A stretch of 64,000 nt of DNA, taken from positions 186,001 to 250,000 of the forward strand of contig NZ_PVEO01000007.1 in the NCBI RefSeq assembly GCF_002973595.1, in the 5' to 3' direction. The position numbers and the translations under genes are program-made. This DNA is from Jejuia pallidilutea (GTDB lineage: Bacteria > Bacteroidota > Bacteroidia > Flavobacteriales > Flavobacteriaceae). The number at the start of each line of letters is the position of its first letter. Positions within the stretch are counted from its first letter, which is position 1. Positions 1 through 64,000 of this stretch are shown here, piece by piece. The notes beneath the pieces are model-generated. The model was not told the DNA's origin. It did no database searches and worked only from the letters and a program-made list of their open reading frames with translations.

Positions 1-1
1 A

Positions 2-457
2 ATAAGAGTGCCACTTATAGCAGCAGGCGGAATTGCCACAGGTAGAGCTATGTTAGCATGTATGGTTTTAGGTGCCAACGGTGTGCAAATTGGCAGTAGA
101 TTTGTAGCTAGCGAAGAAAGTTCGGCACACGAGGCCTTTAAAAAAGCGGTTGTAGAAGCAAAAGAAGGCGATACCGAGTTAACCTTAAAAGAACTTGCTC
201 CAGTAAGATTATTAAAAAATAAGTTTTACAATAATATTCAAGATTTATATAAGCGATGTGCCTCAGTTGATGAACTTAAGGAGTTATTAGGAAGAGCACG
301 TGCCAAAAAAGGTATGTTTGAAGGTGATTTGGATGAGGGTGAGTTGGAAATTGGACAAATAGCAGGGTTAATTCATTATATAAAACCCGTGCAAATTATT
401 GTTGAAGAGATAATTGCTGAGTTTGAAGAAGCAAAATCTCGTGTTGGTGATATGTAA
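2..457 (+). CDS. FabK / nitronate monooxygenase-like FMN enzyme, 3' part only
   Basis: The reading frame is open from base 2 and stops at 455-457, so only about 151 C-terminal residues are present. The start lies left of the window. The segment PLIAAGGIATG followed by GANGVQIGSRF is the phosphate/FMN-binding end of the TIM barrel in the 2-nitropropane dioxygenase / enoyl-ACP reductase II family. Members oxidise nitronates or reduce enoyl-ACP with FMN in the cytoplasm; the fragment cannot separate these two activities. The GTG at base 8 is internal and is not a real start. Family confident, substrate unknown. Confidence 0.85.
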   Translation: MRVPLIAAGGIATGRAMLACMVLGANGVQIGSRFVASEESSAHEAFKKAVVEAKEGDTELTLKELAPVRLLKNKFYNNIQDLYKRCASVDELKELLGRARAKKGMFEGDLDEGELEIGQIAGLIHYIKPVQIIVEEIIAEFEEAKSRVGDM

Positions 458-458
458 T

Positions 459-1391
459 TTACTCTTTTAAGTGCGTCTCTAAATTCGTTTTATACAGTCT
501 ACTTTGTCCATTTTCATAAGTATTAAATTCTTCGAGTAGTTCTGTAACAGATAGGGGTGTATCAAATTCCGTATTTGTATGATCACGTTTGCTAGTAAAA
601 TATAATACATTGTTCTTAACAAAAGGGCAGTAGTCCATTTTATCAGAATTTATTGAACTTCCCATGTTTTGTGCGTTGCTCCATCCAGATTTGGCTTTAT
701 AACTTATATATAAATCGCCACTGCCTAAACCATCGTTTCTATTATAGGCACCAAAAATTAAATAAGATTCGTCTGGTGCTATAAAAGCGTTGTATTCATA
801 ACCCTCTGAATTTATGGTATCGGGCAATGGTTTTGGTTCGGTATAACTGCCCTTTTTTAGTTCACTAACGTATATGTCGTCTTTTCGTTTTAGCGATGGG
901 TTATCTCTAGTAAAATAAAAATTGCCATTATCAGCAATAGAAGAGTAAAATTCACCATGTTCAGTATTTATGGGGCTTCCCATGTTAATGGGTTCGGTCC
1001 ATTTACCGTTTACGTTTTGTCTTGTCACGTACCAAATATCAAAATTTTTACTGTGTTCCGAAGTGTTTTTATTCGGTCTAGTTGATGCAAAATAAAGGGT
1101 AAGTCCGTCTTTTCCGAAGTAAGGTTCTAAATCAAAATACTGTCCAGAAAATGAAGCAATTTGTGGAGGACCCCATACATTTCCCTGTTTCTTTACTTCA
1201 ACAATAGCAGAAAGTGTACCTAAAACATTCTGAGCAGTGAAGAGCACTTCGTCTCCCTTCGGTGAAATGGCAATATCTCTAACATTTGGAAATTGTGTTA
1301 CAATTTCAGGTAAAACAGGTTTAATGTTTTCTTGCGAATAGGCAGTAATAAAACAAAAAACTAGAAGGAGTGTTGTGTATGTTACTCTCAT
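459..1391 (-). CDS. Secreted PD40-repeat beta-propeller protein
   Basis: A 310-residue protein with an N-terminal signal peptide (residues 1-20, ending in AYSQ). It contains several PD40/TolB-like blades, for example DIAISPKGDEVLFTA near residue 40 and YFGKDGLTLYFASTR near residue 90, then further blades with LYFTSKR near the end. Such propellers are usually periplasmic or outer-membrane associated and bind proteins or sugars; no catalytic motif is visible. It converges with the upstream FabK-like gene, with one base between the two stops. Function unknown. Confidence 0.75.
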   Translation of the reverse strand: MRVTYTTLLLVFCFITAYSQENIKPVLPEIVTQFPNVRDIAISPKGDEVLFTAQNVLGTLSAIVEVKKQGNVWGPPQIASFSGQYFDLEPYFGKDGLTLYFASTRPNKNTSEHSKNFDIWYVTRQNVNGKWTEPINMGSPINTEHGEFYSSIADNGNFYFTRDNPSLKRKDDIYVSELKKGSYTEPKPLPDTINSEGYEYNAFIAPDESYLIFGAYNRNDGLGSGDLYISYKAKSGWSNAQNMGSSINSDKMDYCPFVKNNVLYFTSKRDHTNTEFDTPLSVTELLEEFNTYENGQSRLYKTNLETHLKE

Positions 1392-1460
1392 TTCGGCTTT
1401 TATTAAAGAGCAATATATAAAAAGACGTACATTGTTTTACCAAGAAAATGTTAATTAAAA

Positions 1461-1484
1461 AAGGGGAAATTTTACTTTCCCCTT
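1461..1484. other. Perfect 9-bp hairpin in the divergent intergenic region
   Basis: AAGGGGAAA (1461-1469) pairs with TTTCCCCTT (1476-1484) around a 6-base loop. It sits between the starts of the divergent PD40 and MATE genes, so it does not terminate either one. It may be an operator or a remnant. Only the structure is supported. Confidence 0.4.
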
Positions 1485-1683
1485 GATAATTTAGAAACAT
1501 ATACGTTTAATAATTCAATCCTTATAAAATGAAAACTATATGTTTCATAATGCTATCATGTCCTGTAAAGAGATGGTGTTGTATTTAAAAAATAAGAAAA
1601 AACTTATAATTAGGTGAATGTTTCTTAATTTAATATTAACATTTGTTGATAAATAAATGTGTGGTGATGCCAAATGGAAACTA

Positions 1684-1691
1684 TACTTTTG
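1684..1691 (+). promoter_or_regulatory. -7 promoter box of the MATE gene
   Basis: TACTTTTG fits the Bacteroidota sigma-A -7 consensus TAnnTTTG. It ends only 4 bases before the preferred ATG at 1696, so the transcript would start at or next to the start codon (leaderless or nearly so). A clear -33 TTG is not visible. Confidence 0.5.
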
Positions 1692-1695
1692 CAGC

Positions 1696-3075
1696 ATGCA
1701 AATTCAAAATTATACAAAAGAGTTTAAATACAATTGGCAACTAGCCGCCCCAGTAATGTTGGGTATGTTAGGGCACACCTTTGTTAGTTTTGTAGATAAT
1801 ATTATGGTTGGGCAATTAGGTACTGCAGAACTGGCTGCAGTATCCTTAGGAAATAGCTTTATGTTTATTGCCATGTCTTTAGGTATTGGTTTTTCTACCG
1901 CTATAACCCCTTTAATTGCAGAGGCTGATGCTGAACAAAACTTTAAAACTGGTAAATCTTATTTTAAACATGGCTTGTTTTTATGTACGGTTTTAGGGGT
2001 TTTGTTGTTTTTGCTGGTTTTTTTTGCTAAACCTTTAATGTATTTTATGAAACAGCCCGATGAGGTTGTTGCTTTAGCTATTCCTTATTTAGATTTGGTT
2101 GCTGTATCGTTAATTCCTCTCATAATTTTTCAAGGGTTTAAACAGTTTAGCGATGGTTTATCGATGACTAAGTACCCTATGTACGCCACATTATTAGGTA
2201 ATTTGGTAAATATTGTTTTAAACTACTTGTTAATTTTTGGAAAATTTGGAATGCCCGAATTAGGAATAGTTGGTGCTGCTTATGGTACGCTAGCTTCTAG
2301 AATTATTATGGTGGCACATTTATGGTTTTTATTAAAACGCAATGGAAATTCACGCCACTATGTTTCCAAAATAAAATTCTTTGTTTTAGAACGATTAATG
2401 CTTAAAAAAATATTTAATCTAGGTGTCCCCAGTGCAATGCAAATGTTTTTTGAAGTTGCTATTTTTACAGCAGCCATCTGGTTAAGTGGCTTATTAGGGA
2501 AAAATCCGCAAGCGGCAAACCAAATTGCTTTAAACCTTGCATCCATGACGTTTATGGTAGCAATGGGCTTAAGTGTAGCAGCTATGATTCGTGTGGGTAA
2601 CCAAAAAGGACTAAAACGCTACAGCGAGTTACGGCGTATAGCTTTTTCAATATTTTTATTTGGGTTTATTTTTGCCGTAGGTTTCGCTGTGTTGTTTCTA
2701 TTATTTTACAATCAATTACCCAAAATATATTTAGATTATAATGATGTGGAAAATGCCTTGGACAATATAGAGGTGTTAGAAATAGCATCAAAATTATTAT
2801 TGGTTGCAGCCGTATTTCAAATAAGTGATAGTATTCAAGTTTTGGTTTTAGGAGCCTTAAGAGGTTTACAGGATGTAAAAGTGCCAATGTTGTTATTATT
2901 TGTAGCATATTGGGTTGTTGGTTTTCCTGTATCTTGGTTTTTAGGAAAAGCCGAGGTTTATGGCAGTATTGGAATTTGGATTGGGTTATTAGCAGGTTTA
3001 ACCGTTGCAGCAATATTGTTATATGCCAGATTTAATTATTTAACAAAGAAATTAATTAGTTCTAATAGCGATTAA
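1696..3075 (+). CDS. MATE family multidrug/Na+ efflux transporter
   Basis: About 459 residues with twelve predicted membrane helices in two MatE halves. The first half opens with LAAPVMLGMLGHTFVSFVDN and a downstream GxGFSTAITPLIAEA, both typical of NorM/DinF-type antiporters. It exports cationic drugs or metabolites across the inner membrane in exchange for Na+ or H+. An in-frame ATG exists at 1657, but the product from there starts with a poor MCGDAKWK leader and would precede the TACTTTTG promoter box, so 1696 is preferred. It stands alone on the plus strand. Confidence 0.88.
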   Translation: MQIQNYTKEFKYNWQLAAPVMLGMLGHTFVSFVDNIMVGQLGTAELAAVSLGNSFMFIAMSLGIGFSTAITPLIAEADAEQNFKTGKSYFKHGLFLCTVLGVLLFLLVFFAKPLMYFMKQPDEVVALAIPYLDLVAVSLIPLIIFQGFKQFSDGLSMTKYPMYATLLGNLVNIVLNYLLIFGKFGMPELGIVGAAYGTLASRIIMVAHLWFLLKRNGNSRHYVSKIKFFVLERLMLKKIFNLGVPSAMQMFFEVAIFTAAIWLSGLLGKNPQAANQIALNLASMTFMVAMGLSVAAMIRVGNQKGLKRYSELRRIAFSIFLFGFIFAVGFAVLFLLFYNQLPKIYLDYNDVENALDNIEVLEIASKLLLVAAVFQISDSIQVLVLGALRGLQDVKVPMLLLFVAYWVVGFPVSWFLGKAEVYGSIGIWIGLLAGLTVAAILLYARFNYLTKKLISSNSD

Positions 3076-3104
3076 TTACTTATAATATTTCATGTAAAAA
3101 ACAT

Positions 3105-3250
3105 ACTTTAAGTACAAAATACTGATGCTTAATTGAGATGAATCTTAACTAAGTTTTATTTTAAAAACTATAAAAATATTAAACATGTAAAGTTAAAACC
3201 TAGAACTTTAAGTATTTTCGTTACACAAAACTTTAAGTGTTAAAAACACT
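3105..3250. promoter_or_regulatory. Three ACTTTAAGT repeats plus a small hairpin upstream of the 75-aa gene
   Basis: ACTTTAAGT(A/G) occurs at 3105-3114, 3205-3214 and 3230-3239. The last copy runs into the hairpin AGTGTT-AAA-AACACT (3236-3250), just before the start codon at 3271. Such repeated near-palindromes in a 195-bp leader suggest an operator. The regulator is unknown. Confidence 0.35.
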
Positions 3251-3270
3251 AATAACTTGAAACTTAAAAT

Positions 3271-3498
3271 ATGACACTTCCAAAATTTATATTAGGTGAT
3301 AATACCGAGCATCCGAATGCTATTTATGTAATTCATACAGAGTTTCCTCGATTCATAATTAATTTAGAAAACGATGAGGTAGAATGGTTTGAAGACTTTG
3401 ATGCTGAAGACCAAAAGGAATTAGAAACCGAAACCGAGAACGCCATAAAATTAGCTACCGAGTTTTATGATGCTGAAATTGCTAAATACGACGAATAG
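3271..3498 (+). CDS. Small acidic protein of unknown function
   Basis: 75 residues, strongly acidic in the second half (DDEVEWFEDFDAEDQKELE), with no signal peptide and no cysteines. It precedes the PAP2 phosphatase gene by 9 bp and is probably co-transcribed with it. I do not recognise a named domain. The ordered, hydrophobic N-terminal half (PKFILGD, IYVIHTEFPRFIINLE) suggests a small folded beta-rich cytoplasmic protein. Confidence 0.65.
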   Translation: MTLPKFILGDNTEHPNAIYVIHTEFPRFIINLENDEVEWFEDFDAEDQKELETETENAIKLATEFYDAEIAKYDE

Positions 3499-3507
3499 AC
3501 ACTTCAA

Positions 3508-4077
3508 ATGATAGATCAACTCTTAGAATACGATACTGAACTTTTTTTGTTTCTAAATAATCTGGGGTCTCCAACTTGGGATTCATTTTGGTTATTTATA
3601 ACGCACAAGTTCGCTTCAATACCTTTATATGTTGTTTTACTGTATTTAATGTATAAAAAATTTGGACTTAAATCGCTTTTGGTAATATTGGTAGTAGTGG
3701 CTTTAATGATTACGTTTACAGACCAAATTACAAATGTTTTTAAAAGAGGTTTTGAAAGACCAAGGCCTTGTGGCGTGCCTAATTTGGTGGATGAGTTAAG
3801 GTTTATTGCAGTACGCTGTGGTAAATATGGATTTTTTTCTGGACATTCATCAAATTCTATGTCGGCAGCTGTTTTTATAGGCTTAATGCTGCGTCCCTTT
3901 TATAAAAACTTAATATTCATGTTGTTGTTTTGGAGTGCAGTTGTAGCCTACAGCCGTATTTACGTTGGTGTACATTACCCTTTAGATGTATTGTGTGGTA
4001 TGACCTTTGGTGCTATTTCTGGGTTTTTGTTTTACAAATTGGCACAATACCTTTTAAAGCGTTTTGTTAAGGCTTAA
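3508..4077 (+). CDS. PAP2-superfamily membrane phosphatase
   Basis: 189 residues with about five membrane helices. All three PAP2 signature motifs are present: KX6RP in KRGFERPRP, the SGH motif in FFSGHSSNS, and SRX5HX3D in SRIYVGVHYPLD. These provide the Arg, catalytic His nucleophile and Asp-assisted His of the phosphatase centre. Likely substrates are undecaprenyl pyrophosphate or a lipid phosphate at the outer face of the inner membrane; the two cannot be separated from sequence. Its 3' end overlaps the convergent meaB gene by 24 bp. Confidence 0.9.
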   Translation: MIDQLLEYDTELFLFLNNLGSPTWDSFWLFITHKFASIPLYVVLLYLMYKKFGLKSLLVILVVVALMITFTDQITNVFKRGFERPRPCGVPNLVDELRFIAVRCGKYGFFSGHSSNSMSAAVFIGLMLRPFYKNLIFMLLFWSAVVAYSRIYVGVHYPLDVLCGMTFGAISGFLFYKLAQYLLKRFVKA

Positions 4078-5136
4078 AATATATTCCGCAGCAGCAAATG
4101 GTGTGGTTTCATTATTTTCAATACGTTTTAATTGTTCTTGTAAAGCAACTTTAACTTTTGGTTGATTGAAAAAATCAGACTTCAAACGGTTTTCTATGGT
4201 TTTATGCAACCAATAGGTGTTTTGCTTATGCCGTCTTTTATCAAAATAACTAGTGCCTTTTGCAAGTTTTATATACTCTGAAATCATTTCCCAAATTTCA
4301 ATAATACCTTCATTTTTTAAAGCGCTGCATAATGTTACTTTTGGAGTCCACCCAGAGGTCTTTTGTGGATAAAGGTGTAACGCCCTATTAAATTCTACTT
4401 TAGCTAATTTGGCTGCTTCTAGGGTATTACCATCTGCTTTATTTATGGCAATGGCATCGGCCATTTCAATAATTCCTCGTTTTATCCCTTGTAACTCATC
4501 TCCAGCTCCTGCAAGTTTTAGTAATAAAAAGAAATCTACCATACTGTGTACGGCAATTTCACTTTGCCCAACACCTACTGTTTCTATTAAAATAACATCA
4601 AAGCCTGCAGCTTCACATAAAATAATAGTTTCTCTGGTTTTTCGGGCTACACCTCCTAAAGAGTCTCCCGAAGCTGACGGACGTATATAGGCGTTTTCAT
4701 CCTTTGCTAAAGTTTCCATTCTGGTTTTATCACCCAAAATACTACCTTTAGTTAAAGAGCTGCTAGGGTCTATAGCCAATACAGCTACGCGTTTGCCTAG
4801 TGCTGTTAAGTGCTTGCCAAAAACTTCTATAAATGTGCTTTTGCCTACACCAGGCACACCTGTAATACCAGTACGAATGGATTTATTAGCATATGGTAAA
4901 CAAGATTTTAATACAGTATTTGCATAGTCCTGATGCTTTGGGTTAGAGCTCTCTATAAGTGTAATGGCGCGACTTAAATAACTTATATTTTTATTTAAAA
5001 TACCTTTAACTAACGTTTCTGGATTTATGGTTTTACTTTGCTTCGATTTAAAATTTGATACAAAGTTATTGTTGATTATTTCTGAATTAGAAACACCTTC
5101 TGTTTGTTTTAAAGCCGACTTTTTTTTGTTTTTCAC
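4054..5136 (-). CDS. meaB: Methylmalonyl-CoA mutase-associated GTPase MeaB (ArgK family)
   Basis: 360 residues. The Walker A loop is GVPGVGKSTF, followed by VLAIDPSSSLTKGSILGDKTRM (switch region), and later ETVGVGQSE and NKADG for guanine recognition. MeaB protects and reactivates B12-dependent methylmalonyl-CoA mutase by editing cofactor loading with GTP hydrolysis. Its partners, the mutase subunits, lie 4.7 kb downstream in a separate leftward operon. An N-terminal extension of about 40 residues is rich in Lys/Ser/Asn and looks disordered. The gene is 35 bp from the next leftward gene, so the two may be co-transcribed. Confidence 0.93.
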   Translation of the reverse strand: MKNKKKSALKQTEGVSNSEIINNNFVSNFKSKQSKTINPETLVKGILNKNISYLSRAITLIESSNPKHQDYANTVLKSCLPYANKSIRTGITGVPGVGKSTFIEVFGKHLTALGKRVAVLAIDPSSSLTKGSILGDKTRMETLAKDENAYIRPSASGDSLGGVARKTRETIILCEAAGFDVILIETVGVGQSEIAVHSMVDFFLLLKLAGAGDELQGIKRGIIEMADAIAINKADGNTLEAAKLAKVEFNRALHLYPQKTSGWTPKVTLCSALKNEGIIEIWEMISEYIKLAKGTSYFDKRRHKQNTYWLHKTIENRLKSDFFNQPKVKVALQEQLKRIENNETTPFAAAEYILSLNKTL

Positions 5137-5171
5137 AATTAAAAAATAATCACTCTAAGTTACGCTTTTAA

Positions 5172-5726
5172 TTATTTTAGAGGCACTTTTACACGTATAT
5201 TGTCCCACGCCATTGTCATAAAAAGGTTGTCTGTAGAATTATCGAAGGCAATCGTAAACTGTTCTACCTCGGTATTTAATTTTTCTACAGGAGCACTATA
5301 ATTTACAACATCAAATTCAGGTTCGCGAAGTGGTTCTAATGTTTTATGGTCTACACCCCAAGGATATTGTTTTGAGTTAAAAATTACAGTCCACGCCGTA
5401 TCGTTCGGTATCGTCCAAAGTGTATATTTCCCAGGTTGTAACGAATCGTTTCCTATTTTTAGAGATTTATTGGTCTCGAAAGTAGTAGCTTCGTTTGCCC
5501 CTGTTCTCCAAACGTCGCCGTAGGGCACTAAAGCCCCAAAAACTTCCCTTCCTCGTTTTGATGGGCGGTTGTAAAACACATTTAGCTTTAAATCGTCTAC
5601 TTTAAAGGCTACATTTTTTTTCGGACTTTTTCGTTTCTGTAAACCATCGTTTAAATAAGAATACACAAAAATAACTGAAGCTGCCAGAAGCAAAATAAAA
5701 ATAATGCGTTTTAAAAACGTGTTCAT
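5172..5726 (-). CDS. DUF2911 protein, membrane-anchored or secreted
   Basis: 184 residues. Residues 7-25 form a hydrophobic signal/anchor segment (IIFILLLAASVIFVYSYL). The rest is the DUF2911 domain, with the typical GREVFGALVPYGDVWRTGANE and PGKYTLWTIPN segments and a tryptophan-rich beta fold. The family is widespread in Bacteroidota; its biochemical role is not known. It lies just upstream of meaB on the same strand. TAAAGATA, one base off the -7 consensus read leftward, sits about 25 bp before the start. Confidence 0.85.
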   Translation of the reverse strand: MNTFLKRIIFILLLAASVIFVYSYLNDGLQKRKSPKKNVAFKVDDLKLNVFYNRPSKRGREVFGALVPYGDVWRTGANEATTFETNKSLKIGNDSLQPGKYTLWTIPNDTAWTVIFNSKQYPWGVDHKTLEPLREPEFDVVNYSAPVEKLNTEVEQFTIAFDNSTDNLFMTMAWDNIRVKVPLK

Positions 5727-5940
5727 AAATGAGAGATTTTATAGGTGGTAAAGATACTTGATGTTGAAGTATTTATAAAATAGAAACGCTAAATTATTTA
5801 GCTATGTTGTGTTGGTTTTACCTTCTTTTACTTTCCTCTCACAATATTTAAAGTTCTTGATAAAAAAAATAAAAATTTTGCAACACTCTCAATTTTTTAT
5901 CGTCTTTTAAATGAACTAACTTAAGACCAAAAGTAGTAGC

Positions 5941-6492
5941 ATGTTTAAAGTTGACATTATTGAACAATGTAAACAGAACAATCGTAAGGCACAAATGCAG
6001 TTGTACAACCAGTACTGCAACGGTATGTACATTGTGGCAAAACGATTTCTTAAGGATGCTAATGATGCTGAAGATGTGGTGCAAGAAGCGTTTATTAAAG
6101 CGTTTTCTAAACTACACCAGTACAAAGCCGAAGTTACTTTTGGGGCTTGGTTAAAACGTATTGTGGTTAATAAAAGTATCGACTTTCTAAAATCAAAAAA
6201 ACAACAGTTAGTAGAATTAGATGAGGTGCACCTTAAAGTGGTCGATACGGCACATAACGACAAATGGTTGGTAGAAGATACGGTAACGGTAAACGATGTG
6301 AGGAAGGCAATTTGCAAGCTACCAGAAAAATATAAATATGTAGTGATGCTGTATTTAATTGAAGGGTACGACCATGAGGAAATATCAAAAATACTAAGTA
6401 TTACCCAAGTGGCTTCTAGAACACAGCTATCGAGAGGTAAAGTTAAATTACAAGAATTATTAACACAACAAAATAATGGCACAGGATATTAG
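5941..6492 (+). CDS. ECF-type RNA polymerase sigma factor
   Basis: 183 residues with sigma-70 region 2 (YNQYCNGMYIVAKRFLKDANDAEDVVQEAFIKAF, residues 24-57) and region 4 (KLPEKYKYVVMLYLIEGYDHEEISKIL, about 123-150). There is no region 3, so it is an ECF sigma. It is followed with a 17-bp overlap by a membrane protein that is the probable anti-sigma factor, then by an abundant envelope protein. This is the usual autoregulated flavobacterial arrangement for envelope-stress sensing. Confidence 0.92.
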   Translation: MFKVDIIEQCKQNNRKAQMQLYNQYCNGMYIVAKRFLKDANDAEDVVQEAFIKAFSKLHQYKAEVTFGAWLKRIVVNKSIDFLKSKKQQLVELDEVHLKVVDTAHNDKWLVEDTVTVNDVRKAICKLPEKYKYVVMLYLIEGYDHEEISKILSITQVASRTQLSRGKVKLQELLTQQNNGTGY

Positions 6493-7048
6493 AGATTTGT
6501 TTAAAAACGAAAAAGTGAAGCACGAGGATATGCCTAATAATCACGATGCACGTTTTTTAGAAAAGCTAGAGCAAGCTTTCCCTAAAGAAAAGAAAACGCC
6601 AAAGTATAGTTGGTTATCTGTCGCGGCTAGTGTTGTAGTGTTAATTGGGATAAGTTTTGGAGCCTATTATGGCTTTCAGCACAAAAAACCAGATGTTGAA
6701 AATGTATTAGCTAATGCCACAACTAAAACTTTGGGCGATGTGTCTCCAGATTTAAAAAAGGTGGAAGATTATTATTTGGCCAGTATAAATTTAGAATTGT
6801 CTAAAATAAAGCCAACACCAGAAACTAAAGTAATTTTTGACGGCTATCTAGAACAGTTGAATGAGTTAAATAAAGAATACAAAACACTATCCTTAGAACT
6901 TACAAAAAATGGCGCCACAGAGTTAACCATAAGCGCATTGATAGATAATCTAAGATTCCGTTTAAACTTATTGTATCGCTTAAGAGATCAGTTAAAAACT
7001 TTGAATGCTTCAAACGATTTACCCCAAGAAAGAACAGAAGCAATCTAA
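6476..7048 (+). CDS. Putative anti-sigma factor, single-pass membrane protein
   Basis: 190 residues. A cytoplasmic N-terminus of about 45 residues contains ARFLEKLEQAFPKEKK. One transmembrane helix follows (SWLSVAASVVVLIGISFGAYYGF), then a periplasmic helical domain with a coiled-coil-like stretch (LEQLNELNKEYKTLSLEL). The gene overlaps the sigma factor gene by 17 bp, so translation is coupled. Topology and position indicate an anti-sigma factor of the flavobacterial type, although no zinc-binding HxxxCxxC motif is present. The assignment is inference. Confidence 0.65.
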   Translation: MAQDIRDLFKNEKVKHEDMPNNHDARFLEKLEQAFPKEKKTPKYSWLSVAASVVVLIGISFGAYYGFQHKKPDVENVLANATTKTLGDVSPDLKKVEDYYLASINLELSKIKPTPETKVIFDGYLEQLNELNKEYKTLSLELTKNGATELTISALIDNLRFRLNLLYRLRDQLKTLNASNDLPQERTEAI

Positions 7049-7063
7049 AAAAAATCAAAAAAA

Positions 7064-8638
7064 ATGAACAGTAAAATTATAATATTAAACGTGTTGTTGC
7101 TAAGTTGTTTTACCATAACAACACTAACGGCACAAGAAAAAGTTACTAAAGTATCACAATTAATAAATGTAGATAAAAATGTGACTATAGATTTAAATAC
7201 AAGTTATTGTAATATTGTATTTGATACCTGGAATAAAAATGAAGTACAAATTGAGGCATTTGTTGAGAGCGATGAACTTTCTAAAGACGAATTAGAGCAA
7301 ATAGCTAAGAGTTGGCAACTAGATATTGATGGTTCTACAAATTTAGTTGCTATAAACACAAGAAGCTCCCATTCTCCTAACGTTTGGATTGCAGATAATG
7401 CCCATTACAACGATGAGGTAAAACGAGTGCTTAAGGAATTAAAATATGAATTGGCAGAAATGCCCGAAATGAATTTCGATTTTAGTACTATTGATATTCC
7501 AGAACCGCCAGAGCCACCAAAAGCACCCAAATTTCCTAAGATGCCTGAGTTACCCGAATTGCCTGAATTGCCAGAAGGTGTTGGAGCTGTAGCTTTTGAT
7601 TATGAAGCTTACAAGAAAGACGGGGATGCCTATCTAGAAAAGTGGTCTAAAAAATTTGAGTCTACTTACGGAAAAGAGTATGCAAAAAAAATGGAAGCCT
7701 GGGGTGAACAATTTGGTACAGCATGGGAAGAAAAATTTGGAGACGATTATGCCAAAAAAATGGAAGCTTGGGGCAAAAAGTTTGGTGAACAATTTGGAGA
7801 AGATTACGCAAAAAAAATGGAAGCATGGGGTGAGCGTTATGCAGCTTTAATGGAGCGAAAAGCAGAACGTATTGCAGAACAACAAGAAAGAAATGCAGAA
7901 ATGCATGAGAGGCGTGCCGAAGTAATGGAAAAAATGGCAGAACAACGAGCTAAAATAGCAGAAAAAAGGGCGGAATTGGCAAAAAAACAAGCAAAACAAA
8001 ATAAAACACGAGCAATATTTATTAATAGATGGAGCGATAAAACCAATCATTCACAACTTAAAAAAACTATTATTATAAAAATGCCCAAAAAGGCAAAAAT
8101 TAAAGTTGATGTAAGACATGGTGAATTAGAGTTTGCATCGGTGTTAGATGATGTGCAAGCACATTTATCTCATACCTCATTTAAGGCACAAGGCATTAAT
8201 GGAAGTAATACTTCCATTAGTGCAGCTTATGCACCGGTTTTTATTAGCAACTGGAATTTGGGTGAATTGAATTTAAAACACGTAAAACAAGCCGAATTAG
8301 AAACCGTAAAGCATGTGGTGTTAAATTGTACATCATCTAACGTTAAAATAAATAATGTACTAAATAGTGCTATTGTAGATAGTAATATTGGAGACTTAAA
8401 AATCCTTAATGTTGCCGATAGTTTTACCAACTTAAACTTTATTTTTCAAAACAATAAAGCTTATATAGTTATGCCAGAGGAAAACTATAATATGAACTAC
8501 AAAGGAATGCATTCTTACTTGGTGCACCCAAATAATACAAGTGGTAAAACAGACGCAAGCTCTTTTTCAATGAGTAATACCGAAAGCAATAAAACAGTTA
8601 CTGTAAATGCAAAATATAGTAAAGTAATTATAGAGTAA
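7064..8638 (+). CDS. Secreted DUF4097-like beta-strand protein with internal EAWG repeats
   Basis: 524 residues. A signal peptide ends near LTAQ (residue 24). Residues 25-125 and about 340-524 resemble the DUF4097 head-GIN / adhesin-like beta-helix family. Between them lie a proline-rich hinge (PEPPEPPKAPKFPKMPE), three near-identical copies of YAKKMEAWG with FG spacers (residues about 205-265), and a long Glu/Arg/Lys/Ala coiled coil (ERKAERIAEQQERNAEM onward). It is co-transcribed with the sigma and anti-sigma genes (15 bp gap) and may be a target or sensor of that pathway. The charged insert inside a DUF4097-like protein is unusual. Confidence 0.7.
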   Translation: MNSKIIILNVLLLSCFTITTLTAQEKVTKVSQLINVDKNVTIDLNTSYCNIVFDTWNKNEVQIEAFVESDELSKDELEQIAKSWQLDIDGSTNLVAINTRSSHSPNVWIADNAHYNDEVKRVLKELKYELAEMPEMNFDFSTIDIPEPPEPPKAPKFPKMPELPELPELPEGVGAVAFDYEAYKKDGDAYLEKWSKKFESTYGKEYAKKMEAWGEQFGTAWEEKFGDDYAKKMEAWGKKFGEQFGEDYAKKMEAWGERYAALMERKAERIAEQQERNAEMHERRAEVMEKMAEQRAKIAEKRAELAKKQAKQNKTRAIFINRWSDKTNHSQLKKTIIIKMPKKAKIKVDVRHGELEFASVLDDVQAHLSHTSFKAQGINGSNTSISAAYAPVFISNWNLGELNLKHVKQAELETVKHVVLNCTSSNVKINNVLNSAIVDSNIGDLKILNVADSFTNLNFIFQNNKAYIVMPEENYNMNYKGMHSYLVHPNNTSGKTDASSFSMSNTESNKTVTVNAKYSKVIIE

Positions 8639-8667
8639 TTTATTAGCTTTGAGTAAATTTAATTTGA

Positions 8668-9351
8668 ATGACCTCAAGCGAATTTAAAAACTTCCTTACA
8701 AGCATTAAACCTAAACCACTTCACGTTTTAGATGCTTCCATTCCAAAATCGCAATACATTGCTTTAGATTTATCAGAACGCAATACCGAACTTCAGTATG
8801 TAGATGTGTCTTCGTCTAAAGAATTTTCAATATATATCAATTCATATTTAAAACAGCATAACGCCAAAGTTGCCTATGGAGGTTATAACGAGTTACGTAA
8901 CATATATAACAGAAGTACACATTTTGATAGCCTTAGCGAAAAACGTAATATCCATTTGGGTATAGATTTGTGGTGTGCTGAAGGAACATCAATTTTTACA
9001 CCTATTGATGGTGAAATTCATAGTTTTAAAAATAATACCAATTATGGTGATTATGGACCAACTATTATTTTAAAGCATAACATTTCAGGAACTGTTTTTT
9101 ACACACTTTACGGGCATTTAAGTTTAGCCTCTATTGCTAATTTAAAAGTAGGCGAAACATTTAGCAGAGGAGAGCAATTGGCGTTTTTGGGCGATGCCAC
9201 TGTAAATGGCGATTACCCGCCACATTTGCACTTTCAAATTATAAAAGATATTGAAGGGTATTTAGGAGACTACCCAGGAGTAACTTCAAAAAAAGATTTA
9301 GAGTTTTACTTGCAAAATTGCCCTAATCCGCTTTTGTTTTTGGGCTTTTAA
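8668..9351 (+). CDS. M23-family (LytM) peptidase
   Basis: 227 residues. The zinc ligands of the LytM fold are all visible: HxxxD in HLGIDLW, the GHLS loop, and HLH in PPHLHFQI. The family cleaves peptidoglycan cross-bridges or acts as an amidase activator. No clear signal peptide or membrane helix is present, which is odd for a cell-wall enzyme, and the N-terminal 90 residues are not recognisable. It ends 5 bp from a convergent membrane gene. Confidence 0.85.
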   Translation: MTSSEFKNFLTSIKPKPLHVLDASIPKSQYIALDLSERNTELQYVDVSSSKEFSIYINSYLKQHNAKVAYGGYNELRNIYNRSTHFDSLSEKRNIHLGIDLWCAEGTSIFTPIDGEIHSFKNNTNYGDYGPTIILKHNISGTVFYTLYGHLSLASIANLKVGETFSRGEQLAFLGDATVNGDYPPHLHFQIIKDIEGYLGDYPGVTSKKDLEFYLQNCPNPLLFLGF

Positions 9352-9355
9352 AGTT

Positions 9356-9748
9356 TTATTTACCAAATAGTTTTTTTACCTCTGGTTTTGTGAGTTCTAT
9401 CAATGTAAAAACACCTAATAAAATTCCAAGAATACCGGTTAAAACATTTAAAATAGCTATAACAAAAATAAAATTATAATTTTTAACCTCCTTTAAATAT
9501 TTAGATGCTAAAAGTGTAAGTATTCCTAAAACTATACAAATAATTACACCAAGCCCACCAATAATGACAAAAAACCAACCAAAATTAAATGGTAACTCTG
9601 GGTTTTCTGATGAATGTTCTATAGCAGCGTTAAAGAAAAAACCCATACCGGCATAAAGGATGAAGAATACTGAAAAGCATAAGGTTATAATTCCTTTTAC
9701 AAGAAAAAGAATTCTAAATGTGTTGAGGTTGTTTGGTTTTGCTTCCAT
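9356..9748 (-). CDS. Small membrane protein with three to four helices
   Basis: 130 residues with hydrophobic segments at about 12-35, 55-83 and 92-118. Conserved-looking glycines (GGLGVIICIVLGILTLLAS, GILGILLGVFTLIEL) indicate packed helices. No enzymatic motif is present. It may be related to DUF4064-type membrane proteins, but this is not certain. It is monocistronic, on the opposite strand to the neighbouring peptidase. Confidence 0.6.
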   Translation of the reverse strand: MEAKPNNLNTFRILFLVKGIITLCFSVFFILYAGMGFFFNAAIEHSSENPELPFNFGWFFVIIGGLGVIICIVLGILTLLASKYLKEVKNYNFIFVIAILNVLTGILGILLGVFTLIELTKPEVKKLFGK

Positions 9749-9862
9749 TTAATTTGTTTTTGAAATGTGTGTAGATGTATAAGTTTTAAATAATAGTGAT
9801 AGCTGCATACACACTAGCAAGGTTTAAAATTTTAAAAATTTTTGGTGTGGGGCAATGGTGTG

Positions 9863-12037
9863 CTAGTCAATTAAAATCTCTAAAATCTTAATAGCAGCTT
9901 CACTTATTTTTGTACCTGGACCAAATACAGCAACTGCTCCTGCATCAAATAAAAACTGATAGTCTTGTTTTGGAATAACACCACCAACAATTACCATAAT
10001 GTCGTCTCGTCCATAGTGCTTCAATTCCTCAATAACTTGAGGCACTAAAGTTTTATGGCCTGCTGCTTGCGAAGACACTCCTAAAATATGCACATCGTTT
10101 TCAACGGCTTGTTTAGCGGCTTCTTTAGGTGTTTGAAATAGTGGGCCTATATCTACATCAAAACCAATATCGGCATATCCTGTAGCGACTACTTTTGCAC
10201 CACGGTCGTGACCATCTTGTCCCATTTTTGCTATCATAATACGTGGTCTGCGTCCATCTTGTTCCGCAAAAATATCAGCTAGTTTTTGTGCCTTTTTAAA
10301 AGATTCGTCGTTTTCAATCGCTTTACTGTACACGCCAGAGAATGATTTTATTTGTGCTTTATGTCGGCCATATTCAGCTTCAAGAGCATCGCTAATTTCA
10401 CCTAAAGTAGCACGACACCTTGCAGCTTCAATAGCTAAACCTAATAAATTATAATCCTCACGAAAGTGGGGATCTTTTGTATTTTTAGTTGAAACGTTAT
10501 TATCCGAATTTAAGGAAAATTTTGCTGCCTTAGTTAATTTTGATAAAGCTGATGTTACTTCAGCAGCATTTCTTTCAGATTTTATACGTTTTAAGCGTTC
10601 TATTTGAGAGTTTCTAACGGTTTGATTGTCTACTTCTAGAGTAGAAATGGCATCTTCTTTTTCTAATTGGTATTTGTTTACTCCAACAATTATATCTTGC
10701 CCAGAATCAATTCTTGCTTGTTTTCTGGCTGCAGCTTCTTCAATTCTAATTTTAGGAATTCCAGCCTCTATAGCTTTGGTCATACCTCCCAAGTCTTCAA
10801 CTTCCTGAATTAATGCCCAGGCTTTTTTTGCAATATCATGTGTTAGTTTTTCAACATAAAAGCTGCCTGCCCATGGGTCTACCGTTTTTGTAATTTTAGT
10901 TTCTTCTTGTAAAAAAATTTGTGTATTTCTGGCAATTCGTGCTGAAAAATCGGTTGGTAGTGCAATCGCTTCATCCAGGGCATTGGTGTGTAGGCTTTGT
11001 GTGCCTCCAAAGGCGGCCGCCGCTGCTTCAATAGTGGTTCTAGCTACATTGTTAAACGGATCTTGTTCGGTTAAACTCCATCCAGAAGTTTGGCAATGTG
11101 TACGTAAGGCTAAAGATTTTGGGTTTTTAGGGTTAAACTGTTTTACAATTTTAGCCCATAATAGTCTAGCAGCTCGCATTTTGGCAATCTCCATAAAATG
11201 GTTCATACCAACAGCCCAGAAGAACGAAAGGCGAGGGGCAAAGGTATCAATGTCCATACCTGCTTTTAGTCCGGTTTTTAAATACTCTAAACCATCGGCC
11301 AGCGTGTAGGCCAGCTCTATATCGCAAGTAGCACCAGCTTCTTGCATATGGTAGCCAGAAATGCTGATACTGTTAAATTTAGACATGTGCTTACTTGTAA
11401 ATTCAAAAATATCAGAGATGATTTTCATGGACGGTGTAGGCGGATAAATATAGGTATTACGTACCATAAACTCCTTTAAAATATCATTTTGAATGGTGCC
11501 TGAAAGCTGCTCTAGCTTTACGCCTTGCTCTTCGGCAGCTACAATATAAAATGCCATAATGGGCAATACTGCGCCATTCATAGTCATGGAAACAGACATT
11601 TTACCTAGTGGAATTTGGTCGAAGAGAATTTTCATATCCTCTACCGAATCTATAGCTACACCCGCTTTACCAACATCGCCAACAACACGTTTATGATCGG
11701 AATCGTAACCTCTATGCGTAGCTAAATCGAAAGCCACAGAAAGACCTTTTTGTCCGGCAGCTAGGTTGCGTCTATAAAAGGCATTGCTTTCTTCGGCAGT
11801 ACTAAATCCTGCATATTGGCGAATCGTCCAAGGTCTTCGTACATACATAGTGCTGTATGGTCCACGTAGATATGGCGGGATACCAGCTACAAAATTTAAA
11901 TGTTCAACTTTATGAAGATCGTATTTACTGTAAGCAGATTTTACATCAATACCTTCAGCAGTGGCAAATGTATTTACATCTGTTTTTGGGTCTTGTTCTT
12001 CCAGCCTTATCTTAATATGTTGAAGATTCTTTCTCAA
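9863..12037 (-). CDS. mutB: Methylmalonyl-CoA mutase, large catalytic subunit
   Basis: 724 residues, the normal length. The N-terminal TIM barrel includes [21 protein letters not shown] and [20 protein letters not shown]. The C-terminal B12 domain has the DGHDRG motif, whose His610 is the lower axial cobalt ligand. It interconverts (R)-methylmalonyl-CoA and succinyl-CoA, linking propionate and odd-chain or branched-chain degradation to the TCA cycle. It is the last gene of the leftward operon starting at udk and lies 5 bp after the lipoprotein gene. MeaB at 4054-5136 is its partner. Confidence 0.96.
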
Positions 12038-12042
12038 ATTTA

Positions 12043-12729
12043 TTAGTGATTGTGTCCTGCATGAGGATCATTTTGTGGTGTCTGCGGTGGAATTTTATTA
12101 AAATCTACCTTAGGTTCTGGTTTTTCAGCAACTTGAGACAAATCTACATCAAACAATTTCCCGTAGTAAAACTCTAAAGCCACATAAGCAGATAGGTATT
12201 TATCGCGAATAGCCGCACCATAGTTTGATTGTAATGCTGGACCAAATAATTTAGGGCTCATACTATTGGTTTCTAATAGTGCATTTAGGGTTGTTTTTAG
12301 GCTTCTGTCTATCATATTGTTAGCTATACATGCCATAACAGAACTATTGTAATTTAGTTTGGTGTTGGCATTGTTTAAGTCCCATAATTCCTGTTTGGAT
12401 TTTAAAACTTCAAACACTTTTGCGGTATGGGGCGATACAATATCGGCATAATTTATACGGCCATACATGGCGTTTCTAATAAATTGCGAATAAGCGCGTG
12501 TTAAGTTAGGTGCTCCCGTTTGTCCGTTTTTTCCGTAAGCTTCTAAAATATCGTTTTCAAAAGAAAATAAAGCCTCGTTAAGGAGTTTTAAGTCGAATTT
12601 ATCACAGTTTAGCACAATACCTTTTTCAGTGTATTTATATTCGTCTAAGGTTTTTTCTTCGGCTTCTTTTTTACAGCTAAATAAAGCGAGGACCAATAAA
12701 AATGCAAAAAGCTTAAATTTTAAATTCAT
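12043..12729 (-). CDS. Lipoprotein of unknown function inside the mutase operon
   Basis: 228 residues with a lipoprotein signal ([10 protein letters not shown], Cys19 the lipidation site) and a C-terminal His-rich tail (DPHAGHNH). The body is helical. It has 5-bp gaps to both mutase genes, so it is certainly co-transcribed with them, yet it is an envelope protein and cannot contact the cytoplasmic mutase. I do not recognise a domain. The tail could bind metal. Confidence 0.75.
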
Positions 12730-12734
12730 AATAA

Positions 12735-14102
12735 TTACTCTTTTTTTAATCGTTCTTGTTCTAAGTTTTCGGTTAAACGTTTTTCTATAATAGGTGCTAT
12801 TAAAGTTTTTCTTTTTTCAATTTTTACAAAAGGATAAATTTCTAAATTATCCTTCATTTTATCATCTGTATTGGGGTGTTTATTGCTGCCAAGAACAACT
12901 TCGTTGCCAGTATTAAACTGTTCTTGCTCTTTGTTAGCACTTTCTTTTATTTTGCGTTGAATTGTGCCATTTTTTAATTGCTTTAAAAACCCTCCATTGG
13001 CTTCAATATCCTTAAATAATGTTAGGGCTTTTTCGGCTAGTTGTTCGGTTAAGCTCTCTATGTAATAACTGCCGTCTGAAGGATTATTTACCGCGGTAAA
13101 GTAGCTTTCGTGCTTTAAAATTAATAGTTGATTTCTAGCAATGCGCGCTCCAAAATTATTGTACTTTTTAAATACAGCATCGTAAGGTAAATTACTTATA
13201 GTATCTGCCCCGCCTAAAATGGCGCTCATACATTCTGTTGTAGTACGTAGCATGTTGGTATTATAATCGTAAATGGCCTTATTTCGTTTTGAAGGTGTTG
13301 CGAAAATATGGCAATTATAATCTGCCAAATACTCCTTTTCAAGTGTGTTAAACAGTAATTTTAACGCTCTTAACTTTGCGATTTCAAAGAAATAATTTGA
13401 GCCGATAGCAACATTAAATACAATATTAATTTTTGATGTTATTTCTTTTGAAGTGTTTTCTATATAATTAAAATATTCGTTAGCATGCGCCATTGCATAT
13501 GCCAATTGTTGTACCATATTAGCGCCAGCATTTTGATATAAATCTGTATGTATTGAAAAAGAATTTAAATGCGTGATAGCACTTTTAAATTTTAAAAAAT
13601 CTTCTTTTAAATTAAAAAACCAATTACCAGATTTAGCTAACTGACCAATAATATCGGTATGTATATAAATTTCAGATGTTTTGGAAATTTTAGAAACTAT
13701 ATTTAGATATTCTATTGATAAAAACTGCAATTGAAAATGAATGGCAACATCGTTTAAATTAATATCTTTTAATAGTTCTTCTAACGAAATTGTTTTAGAA
13801 GGTATAATAAATTTAATACTATTTGCGCCACTTAAAATAGCAGTCTGCGCCTTGGTATTTGCATTTTTGGCGTTTGCTACAAAAAGAGTTTCGCATATTT
13901 TAAAGCCATTGGTTTTTGTCTTAACAGTTTTTGGTGTAGCCGTAATGTCTTCGGCATGATAAAAGGGTTTTACTTGTATACCTTCATTACTTGTCCAAAC
14001 TAGCGCATCATTATAATCGGCTCCTTTTAAATCGAACTGTATTTTTTGTTTCCACTGTTTTGCAGAAACGGGCTCAAATTCATTAAATAACGAGTTACTC
14101 AT
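12735..14102 (-). CDS. mutA: Methylmalonyl-CoA mutase, small subunit
   Basis: 455 residues. It matches the barrel domain of the mutase fold (FFEIAKLRALKLLFNTLEKEY, GADTISNLPYD, ARIARNQLLILKHESY, DPSDGSYYIESLTEQL-like segment) but has no DGHDRG B12 motif and lacks the full C-terminal domain. It is therefore the structural, non-catalytic partner of the large subunit. It is shorter than many MutA proteins, as is usual in flavobacteria. Its start overlaps the end of the DivIC-like gene by 8 bp. Confidence 0.92.
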   Translation of the reverse strand: MSNSLFNEFEPVSAKQWKQKIQFDLKGADYNDALVWTSNEGIQVKPFYHAEDITATPKTVKTKTNGFKICETLFVANAKNANTKAQTAILSGANSIKFIIPSKTISLEELLKDINLNDVAIHFQLQFLSIEYLNIVSKISKTSEIYIHTDIIGQLAKSGNWFFNLKEDFLKFKSAITHLNSFSIHTDLYQNAGANMVQQLAYAMAHANEYFNYIENTSKEITSKINIVFNVAIGSNYFFEIAKLRALKLLFNTLEKEYLADYNCHIFATPSKRNKAIYDYNTNMLRTTTECMSAILGGADTISNLPYDAVFKKYNNFGARIARNQLLILKHESYFTAVNNPSDGSYYIESLTEQLAEKALTLFKDIEANGGFLKQLKNGTIQRKIKESANKEQEQFNTGNEVVLGSNKHPNTDDKMKDNLEIYPFVKIEKRKTLIAPIIEKRLTENLEQERLKKE

Positions 14103-14424
14103 TATCCTTTGTTTTTATACTGTCTTCGTATTCAATAATAAAAATTTCTTCATTCTCGCGTTTCATATAATATTCTTCGCGAGCAAATTTTTCTAAACCT
14201 TCTTGAGAGCTTAATTTTTTAAATTCTTTTTCGTCTTTTTCTTTCCCTTTTTGGTAATATTCCTTTTCTGCTTTTAAATCGTCTATTTCGTTATTTAGTT
14301 CGTTGTGAATAAACCATGAGTTACTGTCAAAAAAAATCATCCAAACCACAAATACCACCAAGATAAGAATATAAATATTCTTAAAAGGTTTTAAAAAACG
14401 GTGATTTAAATTAATTTTTTTCAC
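14095..14424 (-). CDS. FtsB/DivIC-like septum formation initiator
   Basis: 109 residues. A short basic cytoplasmic tail is followed by one transmembrane helix (NIYILILVVFVVWMIFFDS), a coiled coil (ELNNEIDDLKAEKEYYQKGKEK) and the family signature EKFAREEYYMKRENEEIF. The family forms the periplasmic coiled-coil part of the FtsQLB-type division complex. It is co-transcribed between udk and mutA, a combination common in Flavobacteriaceae that has no obvious functional meaning. Confidence 0.85.
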   Translation of the reverse strand: MKKINLNHRFLKPFKNIYILILVVFVVWMIFFDSNSWFIHNELNNEIDDLKAEKEYYQKGKEKDEKEFKKLSSQEGLEKFAREEYYMKRENEEIFIIEYEDSIKTKDNE

Positions 14425-14430
14425 TATTTG

Positions 14431-15036
14431 TTACAATTTATCATTAATTATTGTGCGAACTATATCTATGGCTACTGTGTTGTAGTGGTTGTTTGGTATA
14501 ATAATATCTGCATACTCTTTCATGGGTTCTATAAACTGATTATGCATGGGTTTTAATGTGGTTTTATAACGCGTTAAGACTTCATCTAAATCTCTGCCAC
14601 GCTCTGAAATATCGCGTTTTAGGCGTCTTATTAGGCGCTCGTCGCTATCGGCGTGCACAAATATTTTAATATCGAACATTTCTCTAAGTTCAGGATTGGT
14701 AAGGATTAAAATACCTTCAACAATCATAACTTTTCTGGGATGCGTTAAAACCGTATCTCCGGTTCTATTGTGTTTAACGAAAGAATATACGGGTTGGTGT
14801 ATAGGTTTGTTGTTTTTTAAAGTTCTTAAATGTTCTGCCAGTAAATCAAAATCTATACTCCTTGGGTGATCGAAATTAATTTTAACCCGTTCGTCGTAGC
14901 TTAAGTGCGATGTGTCTTTATAATATGAATCTTGGGAAATTACTCCAACTTCCCCTTCTGGAAGTTCGTTTAAAAGCTGATTTACTACTGTAGTTTTTCC
15001 GCAGCCAGTACCTCCTGCAATTCCTATTACCAACAT
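14431..15036 (-). CDS. udk: Uridine kinase
   Basis: 201 residues. The P-loop GIAGGTGCGKTTV is at the N-terminus, followed by SQDSYYKD and DHPRSIDFDLL, which bind the nucleoside, and later RRLKRDISERGRD, the lid. It phosphorylates uridine and cytidine to UMP and CMP with ATP or GTP in pyrimidine salvage. It is the first gene of the leftward operon that continues to mutB, with a good -7 box 28 bp upstream. Confidence 0.95.
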   Translation of the reverse strand: MLVIGIAGGTGCGKTTVVNQLLNELPEGEVGVISQDSYYKDTSHLSYDERVKINFDHPRSIDFDLLAEHLRTLKNNKPIHQPVYSFVKHNRTGDTVLTHPRKVMIVEGILILTNPELREMFDIKIFVHADSDERLIRRLKRDISERGRDLDEVLTRYKTTLKPMHNQFIEPMKEYADIIIPNNHYNTVAIDIVRTIINDKL

Positions 15037-15063
15037 ATTTTTATTGAAATTTTACCGTAAAAA

Positions 15064-15071
15064 CAAAGTTA
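15064..15071 (-). promoter_or_regulatory. -7 promoter box of the udk-mutB operon
   Basis: Read leftward the sequence is TAACTTTG, a perfect TAnnTTTG. It lies 28 bp before the udk start and gives a leader of roughly 20 bases. It would drive udk, the DivIC-like gene, mutA, the lipoprotein gene and mutB. Confidence 0.6.
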
Positions 15072-15102
15072 GTAAATGTAAAATGATATGGTTACTAATT
15101 GG

Positions 15103-15507
15103 CTATTTTTTTATGGCAGCAACCTCTTCAGTAGTTACAATATTTTTATTGGAATTTCCCCAACTGTTGTTTATAAAATTCATTACATCGGCAATTTCTT
15201 CATCATCTAAACCCATAGGTGCCATTTTTCCGTTATATATAATACCGTTTACGGTTATCTCACCTTGTTGACCGTATTTTATACCACGAATACTAGCTTC
15301 TCTATTATTTTTTAGGTAATCAGATTTTGCTAAAGGCGGAAAGGTGTGTTTTACGCCTTCGCCATTTGGCATGTGGCAGGTTACACAAAAATCCGAATAA
15401 ATTTCCTGTCCTCTAGAGATGCTTTCTTGTAATTGGTCTTGCTGCGACACTGTAAGAGTTATAAAAGTTGCCAAACCACTTAAAATTGCACATAAAAAAA
15501 TTTTCAT
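15103..15507 (-). CDS. Secreted c-type cytochrome
   Basis: About 134 residues with a signal peptide (KIFLCAILSGLATFITL) and one heme-binding motif CVTCH, followed by a methionine ligand candidate in KMAPMGLDDEEIADVMNFI. It is a single-heme class I cytochrome c of the periplasm. A longer frame from 15537 would overlap the preceding gene by 20 bp and place ten extra residues before the signal peptide, so 15507 is preferred. It follows the PQQ sugar dehydrogenase gene by 10 bp and is its likely electron acceptor. Confidence 0.88.
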   Translation of the reverse strand: MKIFLCAILSGLATFITLTVSQQDQLQESISRGQEIYSDFCVTCHMPNGEGVKHTFPPLAKSDYLKNNREASIRGIKYGQQGEITVNGIIYNGKMAPMGLDDEEIADVMNFINNSWGNSNKNIVTTEEVAAIKK

Positions 15508-15517
15508 AATTATTGGT

Positions 15518-16645
15518 TTAAAATGAATCTGGAACAATTTTTACGATACCTAAGCCTTCTACGGCAGCATACAAATAGCCGTCGGGAGCTTGTTTAATAT
15601 CTCTAAATCTGCCAAGGCCTTCAAACAACTTTTCGCGTTTTACAACTTTATTGTTTTTTAAGACCAAGCGTTCTAGGTACTCAAATTTTAAGGAGCCTAC
15701 TAATACGCTACCTTCCCAATCTGGATAATTGCTAGATGTAGGAAACGCCATTCCGCTTGGTGCTATAGAGGGTACCCAATAAAACAGCGGTTGTTGCATG
15801 CCTTCTTTTTCAGTAATTTCGGTAAATTTTGTACCGCTGTAATTAATGCCATAAGAAATAACGGGCCAACCGTAGTTTTTGCCTTTTTCAACAATATTTA
15901 TTTCGTCTCCTCCCTTTGGTCCGTGTTCGTTTACCCAAATTTTTCCTGTTTCTGGGTGTAGCGCCATACCTTGCGGATTGCGGTGACCGTAACTAAAAAT
16001 GGCTTGTTTAGCATTGTTGTTGTCTGTAAACGGGTTATCTTCTGGAATGGAGCCATCTGCATGTAGTCTATATATTTTGCCACCATCTCTGGTAATATCC
16101 TGTGGGTTTACATCCCTATTACCTCTATCGCCAATAGAGAAATATAAGTGCCCTTCGTTATCAAACTCTAAACGCGACCCCCAGTGTTGTCCTTTTTTTG
16201 TGTTAGGAACCCCTTTGTATAAGTGCTCTACATTGGTAACGGTATTGCCATTTAATTTTGCACGCATAATTGCAGTATTGCCACCATCGTCTTCACCTTC
16301 GGCAGAAGCATAAGAAAAGTAAATCCAGCCATTATTTTTGTAATCGGGATGTAGTTTAATATCCATTAAGCCACCTTGTCCTCGAACATAAACTTTGGGG
16401 AGGCCATTTATTATTGTTTTTTTATCGTCTTTAAAATGAATAAGTGTTCCTGCTTTTTCAGTAATAAGCATGCTGCCATCGGGTAAAAACTCCATTCCCC
16501 ACGGAATGTCTAATTCTGGGACAACAACTTCTGTAACATAATTAATTTTAACAGGTGTTTCGGCTGAAACTTTAGAAGGTTCTTGTTGGGCACACGAATA
16601 AAAAGATATTAATGCTATTGCTAAAAGTAATGTAAACTGTTTCAT
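15518..16645 (-). CDS. PQQ-dependent sugar dehydrogenase (YliI/GDH-B type), lipoprotein
   Basis: 375 residues with a lipoprotein signal ending LISFYSC. The six-bladed soluble glucose dehydrogenase propeller is recognisable: DIPWGMEFLPDGSMLITEK, the catalytic-region HWGSRLEFDNEGHLYFSIGD, then GHRNPQGMALHPETGKIWVNEHGPKGGDE. It oxidises an aldose in the periplasm with PQQ and passes electrons to a cytochrome, probably the product of the next gene. No PQQ synthesis genes are present here. Confidence 0.9.
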   Translation of the reverse strand: MKQFTLLLAIALISFYSCAQQEPSKVSAETPVKINYVTEVVVPELDIPWGMEFLPDGSMLITEKAGTLIHFKDDKKTIINGLPKVYVRGQGGLMDIKLHPDYKNNGWIYFSYASAEGEDDGGNTAIMRAKLNGNTVTNVEHLYKGVPNTKKGQHWGSRLEFDNEGHLYFSIGDRGNRDVNPQDITRDGGKIYRLHADGSIPEDNPFTDNNNAKQAIFSYGHRNPQGMALHPETGKIWVNEHGPKGGDEINIVEKGKNYGWPVISYGINYSGTKFTEITEKEGMQQPLFYWVPSIAPSGMAFPTSSNYPDWEGSVLVGSLKFEYLERLVLKNNKVVKREKLFEGLGRFRDIKQAPDGYLYAAVEGLGIVKIVPDSF

Positions 16646-16673
16646 TTTGATAGATTTATAGAGTAAAGATACA

Positions 16674-18968
16674 TTAAAACGAATAATTTAAAGCGAGACC
16701 AGAATAATAATTTAATGGATTTCCTGGGTAAAAATATCTAGGCGCACTATTACCAAAACCAGTGGCATTTATTAATATTTGAGATGCATAGGCAGTGTTA
16801 AATATATTGTTTACGCCTAAAAAAGCATTTAACCTTAGCTTTGGCGCTAAGGTATTTTGGTACCCTATTTTTATGTTTGAAACCGTATAACTTTCGCTAA
16901 ATAAGCTATTACTGTCTGTAATTGGCATTTTACCAACATGCTGAAAGTTAATATTTCCATACATACCCACTTTAGAACTAAAATCTAAACCTAAATTTAA
17001 AACATCTTGTGGAACACCTGTTAAATCGTTACCTGAAAAATCTGAGTTATCGTCAATAAAATTCTTGAATTTATAAAGGTGTAATGCATAGCTTCCAAAG
17101 GCCGATAATTGTAGGTCTTTAGAATTAGTAAACGTATAATTAATTTCTGCTTCCAATCCGTCGTTATGTGTTTTTCCTGCGTTAACACCAATAAATTCAT
17201 CTTGGGAGGTACGTCTTGCTACCAATAGGTTTTTTATAGCTAATCTATATACCGCAACAGTGTATTGCAACCTGTTTTTGGCAGCGTATCCTCTGGTACC
17301 CACCTCAAAATTCCAACCTGTTTCTGGGTTTAAATTAGTATTTATTTGTCCGTTTGGTAGTAATGTTTCTTCTAAAGAAAGCGGGGAGAAACCATGGCTA
17401 ATGTTACCATAAATAGTTAAAGCAGTACTTGCACGGTACAATACGCCTAACTTTGGAGAAACTAAGCCTTTAAAATCAAAACTCCCAGACTCATTTGGGT
17501 TGGTACTTGAAACAGGGAATTTATCTTCTAGGTTGTAACTTGTTTTGTTATAATTAATACCAAAAACAACATCGGTTTTAGAAGTAACAGGATATCTCCC
17601 TTCAAAAAACAGATTGTAGTAGTAGCGTTTTTCTTTGAAATTCGATAAAGCTACACCTTTAATACTGCTGTTTGCTTCAGGAAAATCTTCATATAAATTT
17701 TCAAAAGTTTGATATTTATAGTTGTCCTTAAAAAACTCTATCCCAGATGTCCAATTAATTTTTTTATCATTCACTGTGAAATTTCCTGTAATGCGATGCC
17801 TTAGTCCGTAACCAAAAACAGTTTCATCTAAAATATTAAAGGGTCTTGGCTCGTAAGAATTTCTAAAAGACATAAAAACACTTGTACTTTGTTCAAGTTT
17901 TTCGTTGAATTTATGAATTAAGGAAATACCAATAATACCTCGTTTTGTGTCTTCAAAACCGCGAGATTGCTTCCATGTAAATGCTGCCGATTCAGGATTG
18001 TTTGTAAAGTCTGTTTCATTTAGAGAGCTAGGTATAAAGGCTTTTAAATCTGAGAATATCCCTAAAATAGAGAGTTCGTTTTTAGCATTTAATTTATGAA
18101 CAGTGTTTAAAGTTAATGCGTGCCTTTTGTAATCGTTGTTTTCTCTAAAACCATTACTTTTCGTATTGCTATACACTAGTTTATAACTGTTGGAAGCATT
18201 ACCATAATTAATTTGTGATAAGTTTTTAAAGAGCCCAAAAGAGCCGATAGAAGTTTCGTTTTCAAAACCAGTACTATTAAAAGAGGATGTTTTTGGAAGC
18301 AACCTAATAACGCCACCAAGGCCGGCACCATAAGTACTAGAAGTAGCCCCTTTAGTGATTTCTATTCGCGATAAAGCACCTAATTCAAAATCTTCCAAAC
18401 TAGTTTCCCCACTGCCATTCGTTAATGGAATATCTTTAAAGTAGGCCCTAATTTTTGCAGTGCCAAACAGGTTTCTAGAACCTACGCCCCTAATAGTAAT
18501 ACGGTTGGTGTTAAGCGCGCCAGTTTGCATAAAAACTCCTGGAACTCTATTTAAAGCCTCGTTAATATTAACGGTGTTTGCCCTTTCTATAGCTTTGCTG
18601 GATACAAGTGATACACTAGAGGTTGATGCTTTAAGCTCAATTGGTAGGTGACTAGCATTTATAACTATTTCATTTAACGCATTTGGTTGCTTTTGAAGCT
18701 TTACAACATAGTTGTTTAGTGGGCTTAATTTAAGTGTTTTAAGAATATAACCTTTTTTATTAAAAGTATATAAGCCAGAAGTTTTTATTTTGAAAAAACC
18801 AGTATTACTAGTAAATGTAGAATCATTTTGAAGTTGTGTAATCTCAACTTCTGAAACAAGATTACCGTTTTCTGAATCTATAATTCTATTCAGATTAGTA
18901 GTTTGACAGAAGTAAACTTGCGTTACTAGCACTGCGATAATAAAGGGAAGCCATTGTTTTTTTTTCAC
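16674..18968 (-). CDS. TonB-dependent outer-membrane receptor
   Basis: 764 residues: signal peptide, a short CarboxypepD_reg-like domain (about 25-95), a TonB-box-like NEIVINASH, a plug domain (NINEALNRVPGVFMQ, ITIRGVGSRN, RIEITKGATSSTYGAGLGGVIRL) and a 22-strand barrel ending in the aromatic terminus ALNYSF. The plug resembles siderophore/FecA-type receptors rather than SusC. No TonB- or ligand-specific neighbour is present, so the ligand is unknown. A Fur box is not evident. Confidence 0.92.
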   Translation of the reverse strand: MKKKQWLPFIIAVLVTQVYFCQTTNLNRIIDSENGNLVSEVEITQLQNDSTFTSNTGFFKIKTSGLYTFNKKGYILKTLKLSPLNNYVVKLQKQPNALNEIVINASHLPIELKASTSSVSLVSSKAIERANTVNINEALNRVPGVFMQTGALNTNRITIRGVGSRNLFGTAKIRAYFKDIPLTNGSGETSLEDFELGALSRIEITKGATSSTYGAGLGGVIRLLPKTSSFNSTGFENETSIGSFGLFKNLSQINYGNASNSYKLVYSNTKSNGFRENNDYKRHALTLNTVHKLNAKNELSILGIFSDLKAFIPSSLNETDFTNNPESAAFTWKQSRGFEDTKRGIIGISLIHKFNEKLEQSTSVFMSFRNSYEPRPFNILDETVFGYGLRHRITGNFTVNDKKINWTSGIEFFKDNYKYQTFENLYEDFPEANSSIKGVALSNFKEKRYYYNLFFEGRYPVTSKTDVVFGINYNKTSYNLEDKFPVSSTNPNESGSFDFKGLVSPKLGVLYRASTALTIYGNISHGFSPLSLEETLLPNGQINTNLNPETGWNFEVGTRGYAAKNRLQYTVAVYRLAIKNLLVARRTSQDEFIGVNAGKTHNDGLEAEINYTFTNSKDLQLSAFGSYALHLYKFKNFIDDNSDFSGNDLTGVPQDVLNLGLDFSSKVGMYGNINFQHVGKMPITDSNSLFSESYTVSNIKIGYQNTLAPKLRLNAFLGVNNIFNTAYASQILINATGFGNSAPRYFYPGNPLNYYSGLALNYSF

Positions 18969-19057
18969 TGCTGCAAAGTAGTTGTTTTATAGAATCGGAA
19001 AAAGTTTGAAAAACTAAATTTTTCTTAAAAAAACACTTTAGAACTAGTAGAAATAAG

Positions 19058-19065
19058 TATATTTG
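19058..19065 (+). promoter_or_regulatory. -7 promoter box of tRNA-Pro(UGG)
   Basis: TATATTTG is a perfect TAnnTTTG box, 21 bp before the mature tRNA 5' end. Confidence 0.65.
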
Positions 19066-19086
19066 CACCCGCTTAGATAACTATTT

Positions 19087-19161
19087 CGGGGTGTAGCGTA
19101 GCCCGGTTATCGCGCCGCGTTTGGGACGCGGAGGTCGCAGGTTCGAATCCTGCCACCCCGA
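19087..19161 (+). tRNA. tRNA-Pro(UGG)
   Basis: The acceptor stem CGGGGTG pairs with CACCCCG (19154-19160), with A as the discriminator base. The anticodon stem CCGCG/CGCGG encloses the loop TTTGGGA, giving anticodon TGG. The T-arm GCAGGTTCGAATCCTGC is intact. The 3' CCA is not encoded. Confidence 0.97.
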
Positions 19162-19169
19162 CAAAAAAG

Positions 19170-19204
19170 ATGCCAGAGGAATTTTTCCTCTGGCATTTTA
19201 TCTT
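19170..19204 (+). terminator. Terminator after tRNA-Pro(UGG)
   Basis: A 12-bp perfect stem (ATGCCAGAGGAA with TTCCTCTGGCAT, 19170-19196) with a 3-base loop is followed by a T-rich tail. It lies 8 bp after the tRNA. Confidence 0.85.
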
Positions 19205-19405
19205 TCTCATAGTATTTAGCAATGTTATAATAGTGGTTTTGTTTATTATGTTAAGACATTTTTCAAATGTTAATGTATTGTTTTTAATATTTCGATAAAA
19301 ACCTATCTCTTAATTTTCTTATTAAGTAATTTTTAATATTACAATTTGAGAAATACGTAATAATCACGTTTCTACGTAAATTTATTAGTAAATCAGCTTA
19401 AAAAA

Positions 19406-19427
19406 TAAGTATAAATACTTAGTTTTG
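19406..19427 (+). promoter_or_regulatory. FNR-like palindrome overlapping the nirB -7 box
   Basis: TAAGTA-TAAA-TACTTA is a perfect inverted repeat (19406-19421) with a 4-bp spacer. Its last two bases begin the -7 box TAGTTTTG (19420-19427). The same arrangement recurs before the nitrate reductase gene and the FNR-type gene. Further TACGTA palindromes lie at 19354-19359, 19373-19378 and 19437-19442. The position over the core promoter suits a repressor, or a regulator that contacts RNA polymerase unusually. Confidence 0.7.
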
Positions 19428-19445
19428 TTTTTTAAATACGTAATT

Positions 19446-21962
19446 ATGCAGCATATAATTGTAGTTGGAAACGGGATGGTTGGTTATAAATTTTGTGAGA
19501 AATTTGTAGCTCAAAAAGAAAACAAAGCTTTTAAAATCACAGTATTTGGTGAAGAGCCAAGACCAGCTTATGATAGAGTTCATTTAAGCGAATTCTTTGA
19601 AAGTCAGAATGCTAAAGCCTTAGAGATGGCTCCAGCTGAGTGGTATGCTGAAAATGATATTGACTTAATTACAGGAGAACGTGTTGCTGATATCAATAGA
19701 AGTTCAAAAACCATTACTACGGCAAAAGATCGCGAGTTCTCATACGATTATTTAGTCCTTGCCACAGGATCTTCTCCTTTTGTACCTCCAATTAAAGGTG
19801 TTGAAAAGGAAGGTGTATTTGTTTATAGAACTATTGAAGATTTAGAAGGTATGCTTGCTTATGCTGCTAAACTGAAGGCTGAAAAACCTAATGCTAAGGC
19901 AGCAGTTTTAGGAGGTGGATTACTGGGTTTAGAAGCTGGTAAAGCTGTAATGGATATGGGCTTGGAACCTCATATTGTAGAGTTTGCACCCAAGTTAATG
20001 CCAAGGCAATTAGATTCTAGAAGTTCTCAAGTATTACAATTGAAATTAGAGTCTATAGGATTAAATATTCATCTAAGTAAAGCAACAAATCAAATTTTAG
20101 GAAACGGTCGTATTACGGGGATGGAATTTGGAGAAGATGACATTTTAGATGTGGATATGCTTATCGTTTCAGCAGGTATTAGGCCAAGAGATGAGTTAGC
20201 TAGGGCATGTGGGTTGGAAGTTGGTGTTCGCGGTGGTGTAATTGTAGATAATACCATGAAAACTTCAGATGATGCGATTTATGCTATTGGTGAAATCGCC
20301 CTATATAATCAAATGATTTATGGTCTAGTAGCCCCAGGTTACGATATGGCAGATATTGCTGTACAGCAAATATTAGGGAATGCCGATAAAGTTATGCCTT
20401 CAGATATAGATATGTCTACCAAATTAAAATTAATTGGTGTAGATGTAGCAAGTTTTGGAGAGCCATTTATGCCTGCATCAAAAGGGCATTCTATTATATT
20501 TGAAAATAAAACACAATACTTGTACAAAAGAATTAATGTAAGTCATGATGGTAAAAAGTTATTAGGCGGAATTCTTGTTGGTGATGCTGCAGATTATAGC
20601 ATGTTGCATCAAGTATACCTAAATGGAATGGCTATTCCTGAAGATCCTGCGCAATTAATATTGCCTGTAAGTGAAGGTGGCGCATTACTTGGTGATGTTA
20701 TGGATTTGCCAGATGAGGCACAAATATGTTCTTGCGAGAGTGTAACTAAAGGCCAAATATGCGGTGTTATTGAAAATGGGGATGCTACAGATTTAGGAGA
20801 TGTGGTAAGTTGTACAAAAGCTGGAACGGGTTGTGGCGGTTGTAAGCCAATGGTAGCAGATTTAACCAATGCGACATTAAAATCCTTAGGTATTGAGGTT
20901 AAGGACTCTATTTGCGAACATTTTGACTATAACAGACAGGATTTATATAAAATTATTCAAGTTAAAGGCTATACTAAATTTAATGAAGTATTAGATAGTC
21001 ATGGTAATGGCGGACACGGTTGCGAAATATGTAAGCCTGTAATTGCATCTTTAATGGCTTCAATTCATGCAGATACAGCGAATAAAGAATACGCCATACA
21101 AGATTCAAACGATAGGTTTTTGGCCAATATACAGCGAAACGGAACATATTCGGTTGTGCCAAGGGTTCCAGGAGGAGAGATTACACCAGATAAGTTGATT
21201 GCACTTGGCGAAATTGCAAAGAAATATGACCTCTATACTAAAATCACAGGAGGTGTTCGTATCGATCTATTCGGAGCTACTTTAAATCAGTTGCCATTAA
21301 TTTGGAAAGAACTAATAAGTCACGGTTTTGAAAGTGGTCACGCTTATGGTAAGTCTTTAAGAACTGTAAAAACCTGCGTTGGATCTACTTGGTGTAGATA
21401 TGGTATGGATGAAAGTGTAAGTTTTGGAATTGAATTAGAGAATCGATACCGAGGCATACGTGCGCCTCACAAAATTAAAGGTGGCGTTTCAGGCTGTATT
21501 CGCGAATGTGCAGAAGCAAGGGGGAAAGACTTTGGTTTAATTGCTGTTGAAGGTGGTTGGAATTTATACGTTGGTGGAAATGGTGGTGCAAACCCAAGAC
21601 ATGCCGAATTATTTGCCGAACAAATAGATAACGAAACGGTAATTAAATATCTAGACAGATACTTAATGTTATACATGCGTACCGCTAAACCATTACAACG
21701 AACTGCCGCATGGCAAGAAAAGCTGGAAGGTGGATTAGAGTATTTAAAAGAAGTGATTATTGAAGATAAACTAGGTATTACAGAAGACTTAGAAAAAGAA
21801 ATGCAAACTCTGGTTAATAAGTTTGAATGTGAATGGACGCAAGCTGTAAATGATCCGGAAATGATGAAACGTTTCAATCATTTTGTGAATAGTGAAGCGG
21901 AAGACGATAATCTAGTTTTTGTTCCGATGCGGGATCAAAAAATGCCTGAGCCTTGGGTGTAG
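19446..21962 (+). CDS. nirB: Assimilatory NAD(P)H nitrite reductase, large subunit NirB
   Basis: 838 residues from ATG 19446; a TTG at 19425 in the same frame lies inside the promoter and is rejected. Domain order: FAD/NAD(P) reductase (VVGNGMVGYKF at the start, VLGGGLLGLEAGKAV near 160), two BFD-type [2Fe-2S] segments (CSCESVTKGQICG with CTKAGTGCGGC, then GCEICKPV), and the siroheme/[4Fe-4S] reductase module with ligands Cys644, Cys650, Cys684 and Cys688. It reduces nitrite to ammonium in the cytoplasm with NirD. It opens the nitrate assimilation island and has the island-wide palindrome 25 bp before its start. Confidence 0.96.
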   Translation: MQHIIVVGNGMVGYKFCEKFVAQKENKAFKITVFGEEPRPAYDRVHLSEFFESQNAKALEMAPAEWYAENDIDLITGERVADINRSSKTITTAKDREFSYDYLVLATGSSPFVPPIKGVEKEGVFVYRTIEDLEGMLAYAAKLKAEKPNAKAAVLGGGLLGLEAGKAVMDMGLEPHIVEFAPKLMPRQLDSRSSQVLQLKLESIGLNIHLSKATNQILGNGRITGMEFGEDDILDVDMLIVSAGIRPRDELARACGLEVGVRGGVIVDNTMKTSDDAIYAIGEIALYNQMIYGLVAPGYDMADIAVQQILGNADKVMPSDIDMSTKLKLIGVDVASFGEPFMPASKGHSIIFENKTQYLYKRINVSHDGKKLLGGILVGDAADYSMLHQVYLNGMAIPEDPAQLILPVSEGGALLGDVMDLPDEAQICSCESVTKGQICGVIENGDATDLGDVVSCTKAGTGCGGCKPMVADLTNATLKSLGIEVKDSICEHFDYNRQDLYKIIQVKGYTKFNEVLDSHGNGGHGCEICKPVIASLMASIHADTANKEYAIQDSNDRFLANIQRNGTYSVVPRVPGGEITPDKLIALGEIAKKYDLYTKITGGVRIDLFGATLNQLPLIWKELISHGFESGHAYGKSLRTVKTCVGSTWCRYGMDESVSFGIELENRYRGIRAPHKIKGGVSGCIRECAEARGKDFGLIAVEGGWNLYVGGNGGANPRHAELFAEQIDNETVIKYLDRYLMLYMRTAKPLQRTAAWQEKLEGGLEYLKEVIIEDKLGITEDLEKEMQTLVNKFECEWTQAVNDPEMMKRFNHFVNSEAEDDNLVFVPMRDQKMPEPWV

Positions 21963-22060
21963 TATGTAAATAGTAGTTAGTATTTAGAGGATTGACTATT
22001 CTTTTTTAAGACTAAGGTAAAAGGCTAAAAATCTGGGGTGAGTTTGTTGCTAGCAAGTAT

Positions 22061-22150
22061 GCCCGCGTTAGGGATTGCAGTGGAAAGCCCACAGCGGAGG
22101 TACAGAGCGAGGACTTGTAGCGTAAAGCCCGACCCGATAGGGTAACGCCC
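22061..22150 (+). repeat. GCGTTAGGG dispersed repeat, copy 1 (between nirB and nirD)
   Basis: A 90-bp element beginning GCCCGCGTTAGGGATTGCAG and ending GGGTAACGCCC, with two internal AAAGCCC motifs. Related copies lie at 32983-33174 (reverse) and 39274-39419. It is much more GC-rich than its surroundings and has no coding potential. It probably acts at RNA level or is a REP-like element. Confidence 0.85.
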
Positions 22151-22204
22151 AAATTATAAAAACTAATAAATTAAACTGGTTTTAGTTTATCAAAATACAT
22201 TAAA

Positions 22205-22582
22205 ATGGAAGACATTCTAGAGAAATATACAGCCACAAAAATTGAAGATGTTACTGTTTGGTTTAAAGCAGCTTCAACTGAAGATTTTCCAGTTGATGGA
22301 GGCGCTTGTGTGAAATATAAGGATAAGCAAATAGCTGTTTTTAACTTTTCAAGATTAGGTAAGTGGTATGCGTGCCAAAACCTTTGTCCGCATAAAATGG
22401 AAATGGTACTAAGTAGAGGTATGATAGGTGATGATAAAGGTATGCCAAAAGTGGCTTGCCCGTTACATAAAAAAACCTTCTCATTAGAGAGTGGCGAAAA
22501 TTTAAACGGTGATTTAAACCCAATAGCAACCTACCCTGTAAAGATTGAAGAAGGTTATGTTTATGTGGGGTTTATTGATTAA
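22205..22582 (+). CDS. nirD: Nitrite reductase small subunit NirD
   Basis: 125 residues with a Rieske-type fold. Unlike the enterobacterial NirD, which lacks cluster ligands, this one retains a full set: Cys61-x-His63 (CPH) and Cys85-x2-His88 (CPLH). It can therefore be predicted to carry a [2Fe-2S] centre and to act as an electron-transfer subunit of nitrite reductase. It is 242 bp downstream of nirB, separated by the GCGTTAGGG repeat, and has no own copy of the palindrome, so it probably depends on nirB transcription. Confidence 0.9.
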   Translation: MEDILEKYTATKIEDVTVWFKAASTEDFPVDGGACVKYKDKQIAVFNFSRLGKWYACQNLCPHKMEMVLSRGMIGDDKGMPKVACPLHKKTFSLESGENLNGDLNPIATYPVKIEEGYVYVGFID

Positions 22583-22770
22583 GATGGTATTTGCCAAAGC
22601 GTGCTGTTATATGTAAAGGACTTTGGGTTAAGAGGTTATTAAATTACTTAGACAAAATCCCAAATATTCTGTATTTTATCGCAAATGCTTTGGTGATTTT
22701 AGTAGTTAAAACTAGAACATTTAGTTAGAAATCGTTTAGAAAAATTCCAGATACAACATTTAATTAAAAA

Positions 22771-22789
22771 AAGTAATTATGTATCTTGG
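22771..22789 (+). promoter_or_regulatory. Degenerate copy of the palindrome before the DUF4202 gene
   Basis: AAGTA-ATTA-TGTAT followed by TATCTTGG preserves the left half-site, the 4-bp spacer and a -7-like box (one mismatch) in the same register as the other promoters. The right half-site is poor. It is 30 bp before the start codon. Weak on its own. Confidence 0.3.
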
Positions 22790-22818
22790 CTATCATAGAA
22801 TTCAACTCAAAATAGATT

Positions 22819-23403
22819 ATGAAGCCCACACGTTTTGAAACGGCTATTGCACTTATAGACAAGGCAAATTCTGAAGATATAAATACTTACGAAGTTGCTG
22901 GAATACAATATCCTAAAGAATTGTTATACTCGCAACGTATGACGCGAAAGTTATTGCAATTTAAGCCGGATGCGTCTAAGGCTTTACAAATTGCTGCACG
23001 TGCGCAACACATTTGTAGATGGAAAATTCCAAGAGATGAATACCCAATGGATCGCGTGGGGTATTTAAAATGGCGTGAAACTTTAAAAAAAATGCATGCT
23101 GATTTAACATCGGAAATCTTAAAGAAAGTTGGCTACGATGAACAGTTTGATGATAGAATTAGAAAAATTATTCTAAAAAAGCTCATTAAAAAAAACGAGG
23201 AGTCTCAGGCTTTAGAGGACACCATTTGCCTAGTGTTTTTAGATTATTATTTTGAGGAATTTGCTGAAAAACATCCAGATGAAAAGGTGATTGATATTCT
23301 GCAAAAAACATGGGTAAAGATGAGTGAAGCAGGCCAGCAAGAAGCTTTGAAACTCAAATTTTCTAAAAAATCTTTAGCTTTAGTAAAACAAGCTATTTCA
23401 TAA
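22819..23403 (+). CDS. DUF4202 protein
   Basis: 194 residues, helical, with the conserved ARAQHICRWKIPRDEYPMDR segment of DUF4202. The His/Cys/Arg/Asp cluster looks like a possible active or metal site (HD-like), but no activity is established. DUF4202 genes recur beside nitrite or nitrate reductase genes, and this one lies between nirD and a NarX-like kinase, 13 bp before the kinase. A role in nitrate assimilation or its signalling is likely. Confidence 0.88.
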   Translation: MKPTRFETAIALIDKANSEDINTYEVAGIQYPKELLYSQRMTRKLLQFKPDASKALQIAARAQHICRWKIPRDEYPMDRVGYLKWRETLKKMHADLTSEILKKVGYDEQFDDRIRKIILKKLIKKNEESQALEDTICLVFLDYYFEEFAEKHPDEKVIDILQKTWVKMSEAGQQEALKLKFSKKSLALVKQAIS

Positions 23404-23416
23404 ATCTCCTAGAATT

Positions 23417-25234
23417 ATGACAAAAAACGGCAATTCACTAGACCAACGGACTTTTGATAAACTTCGCCGTTTATATATTATCGGTTTTAGTACCATTGCA
23501 CTTTCGGTGATTGTGAGTCAGATTTTAATCCGAACACATTTAAGTCGTCAAGAAAGTGATTCTGGAGTAATCAATATTGCTGGAAGGCAGAGGATGTTGA
23601 GCCAGAAATTAGCAAAAGACGCTATATCTCTTTTGGCTTTAAAGCATCCTGAAGATGTATTCATCATCAAAGAGGATTTAAAAAAGACTGTAAAGCTTTG
23701 GGAACTATCACACGATGCGCTTCAAAACGGCAATGATAGTTTAGGTTTGCCAAAACAAAATTCAAAAGAAGTTATAGCTAAATTTAAGGTGCTGAATCCC
23801 ATTTTTGATTCTATAAAAGATGCTTCAAAATCTATAATTACGAAAATTGAAAATGTACCGCCTCTACCTTTAGATAGTTATGTTTCAGATATTGAAAAAG
23901 TTAGAAATCATGAAGGTGATTTTTTGATACAGATGGATGCTATTGTTAACCAATACGACAAAGAAGCCGAGGAAAAAGTAGCTTGGTTAGGTAAACTAGA
24001 GTTGTTGTTAATGGCTCTAACCTTACTAATACTGTTGGGTGAGTTTGTATACATTTTTTGGCCCGCAGCAAAATCAGTACGATATACTTTAAAGGAGTTA
24101 TTGGCTGCGGAAGGTAAAGCTAAAAAAATGGCTTTTGATGCAGATGAACTCAGTAAGGAAAAAGAGAAATCCATACAGGAACTGAGTGCACTTACAAGAG
24201 CAATGGATGATACGCTTTTATTTGCTAGAATCTTACCAAATGGAGCTTTGGTGCATATGGGAAATAAGTTTTCTCACCTTTTTAGTTTCTCGAAGTTTAA
24301 CGATTCAGCATTATTTTGGAATGTATTATCGACCAATGAGCATGAACAAGAAGCTATTGAAAACATAATTAGTAAGCACAAAAAAACAGGGTGGCAAGGA
24401 GAAGTTAAAGCCACTACTAAAAAGGGTGATGATGTTTGGTTAGAAATGGCGGTAATTCCGTTTAGTACCACAGACGAGAAGTCAGAATTACTAATAATAG
24501 CTTCTGAAATTACAGAACGCAAAGTAGCCCAATTAGAAATTGATAGATTGACAGAAAAGAGTTTTGAGGAGAAGATGAGTCAACAAAAAATAATCTCTAG
24601 CAAGATTATTGAAAACCAGGAGAAAGAGCAAAATAGAATAGCCAAAGATGTACATGATGGTATAGGGCAAATGTTAACGGGTTTAAAATATAACCTGGAA
24701 AGTATCGATATGAAAGATGTTAAAAAAGCAACATCTAAAATTGAGCATTTAAAAGAGTTGACCTCAAACATCATTAAGGGTGTTCGCACCGCAACATTTA
24801 ATTTAACACCTCCAGAGCTAACAGATCATGGTATAGTTCCTGCCCTTACAAAGTTAACACAAGAGTTGGCACGATTAACTGGTAAGGAAATTGTGCTTTT
24901 TAATAAAACCGATTTTAACCAGCGAATGGAATCGCTTGCTGAAATAAATATATACCGTATTGTACAAGAAGCGGTTAATAATGCTATTAAATACGCAGAA
25001 TCTTCCCATATAATTGTATCGCTATCACATAGTGCTAAAATACTTAGTATTGTTATAGATGATAATGGTAAAGGGTTTAATCCTGATAAAATAAAACATG
25101 TAAAAACAGGAGATGGTGGAATGGGAATGACGTTTATGAAAGAACGAATTAAATATATTGATGGGCGTTTATTTATAACTTCTGAAGAAAGCAAAGGCAC
25201 TAGAATTACCTTGAATGTGCCGTTAAATAATTAA
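23417..25234 (+). CDS. NarX-like nitrate-responsive sensor histidine kinase
   Basis: 605 residues. TM1 is at about 17-36. A periplasmic PilJ/NarX-type helical sensor follows with IAGRQRMLSQKLAKDA, the segment equivalent to the nitrate-binding P-box, and TM2 lies at about 193-213. Then come a coiled linker, a PAS domain (about 250-370), HisKA_3 with phospho-acceptor His413 in AKDVHDGIGQ, and HATPase_c with NAIKYAE and DDNGKGF. It would sense nitrate or nitrite outside the inner membrane and phosphorylate the NarL-type regulator at 25922. The two genes are separated by 687 bp containing a pseudogene, which is unusual. Confidence 0.88.
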   Translation: MTKNGNSLDQRTFDKLRRLYIIGFSTIALSVIVSQILIRTHLSRQESDSGVINIAGRQRMLSQKLAKDAISLLALKHPEDVFIIKEDLKKTVKLWELSHDALQNGNDSLGLPKQNSKEVIAKFKVLNPIFDSIKDASKSIITKIENVPPLPLDSYVSDIEKVRNHEGDFLIQMDAIVNQYDKEAEEKVAWLGKLELLLMALTLLILLGEFVYIFWPAAKSVRYTLKELLAAEGKAKKMAFDADELSKEKEKSIQELSALTRAMDDTLLFARILPNGALVHMGNKFSHLFSFSKFNDSALFWNVLSTNEHEQEAIENIISKHKKTGWQGEVKATTKKGDDVWLEMAVIPFSTTDEKSELLIIASEITERKVAQLEIDRLTEKSFEEKMSQQKIISSKIIENQEKEQNRIAKDVHDGIGQMLTGLKYNLESIDMKDVKKATSKIEHLKELTSNIIKGVRTATFNLTPPELTDHGIVPALTKLTQELARLTGKEIVLFNKTDFNQRMESLAEINIYRIVQEAVNNAIKYAESSHIIVSLSHSAKILSIVIDDNGKGFNPDKIKHVKTGDGGMGMTFMKERIKYIDGRLFITSEESKGTRITLNVPLNN

Positions 25235-25360
25235 TTTTGCTGATGTTGTAATGTCGAATGAATATGAGATATCTCACAAATAGCTGAGATTTGAGTATCT
25301 TAAACTCATCAGGTAATTATCCTAATACCTCTTTTTATATTTGGCTTTATGGATGGTAAA

Positions 25361-25658
25361 TTAGAACACCTGATTATTCAAAGTTTCCCAACTAGGATTA
25401 AAATCCAGAATAAGTTTATTCTTTTTTCTCGCCTTCACTTCTTCAACTATTTTACTCTTGCTATACCATCTTATGGGTACTCAAAAGTCTCATAATAAGC
25501 TAAATAGATACAGCTGTATTTTCTAGAAAACGATTTTTTAGCATTTTGGCTATTAAAATAATATGTGATAATTGGTTTTGAATATTATTAGTGAAACCAA
25601 TGTGTAGCATTGTTCGGTATTGATTTGTCGTTATATGTAGGAAGTATTTATAAAGCAT
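25361..25658 (-). pseudogene. Decayed GIY-YIG endonuclease gene
   Basis: Read leftward from an ATG at 25658 the translation gives MLYKYFLHITTNQYRTMLHI then GFTNNIQNQLSH, a clear GIY-YIG N-terminus. A frameshift leads into YYFNSQNAKKSFSRKY and YYETFEYP. Three in-frame stops follow (at CAA, CAG and TGG positions of the family), then a shift in an A-run restores LILDFNPSWETLNNQVF and a stop at 25361. Length, motif order and the nature of the stops fit a once-complete protein of about 98 residues of the small stand-alone GIY-YIG family. It cannot be functional. Confidence 0.8.
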
Positions 25659-25721
25659 AAATTAAATGCAGTGTTTTATTATAAATTACTAAACCAATAA
25701 TTTCGAAAAATTGACATAGAA

Positions 25722-25768
25722 TATTGAAAGTGAAATGTGATTTCTCATATGCGTTCGAAATGACATAG
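25722..25768 (+). repeat. Worn copy of the CATTTCGA...TCGGAATGACA repeat
   Basis: GTGATTTCTCATATGCGTTCGAAATGACA resembles, with several changes, the right arm of the complete element at 37953-38028. It is one of several dispersed repeat remnants in the island. Nothing else is recognisable in the rest of the 25235-25921 gap apart from the pseudogene and the promoter. Confidence 0.45.
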
Positions 25769-25872
25769 ACATCTAAAATCTATTTAACAAGTCATTTAGG
25801 TGGCCTATTTCAATATAAACAAACCATGAAAAGAAAACTTATAAGGCAAAGTTCCGCATTCAAAAGTTAAAA

Positions 25873-25902
25873 TACGTAGTATTACTTAATTTCTTACTTT
25901 TG
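25873..25902 (+). promoter_or_regulatory. FNR-like palindrome and -7 box before the NarL-type gene
   Basis: TACGTA-GTAT-TACTTA (25873-25888) has the same half-site spacing as the nirB copy with one changed base in the left half. A -7 box TACTTTTG follows at 25895-25902. Here the palindrome lies just upstream of the -7 box instead of overlapping it. Confidence 0.6.
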
Positions 25903-25921
25903 TAATTATTCTATTTAATTT

Positions 25922-26587
25922 ATGGACAAAATAAATGTTGTACTCGCCGATGATCATGTTTTAGTAAGGGATGGTATCAAGGCACTTTTAGAAGACCAAT
26001 CTGGTATTGAAGTAATTGATGAAGCCTCCAATGGTGTTGAGGCATTGGAAGTACTAGGAAGAAATAAACCTCATGTGTTAATTGTAGATATTAGAATGCC
26101 GGAAATGAACGGGATTCAAGTGGTTGGTGAAGTTAAGAAGTTGCATCAAAATGTAAAAACATTGGTTTTATCTATGCATGACTCTGAGGAATACGTAGTG
26201 CAAGCTATTCAAGCTGGGGCAGATGGTTATTTGCTTAAAGGAGCTAGTAAAGAAGAGTTTTTAAAAGCACTGCATAAAGTGGCTAATGGAGGTAAATATT
26301 TTACAGGAGATGTGTCAGCAATTATTATGAATAATTTTGTGAGCGGTAATACAAATACTGCAGTTGCATCAAACGCAGACATAAAAGAAGATCCTTTTAA
26401 ATTAACAAAACGCGAAAAACAAATTTTAGGTTTAGTTTTAGAGCTTAAGAATAATAAAGATATTGCCGATGAACTTAAAATTAGCAAGCGTACTGCAGAA
26501 GTACATCGTTTTAACTTGATGAAAAAATTAGAGGTTTCCAATCTCAAAGAACTTACTGAAAAGGCAAAAGAGTTCGGTTTGGTGTAA
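25922..26587 (+). CDS. NarL/FixJ-family response regulator
   Basis: 221 residues. The receiver domain has Asp10/Asp11, phospho-acceptor Asp56 in LIVDIRMP and the conserved Lys in GYLLKGAS. A linker follows (about 130-150), then a LuxR/NarL HTH (LTKREKQILGLVLELKNNKDIADELKIS with SKRTAEVHRFNLMKKL as recognition segment). It is the likely partner of the NarX-like kinase. Its own promoter carries the island palindrome, so its synthesis is probably under the FNR-type regulator. Confidence 0.9.
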   Translation: MDKINVVLADDHVLVRDGIKALLEDQSGIEVIDEASNGVEALEVLGRNKPHVLIVDIRMPEMNGIQVVGEVKKLHQNVKTLVLSMHDSEEYVVQAIQAGADGYLLKGASKEEFLKALHKVANGGKYFTGDVSAIIMNNFVSGNTNTAVASNADIKEDPFKLTKREKQILGLVLELKNNKDIADELKISKRTAEVHRFNLMKKLEVSNLKELTEKAKEFGLV

Positions 26588-26647
26588 TAAGTAACATCTT
26601 TTAAGCAACCTTTTTGTGAATTTTGAATCTAAGTAAAAACTAAAAAG

Positions 26648-26983
26648 GTGAAATCTATATTTAAAATTTTAATTTGTTTGATTATTATGACTTCTTGTTC
26701 TAATGATGAAGTCGTTTTGTATGACGCAGAAGTTATAGGAGAGAGTATAGATTGTAACAATTCTTTTTTGCTTAGGTTCAAGGCAATACCATTGGGAATT
26801 AACTCAATTGATAACATTTATGTTGGGCAAAACTTACCTGAAGCATATAAAGTTGTAGGCAAGAAAATAAACGTTTCGGTAAGAGGAGTAAATCCAAATA
26901 ATGAAGATGAAATCCAACCATGTACTACACTTGGTCCCGGTTATGCGCATGTTTTCATTCTTTCAGTTTCAGAAAGAAATTAA
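26648..26983 (+). CDS. Small lipoprotein of unknown function
   Basis: 111 residues from a GTG start, chosen because the signal segment KSIFKILICLIIMTSC needs it; an ATG at 26687 would remove it. The lipobox is MTSC. Two further cysteines (IDCNN and IQPCTT) could form a disulfide. No domain is recognised. It lies between the regulator and the nitrate reductase gene and may be unrelated to nitrate. Confidence 0.65.
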   Translation: MKSIFKILICLIIMTSCSNDEVVLYDAEVIGESIDCNNSFLLRFKAIPLGINSIDNIYVGQNLPEAYKVVGKKINVSVRGVNPNNEDEIQPCTTLGPGYAHVFILSVSERN

Positions 26984-27115
26984 GATTAAGGGTTCAGCCG
27001 TATTTTTAAATACGAGTTGTTTAAATTATCTAATTTTGCCAAATCCTCAAAATCCACTTTCTTAAATTAAAGACTTCACATAAATTTTAAATTACTTAAT
27101 ATTTAACACAAAAAT

Positions 27116-27137
27116 TAAGTATAAATACGTAGTTTTG
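27116..27137 (+). promoter_or_regulatory. FNR-like palindrome overlapping the nitrate reductase -7 box
   Basis: TAAGTA-TAAA-TACGTA (27116-27131) overlaps the -7 box TAGTTTTG (27130-27137), exactly as before nirB. Only one base differs from the nirB copy over 22 positions. The start codon follows after a 65-base leader. Confidence 0.7.
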
Positions 27138-27202
27138 GTACATTGAGAATTTGTTTGAATCACTTCAATACGCATCTCATTCATAATTTAAAACGCTTAT
27201 AA

Positions 27203-30200
27203 ATGATACAAAGCGAAGTAAAAACTACCTGTTCCTACTGTGGTGTTGGTTGTGGTATTGTTGTTAAAAAAGATAATAACAATAAAGTATTTGTAGAAGG
27301 CGATAAAGATCACCCTGTAAACAAAGGAATGCTTTGTTCCAAAGGAATGAATCTGCATTATGTGGCTAACGATACTTCCGATAGAATTTTATATCCAGAA
27401 ATGCGTTGGAGCAGATCCCATCCAAGGGAACGTGTAAGTTGGGATGATGCTTTGGATAGGGCTGCAAGCGTTTTTAAATCTATTATTAAAAAACATGGGC
27501 CAGATAGTGTTGGGTTTTATGTCTCAGGACAAAGTTTAACCGAAGAATATTACATTGCCAATAAACTAACCAAAGGCTTTTTAGGTACTAATAATATCGA
27601 TACGAACTCCCGTTTATGTATGAGTTCTGCTGTTGTTGGCTATAAAAAAACATTCGGGGAAGATAGTGTGCCCATTTCTTATGCTGATATTGAATTGGCA
27701 GATGCGTTTTTAATTACAGGAGCAAACCCTGCTTGGTGTCACCCTATTTTATTTAGACGGTTAGAAAAACACAAAGAGGAGCATCCAGATGTAAAAATTA
27801 TTGTAGTTGATCCTAGAAAAACGGATACAGCAAATTTTGCAGATTTACATTTACAGTTACTACCAGGAACCGATGTTATATTGTATAATGCGATTGGAAG
27901 GTGCTTGTATAAACGCGGTTTAATAGACGAAGACTTTATAAATAAACATACTGAAGGATTTCAAGAGTACAAAGATTTAATTTTTAGCACCTCTTTGAAG
28001 CAAGCATCAAAATTATGTGGTGTACCTGAAAAGGATATTCGGAAAGCTGCAGATATTATAGGGCTTGCAAAAGGCTTTATTAGCATGTGGGCCATGGGTT
28101 TAAATCAAAGTGTTGTAGGTACAGATAAAAATGTGTCACTCTTAAATTTGTCATTAATTACGGGTCAGGTAGGAAAACCGGGCTCTGGTCCATTTTCTTT
28201 AACCGGCCAACCTAACGCCATGGGAGGTCGTGAAGTAGGCGGAATGGCAAATCTTTTGGCGGTTCATAAAGATTTAATGAATGAAGAGCATCGTCGTGAA
28301 GTGGCTCAATTTTGGGGTGTAGATCAAATCAATCCAAAGCCAGGGTTAACAGCCACAGAAATGTTTGATGCCTTAGAAAGTGGTAAAATGAAGGCGGTTT
28401 GGATTGCCTGTACAAATCCACTAGTGAGTTTACCAAATTTGAATCGTATTGAAAAAGCCATGAAAAACGCAAAGTTTGTTGTGGTTCAGGAGATTTCTCA
28501 TAAATCTGATACTGTCGCCTTTGGTGATTTGGTATTACCGGCAGCTGCTTGGTTGGAGAAAGAAGGAACGATGACGAATTCCGAAAGGCGTATTTCATAC
28601 TTGCCAAAACAAATAGACCCACCAGGTGAAGCTAGACCTGATGTTGAAATATTCTGTGATTTTGCCCAGCGTATGGGTTTTAGAGGCTTTAATTTTAATA
28701 GTGCCAGCGAGATTTATGACGAGTACGCTTCTATGACAAAGGGTACAAATATTGACGTGTCTTATTTGAATTATGATAGGTTAAAAAACGAAGGCACCTT
28801 CCAATGGCCTGTTCCCGAACATAGGCATCAAGGAACACCAAGGCTTTTCGAGGATAAAAAATTCTACACACCCTCAACAAAGGCACAGTTTAATTTACCA
28901 GTTTCTATTATAAATACTTCAATACAACCCAATGCATCCTACCCTTTAATTCTAACAACAGGTCGAGTAAGAGACCAATGGCACACCATGACCAAAACAG
29001 GAAAAGTGTCTCGTTTAAAAACGCATTATCCCAAACCGGTCTTAGAAATTCATCCGGTAGATGCATATTTATACCATATTAAAGATGGTGATATCACTCA
29101 AATAAAAGGAGAAAACGGTGAGGTACGGGTAAGGGCCAAAGTAACTGATACCATCAAAAAAGGAGTGGTGTTTTTGCCAATGCACTGGGGTAAACAGTTG
29201 CAAAGTAATCTAAATAGAACCAATAATTTAACAAATACGCATCTAGATCCTGTTTCAAAAGAACCAGATTTTAAATTTACGGCAGTCGCTGTTTCAAAAT
29301 ATAAAAAACCTACTGAGAAAATTATAATTGCAGGTGCTGGGGCAGCAGCGTTCAGGTTTGTTCAAAACTATAGAGAGCAAAATGAAAGAGATGAAATTCA
29401 TGTGTTTTCAAAAGAACCAAATCTGTTCTATAACAGAGTATTGCTTCCAGAATATGTTACTGAGGAATTAACTTGGGAGCAACTTCTAAAAATAAAAAAA
29501 CTAGAGCTTAATAAACTTAATATTCATTTACATCCTGAGACTACAATTTCTCAAATTGATAAGGATAAAAAAGTAGTAAAAGATAGCAATGGCGAAACCC
29601 ATACGTTTGATAAATTAATTTTAGCCACCGGAAGTCGCGCATTTGTGCCAAAAGACGTTCAGATTAATTTACCTGGGCGTTTTACCATGCGAAATAAAAT
29701 TGATGCAGACGAATTTAAGGCGCATCTGGAAGCTACAGGATTGCCTCCAGAAGCGCAACATGTTGTTATTGTTGGTGGCGGTTTACTTGGGCTGGAGTTA
29801 GCGGCTGCGATGAAGCATAAAAATGCTAAAATCACCATAGTGCAAAGGGGGTCTCGCTTAATGGAGCGTCAGTTAGATAAAGTGTCGAGTAAACTTTTAG
29901 CCATTGATGTACAAGAGCGCGGTATTCAAATTTATTTTGATAATGAAGTAAGTACCGTATTTGATGATGAAGATACCGGTGAGTTGAATATTACTTTAAA
30001 AAGTGGAAAGTTAATAACTGCAAATGCTATTGTTTACGCTATTGGAACTATCCCCAATATTGAAATTGCAAGAGAAAATGGTATTAAATGCAGACGAGGT
30101 GTTATTGTAAATGAGCACTTGCAATCGTCTCATCCTGATATTTTTGCCATAGGGGAAATAGCTGAATTTAATAATCAATTGTTTGGAATAACCTCCGCAG

Positions 30201-30724
30201 CGGAAGAGCAAGCTACTATTCTGGCTAATTTTATTGCAGGAGATATAAGTGATGCCTATAAAGGCTCAGTATTAATGAATATATTGAAATTCAACGATTT
30301 GAATCTATGTAGTATCGGAGAAATCAATGTACCTGAAAACGATGATAGTTTTGAGGAAATTATATTTACTGATATAAAGAAGCGCTATTACAAAAAATGT
30401 ATTGTAAAAGACGATTTGTTGGTTGGTGCGGTTTTAATGGGTGATAAAAATGAATTTGCTGAATTTAAAACCATGATAGAGGGTAAAATTGAAATGGCCG
30501 ATAAGCGAAATACCTTATTGAGAGGTTCATCTAAAGATGAGCCTGTTCTTGGAAAATTAGTGTGTTCGTGTAGTCAGGTTGGGGCAGGTAACATTGAGGA
30601 TGCCATTGCAAAAGGTTGTACGGATTTTACAGCGCTATGTAGTGAAACTGGCGCAGGTTTAGGGTGTGGCAGTTGTAAAAGTGAAGTGCGTGAGATACTT
30701 ATGAATTCTAAAGTTTTAATGTAA
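27203..30724 (+). CDS. nasA: Assimilatory nitrate reductase fused to an NADH-type flavoprotein and BFD domain
   Basis: 1173 residues. The N-terminal [4Fe-4S] site is Cys10, Cys13, Cys17, Cys45. The Mo-bis-MGD domain follows with Cys139 in TNSRLCMSSAV as the expected molybdenum ligand, and a molydopterin-binding C-domain (LILTTGRVRDQWHTMTKTGK). From about residue 705 there is a complete NirB/NasB-like FAD-NAD(P) module (IIIAGAGAAAF, and VVIVGGGLLGLELA at 852). A BFD-type [2Fe-2S] segment closes the protein (VCSCSQVG ... GLGCGSCKSE). It reduces nitrate to nitrite in the cytoplasm; the fused module should deliver NAD(P)H electrons directly. In bacilli these are separate NasB and NasC proteins. 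Confidence 0.93.
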   Translation: MIQSEVKTTCSYCGVGCGIVVKKDNNNKVFVEGDKDHPVNKGMLCSKGMNLHYVANDTSDRILYPEMRWSRSHPRERVSWDDALDRAASVFKSIIKKHGPDSVGFYVSGQSLTEEYYIANKLTKGFLGTNNIDTNSRLCMSSAVVGYKKTFGEDSVPISYADIELADAFLITGANPAWCHPILFRRLEKHKEEHPDVKIIVVDPRKTDTANFADLHLQLLPGTDVILYNAIGRCLYKRGLIDEDFINKHTEGFQEYKDLIFSTSLKQASKLCGVPEKDIRKAADIIGLAKGFISMWAMGLNQSVVGTDKNVSLLNLSLITGQVGKPGSGPFSLTGQPNAMGGREVGGMANLLAVHKDLMNEEHRREVAQFWGVDQINPKPGLTATEMFDALESGKMKAVWIACTNPLVSLPNLNRIEKAMKNAKFVVVQEISHKSDTVAFGDLVLPAAAWLEKEGTMTNSERRISYLPKQIDPPGEARPDVEIFCDFAQRMGFRGFNFNSASEIYDEYASMTKGTNIDVSYLNYDRLKNEGTFQWPVPEHRHQGTPRLFEDKKFYTPSTKAQFNLPVSIINTSIQPNASYPLILTTGRVRDQWHTMTKTGKVSRLKTHYPKPVLEIHPVDAYLYHIKDGDITQIKGENGEVRVRAKVTDTIKKGVVFLPMHWGKQLQSNLNRTNNLTNTHLDPVSKEPDFKFTAVAVSKYKKPTEKIIIAGAGAAAFRFVQNYREQNERDEIHVFSKEPNLFYNRVLLPEYVTEELTWEQLLKIKKLELNKLNIHLHPETTISQIDKDKKVVKDSNGETHTFDKLILATGSRAFVPKDVQINLPGRFTMRNKIDADEFKAHLEATGLPPEAQHVVIVGGGLLGLELAAAMKHKNAKITIVQRGSRLMERQLDKVSSKLLAIDVQERGIQIYFDNEVSTVFDDEDTGELNITLKSGKLITANAIVYAIGTIPNIEIARENGIKCRRGVIVNEHLQSSHPDIFAIGEIAEFNNQLFGITSAAEEQATILANFIAGDISDAYKGSVLMNILKFNDLNLCSIGEINVPENDDSFEEIIFTDIKKRYYKKCIVKDDLLVGAVLMGDKNEFAEFKTMIEGKIEMADKRNTLLRGSSKDEPVLGKLVCSCSQVGAGNIEDAIAKGCTDFTALCSETGAGLGCGSCKSEVREILMNSKVLM

Positions 30725-32166
30725 TGGAAGAGCGCTATAGATTAATGATTAACGGCGGTGTATTATCACCAGGAGAGTTGAAGTATATTTGTGAAGCTGC
30801 CGAAGGTTTAGGTTTAGATGCTATTTCTTTTGGCTCGCGACAAGACATTATTTTTCCTGAAAAAATAGATGAAAGCAAGTTTTGCCAGTTTGATAAAATT
30901 CAATTTGTAAAACCCAAGCGAGATGGTGTAGAAAATATTGCGTCATCTTATGTTTCAGCCGAAATTTTACCAAGTACGTCTTGGTTAACAAGCGACCGTT
31001 ACTTATATGTTTTAGAACAATTTAAACATAAACCTAAATTAAGGATAAATGTTATAGATCCTAAACAGCGCTTAGTACCATTGTTTACGGGAAACGTTAA
31101 TTTTATAGCTTCAGAACATGAAGACTATTGGTATTTGTATTTAAGACTTCCGGGTTGGAAAAACACCGAAATATATCCCGCTTTAATTTACAGTTGGGAT
31201 ATAGATAGAATAGAGCTAGCCATTGAAAATATTCTAATTGAAGAACCAGAAACCATGGAAACTGTTTTTGAGCTAGTTAGTGACGCTGTAGACACTAATA
31301 ATAGAACAGTGGATAAGCCTCTAGAAGTACCGTTTTACCCATTTCCGTATTATGAAGGTATGAATAGAATTGGAACAGATAGGTATTGGTTGGGATTGTA
31401 TTGGAGAAATAACCGGTATGACATAAAGTTTTTAAAGGCCATGTGCGATTTGTGTTCAGATAATAAAATAGGAAAGATTTCCATTACACCTTGGAAATCA
31501 TTTATCGTAAAAGGCATTCCCTTACATTCAAAACTCAATTGGGAAAAACTTCTAGGTAAATTTGGTATTAATGTGCGACATTCCATGTTAGAAATGAACT
31601 GGCATGTACCTGTTAACGATAAAGAAGCGCTAAGTTTAAAAAAGTATTTGGTAACTAATTTTGATCAAAACGATATAAGTACGTATGGTTTAACGTTTGG
31701 CATAACAAGTTATGATAGTGATACCTATAATTTTACTTCAATTGTAATTGAAAAAAACAGACAGCCCAAAACGGTTGGAAATTTTACAATAAGAGATACT
31801 TATAACCTTTTGTACGCAAAAGATTTTGATCCAAATACGCGCGAATACATCATGCATGTGCAAGATGTAGATATGGTGGAGCTTCCGGGATTATTAATGG
31901 AGTTAAGCAAATTATATTTTGAGCAATTAGGTGTTGAGAAAGAAACAGAAACACTGCCAGAGACGCAAAAGGAAAGAGAGGAAGAAGAAGTATATCAGTG
32001 CTCAGATTGTAAGACAGTTTATTGTGAGACTTATGGAGATATTACTCAGGATATTGCGCCCAATACACCGTTTGAGAATTTACCAAGTACTTACGAATGC
32101 TCAGTTTGTGAAGCACCAAAACATAGTTTTGAGAAAAAAACCTTTCAAATTTTACCAAATTCATAA
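30724..32166 (+). CDS. NirA-like half-domain protein with C-terminal rubredoxin, no siroheme ligands
   Basis: 480 residues. Two nitrite/sulfite reductase ferredoxin-like half-domains are visible (SPGELKYICEAAEGLGLDAI with GSRQDIIFP near residue 20, and LKAMCDLCSDNKIGKISITPW near 240). The Cys-x5-Cys ... Cys-x3-Cys set that holds siroheme and [4Fe-4S] is absent. A rubredoxin domain ends the protein, with Cys426/Cys429 and Cys459/Cys462. The start codon overlaps the stop of the nitrate reductase gene (TAATG), so the two are translationally coupled. It is probably an electron carrier or assembly partner of the nitrate reductase. Confidence 0.8.
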   Translation: MEERYRLMINGGVLSPGELKYICEAAEGLGLDAISFGSRQDIIFPEKIDESKFCQFDKIQFVKPKRDGVENIASSYVSAEILPSTSWLTSDRYLYVLEQFKHKPKLRINVIDPKQRLVPLFTGNVNFIASEHEDYWYLYLRLPGWKNTEIYPALIYSWDIDRIELAIENILIEEPETMETVFELVSDAVDTNNRTVDKPLEVPFYPFPYYEGMNRIGTDRYWLGLYWRNNRYDIKFLKAMCDLCSDNKIGKISITPWKSFIVKGIPLHSKLNWEKLLGKFGINVRHSMLEMNWHVPVNDKEALSLKKYLVTNFDQNDISTYGLTFGITSYDSDTYNFTSIVIEKNRQPKTVGNFTIRDTYNLLYAKDFDPNTREYIMHVQDVDMVELPGLLMELSKLYFEQLGVEKETETLPETQKEREEEEVYQCSDCKTVYCETYGDITQDIAPNTPFENLPSTYECSVCEAPKHSFEKKTFQILPNS

Positions 32167-32189
32167 AAGTTAATCTAAATTATAAAAAC

Positions 32190-32211
32190 TAAGTATTATT
32201 ACTTAATTTTG
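32190..32211 (+). promoter_or_regulatory. FNR-like palindrome overlapping the promoter of the FNR-type gene
   Basis: TAAGTA-TTAT-TACTTA (32190-32205) overlaps the -7 box TAATTTTG (32204-32211), as before nirB and the nitrate reductase gene. It implies autoregulation. The leader to the ATG at 32228 would be about 10 bases. Confidence 0.7.
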
Positions 32212-32227
32212 AGTAATAACACTTAAC

Positions 32228-32977
32228 ATGCCCGCAGTCGCCATGTCTACATATACCAGATTTCGCTCCTTAAAAGATACGTCGTGTGCGTCCTGCGATA
32301 ACTCAAATTGTATAGTAAATAGAAACCTTTCCATTCTAGAAAATTCCACGTTAGTAGACAACAAAAGCACCTTGCGTTGTAAAAAAGGGCAACAGTTTAT
32401 TATGGAGGGCGCGCCGGTAAACGGACTCTTTTTCATTCTAAAAGGTACGGTTAAGGTTTTTCGCACTGGAATTAACGGACGCGAACAAATTGTGCGTTTA
32501 GCTAAAGAAGGCGAAATTATCGGCCACCGCGGTTTCGGTACAGAAGAGTACTATTCCATTGGTGCTATAGCGCTTCAAGATGCTGTATTGTGCTATTTTT
32601 CTAAGGAAAACCTGCAAGAAACCCTGCTAGACAATCCTAAGTTTGCCTTCGATATGATGTTGTTTTATGCCAACGAACTTAACCGCAGCGAAAACAAAGT
32701 AAAGTCTATTTCGCAAATGACGGTGCGCGAGCGTGTCATCGATTCCCTATTATACATACACCGAAAGTTTGGAGATTTAAATGGCTTTCTAAACCTTCCT
32801 TTAAGTAGAAGAGAATATGCCGATTATGCTGGTACAACAGAAGAGCAAGTTATTCGCGTGTTTTCAGCTTTAAAAAAAGAAAACCTAATTACAGCTAAAG
32901 GCAAGAAAATTGGTATTAACGCTATCCAATCGCTTAAAAAAGAAATTAACGACCATAATTACTTTTTAGATAGTTAG
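32228..32977 (+). CDS. Crp/Fnr-family regulator with FNR-type iron-sulfur cysteines
   Basis: 249 residues: cyclic-nucleotide-binding fold (about 35-150), dimerisation helix and winged HTH. Cys20, Cys23 and Cys28 near the N-terminus and Cys122 in AVLCYF fall where E. coli FNR has Cys20, 23, 29 and 122, the ligands of its oxygen-labile [4Fe-4S] cluster. The recognition helix TTEEQVIRVFSAL keeps the FNR Glu and Arg (Glu206, Arg210) but has Ile209 in place of Ser212. A second in-frame ATG at 32243 would shorten it by five residues. It is the best candidate for the regulator of the palindromes in this island, including its own promoter. Confidence 0.88.
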   Translation: MPAVAMSTYTRFRSLKDTSCASCDNSNCIVNRNLSILENSTLVDNKSTLRCKKGQQFIMEGAPVNGLFFILKGTVKVFRTGINGREQIVRLAKEGEIIGHRGFGTEEYYSIGAIALQDAVLCYFSKENLQETLLDNPKFAFDMMLFYANELNRSENKVKSISQMTVRERVIDSLLYIHRKFGDLNGFLNLPLSRREYADYAGTTEEQVIRVFSALKKENLITAKGKKIGINAIQSLKKEINDHNYFLDS

Positions 32978-32982
32978 GTTTT

Positions 32983-33174
32983 GGGCGTTCCCCTCGATGT
33001 TACATGATAAAGTTTCATGAAACTACCGTGCTCGGGTCGGGCTTTCCGCTATATCTTTTGTTTTGTCATTCCTGCGCAGGCAGGAATCCACAACACTATT
33101 AAAAGCTATAATGAATAGTTCGTATATATCAATAGAAAAACAAAAGGATGCCGCTGCAATCCCTAACGCGGGCC
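32983..33174 (-). repeat. GCGTTAGGG dispersed repeat, copy 2, split by another repeat
   Basis: Read leftward it begins GGCCCGCGTTAGGGATTGCAG and ends GGGGAACGCCC, with AGCGGAAAGCCCGACC inside. About 90 bp of extra sequence sit in the middle, including the ATTCCTGCCTGCGCAGGAAT hairpin (33067-33088) and an AGTTTCATGAAACT palindrome nearer the end. Confidence 0.75.
33067..33088. repeat. ATTCCTGCGCAGGCAGGAAT hairpin repeat
   Basis: A near-perfect palindrome of the REP type commonly preceded by GTC and followed by CC in bacterial genomes. It lies inside copy 2 of the GCGTTAGGG element, so it inserted later. Confidence 0.6.
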
Positions 33175-33242
33175 AACCCGCCAGCTTCATTACCAACCCC
33201 AAAATTATATTCGTTTTTTTTGAAAACACAAAAATATTTTGC

Positions 33243-33440
33243 AACATGTTTTAAGGCATGAGTGTCCCTCCTAATAAGGAGGGAGTAAGGGAGGTGTTTT
33301 TCAATCACAGTTGCAAATGTCATTTTTACACACCCCTTAATCCCCTTACTTCGACAAGCTCAGTACAGGCTTTTAGAGGGGAAACTCGCACTTCTAAATT
33401 CCCCGTCATTGCGAACACAGTGAAGCAATCTCCCTATAAA
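33243..33440 (+). repeat. Cluster of three further dispersed repeat fragments
   Basis: The tract contains the hairpin CCCTCCT-AATA-AGGAGGG (33266-33283), the fragment ACTTCGACAAGCTCAGTACAGG at about 33348-33370, and CGTCATTGCGAACACAGTGAAGCAATC at about 33404-33431. All three resemble repeat families found between genes in many bacterial genomes. The short open frames here have no coding features. Together with 32983-33174 they fill the 690-bp gap before the defence gene. Confidence 0.6.
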
Positions 33441-33537
33441 AAAGATAAAATAGTTCTTTTGTTGCGCAAGATTACCAAGACACTCGTGCATCATTCATCA
33501 AAATGCATTTTTGTTGAAAACTAGGTATAAGTATGTA

Positions 33538-33568
33538 TTGGTTTTATCGTAGGAAAAGTCTAGCTTTG
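33538..33568 (+). promoter_or_regulatory. Promoter of the Mrr-STAND gene
   Basis: TTG (33538-33540), 20 bases, then TAGCTTTG (33561-33568) fit the Bacteroidota -33/-7 consensus well. A left half-site TAAGTA lies at 33528-33533 but the right half is missing. The leader to the ATG at 33667 is about 90 bases. Confidence 0.55.
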
Positions 33569-33666
33569 TTTTTCGGACATTATAGTGCATTAAAAACTGA
33601 ACCATATCTAACCGTTGACCTTCATTATAAAAAAACACAATTTATGCCGAAAATTCAAATGTTCAA

Positions 33667-36057
33667 ATGAGTAACTATAATTTTAAAACCTTAAATGATA
33701 AAGAGTTTGAGAATTTAACTCGAGACTTACTTTCAGCTGAGATGGAAATTGAATTTCAAAGCTTTAAATCTGGAAGAGATAAGGGTATAGATTTAAGATA
33801 CTCAACAACAAGAGATAATAAAATTGTTGTTCAGATTAAACACTACGCTAATTCGACTTTTGCTCAATTAAAACACACTTTGAGCAATACTGAACTTCCA
33901 AAAATTAAGAAACTGAAGCCCGAACGTTACATTGTAGCTACTTCTCTTGAACTTTCTCCTCAAGAAACAGAGGAAATAAAAGAAATATTATCTCCTTTCG
34001 TGCTTAGTCTAAATGACATTTATTGGAATCAGAGAATAAATGCATTGCTTTCAAAATTTCAAGATATAGAAAGGAATCATTTTAAATTATGGTTTTCAAG
34101 TAGTTCAATTCTAACTAATATTTTAAACAATAGTTCTTACTTAAAATCTGCGTATCTCGAGACGGAATTAGAAAATAAAATAAGTCATTATGTAAAAACT
34201 GATTTTCATGATAAGGCTACAGAAATACTAAAGACCCAAAAGGTACTTTTAATAACTGGTGCTCCAGGTGTAGGGAAAACCACTTTAGCCCAAATGATTA
34301 TTCTAGATTTTATCAATAACGGATACGAACATTTGGTAATTGAAGACAAAATCAATGAAGCAGAAAATTTGTTGTCACCAGATGAAAATAAGAAGCAAAT
34401 CATATATTTTGATGATTTTCTTGGTTCAAATATCTATGAGATATTGAATCCAAGGAACAATGAGAATTCACTAATTAGGTTTATAAGTCGAGTTAGAGCA
34501 AATCCTAATAAGCTTTTAGTTCTAACGACAAGAACAACAATTCTAAATCAAGCTCTGTCGGCTTACGAAAAACTCAGATATCGTAAACTTCACGAAGAAT
34601 CTAAATTCGAAATTTATTTAGACGAATATTCTCGTTATCATAAAGCAGAAATTTTATATAACCATATTTATTTTGGCAACCTTAATGACGAATACCGAAG
34701 TTTTATCTTTAAGGATGAAAATTATTTTAAAATTATCAAGCACGACAACTATAATCCCAGACTTATTGAATATTTCACCAATGAAATTCACCTAAACGAA
34801 ATAACTCCAGAAAATTATTTGAATTTTATTCTAGAAAATTTGGATAATCCTGACGAAATTTGGCGTAATTCATACGAAAATCAAATAGATAGCGAAGATA
34901 GATTTCTTTTAAATTCATTATTCACGTTAAGAGGTGAGGCCACATTAAATTCATTAGAACAAGCATTTAATGTAAGAATTGAAAATGAAGCTGAAAATTT
35001 TGGACATGTGGTGAAAAATGACTCTTTCAACAAATCAATAAAAAATCTAGAAGGCTCTTATTTGAAAACAAGTTATGATGGTAAAAACGAAACTGTTATA
35101 ATTTCATTTGTTAATCCCTCTATCTCAGATTTTCTTATTAATTATTTAAAACAATCCAATTTTGAGAAATTAAGATTGATTAAAGGGATGGTATTTATTG
35201 AGCAAATCGTAAATGTATTCGATCCAAGTTTCAAAGATTATTTGAATTTTAATAAAACCGAGGGAAAAAAGTATTATAAAGCAATTTTAGATAATGAGAA
35301 TAAAATTAAAGAATTAACAAGTACTAAAAGATTTGAATTAGAATTCTTAAAAACCCTGTTAAGTTTATTCTATGGTATAGTTGAAGAAAAAGTAATTATT
35401 CGTCTATTCAAAAAGTTGGACTTAGAAAATATCAATGGTACAAGTATTGACAGCTTTATTTATGTTCTTGAAAGAATTAGCCATATATATGAATTAAAAG
35501 AAATAATAATTGCGAATTGGAATACATTAATTCTTGATTTGTACTATTGGGCTGATGATGAATCGAGATATAATAGTATTGTGAGTTTATTTGAAGATTA
35601 TTCACAGTCATATGATGAATTTATCAACGATAGTGATAACAATCAAACAGTTTCAGAACTTTTAATCAATTATTTAACGGAAATAATCGACCAAACTATT
35701 ATTGATAGTGTTACAGATTACGATTTTGAACCCAAAACAGAATACACACAAGTTGGATGGCAAGAATATATCGAAGAGACTCATGGTTTCGAATTACGTG
35801 ATGATATCGATGGCATTATAGAAGATGAGTTGATAAAGTATCAAGACATGATATTTTTATCAGATGGCCCATTTATAACCAGCTCAGACTTAAATATTGA
35901 CACTTCAGATTTGGTTTCAAGAATGGAAGAAGGTTATCTTGAATATCAAATTAGTTCAGCAGAAAACTATTATGATGAAAGACCAAGAGGTAACAGTAGT
36001 TACTCCTCAAATTCATACAATGAAACTGATAGGATAAACGATTTGTTTAGTGAATGA
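33667..36057 (+). CDS. Mrr-type nuclease fused to a STAND-like NTPase, putative phage defence
   Basis: 796 residues. Residues 1-130 are an Mrr-like PD-(D/E)xK nuclease: FENLTRDLL with Glu13, then GIDLR with Asp42 and VVQIK with Gln56 and Lys58. A P-loop NTPase follows with Walker A GAPGVGKTT (Lys204) and Walker B IIYFDDFLG (Asp249/Asp250), the pattern of novel STAND type 3 NTPases. The C-terminal 350 residues are helical, acidic and unrecognised, a plausible sensor. The family resembles antiviral STAND proteins that destroy DNA on detecting a phage protein. It interrupts the nitrate island, directly downstream of a repeat cluster, and has no partner gene. Confidence 0.8.
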   Translation: MSNYNFKTLNDKEFENLTRDLLSAEMEIEFQSFKSGRDKGIDLRYSTTRDNKIVVQIKHYANSTFAQLKHTLSNTELPKIKKLKPERYIVATSLELSPQETEEIKEILSPFVLSLNDIYWNQRINALLSKFQDIERNHFKLWFSSSSILTNILNNSSYLKSAYLETELENKISHYVKTDFHDKATEILKTQKVLLITGAPGVGKTTLAQMIILDFINNGYEHLVIEDKINEAENLLSPDENKKQIIYFDDFLGSNIYEILNPRNNENSLIRFISRVRANPNKLLVLTTRTTILNQALSAYEKLRYRKLHEESKFEIYLDEYSRYHKAEILYNHIYFGNLNDEYRSFIFKDENYFKIIKHDNYNPRLIEYFTNEIHLNEITPENYLNFILENLDNPDEIWRNSYENQIDSEDRFLLNSLFTLRGEATLNSLEQAFNVRIENEAENFGHVVKNDSFNKSIKNLEGSYLKTSYDGKNETVIISFVNPSISDFLINYLKQSNFEKLRLIKGMVFIEQIVNVFDPSFKDYLNFNKTEGKKYYKAILDNENKIKELTSTKRFELEFLKTLLSLFYGIVEEKVIIRLFKKLDLENINGTSIDSFIYVLERISHIYELKEIIIANWNTLILDLYYWADDESRYNSIVSLFEDYSQSYDEFINDSDNNQTVSELLINYLTEIIDQTIIDSVTDYDFEPKTEYTQVGWQEYIEETHGFELRDDIDGIIEDELIKYQDMIFLSDGPFITSSDLNIDTSDLVSRMEEGYLEYQISSAENYYDERPRGNSSYSSNSYNETDRINDLFSE

Positions 36058-36407
36058 TATCAATAAATACAGAAAGTAAAAACATAGAACAAAGGTCATT
36101 GCAAAACCGAAAAGTTTGTGCATAGAAATCCGCTACTTTTCATATACAAAACCGATAAGCATTCCTCCAAATAATATACTCTAAATTCTAGCTTTGTTCA
36201 TCAAAAGCCTTGTATTATATTTTAGTAGTTAAGAAAACTACGTAGTTTTTCCAAAAAACCCACCATTTCCTGTTCAATAGTTCCCTTTGTCACTAAAACA
36301 ATACGTAAAATGTTATCAACAATAGCATGTTTATACGTAGTGTTTTAAGTAAATCTTCCTGTGCTTAAATTTATTTTAATAATCTAAAAATCAAATACAT
36401 AAAATAA

Positions 36408-36434
36408 AAACCTGTGTTTTAACAGGTTTGCTTA
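36408..36434 (+). terminator. Terminator-like hairpin upstream of nrtA
   Basis: AAACCTGT (36408-36415) pairs with ACAGGTTT (36422-36429). The following T-tract is weak. It could end the defence-gene transcript. Confidence 0.4.
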
Positions 36435-36491
36435 TGTGTAAAAAGAGGTGTGTTTATGGGGATTAACATGGGTAAAATCTAAGTGTACTTA

Positions 36492-36524
36492 TATATTTGT
36501 CAAAAAAATAAGTATTTATACTTA
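36492..36524 (+). promoter_or_regulatory. nrtA promoter with FNR-like palindrome
   Basis: TAAGTA-TTTA-TACTTA (36509-36524) is a perfect palindrome of the island type, 23 bp before the ATG. TAGTTAAC follows where the other copies have TAnTTTTG. A perfect -7 box TATATTTG lies upstream at 36492-36499, so the palindrome would sit near +4 to +20 of that promoter. Confidence 0.65.
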
Positions 36525-36547
36525 GTTAACTCAAAAAAACACGTAAC

Positions 36548-37939
36548 ATGAAATCTCTATTAAAACGCACCTCTTGGATTTTACCCGTAGTAGTTCTACT
36601 ATTTGCTTGTGGTGGCGAAAAGAAAAAAGAAACGGTTGTAGCAGAGGCTACGCCAGCTAGTACTACAAAAACATTAGACATTGAAAAGCCACAGTTAACC
36701 TTTGGTTTTATCAAATTAACAGATATGGCACCTTTAGCAATTGCTAAAGAAAAAGGATTCTTCGAAGACGAAGGCTTATTTGTTTCTGTTGAGGCACAAT
36801 CTAACTGGAAAAACGTATTAGACCGCGTTATTGATGGTCAGTTAGACGGATCGCACATGTTAGCGGGTCAACCCATTGCTGCAGGCGCAGGTTTTGGCCG
36901 TCAAGCAGAATTGGTAACACCATTTTCAATGGACTTAAACGGTAACGGTATTACGGTTTCAAACGACGTTTGGAGCAAAATGAAGCCAAATGTACCTAAA
37001 AGTGCTGATGGTAAGCCAATTCACCCCATTAAAGCTGAGGCGTTAAAGCCTGTAATTGATGAATATAAAAACTCTGGTAAAGCGTTTAAAATGGGTATGG
37101 TGTTCCCTGTATCTACACATAACTACGAAATAAGATATTGGTTAGCAGCAGCTGGAATTCACCCAGGAATGTATACTGCTGACAACGTACAAGGACAAAT
37201 TGATGCTGAGGTATTATTATCTGTAACGCCTCCGCCACAAATGCCTGCAACACTAGAAGCTGGAACTATTTACGGGTACTGTGTAGGTGAGCCTTGGAAC
37301 CAACAAGCGGTATTTAAAGGTATTGGTGTACCTGTAACAACAAACTACGACATCTGGAAAAACAACCCAGAAAAAGTATTTGTAATGACTAAGAAATTTG
37401 TGGATGAAAATCCTAATACTGCCATTGCTGTAACGAAAGCTCTAATTAGAGCAGGGAAGTGGTTAGACGAACCAGGAAACAGAGCTGAGGCTGTAAAAAT
37501 ATTATCTATGTCTCAATACGTAGGAGCTGATGAGGCTGTATTGGCAAACTCTATGACTGGTACGTTTGAATTTGAAAAAGGTGATAAGCGTGAGATGCCA
37601 GATTTTAACGTATTCTACAAGTACAACGCAACGTATCCGTTCTACTCTGATGGTATTTGGTTCTTAACACAAATGAGACGTTGGGGACAAATTCCTAAGT
37701 CTAAGCCAGCAGATTGGTATGCATCAACAATTAAAGATATTTACAGACCTGATATTTGGACTAAAGCTGCGAAACTTTTAGTTGAAGAAGGTAATATTCC
37801 TGCAAGCGATATTCCAGAAACAGATGGTTATAAGCCTGCAACGGCAGACTTTATTGACGGTACAACGTATGATGCTAAAGATCCTATTGGATACATCAAC
37901 AGTTTTAAAATTGGTAACAAAGAAAAGGCTGTACAGTAA
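36548..37939 (+). CDS. nrtA: Nitrate ABC transporter substrate-binding lipoprotein
   Basis: 463 residues. The lipoprotein signal ends [11 protein letters not shown]. The rest matches the NrtA/CmpA family: [52 protein letters not shown] and [14 protein letters not shown]. It binds nitrate or nitrite outside the inner membrane and delivers it to NrtBCD. It is the first gene of the transporter operon. Codon usage is consistent with strong expression. Confidence 0.94.
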
Positions 37940-37952
37940 AATATTAATGTCG

Positions 37953-38028
37953 TTTGTCATTTCGACAGAGTGAGGCTAGAACGACGAGAAATCTCATGAG
38001 ATTCCTCACTGCGTTCGGAATGACAAAT
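37953..38028 (+). repeat. REP-like hairpin between nrtA and nrtB
   Basis: TTTGTCATTTCGA at the left pairs with TCGGAATGACAAA at the right, enclosing the perfect palindrome AATCTCATGAGATT (37989-38002). This widespread repeat lies inside the operon. It may protect the nrtA part of the transcript and so give excess binding protein over permease. Confidence 0.75.
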
Positions 38029-38075
38029 GGTATTTATAAATAACAAACACTAAACGATAATAAAACAAAAGAATC

Positions 38076-39182
38076 ATGAAGCAGAGTGTAACATTAGGAA
38101 GAGTAACCAAATTTATGGGCTTAGGTTTTTTAAGTTCTTTTAAAGACCTATTCACTGGGAAGCTAGAAAAGGAAGACTATAAAGCCTTTTTACGTAAAGT
38201 CATTGTGCCTATTGCTTCCGTTCTATTATTTATCGGGCTTTGGCACATGGGTGCAAAAGCGCTTTACAATGTTGAAGCTGATTTTAGAATAGAAAAAGCA
38301 TTAAACGAACAAGGGCAAGCCGCTGCTGATGAAATGGCTGCTTGTATTGCTTCTGGAGATGTGAGTTGTCAACCCAATACATTGCCATCGCCTTCTCAGG
38401 TTTGGGCATCGTTTCAATCCTTGTTGAACGATCATGCGTTGATTAGTGCTGATAAAGCGGCGTTTATTGAAAAAACGGCTGCCTTAAACGAAAAGCGAAT
38501 TGCCGAAGGTAAAGATGCTATTGTGTACACAGGTAGACCATCGTTTGTAGACCAGATTTTTAGAAGTTTAAAAACGGTTTTCGCGGGATTCTTTTTAGCC
38601 TTATTAATTGCTGTGCCTCTTGGTATTTTTATTGGATTGAGTCCAACATTGAAGAGTGCGTTTAACTGGTTTATTCAAATTTTTAAACCTGTATCGCCCG
38701 TAGTTTGGTACTTGTTAGTGTTTATGATTGTAAAAACATTATTGATAGATTCTAGTGAAGATAGTTCGTTTTCAATTTCGTTTATCGCTGTAGGTTTATG
38801 TTCTATGTGGGCCACATTGGTAAACACATCCATGGGTGTGTCGTCGGTTGATAAAGATTACATCAACGTTGCGAAGGTGTTGAAACTTGGGAATTTTCAA
38901 AAGGTATTTAAGGTGGTATTGCCATCGTCTTTACCTTTAATTTTTACAGGTTTAAAAATTACATTATCTGTAGCGTGGATGGTATTGATTGCTATTGAAC
39001 TTTTAGCGCAGAGTCCTGGTTTAGGATTGTTTGTTTGGGAGGAATTCCAAAACGGTGCAAACGACTCGAACGCAAAAATAATAGTTGCCATGTTTGTGAT
39101 TGGTATCATAGGGTTCTTATTAGACCGCTTGATGTTAGCAATACAAAACTGGGTGTCTTTTGAAAAAACAGATGCGATATAA
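38076..39182 (+). CDS. nrtB: Nitrate ABC transporter permease
   Basis: 368 residues. An N-terminal helix (IASVLLFIGLWHMG) is followed by an extra periplasmic insertion of about 90 residues, then the BPD_transp_1 permease core with EAA-like loop FQKVFKVVLPSSLPLIFTGLKI. It forms the inner-membrane channel for nitrate. The insertion between helices 1 and 2 makes it longer than cyanobacterial NrtB (about 280 residues). Confidence 0.92.
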   Translation: MKQSVTLGRVTKFMGLGFLSSFKDLFTGKLEKEDYKAFLRKVIVPIASVLLFIGLWHMGAKALYNVEADFRIEKALNEQGQAAADEMAACIASGDVSCQPNTLPSPSQVWASFQSLLNDHALISADKAAFIEKTAALNEKRIAEGKDAIVYTGRPSFVDQIFRSLKTVFAGFFLALLIAVPLGIFIGLSPTLKSAFNWFIQIFKPVSPVVWYLLVFMIVKTLLIDSSEDSSFSISFIAVGLCSMWATLVNTSMGVSSVDKDYINVAKVLKLGNFQKVFKVVLPSSLPLIFTGLKITLSVAWMVLIAIELLAQSPGLGLFVWEEFQNGANDSNAKIIVAMFVIGIIGFLLDRLMLAIQNWVSFEKTDAI

Positions 39183-39498
39183 AATGAGTTTAAAGTTTCA
39201 AGTTCAAAGTTTAAAGTTGAGAAAGTTTGCGGATACACTGAGGCTTAGGGTTGAAACACAAAATTGGCGGATAGACCCGCGTTAGGGATTGCAGAGGAAA
39301 GCCCACAGCGGATCCCGCCTAAGCGGGTGAAGCGAGGACTTGGAACGGAAAGCCCGACCGGAGTGACTCCTGCAAGGTTTCTGAAAACCTTGTAGGTATG
39401 GAAACGGAGGGAACGCCCTAAAAATGTTGAATTGTTTAACTGTTTAATCGTGGAATCGATTAAACGCATCAACAAATAAACGCTTAAACCAGAGAAAA
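39183..39498. other. Repeat-only gap between nrtB and nrtC
   Basis: 316 bp made almost wholly of repeats: an AAGTTTAAAGTTTCAAGTT-type simple tract (39186-39230), the GCGTTAGGG element copy 3, and a TTGAATTGTTTAACTGTTTAA-type tract (39427-39475). No promoter is evident, so nrtC probably depends on read-through from nrtA. Confidence 0.6.
39274..39419 (+). repeat. GCGTTAGGG dispersed repeat, copy 3, with a nested second repeat
   Basis: It begins ACCCGCGTTAGGGATTGCAG and ends GGGAACGCCC. The middle holds CCCGC-CTAA-GCGGG (39313-39327) and, in the distal arm, an inserted hairpin CCTGCAAGGTTT / AAACCTTGTAGG (39369-39396), itself a different dispersed repeat. Confidence 0.85.
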
Positions 39499-40347
39499 AT
39501 GGGATACTTAAAATTAAAAAATATTTATAAAACCTACGGAACCGACGAGAACGCCACCGAAGTACTATCTAATATTAATTTAGAAATAGAGGAGGGCGAG
39601 TTTGTAGCGATTGTAGGGTTTACGGGAAGTGGAAAGACGACGTTGGTAAACTTGATAAATGGATTGCTGGAGCCTACAAAAGGTGAGGTGTTGTTTAAGG
39701 GTGAACCGGTTGTTGGGACGAGTCATGAACGCGGGGTGATTTTTCAGAATTACTCCTTATTACCATGGTTAACCGTGGGGCAAAACGTGTATATGGCGGT
39801 GAAAGAGGCTTTCCCAAAGAAGAGCAAAAAAGAGCTGAACGCCATTGTTGCGGATTATGTAGATATGGTAGGTTTAACGCCTGCGATTAATAAAAGACCG
39901 AAAGAATTATCGGGTGGTATGCGCCAGCGTGTGTCTGTAGCGAGAGCACTATCCATGAAACCAGAGATGATTATTATGGATGAGCCTTTAGGAGCGCTAG
40001 ATGCTTTAACACGAGGCACGTTGCAGGATGAGATTTTAAACATCTGGGGGAAAGATAAGCGCACGGCGCTGTTGATTACCAATGATGTGGATGAAGGGAT
40101 TTATATGGCAGATCGTATCATTCCTTTGCGTCCCGGACCAAATGCAACGTTGGGACCTGAGTTTAAGATTGATATTGAGCGTCCGCGTGATAAAACCGAA
40201 ATGAACGACAACCCAAACTATAAAAAAACCAGAAATGCCATTATTGAGTATTTGATGGATATTGGGGAGGAGCGTAAGTCGCAAGCTTCGGAAGAATTTG
40301 TACTTCCAGATTTAGCACCAAAAGATTTTGTTAACCAATTTAGATAA
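39499..40347 (+). CDS. nrtC: Nitrate ABC transporter ATP-binding protein
   Basis: 282 residues: Walker [11 protein letters not shown]-loop, signature [14 protein letters not shown] and Walker [13 protein letters not shown]. The post-Walker His is replaced ([10 protein letters not shown] in place of THDxxE), so this subunit probably has reduced ATPase activity and forms an asymmetric pair with the next one. Cyanobacterial NrtC carries a fused NrtA-like domain that is absent here. Confidence 0.9.
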
Positions 40348-40357
40348 GCATCAAGTT

Positions 40358-41185
40358 ATGAGTACTATTATTACAGAAACGGCTAAAACAACGGGATATA
40401 ATGGCATTTTTCCTTCTAATGAAGTGATGCTTGATTTAAAAGACTTAAAGAAAGTGTACCCAACACCAAAAGGCGACTATGTGGTTTTGGAACATTTAAA
40501 TCTTCAAATTAGAAAAGAGGAATTCGTAACTATTATCGGACATTCGGGATGTGGAAAAACGACGATGCTTTCTATGATTGCAGGATTGAATCCGATTTCT
40601 GGGGGAAATATTTCGGTTTTAGGAAAACATATTAAAGGCCCGGGACCAGATAGGGGTGTGATATTTCAAGCACCAAGTTTAATGCCTTGGATGACGGCTT
40701 TACAGAATGTAATGCTAGGTGTAAATCAAGTATTTCCGCATGCAACAAAAGGGCAACGCAATGACATTGCAAAATACTATTTACAGAAAGTGGGTTTAGA
40801 GGATGCATTTAACAAACGTTCGTCTGATTTATCACAAGGAATGCAACAGCGTGTGGGTATTGCCAGAGCATTTGCGATAAAGCCAAAAGTGTTGTTGCTA
40901 GATGAGCCTTTCGGGATGCTAGATTCATTAACACGTGGCGAATTGCAGGATATTTTGATAGAGATTTGGAATAAAGAAAAAATTACAGCGGTAATGATTA
41001 CCCATGATGTGGATGAAGCAATATTTTTAGCAGACCGTGTAGTGATGATGACCAGCGGACCCAGAGCAAAAATTGGTGATGTTCTGGATATTGAATTTGA
41101 AAGACCAAGAACACGTAAAGCCGTATTGGAACACGACGATTATTATAAATACAGAAAACACTTGATAGACTTTCTAGAGCACTAA
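40358..41185 (+). CDS. nrtD: Nitrate ABC transporter ATP-binding protein
   Basis: About 275 residues from ATG 40358, 10 bp after nrtC. An ATG at 40328 would overlap nrtC and is less likely. Walker A is GHSGCGKTT, the signature LSQGMQQRVGIARA, Walker B VLLLDEPFGMLD and the switch His is present in MITHDVDEA. It is the fully catalytic ATPase of the NrtBCD complex. Confidence 0.92.
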   Translation: MSTIITETAKTTGYNGIFPSNEVMLDLKDLKKVYPTPKGDYVVLEHLNLQIRKEEFVTIIGHSGCGKTTMLSMIAGLNPISGGNISVLGKHIKGPGPDRGVIFQAPSLMPWMTALQNVMLGVNQVFPHATKGQRNDIAKYYLQKVGLEDAFNKRSSDLSQGMQQRVGIARAFAIKPKVLLLDEPFGMLDSLTRGELQDILIEIWNKEKITAVMITHDVDEAIFLADRVVMMTSGPRAKIGDVLDIEFERPRTRKAVLEHDDYYKYRKHLIDFLEH

Positions 41186-41333
41186 AAAGCAGAACCCATC
41201 AAAGAAAATAAATACATACAAATAGTTTGTGAAGTTGATGAAATTTTACAAGCCTAGGCGAATTACAGCCTAAAAACAACATACAAATAATTAAAAAACT
41301 CAAACACAATTTAAACGTAAAAACAAGTAGAAA

Positions 41334-42575
41334 ATGAGAAAGCAATATATTTTAATAGGGGTGATGGCATTGATAGTTCAATATGTGCAAGCACAGTTTA
41401 CACTAGAAGGCGAATTTAGACCACGTAGTGAATATTTTGGTAATGGTGGTAATTTTACAGGCGGTACATTTCCTGCGCAAACTGCTACTGATGCCGATGA
41501 AGGCTTTTTAAGAACCACAATAAGAGCAGCAATAAAAGCGAAATACACAGCAGAAACGTATACCGCGTTTATTAATTTTCAAGAAGTGTTTGCCTTTGGT
41601 GATAGACCACAGATAGCAACGGCTGGAAACGGTAACTTTAGAGTACAAGAGGCTTGGGCAGATTTAAAACTGGGTGCATCTTCTAGTTTAAAATTGGGTC
41701 GTCAGCAATTATCTTATGATGACCAAAGAATTCTTGGTGGTTTAGGATGGGCACAACAAGCAAGAACGCATGATGCTGCGGTTTACAAATACAATAAAAA
41801 TAAATTGAGTTTAGATATTGGGGGCTCCTTAAATACTGCATTAGATGAGGTTTACGATACCTCGGCATTATTTTCTTATAGAGATATGGTGTTTGTAAGA
41901 GCAAATAGCAAGGGTGAAAAATTAAATTTTACATTTTTAGGTTTGGTAAATACCTTTCAAGATGCTAACGTAGACGGGTCTAATAAATCTAGTTTGATAA
42001 CAGCAGGTATCCATGCAGATTATAAATTGGGCGATTTAACGTTAACCACTAACTTGTTTCTTCAAGAAGGAGAGCGACTAGGTGGTGTAGATGTTAAAGG
42101 CGCCTACTTAGCTAGTTTAGCTGCTGCTTATAAATTAACAGATAAAAGTACTCTTATTGCCACGGTAGAGCGTATTTCTGGAAGAAATAGCGAGACTGCT
42201 GCTTTCTTCCCACTGTACGGAACAAATCATGCATTTAATGGTTTAATAGATAGATTTTATGTTGGTAATCATGGAAATGCAGGTGGTTTAAACGATTTTC
42301 AATTAACGTATAAAACTAAAATTGCAGGTATAGCGCTAACAGTTGCTGGACATTACTTTACTGAGCAATCTGATCTTGACGGTATGGGTAACGATTTAGG
42401 ATCTGAAATAGATATTGTTTTAGCTAAGAAATTTAAGGAATTTACTTTAGTAGGCGGTTACTCTCATTTCTTTGAGCCAAGTGATGTTGCAGATATTTCA
42501 GGAGTAAAAGATACGCAAAACTGGGCTTGGGCGATGTTGGTGATTAAGCCTAAATTTTTAAATACAGCAAAATAA
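41334..42575 (+). CDS. Outer-membrane porin of the alginate-export type
   Basis: 413 residues with a signal peptide (LIVQYVQAQ) and alternating beta-barrel strands with aromatic girdles (FTLEGEFRPRSEYFG, LKLGRQQLSYDDQRILG, GWAQQARTHDA). It matches the alginate_exp barrel family. Here it follows nrtD and precedes the operon terminator, so it most likely lets nitrate cross the outer membrane and is not for alginate. No alginate genes are present. Confidence 0.85.
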   Translation: MRKQYILIGVMALIVQYVQAQFTLEGEFRPRSEYFGNGGNFTGGTFPAQTATDADEGFLRTTIRAAIKAKYTAETYTAFINFQEVFAFGDRPQIATAGNGNFRVQEAWADLKLGASSSLKLGRQQLSYDDQRILGGLGWAQQARTHDAAVYKYNKNKLSLDIGGSLNTALDEVYDTSALFSYRDMVFVRANSKGEKLNFTFLGLVNTFQDANVDGSNKSSLITAGIHADYKLGDLTLTTNLFLQEGERLGGVDVKGAYLASLAAAYKLTDKSTLIATVERISGRNSETAAFFPLYGTNHAFNGLIDRFYVGNHGNAGGLNDFQLTYKTKIAGIALTVAGHYFTEQSDLDGMGNDLGSEIDIVLAKKFKEFTLVGGYSHFFEPSDVADISGVKDTQNWAWAMLVIKPKFLNTAK

Positions 42576-42652
42576 ATAGGTGATATTATGAAAATGAATT
42601 GGAAATAATTTTCGTAATACAAAGTGTTAATTAGTTTGATATTCCAATTTTT

Positions 42653-42680
42653 GAATCCCGCCAGAAGCGGGATTCTTTTG
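42653..42680 (+). terminator. Terminator of the nrt operon
   Basis: GAATCCCGC (42653-42661) pairs with GCGGGATTC (42667-42675) around a 5-base loop and is followed by TTTT. It lies 77 bp after the porin gene. Confidence 0.8.
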
Positions 42681-42815
42681 GTTTACAATTTTATTGGGTT
42701 AATAAACCAACAATGTAATTTGTTATACTTTTGAAGAAATATTACTTCAACATATCTTATGATTTGCTCTTACTCAAAATATATAACGGATTTCTAATTT
42801 GAGAATTTTATGGCA

Positions 42816-43295
42816 TTAGTAATTCTGCATATTAATATTACCAGTTTCATTTTTTGCAATAGCACTGTTATCTTTAGAAAAAACAGATTCTAGTTTATAT
42901 AATTGGCTATTCCAATAGCTAACACTAGAAATGTTTACGTTAAGGAGCGCAATATTGGGGTCGTCTTTTCCTGTAAACCATTGTAAAAGTTGCGGACTCC
43001 AAAATTCATCCAGCTTTTTTTTATCTACAACATGTGTAGCATTGCCAAAAATAGATATGTATTTTTGGGCCTTGTCGTCTGCATAAATAAGCTGTACTTT
43101 GTTATCGTGTTCAATATCCTTAAAATGGCCACTGTTTTTACTGCTAATAAACCAAATATCTCCTTGCTCATCCAATTCTTGGATGGTCATTGGGCATACC
43201 GAAAAGGGGATTTTTTGTAATCTGGTAGCCATCATTACTACGTTTGGTGTGTCTATTAAGGACTTTATCTTTTTTATATCTTCTGTATTTTTCAT
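42816..43295 (-). CDS. PPOX-fold (pyridoxamine phosphate oxidase-like) general stress protein
   Basis: 159 residues with the split-barrel FMN-binding fold of the general stress 26-like family: MMATRLQKIPFSVCPMT, DIWFISSKNSGHFKDIEHDNKVQLIYAD, YISIFGNATHV. It likely binds FMN or heme. It is the distal gene of a leftward stress group that includes the copper-binding and PfpI genes. Confidence 0.85.
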   Translation of the reverse strand: MKNTEDIKKIKSLIDTPNVVMMATRLQKIPFSVCPMTIQELDEQGDIWFISSKNSGHFKDIEHDNKVQLIYADDKAQKYISIFGNATHVVDKKKLDEFWSPQLLQWFTGKDDPNIALLNVNISSVSYWNSQLYKLESVFSKDNSAIAKNETGNINMQNY

Positions 43296-43323
43296 AATTT
43301 TTGTGTATTGGTATTTTTAGTGT

Positions 43324-43641
43324 TTACGCCATGTGCATTCTACATTCTTGGGCACAAGCTCTACAAGAAGCAGCACATTTTTGGCAATGTGCATCGTCGT
43401 GTTGTTCACATTGTTCTGCACACCACTCGCAAATTTCGGCGCATAATCGTGCATATTTTTTAACAAATGGTGAGTCTGCCACCATAAATTTTATACAAAT
43501 TAAACAAGCATCTACACACTGCATACAGCAATATGGACATTGGTTTTTACTTTCCTTACCTGCCATTTCCGCAAGACAATTTTGGCAGTCTACCAAACAT
43601 TGTTGGCATGCTTTTATGGCACTTTCATAATTAATAATCAT
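43324..43641 (-). CDS. Four-helix-bundle copper-binding protein (DUF326/Csp-like)
   Basis: 105 residues, 19 of them cysteines, in CxxxC-type repeats (CQQCLVDCQNC, CPYCCMQCVDACLIC, CAEICEWCAEQC, CQKCAASCRACAQEC). This is the pattern of copper storage proteins, in which Cys line the core of a four-helix bundle and hold many Cu(I) ions. There is no signal peptide, so it is a cytoplasmic Csp3-like protein. It sits between PPOX-fold and PfpI genes in a stress group. Confidence 0.88.
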   Translation of the reverse strand: MIINYESAIKACQQCLVDCQNCLAEMAGKESKNQCPYCCMQCVDACLICIKFMVADSPFVKKYARLCAEICEWCAEQCEQHDDAHCQKCAASCRACAQECRMHMA

Positions 43642-43688
43642 TTTAGTTTTATTTTTTGTTAGTAGAAAAAGGGTGAGGGTTTTTTCAA

Positions 43689-44246
43689 TTACGCGTGTTG
43701 TGCTTCGTGTTTGCCTTCTCTAACTTCTTCTATAATTTTATTGCAAAAAGCAGGTAAATCTTTTGGGTTTCTACTTGTAATCAAGCCACTGTCTACAACT
43801 ACTTCTTCATCAACCCAATTGCCACCAGCATTTATAACGTCATCTTTTATACTTTTATAAGAGGTTACCTTTCTACCGTTTATAACACCGGCACTAATTA
43901 GTAGCCAAGGTGCATGACAAATAGCAGCTACTGGTTTTCCGCTTTTAAAAAATGCTTTAACAAAGTTTAAGGCTGAATCTTCTATTCTTAGCACATCTGG
44001 ATTTATTTGTCCGCCAGGTAATACTAGCGCATTGTAATCGCTTTCATTTGCTTGGTTTAGGGTTTTGTCAACATTTATAGTTTTGCCCCAATTGGTGTCG
44101 TCCCAACTTTTAATAGCTCCATCTTTATTAGAAATTATGTGCACCGTAGCACCTTCGTTTTTTAAGGTTTCTAAGGGTTGAAATAATTCTGATTTTTCAA
44201 AGCCATCAGTGGCTAAAATTGCTATTTTTTTTCCTTCAAGTTTCAT
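43689..44246 (-). CDS. PfpI/DJ-1-family protein (type 1 glutamine amidotransferase-like)
   Basis: About 185 residues from 44246. The nucleophile elbow AAICHAPWLL with its Cys and His, and the Glu in the first loop (DGFEKSEL), are those of the PfpI/YhbO glyoxalase-deglycase group. It is a cytoplasmic stress protein acting on glycated or damaged proteins. An alternative start at 44273 adds nine polar residues and is less likely. Confidence 0.88.
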   Translation of the reverse strand: MKLEGKKIAILATDGFEKSELFQPLETLKNEGATVHIISNKDGAIKSWDDTNWGKTINVDKTLNQANESDYNALVLPGGQINPDVLRIEDSALNFVKAFFKSGKPVAAICHAPWLLISAGVINGRKVTSYKSIKDDVINAGGNWVDEEVVVDSGLITSRNPKDLPAFCNKIIEEVREGKHEAQHA

Positions 44247-44473
44247 ATTGTTTCTTTTTTTATTAAAGTCCATTAAACGTACCTTATTAATAGCGTACCT
44301 TTTTGCTTAAAAAAAAAATTTTTTAACGATATCAAAAAAAAAGAAGACAAAATTCTGGTTTTTAGAATTTTATCTTTTGAGTCAATTATTATTTTCTTCG
44401 GGTTAATTATATCTGCGGATGATAATTATATTCCATTTAACAGATAAAAAAGTATAATTAAAAACACAATATC

Positions 44474-44617
44474 ATGGGAAAAATAAAAGATCAAAAGAAA
44501 TTTAAACGAAAAGAAGAACAACACGATCCAACAAATCCGAAGCGTAACGATACATCTGAAACAAACGATTTTGATATCGACTCTGACACCATAAAGGATC
44601 AACAAAATAAAAAATAA
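44474..44617 (+). CDS. Small charged protein (47 aa)
   Basis: A short open frame MGKIKDQKKFKRKEEQHDP... ending in DQQNKK, very hydrophilic, Lys-rich at the start and Asp/Thr-rich at the end. It stands just 7 bp before the peroxiredoxin-like gene. Bacteroidota stress clusters often contain such short disordered proteins. The presence of a start, stop and tight spacing supports it, but there is no domain. Confidence 0.55.
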   Translation: MGKIKDQKKFKRKEEQHDPTNPKRNDTSETNDFDIDSDTIKDQQNKK

Positions 44618-44624
44618 AATATAT

Positions 44625-45137
44625 ATGATTAAGCCAAAACATAACGTGCCAAATTTAAGTTTGCCATTAGTGAACGATACACAATGGCATTTAGATGCAC
44701 AAAACAACCAAGTATTCACCTTTTTAGTGTTTTACAGAGGGTTACATTGCCCTATTTGTAAATCGTATTTAGAACGCTTATCCAAAAAGCTAGATGAATT
44801 TAAAGCGCGTAACGTAAACTTAATAGCCATTAGCTGCGATTCAGAAAAACGAGCTAAACAAAGCCACCAAGAATGGGATGTTGCAGGTTTGCCAATAGCG
44901 TATGGTTTATCTATTAAAGATGCCAAAGCGTGGGGTTTATATATTTCGCATGCTATATCAGATAAAGAACCAGACGCATTCTCAGAACCAGGGTTGTTTC
45001 TTGTAAAACCAGATAAAACATTATACGCTAGTGCCATACAAACTATGCCCTTTGCTCGCCCCAATTGGAACGATATTTTAAGTGCTATAGATTATGTTAC
45101 CGAGCACGATTATCCTGCAAGAGGTGCCGCAGAGTAA
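44625..45137 (+). CDS. Peroxiredoxin-like thioredoxin-fold protein
   Basis: 170 residues of the AhpC/TSA-like family. The active-site segment is FYRGLHCPICKSYLERL, so a CxxC replaces the PxxxTxxC of true peroxiredoxins. SCDSEKRAKQSHQEW follows. It likely reduces peroxides or disulfides in the cytoplasm. It is co-oriented with the 47-aa gene upstream and the ArsC-like gene downstream. Confidence 0.85.
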   Translation: MIKPKHNVPNLSLPLVNDTQWHLDAQNNQVFTFLVFYRGLHCPICKSYLERLSKKLDEFKARNVNLIAISCDSEKRAKQSHQEWDVAGLPIAYGLSIKDAKAWGLYISHAISDKEPDAFSEPGLFLVKPDKTLYASAIQTMPFARPNWNDILSAIDYVTEHDYPARGAAE

Positions 45138-45168
45138 AGGGTACACGTTTAATTTAATAAAAAAAAAT

Positions 45169-45624
45169 ATGCCAATGTTAGCAAGAGATAAAAACCAATT
45201 ATCCTACATATATAGTTCAACATCACATTTAGGAAAACAAGTGTTGGGCTATGTGCAAGGGTTAAAAAAGAAAGTTGAGATTATAGATATTTCTAAAGAA
45301 GGGTTAAGCGATACTATTTGGGTTGAACTTAGGGATAATTTAGATGTACCATTTGACGAGATATTTACAACACAAAATGAAGACTTGAGTGATTATGGGG
45401 ATAAAGATAGTTTTAGTAAAACAGATTGGATTAAGATAATAAATAAGCGTCCTGAACTATTACAAAAGCCCATAGCCGTTAATGGCGACAGTGTAATGTT
45501 AATAGCGCACCGCTCTGAAATTTTAAAGTTTTTTGATGTAGATTCTGCTGGTTTAGAGAAAACGTTTGGGCACGAAGCACCAACTACATCATCTACTACA
45601 AAAGGTGAAAAATTCGTAAAATAG
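45169..45624 (+). CDS. ArsC/Spx-like thioredoxin-fold protein lacking the catalytic Cys
   Basis: About 151 residues. The fold follows arsenate reductase (YSSTSHLGKQVLGYVQG, IDISKEGLSDTIW, INKRPELLQKPIAV, then ILKFFD). The catalytic Cys of the CxxC/CxxS motif is replaced by Ser-Ser-Thr-Ser, so arsenate reduction is not expected. The start at 45169 is preferred because the frame's upstream Met would overlap the preceding gene. Confidence 0.75.
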   Translation: MPMLARDKNQLSYIYSSTSHLGKQVLGYVQGLKKKVEIIDISKEGLSDTIWVELRDNLDVPFDEIFTTQNEDLSDYGDKDSFSKTDWIKIINKRPELLQKPIAVNGDSVMLIAHRSEILKFFDVDSAGLEKTFGHEAPTTSSTTKGEKFVK

Positions 45625-45656
45625 TTTAATTAAATAATATCGATATACATTAAAAA

Positions 45657-45699
45657 AACAACAGCTATAGAGTAATTGCTCTAAAGCTGTTGTTTTTGT
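45657..45699. terminator. Bidirectional terminator
   Basis: A 16-bp stem with one mismatch (AACAACAGCTATAGAG with CTCTAAAGCTGTTGTT, 45657-45694), A-rich on the left and T-rich on the right. It serves both the ArsC-like gene and the convergent gene at 45729. Confidence 0.85.
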
Positions 45700-45728
45700 T
45701 TTAATAAAACCTATTTGTAAATTTTGAA

Positions 45729-46064
45729 TTACTTATTGATGTTTGCTTTATCAGAAATATTAGTGATAGGTATATTTTTAAAAAATTCAGCAGCATCAGC
45801 ATCAGCATTTGGCCCGTATGCCAATAAAAAAGTACCCTTTTCGCCTTTATTGGTTTCTAGTACGTAAAGTATAGACATGTCAGACGGGTTACTCATACCT
45901 TCATAGCGATGTTCAGCAACTACGTGTACATCCATTGGCTTATACTCATAATTGTTATTGTTGCTTACTAACTTGTTAGATTCTATACGAAAGTGAGATA
46001 CGTAGCCTTTCTCTTCATAGGCTCTAATATAATCTTTTTCGTGTTTTGCATATTCATTGTCCAT
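45729..46064 (-). CDS. Conserved 111-residue protein of unknown function
   Basis: A small alpha/beta protein with KHEKDYIRAYEEKGY at the start and GTFLLAYGPNADADAAEFF near the end. Similar proteins are sometimes labelled phosphoribosylpyrophosphate synthetase, but no PRPP-binding loop is present. It forms a leftward group with the F420-type reductase-like and nitroreductase genes. Confidence 0.6.
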   Translation of the reverse strand: MDNEYAKHEKDYIRAYEEKGYVSHFRIESNKLVSNNNNYEYKPMDVHVVAEHRYEGMSNPSDMSILYVLETNKGEKGTFLLAYGPNADADAAEFFKNIPITNISDKANINK

Positions 46065-46075
46065 AATTTTTAGTT

Positions 46076-46723
46076 TTAGTTACTTGTACTTCTCAGTTTA
46101 TCTACTAGTTCTTTAAGAGAAGATTTATTAAGCGACTTACCATACAATTCCTGTTCTGGATCCATTATTTTAGTGTCGCTTAAGTTACCAATAAAGAGTG
46201 TGTCAAAGCCAATATCTTTTATTAATTGCTTTGCAATATTTCGGCTTTCTAAATCTTGAGCCGCGTAAGGTATTGTTAATTTCTCGTTATCCCTAAACGC
46301 ATAGTCTCTTAAATGTTCTGCTCTAATGGTATTAAAAGCTTTTACGGTTTTTGCAGTACCAAATTTCATTGCGGTATATTCCGAAGCATTATAATTGGCA
46401 TCTCTTACTTCTTGAGCCATTTCTCCATCTCGCTCTGGATAAGGGTTTGTAGCATCTATAATAACTTTATTTCCATATTCCCCAGCGTATAGTTCAGCTA
46501 TCTTATCTATAGCTTTGAAGGGTACTGCGAGTAAATATACATCGGCATCTGCTTCAAAAACATCGGTAACACTTTGTGCTTGTGCATTTTCACCTGCTTC
46601 TTTCACCAAACTATTAAGTTCAGCTGGATGTCTAGAACTAAATAGTACATTATGTCCGGCTTTAGCCCAATGTTTACCTAAATTTCCTCCTATATTTCCA
46701 CTTCCTATAATTCCTATCTTCAT
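46076..46723 (-). CDS. NADP-binding F420-oxidoreductase-like protein
   Basis: 215 residues with a Rossmann start GIIGSGNIGGNLGKHWAKAGH and SSRHPAEL, which is the NADP phosphate-binding part of the F420-dependent NADP oxidoreductase family. Flavobacteria do not make F420, so the electron partner is probably a different flavin or a small substrate. Neighbours are the conserved 111-residue gene and a nitroreductase. Confidence 0.82.
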   Translation of the reverse strand: MKIGIIGSGNIGGNLGKHWAKAGHNVLFSSRHPAELNSLVKEAGENAQAQSVTDVFEADADVYLLAVPFKAIDKIAELYAGEYGNKVIIDATNPYPERDGEMAQEVRDANYNASEYTAMKFGTAKTVKAFNTIRAEHLRDYAFRDNEKLTIPYAAQDLESRNIAKQLIKDIGFDTLFIGNLSDTKIMDPEQELYGKSLNKSSLKELVDKLRSTSN

Positions 46724-46749
46724 CTTATATATTTTTTTAAGTTATGTGT

Positions 46750-47352
46750 TTATTTCCAACCATCTTTATATGCAAATGATGCAATTGGTTGTCTTGTTCT
46801 TTGTGCTGTTTCTTGTTGTTGTAAATCTTCGGGTAGGGTTTCTAAATCTCCTCCGTAATAGCCTAATGCAATGGCAGTAGTTATGTGATAGCCTTTAGGT
46901 ACATTAAACTCTTTGTGTGCTTTTTCCCAATCTACACCAGCCATGTGGTGTAAACCTATGCCCATATACTGTGCTTGTACCGTCATGTTTCCTAAGCATA
47001 GTCCTAGATCGTGTAGCGCATGAAAGTTATCTTTACCATCATCGGTCTTCTCTTTGTAAGCTGTTAACACGAGAAGTGGCGCATTGTTTGCCCATTTTTT
47101 ATTAAAATCGCTTAAGCAATTATAAATTCTATCATAGGCTTCAGAGTTTTTTTCAGCATAAATAAAGCGCCATGGTTGTAAATTATTTGAACTGGCCGAC
47201 CATCGTACCGCTTCAAAAAGCTGTGCAATATGTTCGTTTTCAATTTTAGTTTCACTAAATATTCTAGGGCTGTAGCGTTGTTTTAAAAAGGCTATAATCT
47301 CGTTATCTGTGTTTGCTATATTGTCTAACTTTATTTGTTCTGTGTCGGTCAT
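46750..47352 (-). CDS. Nitroreductase family protein
   Basis: 200 residues. FMN-binding features are RYSPRIFSE at the start, RWSASSNNLQPWRFIYA, and a GYYGGDLETLP segment near the end. It belongs to the NfsB/NADH-oxidase-like flavoproteins that reduce nitro compounds or quinones with NAD(P)H. It starts the leftward group 46076-47352. Confidence 0.88.
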   Translation of the reverse strand: MTDTEQIKLDNIANTDNEIIAFLKQRYSPRIFSETKIENEHIAQLFEAVRWSASSNNLQPWRFIYAEKNSEAYDRIYNCLSDFNKKWANNAPLLVLTAYKEKTDDGKDNFHALHDLGLCLGNMTVQAQYMGIGLHHMAGVDWEKAHKEFNVPKGYHITTAIALGYYGGDLETLPEDLQQQETAQRTRQPIASFAYKDGWK

Positions 47353-47484
47353 AATTATGTCTTTTTCTTTTTTTATTTACTTGCCTTTAAAATGCTTAAA
47401 TAATTAATATCTGATTAGTGATTTATATATTCAAACATCTTAATACGGGCTTCTATATGCAAGTTATTTATTAGAGGGTTAAAA

Positions 47485-47498
47485 GGTTAACGTTAACC
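47485..47498. promoter_or_regulatory. Perfect 14-bp palindrome upstream of the nitroreductase gene
   Basis: GGTTAACGTTAACC is perfectly palindromic and lies 133 bp before the nitroreductase start, in a 189-bp gap. It may be an operator. Confidence 0.35.
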
Positions 47499-47541
47499 AT
47501 GAAAATCTTGATGCAATACGTGCGTTGTATTTTAAAAAATG

Positions 47542-48558
47542 CTACAATACGTTTTTTTCTTTGTGGCCGTATTCTTCTTTATAAATACGAACAACAATTA
47601 AAAACAAGCTAACTAGTAAAGGGCCAAAAATTAAACCAATAAAGCCAAATAGTGGAATACCAATAATAACTCCAATAAGTGTAATTAATGGGTGAACATT
47701 ATCTAGTTTTTGTAGTACGTACAGCCGTATTAAATTATCTGTGGCGCCAACAATTACAATACCATAAATTAAAATAGCCCATGCCTGAAATGTATTACCG
47801 TTAGATAATGAAAGAATAAAAACTGGTAGTGTTCCCAACATGTTTCCAACAAAAGGAATCATGGAGCCTATGGTAACTATAACAGCCCAAAAGAAGGGGT
47901 CGTCTATATTAAAAATTAAAAATCCAATAAGCGCCACAATACCCTGTGCAACGGCTACTAAAGGTATTCCTATGGCGTTAGAACGTACCATTTCTCTAGA
48001 TTCTTTCCCTAAAATTTTTAAATTCTCTTTGCTAAGCGGTATGTATTCAAATAACGATTCGCTTAATGCTTTGCGGTTTATAAGCATGTAAAACAATAAA
48101 AAGTACATTATGGTGATCGCTATGGCAACATTAAAAGTATTACCAGCTAAGTTTTGTAAGTTTTCTGATAACCAACTGGTAATTTCACTAGTATTTATTT
48201 GAGACGAGAGGTCTTGCCCTGTCCATGATTTAAAATTATCCATTTGTTTTTGTATGGCTTTAAGGACTTTCTCTGAGTTGTTGATGGCTTGTTCTACTTT
48301 TGTACCCAACATAAATGCAGCCCCAGTAATGGGGAGCAAAATAACTAAGAACGAGCCTAGTATTAATGCACCAGAAGCCAAAAAGGGATGCCATCCTTTT
48401 TGGGTAAGTTTTCTCATGGGTTTTCTTAGTAAAACGTACAAGGTTATAGCGCCTAAGATACCAGATAAGTAGGGCATCATTTCATTAAGAATTAATGCCC
48501 CTGTTGCTGTAATTAGCAGCAAAATAAAAATTTGCCGAATAGTTTTTGCGTCTATCAC
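47542..48558 (-). CDS. AI-2E family membrane transporter
   Basis: 338 residues with about eight membrane helices. The family core is visible in VAVAQGIVALIGFLIFNIDDPFF and PFVGNMLGTLPVFILSLSNG. Members include exporters of autoinducer-2 and Na+/H+ antiporters; substrate not deducible. It follows the Rho_N-like gene by 4 bp, so they form an operon. Confidence 0.88.
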   Translation of the reverse strand: MIDAKTIRQIFILLLITATGALILNEMMPYLSGILGAITLYVLLRKPMRKLTQKGWHPFLASGALILGSFLVILLPITGAAFMLGTKVEQAINNSEKVLKAIQKQMDNFKSWTGQDLSSQINTSEITSWLSENLQNLAGNTFNVAIAITIMYFLLFYMLINRKALSESLFEYIPLSKENLKILGKESREMVRSNAIGIPLVAVAQGIVALIGFLIFNIDDPFFWAVIVTIGSMIPFVGNMLGTLPVFILSLSNGNTFQAWAILIYGIVIVGATDNLIRLYVLQKLDNVHPLITLIGVIIGIPLFGFIGLIFGPLLVSLFLIVVRIYKEEYGHKEKNVL

Positions 48559-48562
48559 CTTT

Positions 48563-48802
48563 TTAATTATTACGTAAAGCTTCTATGAGTTCTTGTTTAT
48601 CCATTTTAGAGCGGCCTTTTATACCTACGTCTTTAGCAAGCTGATAAATTTCTGTTTTAGATCTTTCTTCGTAGGGTTTTGCTTTACCACCTTTTTTTTC
48701 TGCTTCTGGGGCGTTAGCTATTCTGGCTGCTTTTTCTTTACTGTAACCTTGGTCTCTTAGGGCTACATATTGGTCTTCGTTTTTAATACTTGGATTGTCC
48801 AT
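48563..48802 (-). CDS. Small Rho_N/SAP-like domain protein
   Basis: 79 residues. The C-terminal half RSKTEIYQLAKDVGIKGRSK with MDKQELIEAL is the Rho termination factor N-terminal fold, and the first half resembles DUF7218-type stress proteins (ALRDQGYSKEKAARIANAPE). It probably binds nucleic acid. It is the first gene of an operon with the AI-2E gene. A TTTTGTTAAGGTTTAACT motif lies just upstream at 48812-48829. Confidence 0.75.
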   Translation of the reverse strand: MDNPSIKNEDQYVALRDQGYSKEKAARIANAPEAEKKGGKAKPYEERSKTEIYQLAKDVGIKGRSKMDKQELIEALRNN

Positions 48803-49068
48803 ACATGTTTATTTTGTTAAGGTTTAACTAAATATGTAAATAAAATATAGCTCGACTTAACTTAATTAGTAAAAAATTTAACTTTAACAATTAGTGTGGT
48901 GATCTAGACTGTTAAACAGCTGAATTTAATGTTGAAAACACACTTTTTTTACTAGAATTTAATAGAGAAAAATACTAGAAGAGGTGTGCTAATATGCGAT
49001 AGGTGTGCAGGATTAAATTATCCTGTATAATTTTGAATTTAATAATTAATACTAAAGTAAAATAGTGG

Positions 49069-50031
49069 TTAATTCACTACATTTTCGGGGCTTCCTTCTA
49101 AGAAAGCTCTTAAATTATTAATTGTTGTTTGCATTAACCTTTGGCGTGCTTCTTTTGGTGCCCATGCAATATGTGGCGTAATAATGCAATTTTTTGCGCC
49201 CAATAGGGGGTTATTTTTTTCCATTGGTTCTTTTGAAATTACATCTAGTGCAGCCCCAGCAATTTGATTATTATTTAAGGCCTCTGCAACATCTTTTTCG
49301 TTTATTAACGGGCCACGTGAGGTATTTATTAAAAAAGCATTTTGTTTCATTTTAGCAATAGAGCTCTTATTAATAATGTCTTTGGTTTCTGGAGTTAACG
49401 GGCAGTGTAAGCTTAAAAAATCAGATTTAGCCAATAATTCATCAAAAGGAACAAATTTTAAATTATTGCTTTCAAATTCTGGGTAAATGGTTCTATTGTG
49501 TACCAAAATGTGCATACCGAATGCTTCGGCAAGTTTAGCTGTAGCCTTACCAATTTTACCAAAACCAAAAATACCTATGGTTTTACCTGCTAATTCAATT
49601 AATGGGAAGTTCCAAAACGAAAAATCTTTGCTTTGTATCCAATCGCCTTGTTGCACAGCCATATGATGTGCGCCAACATGGTGGCACAACTCTAAAATTA
49701 ACGCCATAGTAAATTGTGCTACCGATACAGAACTGTAATCTGGTACATTAGTAACTATAACATTTTTCTGTTTAGCGATTTCAATATCTATTATGTTAAA
49801 GCCAGTAGCTAAAACACCAATATATTTTAAGTTTTTTGCGTTTAACAAAACTTCTTTACCAATGGGCGTTTTATTGGTAAAAATAATTTCAGCATCACCA
49901 ATATTTTTAAGTATATCTTTAGTGTTGTAAGGTGTTCTATCGTAAACGGTTAGCGCTCCAAATTGTTCTATGCCATTCCAGTTTAAATCGCCTGGGTTTA
50001 AAGTATAACCATCTAAAACTACTATCTTCAT
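49069..50031 (-). CDS. D-2-hydroxyacid dehydrogenase
   Basis: 320 residues. The NAD-binding motif is GIFGFGKIGKATAKLAEAFG. Catalytic residues appear in NTSRGPLINE (Arg), the Glu of GAALDVISKEP, and the His of HIAWAPKEA. Overall it resembles glycerate/hydroxypyruvate reductase. It acts in the cytoplasm on a 2-keto acid; the substrate is not certain. It is monocistronic. Confidence 0.9.
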   Translation of the reverse strand: MKIVVLDGYTLNPGDLNWNGIEQFGALTVYDRTPYNTKDILKNIGDAEIIFTNKTPIGKEVLLNAKNLKYIGVLATGFNIIDIEIAKQKNVIVTNVPDYSSVSVAQFTMALILELCHHVGAHHMAVQQGDWIQSKDFSFWNFPLIELAGKTIGIFGFGKIGKATAKLAEAFGMHILVHNRTIYPEFESNNLKFVPFDELLAKSDFLSLHCPLTPETKDIINKSSIAKMKQNAFLINTSRGPLINEKDVAEALNNNQIAGAALDVISKEPMEKNNPLLGAKNCIITPHIAWAPKEARQRLMQTTINNLRAFLEGSPENVVN

Positions 50032-50087
50032 GATGTTATGTATTTAACCTTAAAGATAAAATTTAACCAGTAATAATCAATAAACCT

Positions 50088-50567
50088 TTATTCCAATCGT
50101 ATATAATTTTCGGCAAAAAGCGGGTGCCCTTCAGCATCTATTTGTATTTGGCTGTATTTATCTTCCTCTAAATTATAATGGAAAACAAATTCGGGATTTT
50201 GCTTAATATATTTGCTCATTTCAACGGAGCCATAATCTAAAACTTCTGTTAAGAGACTGTCTGTGAGTGTATAGCGTCCGTAACCAAACCATTCTATGGA
50301 ATCTGCTTCAATATTTCTGCACCACATCACTTTTGTGGGTGTAAATATTTTAATGTGCCTGTTGGCATGAGACGATGCAAAACTGTCCATTACTTTGCCG
50401 TTTTCGCCATAATTATAGAAACTGGTACGTTCCCATACGCCCAAAAGAGAGGGTGTTTTTTCTTGGTTTTCTTCTTCTGAAGTAATTTGAGTTGTTTTAG
50501 AATTTGAATTGTTGCAAGCGCCAAAAACTATGCATAAAATTAGGATTAGAAAAGTATGTAATTTCAT
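50088..50567 (-). CDS. Lipoprotein of unknown function
   Basis: About 159 residues from 50567. The lipoprotein signal FLILILCIVFGAC sets this start; an ATG at 50618 would put 17 residues in front of it. The rest (LLGVWERTSFYNYGENG, ITIFTPTKVMW-like segment) suggests a lipocalin-like or lipoprotein beta fold found in Bacteroidota. Confidence 0.7.
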   Translation of the reverse strand: MKLHTFLILILCIVFGACNNSNSKTTQITSEEENQEKTPSLLGVWERTSFYNYGENGKVMDSFASSHANRHIKIFTPTKVMWCRNIEADSIEWFGYGRYTLTDSLLTEVLDYGSVEMSKYIKQNPEFVFHYNLEEDKYSQIQIDAEGHPLFAENYIRLE

Positions 50568-50661
50568 AATGTTAGGTTTAATTGGTGTATAACAATTTAC
50601 GAAAAAAAACAATACCAATTCATTGATTATTAAAACAATAGTGTTTTATTAAGCTAAAAAA

Positions 50662-51420
50662 CTAGGGTTGTTTTTCGCTTAGGTATTTCCAATAGCGCTT
50701 TGGAACATGCTGTATGTGTAGTTTGGTATTAATGCGCTCTTCTATATTTGTGCTTTCAAAATACTCTTTCCAAAGTGTTTTGTACTCGTTTTCGTTTAAA
50801 GTAAACCAATCTTTTTTTTTGGTAGTTACATTGAAGTTTAACGTAATTATCTCTGTTTTTTTAAGATTGTAAAACAGGCCATATTTACGTTTTAAATCGT
50901 AAATAATCCATTTTTGATCTGCATAGCGTTTTGTAAAATGATAATTAATAAGTGGTAACACATTAAAATCTGGCTCGATATTAGCAAAATAAATACCATC
51001 TTTTGTTTCTTGAAACCTCACAAAAGCTTCCATTCTATGTTTTTCCCTACTTACTTTTCTAGCAATTTTAGATAACGCTAATACCTCTACATTGCTATAG
51101 TCTGAAATGATGTTTTGTTGCGTAGTAAAGGCATATTTTATAACATTATACAAAGTGTTCTCTACGCCAATTATTTCACTTAAAAACGCATAATATATGG
51201 TGTTACACCCTTTTGTTTTTAATAGTTTTTTTATGCCTTTAAACACACGTTTAGCTTTATCTGAACTTGAAATAATGGTATCTGTCTCACTAAAAAAATC
51301 TTTTTGAAAATCGGTCTCTTTTTTTATGATGGGCAAAGCGATACGCTTTTCGTAGATTTCGAAAACAGTGGTAAGAAATCCATTAAAAGAACCATCGTAA
51401 ACTAAGGTAGTTGCTTGCAT
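50662..51420 (-). CDS. TIGR03915-type putative DNA repair protein (DUF4130)
   Basis: 252 residues, typical start TLVYDGSFNGFLTTVFEIYEK. The family always accompanies the radical SAM protein TIGR03916; here its start overlaps the partner's stop by one base (TAATG). Helical protein with a C-terminal HVPKRYWKYL segment. Its chemistry is unknown, although it has been proposed to act in DNA repair or modification. Confidence 0.88.
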   Translation of the reverse strand: MQATTLVYDGSFNGFLTTVFEIYEKRIALPIIKKETDFQKDFFSETDTIISSSDKAKRVFKGIKKLLKTKGCNTIYYAFLSEIIGVENTLYNVIKYAFTTQQNIISDYSNVEVLALSKIARKVSREKHRMEAFVRFQETKDGIYFANIEPDFNVLPLINYHFTKRYADQKWIIYDLKRKYGLFYNLKKTEIITLNFNVTTKKKDWFTLNENEYKTLWKEYFESTNIEERINTKLHIQHVPKRYWKYLSEKQP

Positions 51421-52682
51421 TAGGTAAATAAGGCCAATTGCCCGGTAAAGGCTTTTTTGTGTTTACTGTTAGAACTTTGTACTATAATTTGTTTGAGTTG
51501 GGAAGCAGAGTAATCTTTAGTTTCAAAATATCGGGAGTTACAGGTAATAAAATATTTTGCTCTGTTTAATTTTACGCCAATAGTTTTTAAATGTTCCCAA
51601 TTTAAATTTCTAAAGCGGCGTGCACTTAATATTTTGTTAACCGAAGTTATGCCCAAACCAGGAACTCTGGCCAGTAGCATTTTATCAGCTTTATTTATAT
51701 CAACAGGAAATTGATTTAAATTTCTAAGGGCCCAGGATAATTTAGGATCTATATCTAAATCTAAATTTGGGTGTTTTGGATTAAGAATTTCACGTACATC
51801 AAAACCATAAAACCGCAATAACCAATCGGTTTGGTATAATCGGTTTTCCCTTAAAACAGGTACTTCTGTACCTATCATAGGTAAACGTTTATCGTAACTC
51901 ACAGGAATATAGCCAGAGTAGTACACACGTTTTAAATCGAACGTATTATATAAATAGTTTGAAGTGTACATAATTTGCATATCATTTTCGTTGCTGGCTC
52001 CAATAATCATTTGGGTACTTTGTCCTGCAGGTGCGTATTTTGGTGTGCTTTTAATTATTTTCTTTTCAGATTTATACTGAATAATTTCATTTTTAACCTT
52101 TTTCATAGGTTTAATAAAATCCTCATGGTTTTTATCTGGTGCCAATGCTTTTAAGCCTTCTTTGGTGGGAATCTCAATATTTACACTTAATCTGTCCGCA
52201 TATAAGCCAGCTTCTCGCATTAACTCATCAGACGCCCCAGGAATAGATTTTAAATGTATGTATCCATTAAAATTCTCTTCTAAACGTAATTTTTTGGCAA
52301 CAGCCACAAGACGCTCCATAGTGTAGTCGGCATTTTTAAAAATACCAGAGCTTAGAAAAAGGCCTTCAATATAATTTCTTCTGTAAAAATTAATGGTTAA
52401 ATCTACTACTTCCTGTACTTTAAAGGCGGCACGTTTTATGTCGTTACTTTTTCGTGTTACACAATACGCACAATCGAAAATACAGTGATTGGTTAGTAAA
52501 ATTTTTAATAACGAAACACAACGCCCATCTTTAGTAAAAGTATGGCAAATACCCATGCTAGAGGCGTTGCCCAAACCATTGTTTGTATTTTTTCTATTGC
52601 TGCCACTAGAGGCACAAGACACATCATACTTTGCGGCATCGGCAAGTATGTTGAGTTTTTCTCTAATGCGTTGAAAAGACAT
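51420..52682 (-). CDS. TIGR03916-type radical SAM DNA repair/modification protein
   Basis: 420 residues. The radical SAM motif Cx3Cx2C is in CIFDCAYCVTR, and a helix-hairpin-helix DNA-binding segment lies near residue 350 (VPGLGITSVNKILSARR). An N-terminal Cys-containing segment (ASSGSNRKNTNN) is also typical. It is co-transcribed with the DUF4130 gene. The promoter has a clean -7 box at 52732-52739 (TACCTTTG read leftward). Confidence 0.92.
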   Translation of the reverse strand: MSFQRIREKLNILADAAKYDVSCASSGSNRKNTNNGLGNASSMGICHTFTKDGRCVSLLKILLTNHCIFDCAYCVTRKSNDIKRAAFKVQEVVDLTINFYRRNYIEGLFLSSGIFKNADYTMERLVAVAKKLRLEENFNGYIHLKSIPGASDELMREAGLYADRLSVNIEIPTKEGLKALAPDKNHEDFIKPMKKVKNEIIQYKSEKKIIKSTPKYAPAGQSTQMIIGASNENDMQIMYTSNYLYNTFDLKRVYYSGYIPVSYDKRLPMIGTEVPVLRENRLYQTDWLLRFYGFDVREILNPKHPNLDLDIDPKLSWALRNLNQFPVDINKADKMLLARVPGLGITSVNKILSARRFRNLNWEHLKTIGVKLNRAKYFITCNSRYFETKDYSASQLKQIIVQSSNSKHKKAFTGQLALFT

Positions 52683-52731
52683 AAGCTAACGGTTAAAGGT
52701 GCAATGGATAGATTTGGACATCTCTACTACC

Positions 52732-52739
52732 CAAAGGTA
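52732..52739 (-). promoter_or_regulatory. -7 box of the radical SAM/DUF4130 operon
   Basis: Read leftward the sequence is TACCTTTG, a perfect TAnnTTTG. The leader is about 45 bases. No LexA-like box is evident beside it. Confidence 0.6.
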
Positions 52740-52936
52740 AAAAAAAATCGAGATGTAAAAGTGTTAAATAAGGGGTGTTAAAATTATTGGAGTGTAAAAG
52801 TAAGTTTTGGTGTATGTTTTACAAGGTTTTAAGAATCTTTTAGCTATTACAATACTTTTTTTATAACGATATATTCTATATTTTAAGTTGGAGCGCTTGT
52901 ATAGTAGTGTTTCCAAAATATAATAAGAAGCAATAG

Positions 52937-53581
52937 ATGATACGTAAAATGATGAATAGAAAGGTTGTTTTTAAAATGGTAGTACTGTTTATAGTATTAA
53001 CTTTGTTAACAAACCAAATAATGCCATATAACAACAAACATATATTTCCTGATAGTATTGCTGCGGAAGCAACCAAAGCCTTATCGTATTTTCCAGAACT
53101 GGATAATGTAGCAATAACCTTTAAGTTTAAAACGCACATTAAAAAATCTACTATGCAGGCGCAACCTAAATTTGGCAGTTTTTTTAGAGGGCGTAGTAAG
53201 CGCTCTTATATAGTTTTAATTAATAAAAATATAAAAATAGCCGGTAAGGAATTTAAAACAGAGGCAATTCCTAAAGATGTTATGATTGGCTGGCTTGGGC
53301 ATGAATTGGGACATATTATAGACTATCAACACAAATCTAATTTAGAATTGCTATGGTTTGGTATTACCTATTTAATGTCTGAAAATCATATAAAAGAAGC
53401 AGAACGCGCTGCAGATACCTATGCGGTGTCTCATGGAATGGCAGATTATATATTGAAAACCAAAAATTTTATTTTAAACCATGCCGAAATTGACAATAGT
53501 TATAAACTGCGCATTAAAAAATACTATTTATCTCCCGAAGAGATTATGGCAATGGTTGAACAAAGAACTAGTGCTAATTAG
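52937..53581 (+). CDS. Membrane-anchored HExxH metallopeptidase-like protein
   Basis: 214 residues. One N-terminal membrane helix (VVFKMVVLFIVLTLLTNQIM) precedes a domain with HELGH at 122-126 and a downstream EAERAADTYA that can supply the third zinc ligand, as in M48-type or SprT-like proteases. I cannot assign a family. Starts at 52949 or 52952 are alternatives. It is divergent from the radical SAM operon and convergent with the GH3 gene (4 bp overlap). Confidence 0.7.
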   Translation: MIRKMMNRKVVFKMVVLFIVLTLLTNQIMPYNNKHIFPDSIAAEATKALSYFPELDNVAITFKFKTHIKKSTMQAQPKFGSFFRGRSKRSYIVLINKNIKIAGKEFKTEAIPKDVMIGWLGHELGHIIDYQHKSNLELLWFGITYLMSENHIKEAERAADTYAVSHGMADYILKTKNFILNHAEIDNSYKLRIKKYYLSPEEIMAMVEQRTSAN

Positions 53582-55101
53582 TGTTGTGCCACAAATGTTT
53601 CCCATTCCTTAAATATATCTTCGCCCATAACGCGTTCCATTTTTACTTGTCCGCCTTTCTTTTTGTTAGCACCGCTCCACTCATGAAAAATATTGGGGTA
53701 TATAAGTTTAACTTTTACACCTTTTAGGGCTTTAGAGCGTGCAACTTTATAGTTTTTGTTAGCTTTACTTAGGTAGTTGTCCAAATACTCAGCAATTTGT
53801 TCTGTATTTGTGTTTTTAGTTTCAGAACCTAAATACCAACTATGGTAAAAATCATCATCAAATCTTTTAGCACAAAGGGTATATTCTGGAATTTTAATAT
53901 CTAGTTTATCTTCTAAATGTTGTACGGCATCATCTAATTTATTGACTGAAAGTTGAGAGCCTACAGTGTTTAAAAAGAACTTTGTACGCCCTGTTATAAT
54001 TATTTCAGCTTTCTCAATATTTGTAAATGCTATGGTATCACCAATTAAATAACGCCATGCTCCGCTAACGGTTGAAATAATTAACACATAATCTTCATCT
54101 GGTTTTACTTCTTCTAAGGTTAAACATGGCGCATCATTGGTTATAGAACCGTCTTGGTTTATGTATTCTGGTTTAAAAGGTACAAATTCAAAGTAAATAC
54201 CATTGTTTGTTACTAATTTCATGGCATTGGTTTCTGGACGTTGTTGAAATGCCAAAAATCCTTCTGATGCTAAATACGTATCTATTACCGTTATAGGTTT
54301 AGCCAAAAGTGCGTTAAAACTTTTTTTATAAGGCCCAAAAGCTACACCACCAGAAGTATAAACTTGCAAGTTTGGCCATATATCATGAATGTTTTTTACA
54401 TTGTGATACGCTATAACTTCCTCTAGCATTAGCTCCATCCAAGAAGGAATGCCACTAAGTGCGCCAATATCCCACTGTTTTGCATTTTTGGCAATATGCT
54501 TAACACGTTCGTCCCAATCATCAATTTTTGCAATTTTTTCCCCTGGTTTGTAGTAGCCCCTAAACCAACTAGGTATATTACTTGCGCTTATACCGCTTAT
54601 TTCGCCTTCTAAATGATTGTTTTTTTCGTTTAAATCTGTAGAACTGCCTAACATCATAATTTCTTTTTCAAAAAAGTCGGCAGGCAAATCAAAGTTCTTA
54701 AGTGCAAATACTTGGTCTATGCCTGTTTGCCTTATAGCTTCAATCATGGCATTGGTTACAGGAATACGCTTGCTTTCTTTTCCGGTAGTACCAGAGCTTA
54801 ATGCAAAATAATCTGGCGCCCCAGGCCATGTAATATTTGTTTCACCGTTTATTACTTTGTGCCACCATTCATCTTTCATTTTTTTGTAATTGTGGTAAGG
54901 TATGGTGCTGGCAAACGTTTGTTGTGGTTGATTTGAATTTAATATGTTTTTAAAATTATAATGTTTACCAAATTGGGTGTCTTTGGCAGTATCTAATAAG
55001 TTTTTAAATACTTGTTTTTGTGCTTCAATAGGGTTGGGTTCTGTGGTGATTGCGCCTTTTAAGTTAATAACTCCTTTTATAATATTTCCAATAATAGCCA
55101 T
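53578..55101 (-). CDS. GH3-family acyl-adenylating enzyme
   Basis: 507 residues. The adenylating core is clear: YFALSSGTTGKESKRIPVT is the ATP-binding loop and VYTSGGVAFGPY, VLIISTVSGAWRYLIGDTI and ITGRTKFFLN follow. Plant GH3 enzymes join amino acids to acyl hormones; bacterial ones are mostly uncharacterised and may ligate fatty or aromatic acids. It is upstream of nothing obvious and adjacent to an aldehyde dehydrogenase gene, 29 bp apart. Confidence 0.9.
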   Translation of the reverse strand: MAIIGNIIKGVINLKGAITTEPNPIEAQKQVFKNLLDTAKDTQFGKHYNFKNILNSNQPQQTFASTIPYHNYKKMKDEWWHKVINGETNITWPGAPDYFALSSGTTGKESKRIPVTNAMIEAIRQTGIDQVFALKNFDLPADFFEKEIMMLGSSTDLNEKNNHLEGEISGISASNIPSWFRGYYKPGEKIAKIDDWDERVKHIAKNAKQWDIGALSGIPSWMELMLEEVIAYHNVKNIHDIWPNLQVYTSGGVAFGPYKKSFNALLAKPITVIDTYLASEGFLAFQQRPETNAMKLVTNNGIYFEFVPFKPEYINQDGSITNDAPCLTLEEVKPDEDYVLIISTVSGAWRYLIGDTIAFTNIEKAEIIITGRTKFFLNTVGSQLSVNKLDDAVQHLEDKLDIKIPEYTLCAKRFDDDFYHSWYLGSETKNTNTEQIAEYLDNYLSKANKNYKVARSKALKGVKVKLIYPNIFHEWSGANKKKGGQVKMERVMGEDIFKEWETFVAQH

Positions 55102-55130
55102 AGTTTTTTTATAAATGATGTTAGCTGAAA

Positions 55131-56498
55131 TTATTTTACGTAAACTGTTTTTTTATTAGTAAATGCTAGGATACCTTCTCTTGAAAGTTCGCGACCATAC
55201 CCCGAATTTTTTGTGCCACCAAAAGGTAATCTAGGATCGGATTTCACCATATCGTTAATAAAAAATGCACCATCTTCAATATTTATAATTTGTTGTCTTG
55301 CATCTTCTACAGCTTCGGTAAAAATCATGGTACCAAGTCCAAATTTAGTGTTGCTTACCAGTTTATAGGCTTCTTCTTTATTAGAAACTTTTATAATTGC
55401 TGCCACGGGGCCAAAAGTTTCTTCAGTAAAAACGGGCATATTTTGGGTAACATTGGTTAAAATTGTGGGTTGGTAATATGCTTTATTTCGTGTGTTTCCG
55501 AAATGTACTTTAGCTCCTTTTGTAACAGATGCCTTAATTTGTTCCTCTAGTGTATCTGCTAAATCCTCTCTTGCCAGTGTACCTATTTTGGTGTCTTCTA
55601 AAAGTGGGTCTCCAAAATTTAGGGTTGCTACGGCTTCGGTAAACTTGTTTAAAAACTCGTTGTAAATTCCAGCTTCTACAATAAAACGTTTAGCGGCAAT
55701 GCAACTTTGTCCTGTGTTTTGCATTCTAGCTTTTACAATAGTGCTTAAATGAGCATCTAAATTAGCATCGTTTAGAATAACACAAGCGTTGTTGCCGCCC
55801 AATTCTAAAAGTGTTGGTTTAAGTTGTGCACCTGCTATTTTAGCAATTTCGCGTCCAGCTTTTTCACTTCCTGTAAGCGAAACAGCTTTTATAATATCGT
55901 TTTCAATTATAGTTTCAACGGTGTTATGGTTTGCAATTAAAGTGCTAAAACAACCTTTAGGGTATCCAGCATCTTCAAAAACCTGTTGAATTGCCAAGGC
56001 GCATCCTGTAACGTTCGATGCGTGTTTCATTACCACGGTATTGCCAGCGGTTAGGGTTGGAATTGCAAATCTAAAGGCTTGCCAAAATGGAAAATTCCAA
56101 GGCATGATGCCTAAAACACAACCTAAGGGATCGTAGGAAATAAAGCTTTTTTTGGCGTCGGTTTCAATTATTTCATCTGATAATAATATCGCAGCATTTT
56201 CGGCATAAAAATCACATAAATACATGCATTTTTCTATTTCAGCTATACTTTCTGTAATGGGTTTTCCCATTTCTAAAGTCATTAGTTTACTGTACTTCTC
56301 TTTGTTTTTAGATAAATTATCAGCGACATGTTTTAATAATTCTGTTTTTTTAGAAAGGGACGCTTTCTTCCAAGTTTTAAATGTATTGTTGGCAGAATTT
56401 AATATGTTATCTATCGCTTCAGAAGAATAATACGTATACGTTTCAAGCGATGTATTGTTGTAAGGATTTGTTGTGGTAATATGTGTTGCCATTTTCAA
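55131..56498 (-). CDS. Succinate-semialdehyde-type aldehyde dehydrogenase
   Basis: 455 residues. Catalytic Cys is in NTGQSCIAAKRF, the general base Glu in LLELGGNNACVI, and the NAD-binding GSEKAGREI segment is present. It most resembles the GabD/SsdA-like NAD(P) dehydrogenases of about 455 residues. An alternative start at 56492 removes two residues. It may be co-transcribed with the GH3 gene. Confidence 0.9.
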   Translation of the reverse strand: MKMATHITTTNPYNNTSLETYTYYSSEAIDNILNSANNTFKTWKKASLSKKTELLKHVADNLSKNKEKYSKLMTLEMGKPITESIAEIEKCMYLCDFYAENAAILLSDEIIETDAKKSFISYDPLGCVLGIMPWNFPFWQAFRFAIPTLTAGNTVVMKHASNVTGCALAIQQVFEDAGYPKGCFSTLIANHNTVETIIENDIIKAVSLTGSEKAGREIAKIAGAQLKPTLLELGGNNACVILNDANLDAHLSTIVKARMQNTGQSCIAAKRFIVEAGIYNEFLNKFTEAVATLNFGDPLLEDTKIGTLAREDLADTLEEQIKASVTKGAKVHFGNTRNKAYYQPTILTNVTQNMPVFTEETFGPVAAIIKVSNKEEAYKLVSNTKFGLGTMIFTEAVEDARQQIINIEDGAFFINDMVKSDPRLPFGGTKNSGYGRELSREGILAFTNKKTVYVK

Positions 56499-56634
56499 AA
56501 ATTTTTTTAATTCTAAATATACAACCTAATCTCTGGTTTCTTTAACGCGAATACTAAAAACTCTAACGATTATAATGATTTTAAACAAGTTAAGATTCTC
56601 ATCTTTAGTGTTAAGAAATTTTGGGCTTTGGACT

Positions 56635-56642
56635 TAAATTTG
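56635..56642 (+). promoter_or_regulatory. -7 box of the ytxH-holin-like operon
   Basis: TAAATTTG is a perfect -7 box, 42 bp before the YtxH-like ATG. Confidence 0.55.
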
Positions 56643-56684
56643 TGGTAACGAATAAAAGTTTAATCTAAAAAAACATAAAATATT

Positions 56685-57014
56685 ATGAGTAATAACGGAA
56701 ATACTTTTTTGGGCATTTTAGCCGGAACAGCAATTGGAGCAACTCTAGGCATTTTATTTGCGCCAGATAAAGGAAGCAAAACAAGAGCAAGAATAGCAGA
56801 CGAGGCTACCTTGGCCAAAGATAAGTTAGCAGAATCTGCAAACGAACTAAAGGAAAAGGTTGTAGCAACTACAGCTGCTAAAAAACAAACACTAGACGAG
56901 CAAGTAGATTCTATTGTACAAGATGTAAGCCACAAGGCAGATGATGTAATTGATACACTAGAAAAAAAGCTTGCAGAATTAAAGGCAAGAAATAAAAAAA
57001 TACAAAAATCGTAA
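56685..57014 (+). CDS. YtxH-domain stress protein
   Basis: 109 residues. An N-terminal glycine-rich hydrophobic helix (FLGILAGTAIGATLGILFAPDKG) anchors it, followed by a long charged coiled coil. This is the YtxH/gas-vesicle-like stress protein family, co-transcribed with two more small genes downstream. Confidence 0.85.
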   Translation: MSNNGNTFLGILAGTAIGATLGILFAPDKGSKTRARIADEATLAKDKLAESANELKEKVVATTAAKKQTLDEQVDSIVQDVSHKADDVIDTLEKKLAELKARNKKIQKS

Positions 57015-57021
57015 TCTATAG

Positions 57022-57369
57022 ATGGGGTTAGTAGACGCTATAAGTAATACCAACGATAAAGCTGTTGAAGTAAGTGAAAGATATGTAAAAACATCTTTAA
57101 AGTACTATAAACTTAAGGTATTCCAACAGCTATCAATTTCAGTAAGTATAGTTTTTAAAGCTTTAATTATTGGGAGTCTAGCACTAATGTGTGTTTTAAT
57201 TAGTGCTGTAGGTTTAGCACTCTTTGTAGGTGAATCTACACAAAGTTATCCTTTTGGATTTTTAATGGTAGGTCTGCTGTTTTTAATACTATCTATAATA
57301 GCATTTGCGCTAAGACGCCTAATAAATAAGTGGGTTATTAAGAAACTATCTAAAAAATTTTTCGATTAA
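57022..57369 (+). CDS. Small membrane protein of the phage holin / DUF1469 type
   Basis: 115 residues with two membrane helices (VFKALIIGSLALMCVLISAVGLALFV and FGFLMVGLLFLILSIIAFAL). Actinobacterial holin-superfamily III proteins of this size occur in bacterial stress operons and are not phage genes. It follows the YtxH gene by 7 bp and precedes a 66-residue gene by 1 bp. Confidence 0.75.
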   Translation: MGLVDAISNTNDKAVEVSERYVKTSLKYYKLKVFQQLSISVSIVFKALIIGSLALMCVLISAVGLALFVGESTQSYPFGFLMVGLLFLILSIIAFALRRLINKWVIKKLSKKFFD

Positions 57370-57370
57370 G

Positions 57371-57571
57371 ATGAAGATTTATGAAAACGAAGAAAGTATA
57401 GAAAGAGCGCTAAAAGTTCTAGACTTAGAGCGACAAATTGCGTGGGAAGAAATTAAGGCTGTGAAAGAAGAATATAAAGAAGATTTTAGACCCTACAATT
57501 GGATCCAAACAGGAGTTAAGCTTTTAAGTAAGTATGGTGCTATGATCTTGCTAAAAAAAATAATTAAATAA
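57371..57571 (+). CDS. Small protein of unknown function
   Basis: 66 residues, amphipathic (ENEESIERALKVLDLERQIAWEE), basic at the end with IKLLSKYGAMILLKKI-like hydrophobic tail that could bind membrane. It is co-transcribed with the YtxH and holin-type genes. Confidence 0.65.
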   Translation: MKIYENEESIERALKVLDLERQIAWEEIKAVKEEYKEDFRPYNWIQTGVKLLSKYGAMILLKKIIK

Positions 57572-57590
57572 CAAATTAAAACATAAAATT

Positions 57591-58190
57591 ATGAAAATAT
57601 ATAAAATGAGTATGCTAGTTGTAATTGCATTATTATTTGCAAGTTGCGACTTTGAGCAAAAGAAAAAAGCAGAGTTGCCAGAGGTTGATATGGATGTTGA
57701 AGTAGAGGAAGGGCAACTGCCAACTTTTGATGTAGACTGGGCCGATGTTAATGTAGGCACCAAAACCAAAACTCTAGAAATACCTAAAGTGGTTATTGTT
57801 ATGGAGGAAGAGGAAGTAGAAGTGCCATACATTGATATTGATATGCCGCAGGATGATAATTCCAACTACGAAAAAGTTGAACAAAATATAATGGTAGAAG
57901 CTGAAGTAACCGATAAAGAACACGAATTAGATATTAAGGAAATTAGAGCAGGTGGTTCTACCTTATATGTTATTTCTCAGTTAGAAGAAAAATCAACAAG
58001 TATTGGTGATAAGAAATTAAGAGTATCAGACCAAGTTAGTCTTAACGCACCAGACAATTTAAATGTAAAGCATTACATTGTTGGGGAGCGTCCAGACCGC
58101 GTGTTTAATTCAAGATACAAATATTTTAATTCAATGAGCGAAGCAACCAATGCTATAAAAGACACTAAGGTAATTTATTCAAATAATTAG
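57591..58190 (+). CDS. Acidic lipoprotein of unknown function
   Basis: 199 residues. The lipoprotein signal is LLFASCDFEQK. An acidic Asp/Glu/Val-rich stretch (VDMDVEVEEGQLPTFDVDW; EEEEVEVPYIDIDMP) is followed by a more ordered C-terminal half that includes HYIVGERPDRVFNSRYKYF. It is the last gene of the YtxH group, before a strong terminator. Confidence 0.65.
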   Translation: MKIYKMSMLVVIALLFASCDFEQKKKAELPEVDMDVEVEEGQLPTFDVDWADVNVGTKTKTLEIPKVVIVMEEEEVEVPYIDIDMPQDDNSNYEKVEQNIMVEAEVTDKEHELDIKEIRAGGSTLYVISQLEEKSTSIGDKKLRVSDQVSLNAPDNLNVKHYIVGERPDRVFNSRYKYFNSMSEATNAIKDTKVIYSNN

Positions 58191-58215
58191 TAGTTAGTTA
58201 GGTTAGGTTAATATG

Positions 58216-58256
58216 AAAAAGGTTTCAAATATATTTTTTTGAAACCTTTTTCTTTA
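58216..58256. terminator. Strong terminator, usable in both directions
   Basis: A 14-bp perfect stem AAAAAGGTTTCAAA / TTTGAAACCTTTTT (58216-58251) with an 8-base loop. It ends the YtxH operon; the convergent araC-family gene stops at 58321. Confidence 0.88.
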
Positions 58257-58320
58257 AACTCATCTAGACTTTTAAAATAGAATAGTCTAAAAGAGTTTAT
58301 TTAGTAAAAAACTAAAACAA

Positions 58321-59349
58321 TTACACAGCAACAGGTATGTAAACCTGTTTTTTGTATTCGTAGGGTGTAACGCCATATTTTTCTTTAAAAATCTTAGAAA
58401 AATAGCTTCTGCTGGTAAAACCAATGCTGTAAACAATTTGCGAAATATTCAAATCTGTCGTTTTTATCAACTCACGCGAAGTCTCTAATCGAATATGTCT
58501 TATATACTCTGTAACTGTTCGGTTAAATAAAAATTTAAAGCCATCTTGTAATTTTACCTGAGATAATCCAGATGCTTTAGACAATTGATTTAAAGAATAA
58601 TTTTTAGCGGGATTTTCGGTTATTTTTTTACCTAATTGGCGTACAATTTTTAGTTCTCTTTTAATAAGAGAAGTAGGCAGGGGTACACCTTGGTTTACTA
58701 AGTTATGTTGTTGTATGTGTAATGTTAAAATTTCATACACTTTAGCTTCAATTTTAAGTAGTCTTAACATACCCTTAGATTTTATTTTTTTAATAGCATT
58801 TACAAAATCTGCCATTTTTAAGTTTAAGCGTCCATGGTGAAAAAAACGATGTTCATGATCGGTATCTACAAAAACTTCGTATAATTTATCATTAAGTGAA
58901 GCTATATTAGAGGTTCTTTTTTTTAGAAATTTTGCTCTAACAATATGTATAATATTAATTTCTATTTTAGAATCTTTAGGGAAAATTAAACTGTTAGAGC
59001 CATTAGTTTTATTTGTAAAGATTACAGACTGAAATTGTTCTATATTTTTCGTACTGTTATCAACACCAAACATGTGTTTAAATCCGTCTTGCAAATTATA
59101 TATAAACCTAATAGGATTAAATTCTGTAGCTTTAATCTCTAACTCTACTTCTTCAAAAAATTTAATGTCGTAATGAAGTAGGCTCACGCCATAGTCAAAA
59201 GGAATAAATTTCACATAGCCTTTAGCAACCAAATTATTAATAATTAATTTATGCTCTCCCCAAGTTTCTTGTATAGTTCCTCCTATGGCGTCTTTTATTT
59301 CTGTTAGGATTTCGGCAGAAGTGTCTGCATTAATTTTTATATGCTGCAT
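58321..59349 (-). CDS. AraC-family transcription regulator
   Basis: 342 residues. The C-terminal 100 residues form the two HTH motifs (LNQLSKASGLSQVKLQDGFKFLF; LNISQIVYSIGFTSRSYFSKIF with KYGVTPYEYKK). The N-terminal 230 residues hold an unrecognised ligand or dimer domain. It is divergent from the hemerythrin gene. The direct repeats between them (59491 and 59511) are a possible binding site. Confidence 0.87.
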   Translation of the reverse strand: MQHIKINADTSAEILTEIKDAIGGTIQETWGEHKLIINNLVAKGYVKFIPFDYGVSLLHYDIKFFEEVELEIKATEFNPIRFIYNLQDGFKHMFGVDNSTKNIEQFQSVIFTNKTNGSNSLIFPKDSKIEINIIHIVRAKFLKKRTSNIASLNDKLYEVFVDTDHEHRFFHHGRLNLKMADFVNAIKKIKSKGMLRLLKIEAKVYEILTLHIQQHNLVNQGVPLPTSLIKRELKIVRQLGKKITENPAKNYSLNQLSKASGLSQVKLQDGFKFLFNRTVTEYIRHIRLETSRELIKTTDLNISQIVYSIGFTSRSYFSKIFKEKYGVTPYEYKKQVYIPVAV

Positions 59350-59693
59350 GGTTTGTAATGGTTAGGTTTGTTAAACAAGTTTAATAAAACAGTACTTTGC
59401 TTTTAGTGTGCGTACTAGTAAGAAATATCATCGCTTACTTAATAAATAAAGATAGGCTAAATTTGAATATTCAGGTATCGCACCGTCAACTTTTGTTAAA
59501 GTTTAACTTATTTTGTTAAACTTTCTTAAAAGAACTTCATTTTACATTTCTGAGTTAATATAACTATCGATAACGCTAAGTTTACTAGTGCCTTAAAAGT
59601 AAATTTGATTTAGTAATAAGGTTAAAACAATTTAGTAGCTAACTAATTACGCACTTTACAAACAATTTTTTATTTAACAAAATATACAATATT
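59350..59693. other. Divergent regulatory gap between the araC-type and hemerythrin genes
   Basis: 344 bp without a gene. It holds the direct and inverted repeats at 59491-59524. No perfect -7 box is evident for either gene. The rest is AT-rich with nothing recognisable. Confidence 0.4.
59491..59524. promoter_or_regulatory. TTTTGTTAAA direct repeats at 20-bp spacing with inverted repeat
   Basis: TTTTGTTAAA occurs at 59491-59500 and 59511-59520, exactly two helical turns apart, the spacing typical of AraC-family targets. Overlapping them, AAAGTTTAAC (59498-59507) pairs with GTTAAACTTT (59515-59524). Confidence 0.5.
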
Positions 59694-60131
59694 ATGACGA
59701 CTATTTTTGAAGCTCTCAGAAAAGATCACGACACGCAACGCAACCTGTTGCAACGCTTGGTAAGTACCTCTGGCGATACGGAGGCCAGAGATACTATTTT
59801 TAAACAACTTAAGCACGAGTTAGATATGCATGCTAATGCAGAAGAACGCCATTTTTACAAACCTTTGATGAGTAATGATATGATGCAGGAAAAAGCTAGA
59901 CATGGCGTGGCAGAACATCATGAAATAGACGAATTACTCGAAGCCTTAGAAAAAACAGATTATACATCATCTGCATGGTTAAAAATTGCTAAAGATTTAA
60001 AAGAAAAAGTAGAGCATCATCTAGAAGACGAAGAGCATACTTTTTTTCAACTAGCAGGAAAAGTATTTACCGAAGCACAAAAAAAGAGTTTAGCCGAAGG
60101 GTACCAAACTTACATGTCGGGAAATGCATAA
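59694..60131 (+). CDS. Hemerythrin-domain protein
   Basis: 145 residues with the di-iron ligand pattern HD near residue 12, then HANAEERHFYKPL, HHEIDELLE and HHLEDEEHTFF. It binds oxygen or iron or senses nitric oxide and oxidative stress. It is divergent from the AraC-type regulator and co-oriented with the PA2169 gene. Confidence 0.88.
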   Translation: MTTIFEALRKDHDTQRNLLQRLVSTSGDTEARDTIFKQLKHELDMHANAEERHFYKPLMSNDMMQEKARHGVAEHHEIDELLEALEKTDYTSSAWLKIAKDLKEKVEHHLEDEEHTFFQLAGKVFTEAQKKSLAEGYQTYMSGNA

Positions 60132-60345
60132 TTAATTTAATAATATACTTTAAATGTCCCATGCCACAGCAGCAAAAACAAGGCACAAGTTTTTACAAGC
60201 TTAAAAACGAAATGCATTAATATTAAACCTAATACAACCAAAACCAAAACCATCAACCTATTAATTTTGATGAAGAGTAACAACTAGAAGATGTAAACCA
60301 GTAGGCATCTTTAAATAAATTACTGCTAATATAAATTTAAAACAT

Positions 60346-60795
60346 ATGAGTACGTACACAGAAAACCTAAGTGGTAAATTAAACGATTTATTAGAAAAAA
60401 CTTATGATGCTGAAAAAGGATTTAAAAAAGCAGCAGAAAATGTAGATAACCCTTCCTTAAAAAACTATTTTAAGCAAAAAGCCGATGAGCGTTATAATTT
60501 TGGACACGATTTAAAAAATGAAATTGTTTCTTTTGGAGAAAATGTAGATAAAGGCGGAAGTGCAACAGGCTCTGTTCATAGAACGTGGATGGATGTTAAA
60601 GCTTTATTTTCTTTTGATAATGAAGAGTCTATGCTAGAGGAAGCTATAAGAGGCGAGAAGGCTGCCATATCAGAATATGAAGATATTATTAATGATAAGA
60701 GTGTTCCAGAAAGTACTAAGTCTCTATTGATTTCACAGAAAAATCAAATAGAAAACGGATTATCTAAAATTAAGGTATTGGAAGATTTGCACTAA
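60346..60795 (+). CDS. PA2169-family four-helix-bundle protein (DUF2383)
   Basis: 149 residues with ferritin-like helices and acidic/His spacing (DAEKGFKKAAENVDNPSLKNYFKQKADER and EEAIRGEKAAISEYEDII). The family is common in stress clusters of Bacteroidota and is of unknown function. It is followed by a terminator at 60868. Confidence 0.85.
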   Translation: MSTYTENLSGKLNDLLEKTYDAEKGFKKAAENVDNPSLKNYFKQKADERYNFGHDLKNEIVSFGENVDKGGSATGSVHRTWMDVKALFSFDNEESMLEEAIRGEKAAISEYEDIINDKSVPESTKSLLISQKNQIENGLSKIKVLEDLH

Positions 60796-60867
60796 TTAAA
60801 AATTATTTTATACGCTTAAGGGCTGAATTTTAAGATAAAATCCAAAAAAAATTCAGGCACAAAATCA

Positions 60868-60896
60868 AGGCTCTTCTCAAAAGAAGGGCTTTTTTA
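60868..60896 (+). terminator. Terminator of the PA2169 gene
   Basis: GCTCTTCT (60870-60877) pairs with AGAAGGGC (60882-60889), one wobble, followed by a run of seven T. Confidence 0.75.
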
Positions 60897-60989
60897 TTTT
60901 AAAATCAATAGAGCAAAACTTTTGCTTTAAAGCGTACACCTACAACAACAATTATAATTAAATTTGAAGTAGTTGGTTAGTGAAAGTAG

Positions 60990-61027
60990 ACCTTAGCATT
61001 TTTTTGTAAATGCTGGGGTCTTTTTTA
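60990..61027 (+). terminator. Second terminator with no gene before it
   Basis: GACCTTAGCATTT (60990-61002) pairs with AAATGCTGGGGTC (61009-61021), two wobble pairs, followed by TTTTTT. The nearest upstream gene already has a terminator at 60868. Confidence 0.7.
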
Positions 61028-61180
61028 GTTTATTTGTAATGTAAAATATTGAATAACAATGTATTAAATGTGTTAACATAAGTAGCTTTAGAGCTAAGTT
61101 TAATAGTGTAAAAAAAGCATCTTTGTAGTGTAGGGTTCGAAAATCGAATCTTTAAATTTAATCATTAAAACCACAATATT

Positions 61181-61342
61181 ATGTTACGCTGGACAATCAC
61201 ATTTGTAATAATTGCCATTATAGCCGCCGTTTTAGGATTTGGCGGAATTGCTGGGGCAGCCTCAGGAATAGCAAAAATTCTATTTTTCATATTTATAGTA
61301 TTATTTGTACTATCACTTTTAAAAGGCTTGGTAAAAAAGTAA
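61181..61342 (+). CDS. DUF1328-type small membrane protein (YtjA family)
   Basis: 53 residues, almost all hydrophobic: [32 protein letters not shown], then a second helix [15 protein letters not shown] and a basic end. This pattern (two helices flanking [11 protein letters not shown]) is that of DUF1328/YtjA. It is too short for ordinary gene finders. Its role is unknown; homologues are common in stress operons. It precedes another small gene by 31 bp. Confidence 0.85.
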
Positions 61343-61373
61343 TTAACTAAAAAAAAACCAAAAATATTTAATC

Positions 61374-61535
61374 ATGAAAAAAATTATTTACACATTATTA
61401 TTTCTTTTCACTATTTCAACAGTATTTACAGGCTGTAGAGAAAAAAAAGAAAACGACGTTGAAGAAGTTATAGATGAAGCAGGAGACGCTGTAGAAGATG
61501 CAGCTGATGAAGTTGAAGACGAAGTAGAGCAGTAG
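61374..61535 (+). CDS. Small acidic lipoprotein
   Basis: 53 residues. The lipoprotein signal ends VFTGC, followed by a strongly acidic tail rich in Glu, Asp, Ala and Val (EEVIDEAGDAVEDAADEVEDE). The repeated (D/E)(D/E)A pattern suggests a coiled coil. It is co-oriented with the DUF1328-type gene and has its own terminator downstream. Confidence 0.75.
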   Translation: MKKIIYTLLFLFTISTVFTGCREKKENDVEEVIDEAGDAVEDAADEVEDEVEQ

Positions 61536-61572
61536 ATAACATAGAAACGTAAACTGTTAATATTATAAATAT

Positions 61573-61597
61573 AGCCTCATTAAATTGGGGCTTTTGT
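61573..61597 (+). terminator. Terminator of the small lipoprotein gene
   Basis: AGCCTCA (61573-61579) pairs with TGGGGCT (61586-61592), followed by a short T run. Confidence 0.6.
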
Positions 61598-61668
61598 TAT
61601 TATTGGTAACCCTTATAGTTACATCAATACTGTTAATAACTTCTATGTAAGGTTTCCTTCAAAAATTC

Positions 61669-61676
61669 TACTTTTG
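61669..61676 (+). promoter_or_regulatory. -7 box of trxB
   Basis: TACTTTTG fits TAnnTTTG and lies 21 bp before the trxB ATG. Confidence 0.6.
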
Positions 61677-61697
61677 TTTTATTAAATAGATAAGATT

Positions 61698-62678
61698 ATG
61701 GCAGAAGATATAGAAAAGGTAAAATGCTTAATTATAGGTTCGGGACCAGCAGGCTATACCGCAGCTATTTATGCGGCAAGAGCTAATATGGAGCCGGTAC
61801 TATACCAAGGTTCTCAACCTGGTGGGCAGTTAACTACTACTAACGAAGTTGAGAATTTTCCGGGATACCCTGAGGGTGTTACAGGACCAGAAATGATGTT
61901 GCAACTACAAGCGCAAGCAGAACGTTTTGAAACCGATGTGCGTAATGGATGGGTTACCAAAGTTGATTTCTCGGGCGATATCCACAAAGTTTGGGTAAAT
62001 GATACAAAAGAAATTCATGCCGATACTGTAATTATTTCAACAGGGGCATCAGCTAAATACCTAGGTTTGGAATCTGAGCAGAAATATTTAAAGTTGGGTG
62101 GTGGTGTTTCAGCTTGTGCAGTATGCGATGGCTTTTTCTACAGAAATCAAGAAGTTGTTATTGTAGGTGCCGGAGACTCAGCTTGTGAAGAGGCACATTA
62201 CTTATCAAAACTTTGTAAAAAAGTAACAATGTTGGTAAGACGCGATGAGTTTAGAGCATCAAAAATTATGGAAGCCCGTGTTAGAAATACCGAGAATATT
62301 GAGATTTTATTTAATACTGAAACCGATGAGGTTTTGGGAGACGGACAAGTTGTAAATGGCGTTCGCGTATTTAATAATAAAACCAACGAAAAGCACGATA
62401 TTCCAGCAACAGGTTTTTTTGTAGCCATTGGGCATAAACCAAATACCGACATATTTAAGGACTATTTAGACTTAGATGAAACAGGTTACATTATAAATGT
62501 TCCCGGAACTTCTAAAACCAATGTAGAAGGCGTATTTGTTTCAGGAGATGCGGCAGACCATGTTTACAGACAAGCGGTTACAGCAGCTGGAACTGGATGT
62601 ATGGCAGCTCTGGATGCAGAACGCTATTTAGCTGCAAAAGATTCAACTTTTGAGGTTTCAACGTCAACTTACAATTAA
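61698..62678 (+). CDS. trxB: Thioredoxin reductase
   Basis: 326 residues. FAD motif IIGSGPAGYTAAIYAARA, redox-active CAVCDG, NADPH motif VVIVGAGDSACEEAHYLS and the closing GVFVSGDAAD are all present. It reduces thioredoxin with NADPH in the cytoplasm. It has its own promoter and terminator. Confidence 0.97.
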   Translation: MAEDIEKVKCLIIGSGPAGYTAAIYAARANMEPVLYQGSQPGGQLTTTNEVENFPGYPEGVTGPEMMLQLQAQAERFETDVRNGWVTKVDFSGDIHKVWVNDTKEIHADTVIISTGASAKYLGLESEQKYLKLGGGVSACAVCDGFFYRNQEVVIVGAGDSACEEAHYLSKLCKKVTMLVRRDEFRASKIMEARVRNTENIEILFNTETDEVLGDGQVVNGVRVFNNKTNEKHDIPATGFFVAIGHKPNTDIFKDYLDLDETGYIINVPGTSKTNVEGVFVSGDAADHVYRQAVTAAGTGCMAALDAERYLAAKDSTFEVSTSTYN

Positions 62679-62694
62679 GTTATAATTACATACT

Positions 62695-62727
62695 AAAAAA
62701 GCTAAAGTGAATAACTTTGGCTTTTTT
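62695..62727 (+). terminator. Terminator of trxB
   Basis: A 14-bp stem AAAAAAGCTAAAGT / ACTTTGGCTTTTTT with one wobble and a 5-base loop. Confidence 0.85.
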
Positions 62728-62777
62728 GTGTTTTGCAAATACCTTAAAAAGTGTTTTCTTTGAAGTCAAATTTAAAA

Positions 62778-62848
62778 CGGGATGTGGCGCAGTCCGATTA
62801 GCGTATTACGCCAAGGCGTAATGGTCGCTAGTAAAAGACAGGATTTAA
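62778..62848 (+). pseudogene. Decayed tRNA-Pro-like gene
   Basis: The first 55 bases follow the tRNA-Pro(GGG) gene at 63088: CGGGATGTGGCGCAGTCCG then a D-arm and an anticodon stem ATTACG/CGTAAT. The anticodon loop has only 6 bases (CCAAGG), the T-stem is displaced by inserted bases and no 3' acceptor strand exists. The T-arm-like CAGGATTTAAAT runs straight into the start codon of the GIY-YIG gene. The anticodon stem is perfectly paired but different from the intact gene, so it is not a simple recent copy. Confidence 0.7.
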
Positions 62849-63085
62849 ATGGAATATAAAGTTTATATCCTTTACAGTAAAAAGTTAAACCGTTATTATG
62901 TTGGACAGACCAACAATATAGAAAAACGCCTAAAGACCCACAACAGTGGAGGCAAAAAATATACAACCAAGGGGATTCCTTGGGTTTTGGTAAGAATATA
63001 CAATTGTAAATCACGTTCAATGGCAATGCAATTGGAAAGAAAAATAAAGAAGAGAGGTATCGAAAGGTTCATAGAAGAAAATTAA
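62849..63085 (+). CDS. GIY-YIG endonuclease
   Basis: 78 residues of the URI/GIY-YIG fold: YKVYILYSKKLNRYYVGQTN gives the YIL...YVG core, followed by the Arg of NNIEKRLKTH and the Glu of QLERKIKKR. No accessory domain is present, so it is a stand-alone nuclease. The start codon lies in the degenerate T-arm of the decayed tRNA and the stop is 2 bp before the intact tRNA-Pro(GGG). Confidence 0.88.
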   Translation: MEYKVYILYSKKLNRYYVGQTNNIEKRLKTHNSGGKKYTTKGIPWVLVRIYNCKSRSMAMQLERKIKKRGIERFIEEN

Positions 63086-63087
63086 TT

Positions 63088-63162
63088 CGGGATGTGGCGC
63101 AGTCCGGTTAGCGTACACGGCTGGGGGCCGTGTGGTCGCAGGTTCAAATCCTGTCATCCCGA
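63088..63162 (+). tRNA. tRNA-Pro(GGG), probable attachment site
   Basis: Acceptor CGGGATG pairs with CATCCCG (63155-63161), A is the discriminator base. The anticodon stem CACGG/CCGTG encloses loop CTGGGGG, giving anticodon GGG. The T-arm GCAGGTTCAAATCCTGT is intact and CCA is not encoded. An integrase gene begins 228 bp downstream, so the 3' half of this tRNA is the likely integration site. Confidence 0.95.
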
Positions 63163-63261
63163 CAAGTTTAGTGTCAATTGGCACTATAAAAAAGCTAATT
63201 ATATGATTATCAATGATTTTAATTTTTATTGAATTCATTTAGTTAGCTTTAAAACCAAAAC

Positions 63262-63285
63262 AAAAGTTACCTATTCGGTTACCTA
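63262..63285 (+). repeat. GTTACCTA direct repeats upstream of the integrase
   Basis: GTTACCTA occurs at 63266-63273 and 63278-63285. The longer AAAAGTTACCTATT (63262-63275) recurs at 63522-63535 within the integrase gene, the match extending to 20 of 22 bases. They may be arm-type integrase sites. Confidence 0.5.
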
Positions 63286-63327
63286 ATTTAAACCGAAATT
63301 TTTCACTACATTGGTAATTCATTAGCG

Positions 63328-63355
63328 TTTGACTTTCGCTTCGATTTGACTTTCG
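63328..63355 (+). repeat. TTTGACTTTCG direct repeats
   Basis: TTTGACTTTCG at 63328-63338 and 63345-63355, 17 bp apart, between tRNA-Pro(GGG) and the integrase start. Possible binding sites for the integrase or an excision factor. Confidence 0.45.
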
Positions 63356-63390
63356 TAAACAAATCGAGTATTCACTTAAAGCGAGAGTAT

Positions 63391-64000
63391 ATGGAAGTTT
63401 CGAGGACTTTTAGTATTCATTTTTGGTTAAATATGGCAAAAATGAAAGGAGATTCAGTACCAATTTATGCACGAATAACCGTTGACGGAAAGCGCGCAGA
63501 AATCAGTCTAAAAAGGCAAATAAAAGTTACCTATTGGGATACCAAATCCAAAAGGACCAGTTCAAGGCTACCTGAGGGTAAAGCCCTGAATCAGTATCTA
63601 GATCAAGTTTACGCAAAACTACTAGAGTGTCACAAGCAATTATCTTCAGGTTTCGATCATGTTAGCGCAAAAGGTATCAAAGCTAGGTTTCTCGGGCAGG
63701 ACGAAAGACATAAATCCTTACTTGAATTGATAACGTACCATAACAAAAACATGACAGGTACGCTAAAACCAGGTACCCTAAAAAATTATTTTACTACAGA
63801 AAATTACATCAAACGGTTTCTTATTAAAAAGAAAAAGGTAAATGATATTTACCTCAAGCAATTGTCCTACAGTTTTATAATTGAGTTTGAACAGTTCCTT
63901 AGAAAGGGGCAATCCATTAATAAGTCTCAGCCACTTAAAAATAATGGTATTATGAAACATTTAGAACGCCTCAAAAAACTTATGAACTTGGCGACTGAAC
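63391..64000 (+). CDS. Tyrosine integrase (Bacteroidota phage-integrase family), 5' part
   Basis: The frame is open from ATG 63391 to the window edge, 203 residues. The N-terminal arm-binding domain (VSRTFSIHFWLNMAKMKGDS, PIYARITVDGKRAEISLKRQ and a conserved YWDTKS) and the SAM-like core-binding helices (LLELITYHNKNMTGTLKPGT) are those of Bacteroidota integrases. The catalytic R-H-R-Y domain lies beyond the window. Its position just after tRNA-Pro(GGG) marks the left end of an integrated element. Confidence 0.9.
   Translation, partial: MEVSRTFSIHFWLNMAKMKGDSVPIYARITVDGKRAEISLKRQIKVTYWDTKSKRTSSRLPEGKALNQYLDQVYAKLLECHKQLSSGFDHVSAKGIKARFLGQDERHKSLLELITYHNKNMTGTLKPGTLKNYFTTENYIKRFLIKKKKVNDIYLKQLSYSFIIEFEQFLRKGQSINKSQPLKNNGIMKHLERLKKLMNLATE

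Follow-up and report, generated by a model that had tools for sequence, protein, structure and literature searches.

The analysed stretch of DNA, hereafter the window, comprises 64,000 nt of the 4.11-Mb genome of Jejuia pallidilutea (GCF_002973595.1, NZ_PVEO01000007.1, 186,001-250,000) and carries a nitrate island. In this island nirB, the gene of a NarL-type response regulator (RR), nasA, the gene of an FNR-type regulator and nrtA are each preceded by a 16-bp palindrome, the best form of which is TAMGTA-N4-TACKTA. The features are the following, in window coordinates:

19406..19421, + strand: palindrome of nirB (7-2-7 box), TAAGTATAAATACTTA; its final TA is the start of the -7 box TAGTTTTG (19420-19427)
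19446..21962, + strand: nirB, nitrite reductase large subunit (TIGR02374, 984 bits)
22205..22582, + strand: small Rieske-like protein, taken as NirD (name from position and sequence read)
22819..23403, + strand: DUF4202 protein
23417..25234, + strand: NarX/NarQ-like putative nitrate-sensing histidine kinase (PilJ with P-box, PAS, HisKA_3, HATPase)
25873..25888, + strand: palindrome of the response-regulator gene, TACGTAGTATTACTTA; -7 box TACTTTTG at 25895-25902, 6 bp downstream
25922..26587, + strand: NarL-type response regulator (RR), proposed palindrome binder
27116..27131, + strand: palindrome of nasA, TAAGTATAAATACGTA; TA in common with the -7 box TAGTTTTG (27130-27137)
27203..30724, + strand: nasA, assimilatory nitrate reductase fused to a NirB-like FAD/BFD electron-transfer part
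30724..32166, + strand: sulfite/nitrite-reductase-like half domain with C-terminal rubredoxin
32190..32205, + strand: palindrome of the FNR-type gene, TAAGTATTATTACTTA; TA in common with the -7 box TAATTTTG (32204-32211)
32228..32977, + strand: FNR/CRP-family regulator, probably of Fe-S type (Cys20, 23, 28, 51)
36492..36499, + strand: TATATTTG, 5' of the nrtA palindrome; a -7 box, or the -33 TTTG of a promoter with a degenerate -7
36509..36524, + strand: palindrome of nrtA, TAAGTATTTATACTTA
36548..37939, + strand: nrtA, nitrate ABC transporter binding protein (NMT1_2 domain; name by sequence read)
38076..41185, + strand: nrtB, nrtC and nrtD transporter genes (names by sequence read and order)

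The nasA product matches the NasC model over residues 5-698 and the NirB model over residues 707-1168, both under the whole-protein cut-offs, and the order nrtB-nrtC-nrtD is the same in many of the relatives fetched.

In the window scan TAAGTA-N4-TACTTA was found exactly at 19406, 32190 and 36509, and the copies at 25873 and 27116 carry a single change to TACGTA, a half-site that is a regular variant according to comparative data from relatives. The exact TAAGTA-N4-TACTTA occurs three times in the 4.11-Mb genome, always inside the nitrate island. The wider form TAMGTA-N4-TACKTA, chosen post hoc after the copies and the relatives had been viewed, matches exactly at five places in the window against a shuffle mean of 0.03 (0/100 shuffles reach five), which bears out the claim of one palindrome before five island genes. 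Seven exact matches occur in the whole genome, five of them within a 17-kb stretch of the island, against four in a control read backwards, and at the rate of that control the clustering in the island has a Poisson P of ~1e-11. Once mismatches are allowed, matches fall to background levels: TAAGTA-N4-TACTTA with up to one mismatch gave 40 matches in the whole genome versus 44 in the backwards control, and up to three mismatches in the window gave no enrichment (67 versus a shuffle mean of 92). The extension of the palindrome into the -7 box, described earlier for nirB, the nitrate reductase gene and the FNR-type gene, was recovered as well, since the compound TAMGTA-N4-TACKTA-NTWTTG has exactly three genomic matches, those before nirB, nasA and the FNR-type gene. 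A degenerate sixth copy placed at 22771 was rejected: it is absent from the matches with up to three mismatches, has five mismatches by eye, and the DUF4202 and kinase genes found there have 0/73 exact or one-mismatch copies each in relatives.

Conservation was followed in a family survey of 299 genomes, 67 with and 232 without nirB. The strict pattern TAMGTATNNATACKTA is present in 66/67 nirB genomes (mean 2.90 per genome; backwards control 0.10) and in 35/232 nirB-less genomes (mean 0.23; backwards control 0.13). The nirB promoter was read in 66 of the 67, the gene being cut by a contig end in G271, and the palindrome precedes nirB with at most one mismatch in 66/66 promoters, 65 of them exact. 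Orthologs of the RR occur in 67/67 nirB genomes (7 + 60, in two search rounds) and the kinase in 65/67 at E <= 1e-90, with weaker kinase matches in G180 and G228. An FNR-type ortholog is present in 49/67; the other 18 have none at E <= 1e-80, and the best match of the FNR-type protein in G177 is only 1.3e-5.

Among the nirB-less genomes, 14 have at least two strict matches, and nothing to indicate a second regulon was seen at the 12 places viewed in four of them, neither common targets nor an in-register -7 box. RR matches in these 14 genomes reach 8.9e-40 at best, with none at threshold in G255. The compound palindrome/-7 element was found at 9 sites in 8/232 nirB-less genomes. Several of the matches in nirB-less genomes, compound ones included, are hairpin-like by eye, and another copy in the J. 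pallidilutea genome (L265) resembles a terminator hairpin directly past a gene end, observations which suit a reading of the palindrome as an RNA hairpin or terminator-like element with no protein site. For the island this reading is scarcely credible, as the copies there lie 5' of gene starts, mostly covering or preceding the predicted -7 box and thus outside the RNA, and none stands upstream of the island-internal genes.

Dozens of genomes keep the palindrome in front of the same set of genes, which strongly supports the shared regulon proposed in the first-pass annotation of this DNA, including the regulator's own gene. In the named loci (76) the exact palindrome precedes nirB in 70/73, the RR gene in 50/69 and nrtA in 12/13; in the family loci 47/49 nrtA promoters carry it with up to one mismatch. 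The RR gene is without the exact palindrome in 19/69 named loci and in 19/32 family loci (exact in 13/32), and 9/32 family loci are without it even when one mismatch is allowed. For nasA there is no exact palindrome within 300 bp in 47/64 named loci or within ~400 bp in 9/23 family loci; in four loci that were checked it precedes instead a gene for a transporter-like protein of 471-476 aa located between the RR gene and nasA. Upstream of nirD (0/73) and of the rubredoxin protein gene (0/57), as for the DUF4202 and kinase genes, no exact or one-mismatch copy was found in the named loci. The counts for family loci, named loci, phasing and heptamer position 7 exclude late-starting matches and genes with upstream DNA truncated at the end of the locus, and nasA below 60% identity is excluded from these and from the position-3 counts. 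Family-loci counts also omit RR below 45% and nrtA below 60% identity, whereas phasing and position-7 counts use distinct promoters with an exact palindrome and omit FNR below 50% identity from the named loci. A recount of the named loci with identity thresholds left the counts made at the earlier thresholds unchanged.

Read as TAMGTAT-NN-ATACKTA, the palindrome consists of two inverted heptamers with a 2-bp gap, 16 bp in total, and the best-supported reading makes the site a variant form of the 7-2-7 inverted repeat known for NarL/NarP, its heptamer being TAMGTAT. Position 7 of the heptamer is T in 403/620 half-sites; in the RR's own palindromes it is T in only 17/120. The first-pass annotation had matched AAGTA-N4-TACTT to the FNR layout TTGAT-N4-ATCAA, a likeness that is outweighed by the fit to the 7-2-7 arrangement of the NarL type.

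The kinase contains a PilJ domain (Pfam, 56.6 bits) with a P-box, INIAGRQRM, read by eye (G-x-x-R), and Pfam assigns to it PAS_9 and neither HAMP nor GAF of proteobacterial type; it is best regarded as a NarX/NarQ-like putative nitrate sensor and partner of the RR. The latter has Response_reg and GerE domains (Pfam) and NarL (1a04) as its closest PDB match. Against NCBIfam it scores 138 bits with the NarL model (cut-off 250) and 179 with MctR (cut-off 300), and by that library it is not a NarL equivalog. Its recognition helix is invariant at most positions in 101 aligned sequences. E. coli NarL contacts DNA through K188, V189 and K192, residues for which no printed source was found in openly licensed PMC literature. 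The RR residues aligned to these positions, numbered by hand, are E, V and F; with K188 and K192 replaced by E and F, DNA specificity is therefore not transferable from E. coli NarL. In 70 aligned FNR-type proteins the cysteines are kept at position 20 in 67 and at positions 23, 28 and 51 in 68 each, and the protein is probably a regulator of Fe-S type. Neither alignment contains sequences with stops, and RR matches under ~45% and FNR matches under 50% identity were left out.

We propose, with a probability of about 0.85, that the palindrome is bound by the NarL-type RR (25922), partner of the NarX-like kinase (23417). Comparison of genomes shows that palindrome and RR go together and that the palindrome does not depend on the FNR-type protein; RR binding, nitrate as the signal and the sign of the effect are inferred. 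In the genomes examined RR and nirB are always together, so that no genome with the box genes and without the RR is available to test the RR by absence.

The main reading of the first-pass annotation had been that the FNR-type protein binds the palindrome and controls itself and the island. The placement of G is indeed that of TTGAT-N4-ATCAA, the protein retains in its recognition helix (EEQVIR) the E and R found in FNR, and its own gene carries an exact palindrome in 37/51 family loci. On the other hand, only 4/19 named loci have an exact palindrome at this gene, and all 18 nirB genomes that lack an FNR-type ortholog and have the RR and the nitrate kinase keep an exact palindrome upstream of nirB. 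Palindromes are likewise retained in two genomes belonging to other families (GC of the fetched stretches 0.44 and 0.48), whose best FNR-type matches (1.3e-34 and 1.7e-18) amount to no FNR-type ortholog; in one of the two the nirB copy has a single mismatch. Inside each RR group the palindrome variant is much alike with and without FNR. As sole binder the FNR-type protein was rejected, the palindrome persisting without it and its variant not clearly changing with FNR presence, and the reading is very improbable; the FNR-type gene looks like a target of the palindrome binder. The annotation had named an FNR-type or a NarL-type binder, and of these the NarL-type one has the support, with RR orthologs in all 67 nirB genomes.

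A role for both proteins, competing for or sharing the palindrome where both are present, fits the higher mean of strict palindromes in genomes with FNR (3.20, vs 2.06 without it). It is nevertheless improbable: there is no clear change of the palindrome with FNR presence, and the surplus is explicable by additional targets, for instance the FNR-type gene and a globin-like one. Heptamer position 3, where the half-sites have either A or C, points again to the RR. In the divergent RR group C occupies this position in 22/38 half-sites of 8 genomes with FNR and in 32/48 of 12 genomes without it, and in the close RR group in 2/22 (6 genomes, FNR present) and 2/16 (6 genomes, FNR absent). By these counts the half-site variant tracks the RR clade and not FNR presence; as RR and palindrome share their history, the pattern represents one or few clade events, not many independent ones. 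Covariation of position 3 with RR residue 194 was considered and set aside, since the association is suggestive (C with V in 47/238, with T in 48/66, with A in 1/4) and confounded with clade; L104 and L248, with V-bearing regulators of the divergent group, also use C.

The earlier observation that the palindrome overlies the core promoter was correct and can be quantified. The palindrome is phase-locked to the -7 box, which it overlaps at nirB in 102/123, at FNR in 26/40 and at nasA in 18/30 promoters, and it lies about one helical turn upstream of the -7 box in most RR promoters. The registers are discrete, at -2, at +6 to +10 and, for nrtA, at -30 to -34, where TAnnTTTG is found in 51/57 promoters. 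In a minority of nirB promoters (9/123) the palindrome is 11 bp, about one turn, further upstream.

Based on this geometry only, nitrate-dependent activation by the RR from inside the core promoter is somewhat favoured. Nitrate (or nitrite) would be sensed by the kinase, leading to phosphorylation of the RR, a dimer of which would occupy all five island palindromes, including the one before the RR gene. On one face of the core promoter, the dimer would lie over the -7 box in the nirB, nasA and FNR promoters and roughly one turn up in that of the RR gene, and through the FNR-type gene the nitrate signal could be passed to an oxygen- or NO-type sensor. More tentatively, and at somewhat less than even odds, an RR dimer on a 7-2-7 box in register with the Bacteroidota -7 box, or about one turn up, may replace a missing upstream contact and hold sigma; if true, this would be a nitrate-set promoter geometry particular to Bacteroidota. 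The same RR might instead repress, covering the -7 box and blocking RNA polymerase until nitrate alters its state. The overlap with the -7 box at nirB, FNR and nasA speaks for this, as do the nrtA palindrome, which may be downstream of the start, and the E. coli frdA 7-2-7 site at -4/+6, which is repressing (PMC4549865). Repression is rather unlikely, however, considering that a simple blocker needs no phasing, whereas the registers are discrete and the shifted nirB palindromes have moved by 11 bp, and that repression of nitrate-use genes upon nitrate by a regulator of the phospho-NarL type would be odd. Loss of the -33 element as proof of dependence on an activator was dropped after two attempts. 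In 400 kb of the own genome TTG at spacer 17-23 was found in 0.213 of 47 sites, with 0.154 of 26 on the opposite strand, and in the fetched loci in 0.143 of 77 ordinary versus 0.121 of 66 nirB promoters; as ordinary promoters gave no clear -33 signal, its loss is not demonstrable at the island promoters.

Taken as predicted, the palindrome provides a specific DNA site together with a proposed binder and the targets through which marine flavobacteria would respond to nitrate, with loci in Hyunsoonleella, Algibacter, Polaribacter, Tamlana, Formosa and others, and thereby a testable candidate for the switch to nitrate use in marine relatives. A 2021 review describes the role of nitrate kinases across organisms as open (PMC8199190), and the palindrome allows it to be approached at genome scale. 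The way in which the palindrome is locked to the -7 box, including the natural 11-bp shift in some nirB promoters, bears on activation at Bacteroidota promoters. The proposed RR assignment also replaces an FNR reading by which experiments would have been led astray.

In openly licensed PMC literature, as far as titles and abstract openings go, no description of this palindrome was evident. The inference from motif and regulator co-occurrence is of the same type as that made for the HcpR, NnrR, NarP and NorR regulons (PMC1274295); among the matches listed for that paper (12 of 26 places) Bacteroides appears only for HcpR2, with no Bacteroidetes NarL-type site. FNR/CRP sites (TTGAT-N4-ATCAA) resemble the island palindrome in the gap of 4 and the G at half-site position 3 and differ from it in that the palindrome persists without an FNR-type protein. 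The kinase agrees with the class i nitrate kinases of Bacteroidetes, having PilJ and PAS and no HAMP/GAF, as described for Flavobacteriales (PMC8199190); the parts of that review used here cover kinases and their architecture, and no Bacteroidetes regulator DNA site or target set was found in them.

The closest known counterpart is the E. coli NarX-NarL/NarQ-NarP system, which the island resembles in its PilJ/P-box kinase, its NarL-type regulator and its 16-bp sites, in which two inverted heptamers, with TA at the outer ends, flank 2 bp. In E. coli such heptamers have the form TACYYMT. An engineered E. coli 7-2-7 site reads TACCCCT-AA-AGGGGTA, so that the heptamer TAMGTAT of the island stands against TACCCCT (PMC4549865), and nirB is among the E. 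coli genes with 7-2-7 sites (PMC2718512). The position differs as well: E. coli 7-2-7 sites lie at -40 to -49 in napF and at -38 to -47 in yeaR (PMC4549865), whereas the island palindrome falls within the core promoter, at roughly -26 to -11 when -7 is counted as in PMC9723704. Compared with E. coli NarL/NarP, the predicted targets in the island are assimilatory, and in many genomes the RR gene itself is one of them.

The window corresponds to 186001-250000 of contig C7. The nitrate assimilation island spans 19.4 to 42.6 kb of the window, with its genes in the following order (the names nirD, nrtB, nrtC and nrtD were assigned from sequence reading):

From 19446: nirB
nirD-like gene
DUF4202 gene
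From 23417: PilJ-PAS-HisKA_3 kinase (NarX-like)
25922-26587: NarL-type response regulator (RR)
27203-30724: nasA fusion
Gene of a rubredoxin-bearing protein
32228-32977: FNR/CRP regulator (FNR-type gene)
33667-36057: Mrr/nSTAND3 gene
From 36548: nrtABCD
Porin-like gene

A tRNA-Pro (TGG) gene (19087-19162) lies immediately 5' of the nirB promoter, and tRNA genes are frequent points of island integration. NasA is a single protein of 1173 aa in which the nitrate reductase catalytic part is fused to a NirB-like FAD/BFD half, and 3' of it a sulfite/nitrite-reductase-like half domain is fused to rubredoxin. Mrr_cat restriction-nuclease and nSTAND3 NTPase domains are encoded by the gene that separates nrtA from the FNR-type gene; since fnr adjoins nrtA in several relatives (e.g. 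loci L055, L056 and L059), this is possibly a defence-type gene acquired by insertion. A GC-rich element (GGGTCGGGCTTTCCGC...) is present in two copies of opposite orientation, one 5' of the nirD-like gene (22116-22135) and the other 3' of the FNR-type gene (33034-33053).

The palindrome reported in five promoters by the first-pass annotation was borne out: TAAGTA-N4-TACTTA is exact at 19406 (nirB), 32190 (FNR-type gene) and 36509 (nrtA), and one half reads TACGTA instead at 25873 (RR) and 27116 (nasA). The degenerate form TAMGTA-N4-TACKTA, here called the box, has five matches in the window, which are these five copies, against 0.03 expected, and seven in the whole 4.11-Mb genome. One copy outside the window (C1:790910) lies immediately 3' of a response-regulator gene; on reading it resembles a terminator hairpin. 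The in-register association of three copies with the -7 box also held, as the box followed by NTWTTG occurs genome-wide at nirB, nasA and the FNR-type gene only.

The FNR-type protein, which is conserved with four cysteines, had been the preferred binder of the box. Family genomes (299) were searched with nirB, the kinase and the FNR-type protein; nirB was found in 67, an FNR-type ortholog (E <= 1e-80) in 49, every one among these 67, and an RR ortholog in 67/67 (E at most 4e-63). The best RR E value in nirB-less genomes was 8.9e-40, for the 14 of 232 searched, those with at least two strict motif matches. The decisive set comprises the 18 genomes with nirB and without the FNR-type ortholog: all 18 carry an exact box 5' of nirB, 24 to 34 bp from its start codon with one exception at 117. 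The RR, earlier proposed as box binder, is likewise present in the fetched stretch of every one of them. This set speaks against the FNR-type protein as sole binder. Outside the family, 345 genomes sampled from the class were searched for the kinase, and two genomes of other families were retrieved, both with boxes and lacking the FNR-type ortholog; the nirB box is exact in one and has a single mismatch in the other (stretch of 48% GC).

Family-wide counts of a stricter form of the pattern, TAMGTATNNATACKTA, agree with these results: 194 sites in the 67 nirB genomes (at least one in 66; 7 for the pattern read backwards) and 54 in the 232 nirB-less genomes (at least one in 35; backwards control 30). 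Among nirB genomes a strict site is present in 17/18 without and 49/49 with FNR. The compound element of box and -7 box in register gave 113 sites in 63/67 nirB genomes, 9 sites in 8/232 nirB-less genomes and, as control, 3 sites in 3/299 genomes. In five genomes (G002, G237, G082, G180 and G228) the kinase match starts only at residue 151-231, so that the PilJ part, which would sense nitrate, is apparently absent or can no longer be recognised; the RR and boxes are kept.

Counts by promoter were obtained for the family loci and for 76 named loci retrieved with the kinase, where the box was sought within 300 bp; the latter counts were confirmed in a recheck, and the two sets have organisms in common and are thus not independent.

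Table. Boxes by promoter. Offset is from the box end to the T of TAnnTTTG, the -7 box, in distinct promoters with an exact box; the last column gives promoters without TAnnTTTG within 40 bp.
Gene; family loci; named loci (exact); offset; without TAnnTTTG
nirB; 65/66 exact, 66/66 with at most one mismatch; 70/73; -2 in 102/123, +9 in 9/123; 10
RR; 13/32 exact, 23/32 with at most one mismatch; 50/69; +6 to +10 in 51/60, -2 in 3; 6
nasA; 14/23 exact; 17/64; -2 in 18/30; 9
FNR; 37/51 exact; 4/19; -2 in 26/40; 12
nrtA; 47/49 with at most one mismatch; 12/13; -30 to -34 in 51/57, -2 in 3; 2

Among the named loci, internal genes had no box, exact or with one mismatch (nirD, DUF4202 and kinase, 0/73 each; rubredoxin protein, 0/57), and three loci (L206, L220 and L235) had no good site at nirB. 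In L055, L059, L062 and L066, where nasA has no near box, an exact box was read 5' of a gene located between RR and nasA, whose product of 471-476 aa was judged transporter-like on its sequence. This gene starts soon after the box, to which a -7 box is joined in register, and is a candidate nitrate transporter gene of the regulon. Overlapping boxes 10 bp apart (three consecutive TAMGTA-type half-sites) occur 5' of nrtA, nasA or unassigned genes in L095, L100, L102, L105-L108 and L260, a layout in which two dimers might occupy alternative registers. Wherever a box precedes it, the FNR-type gene itself is best regarded as a putative member of the regulon. Near it lies a gene judged globin-like on its sequence, boxed in 4 of 5 loci read. 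In relatives this 137-138-aa gene is located 3' of the FNR-type gene, and it has an exact box just 5' of it in L051 (13417), L052 (13442), L053 (13438) and L060 (13401); the regulon may therefore extend to NO or oxygen handling.

An excerpt of PMC9723704 places TAnnTTTG at -12 to -5 in Flavobacterium psychrophilum, and on this basis the box would span about -26 to -11 at nirB and about -35 to -20 at RR. Two readings stand for nrtA: TATATTTG could be the -7 box, with the palindrome 3' of the transcription start, or its TTTG could be a -33 element followed by a degenerate -7 box. The -33 reading is favoured because the commonest distances from palindrome to start codon (21 and 23) are near those of nirB (24 and 23). 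Registers are discrete and about one turn apart, between genes and also among nirB promoters, which, with the caveat that orthologous promoters have common ancestry, would favour contact on one promoter face and hence activation. The whole analysis is a comparison of sequences, from which binding, signal and sign of regulation at the boxes are predicted.

The 620 half-sites from 310 distinct exact sites carry A at position 3 in 421 cases and C in 199, and T at position 7 in 403, positions 1, 2, 4, 5 and 6 being fixed through site selection itself; the RR's own boxes deviate at position 7 (T in 17/120). The choice at position 3 splits two groups of RRs, C occupying 56/88 half-sites for RRs less than 65% identical to that of the window and 40/220 for the others. 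FNR presence matters little inside each group: C was found in 22/38 half-sites with FNR (8 genomes) and 32/48 without (12 genomes) in the divergent group, and in 2/22 (6 genomes) and 2/16 (6 genomes), respectively, in the close one. The recognition-helix residue aligned to NarL V189 is V or T (A once or twice), the remaining helix positions being mostly invariant in 101 RRs, and T goes with C at position 3 (48/66 for T, 47/238 for V), a link to be read with the fact that this residue tracks clade. According to an excerpt of PMC2718512, the 7-2-7 repeat is bound by NarP only as a homodimer; the 16-mer described here aligns with such a repeat end to end, as TAMGTAT-NN-ATACKTA.
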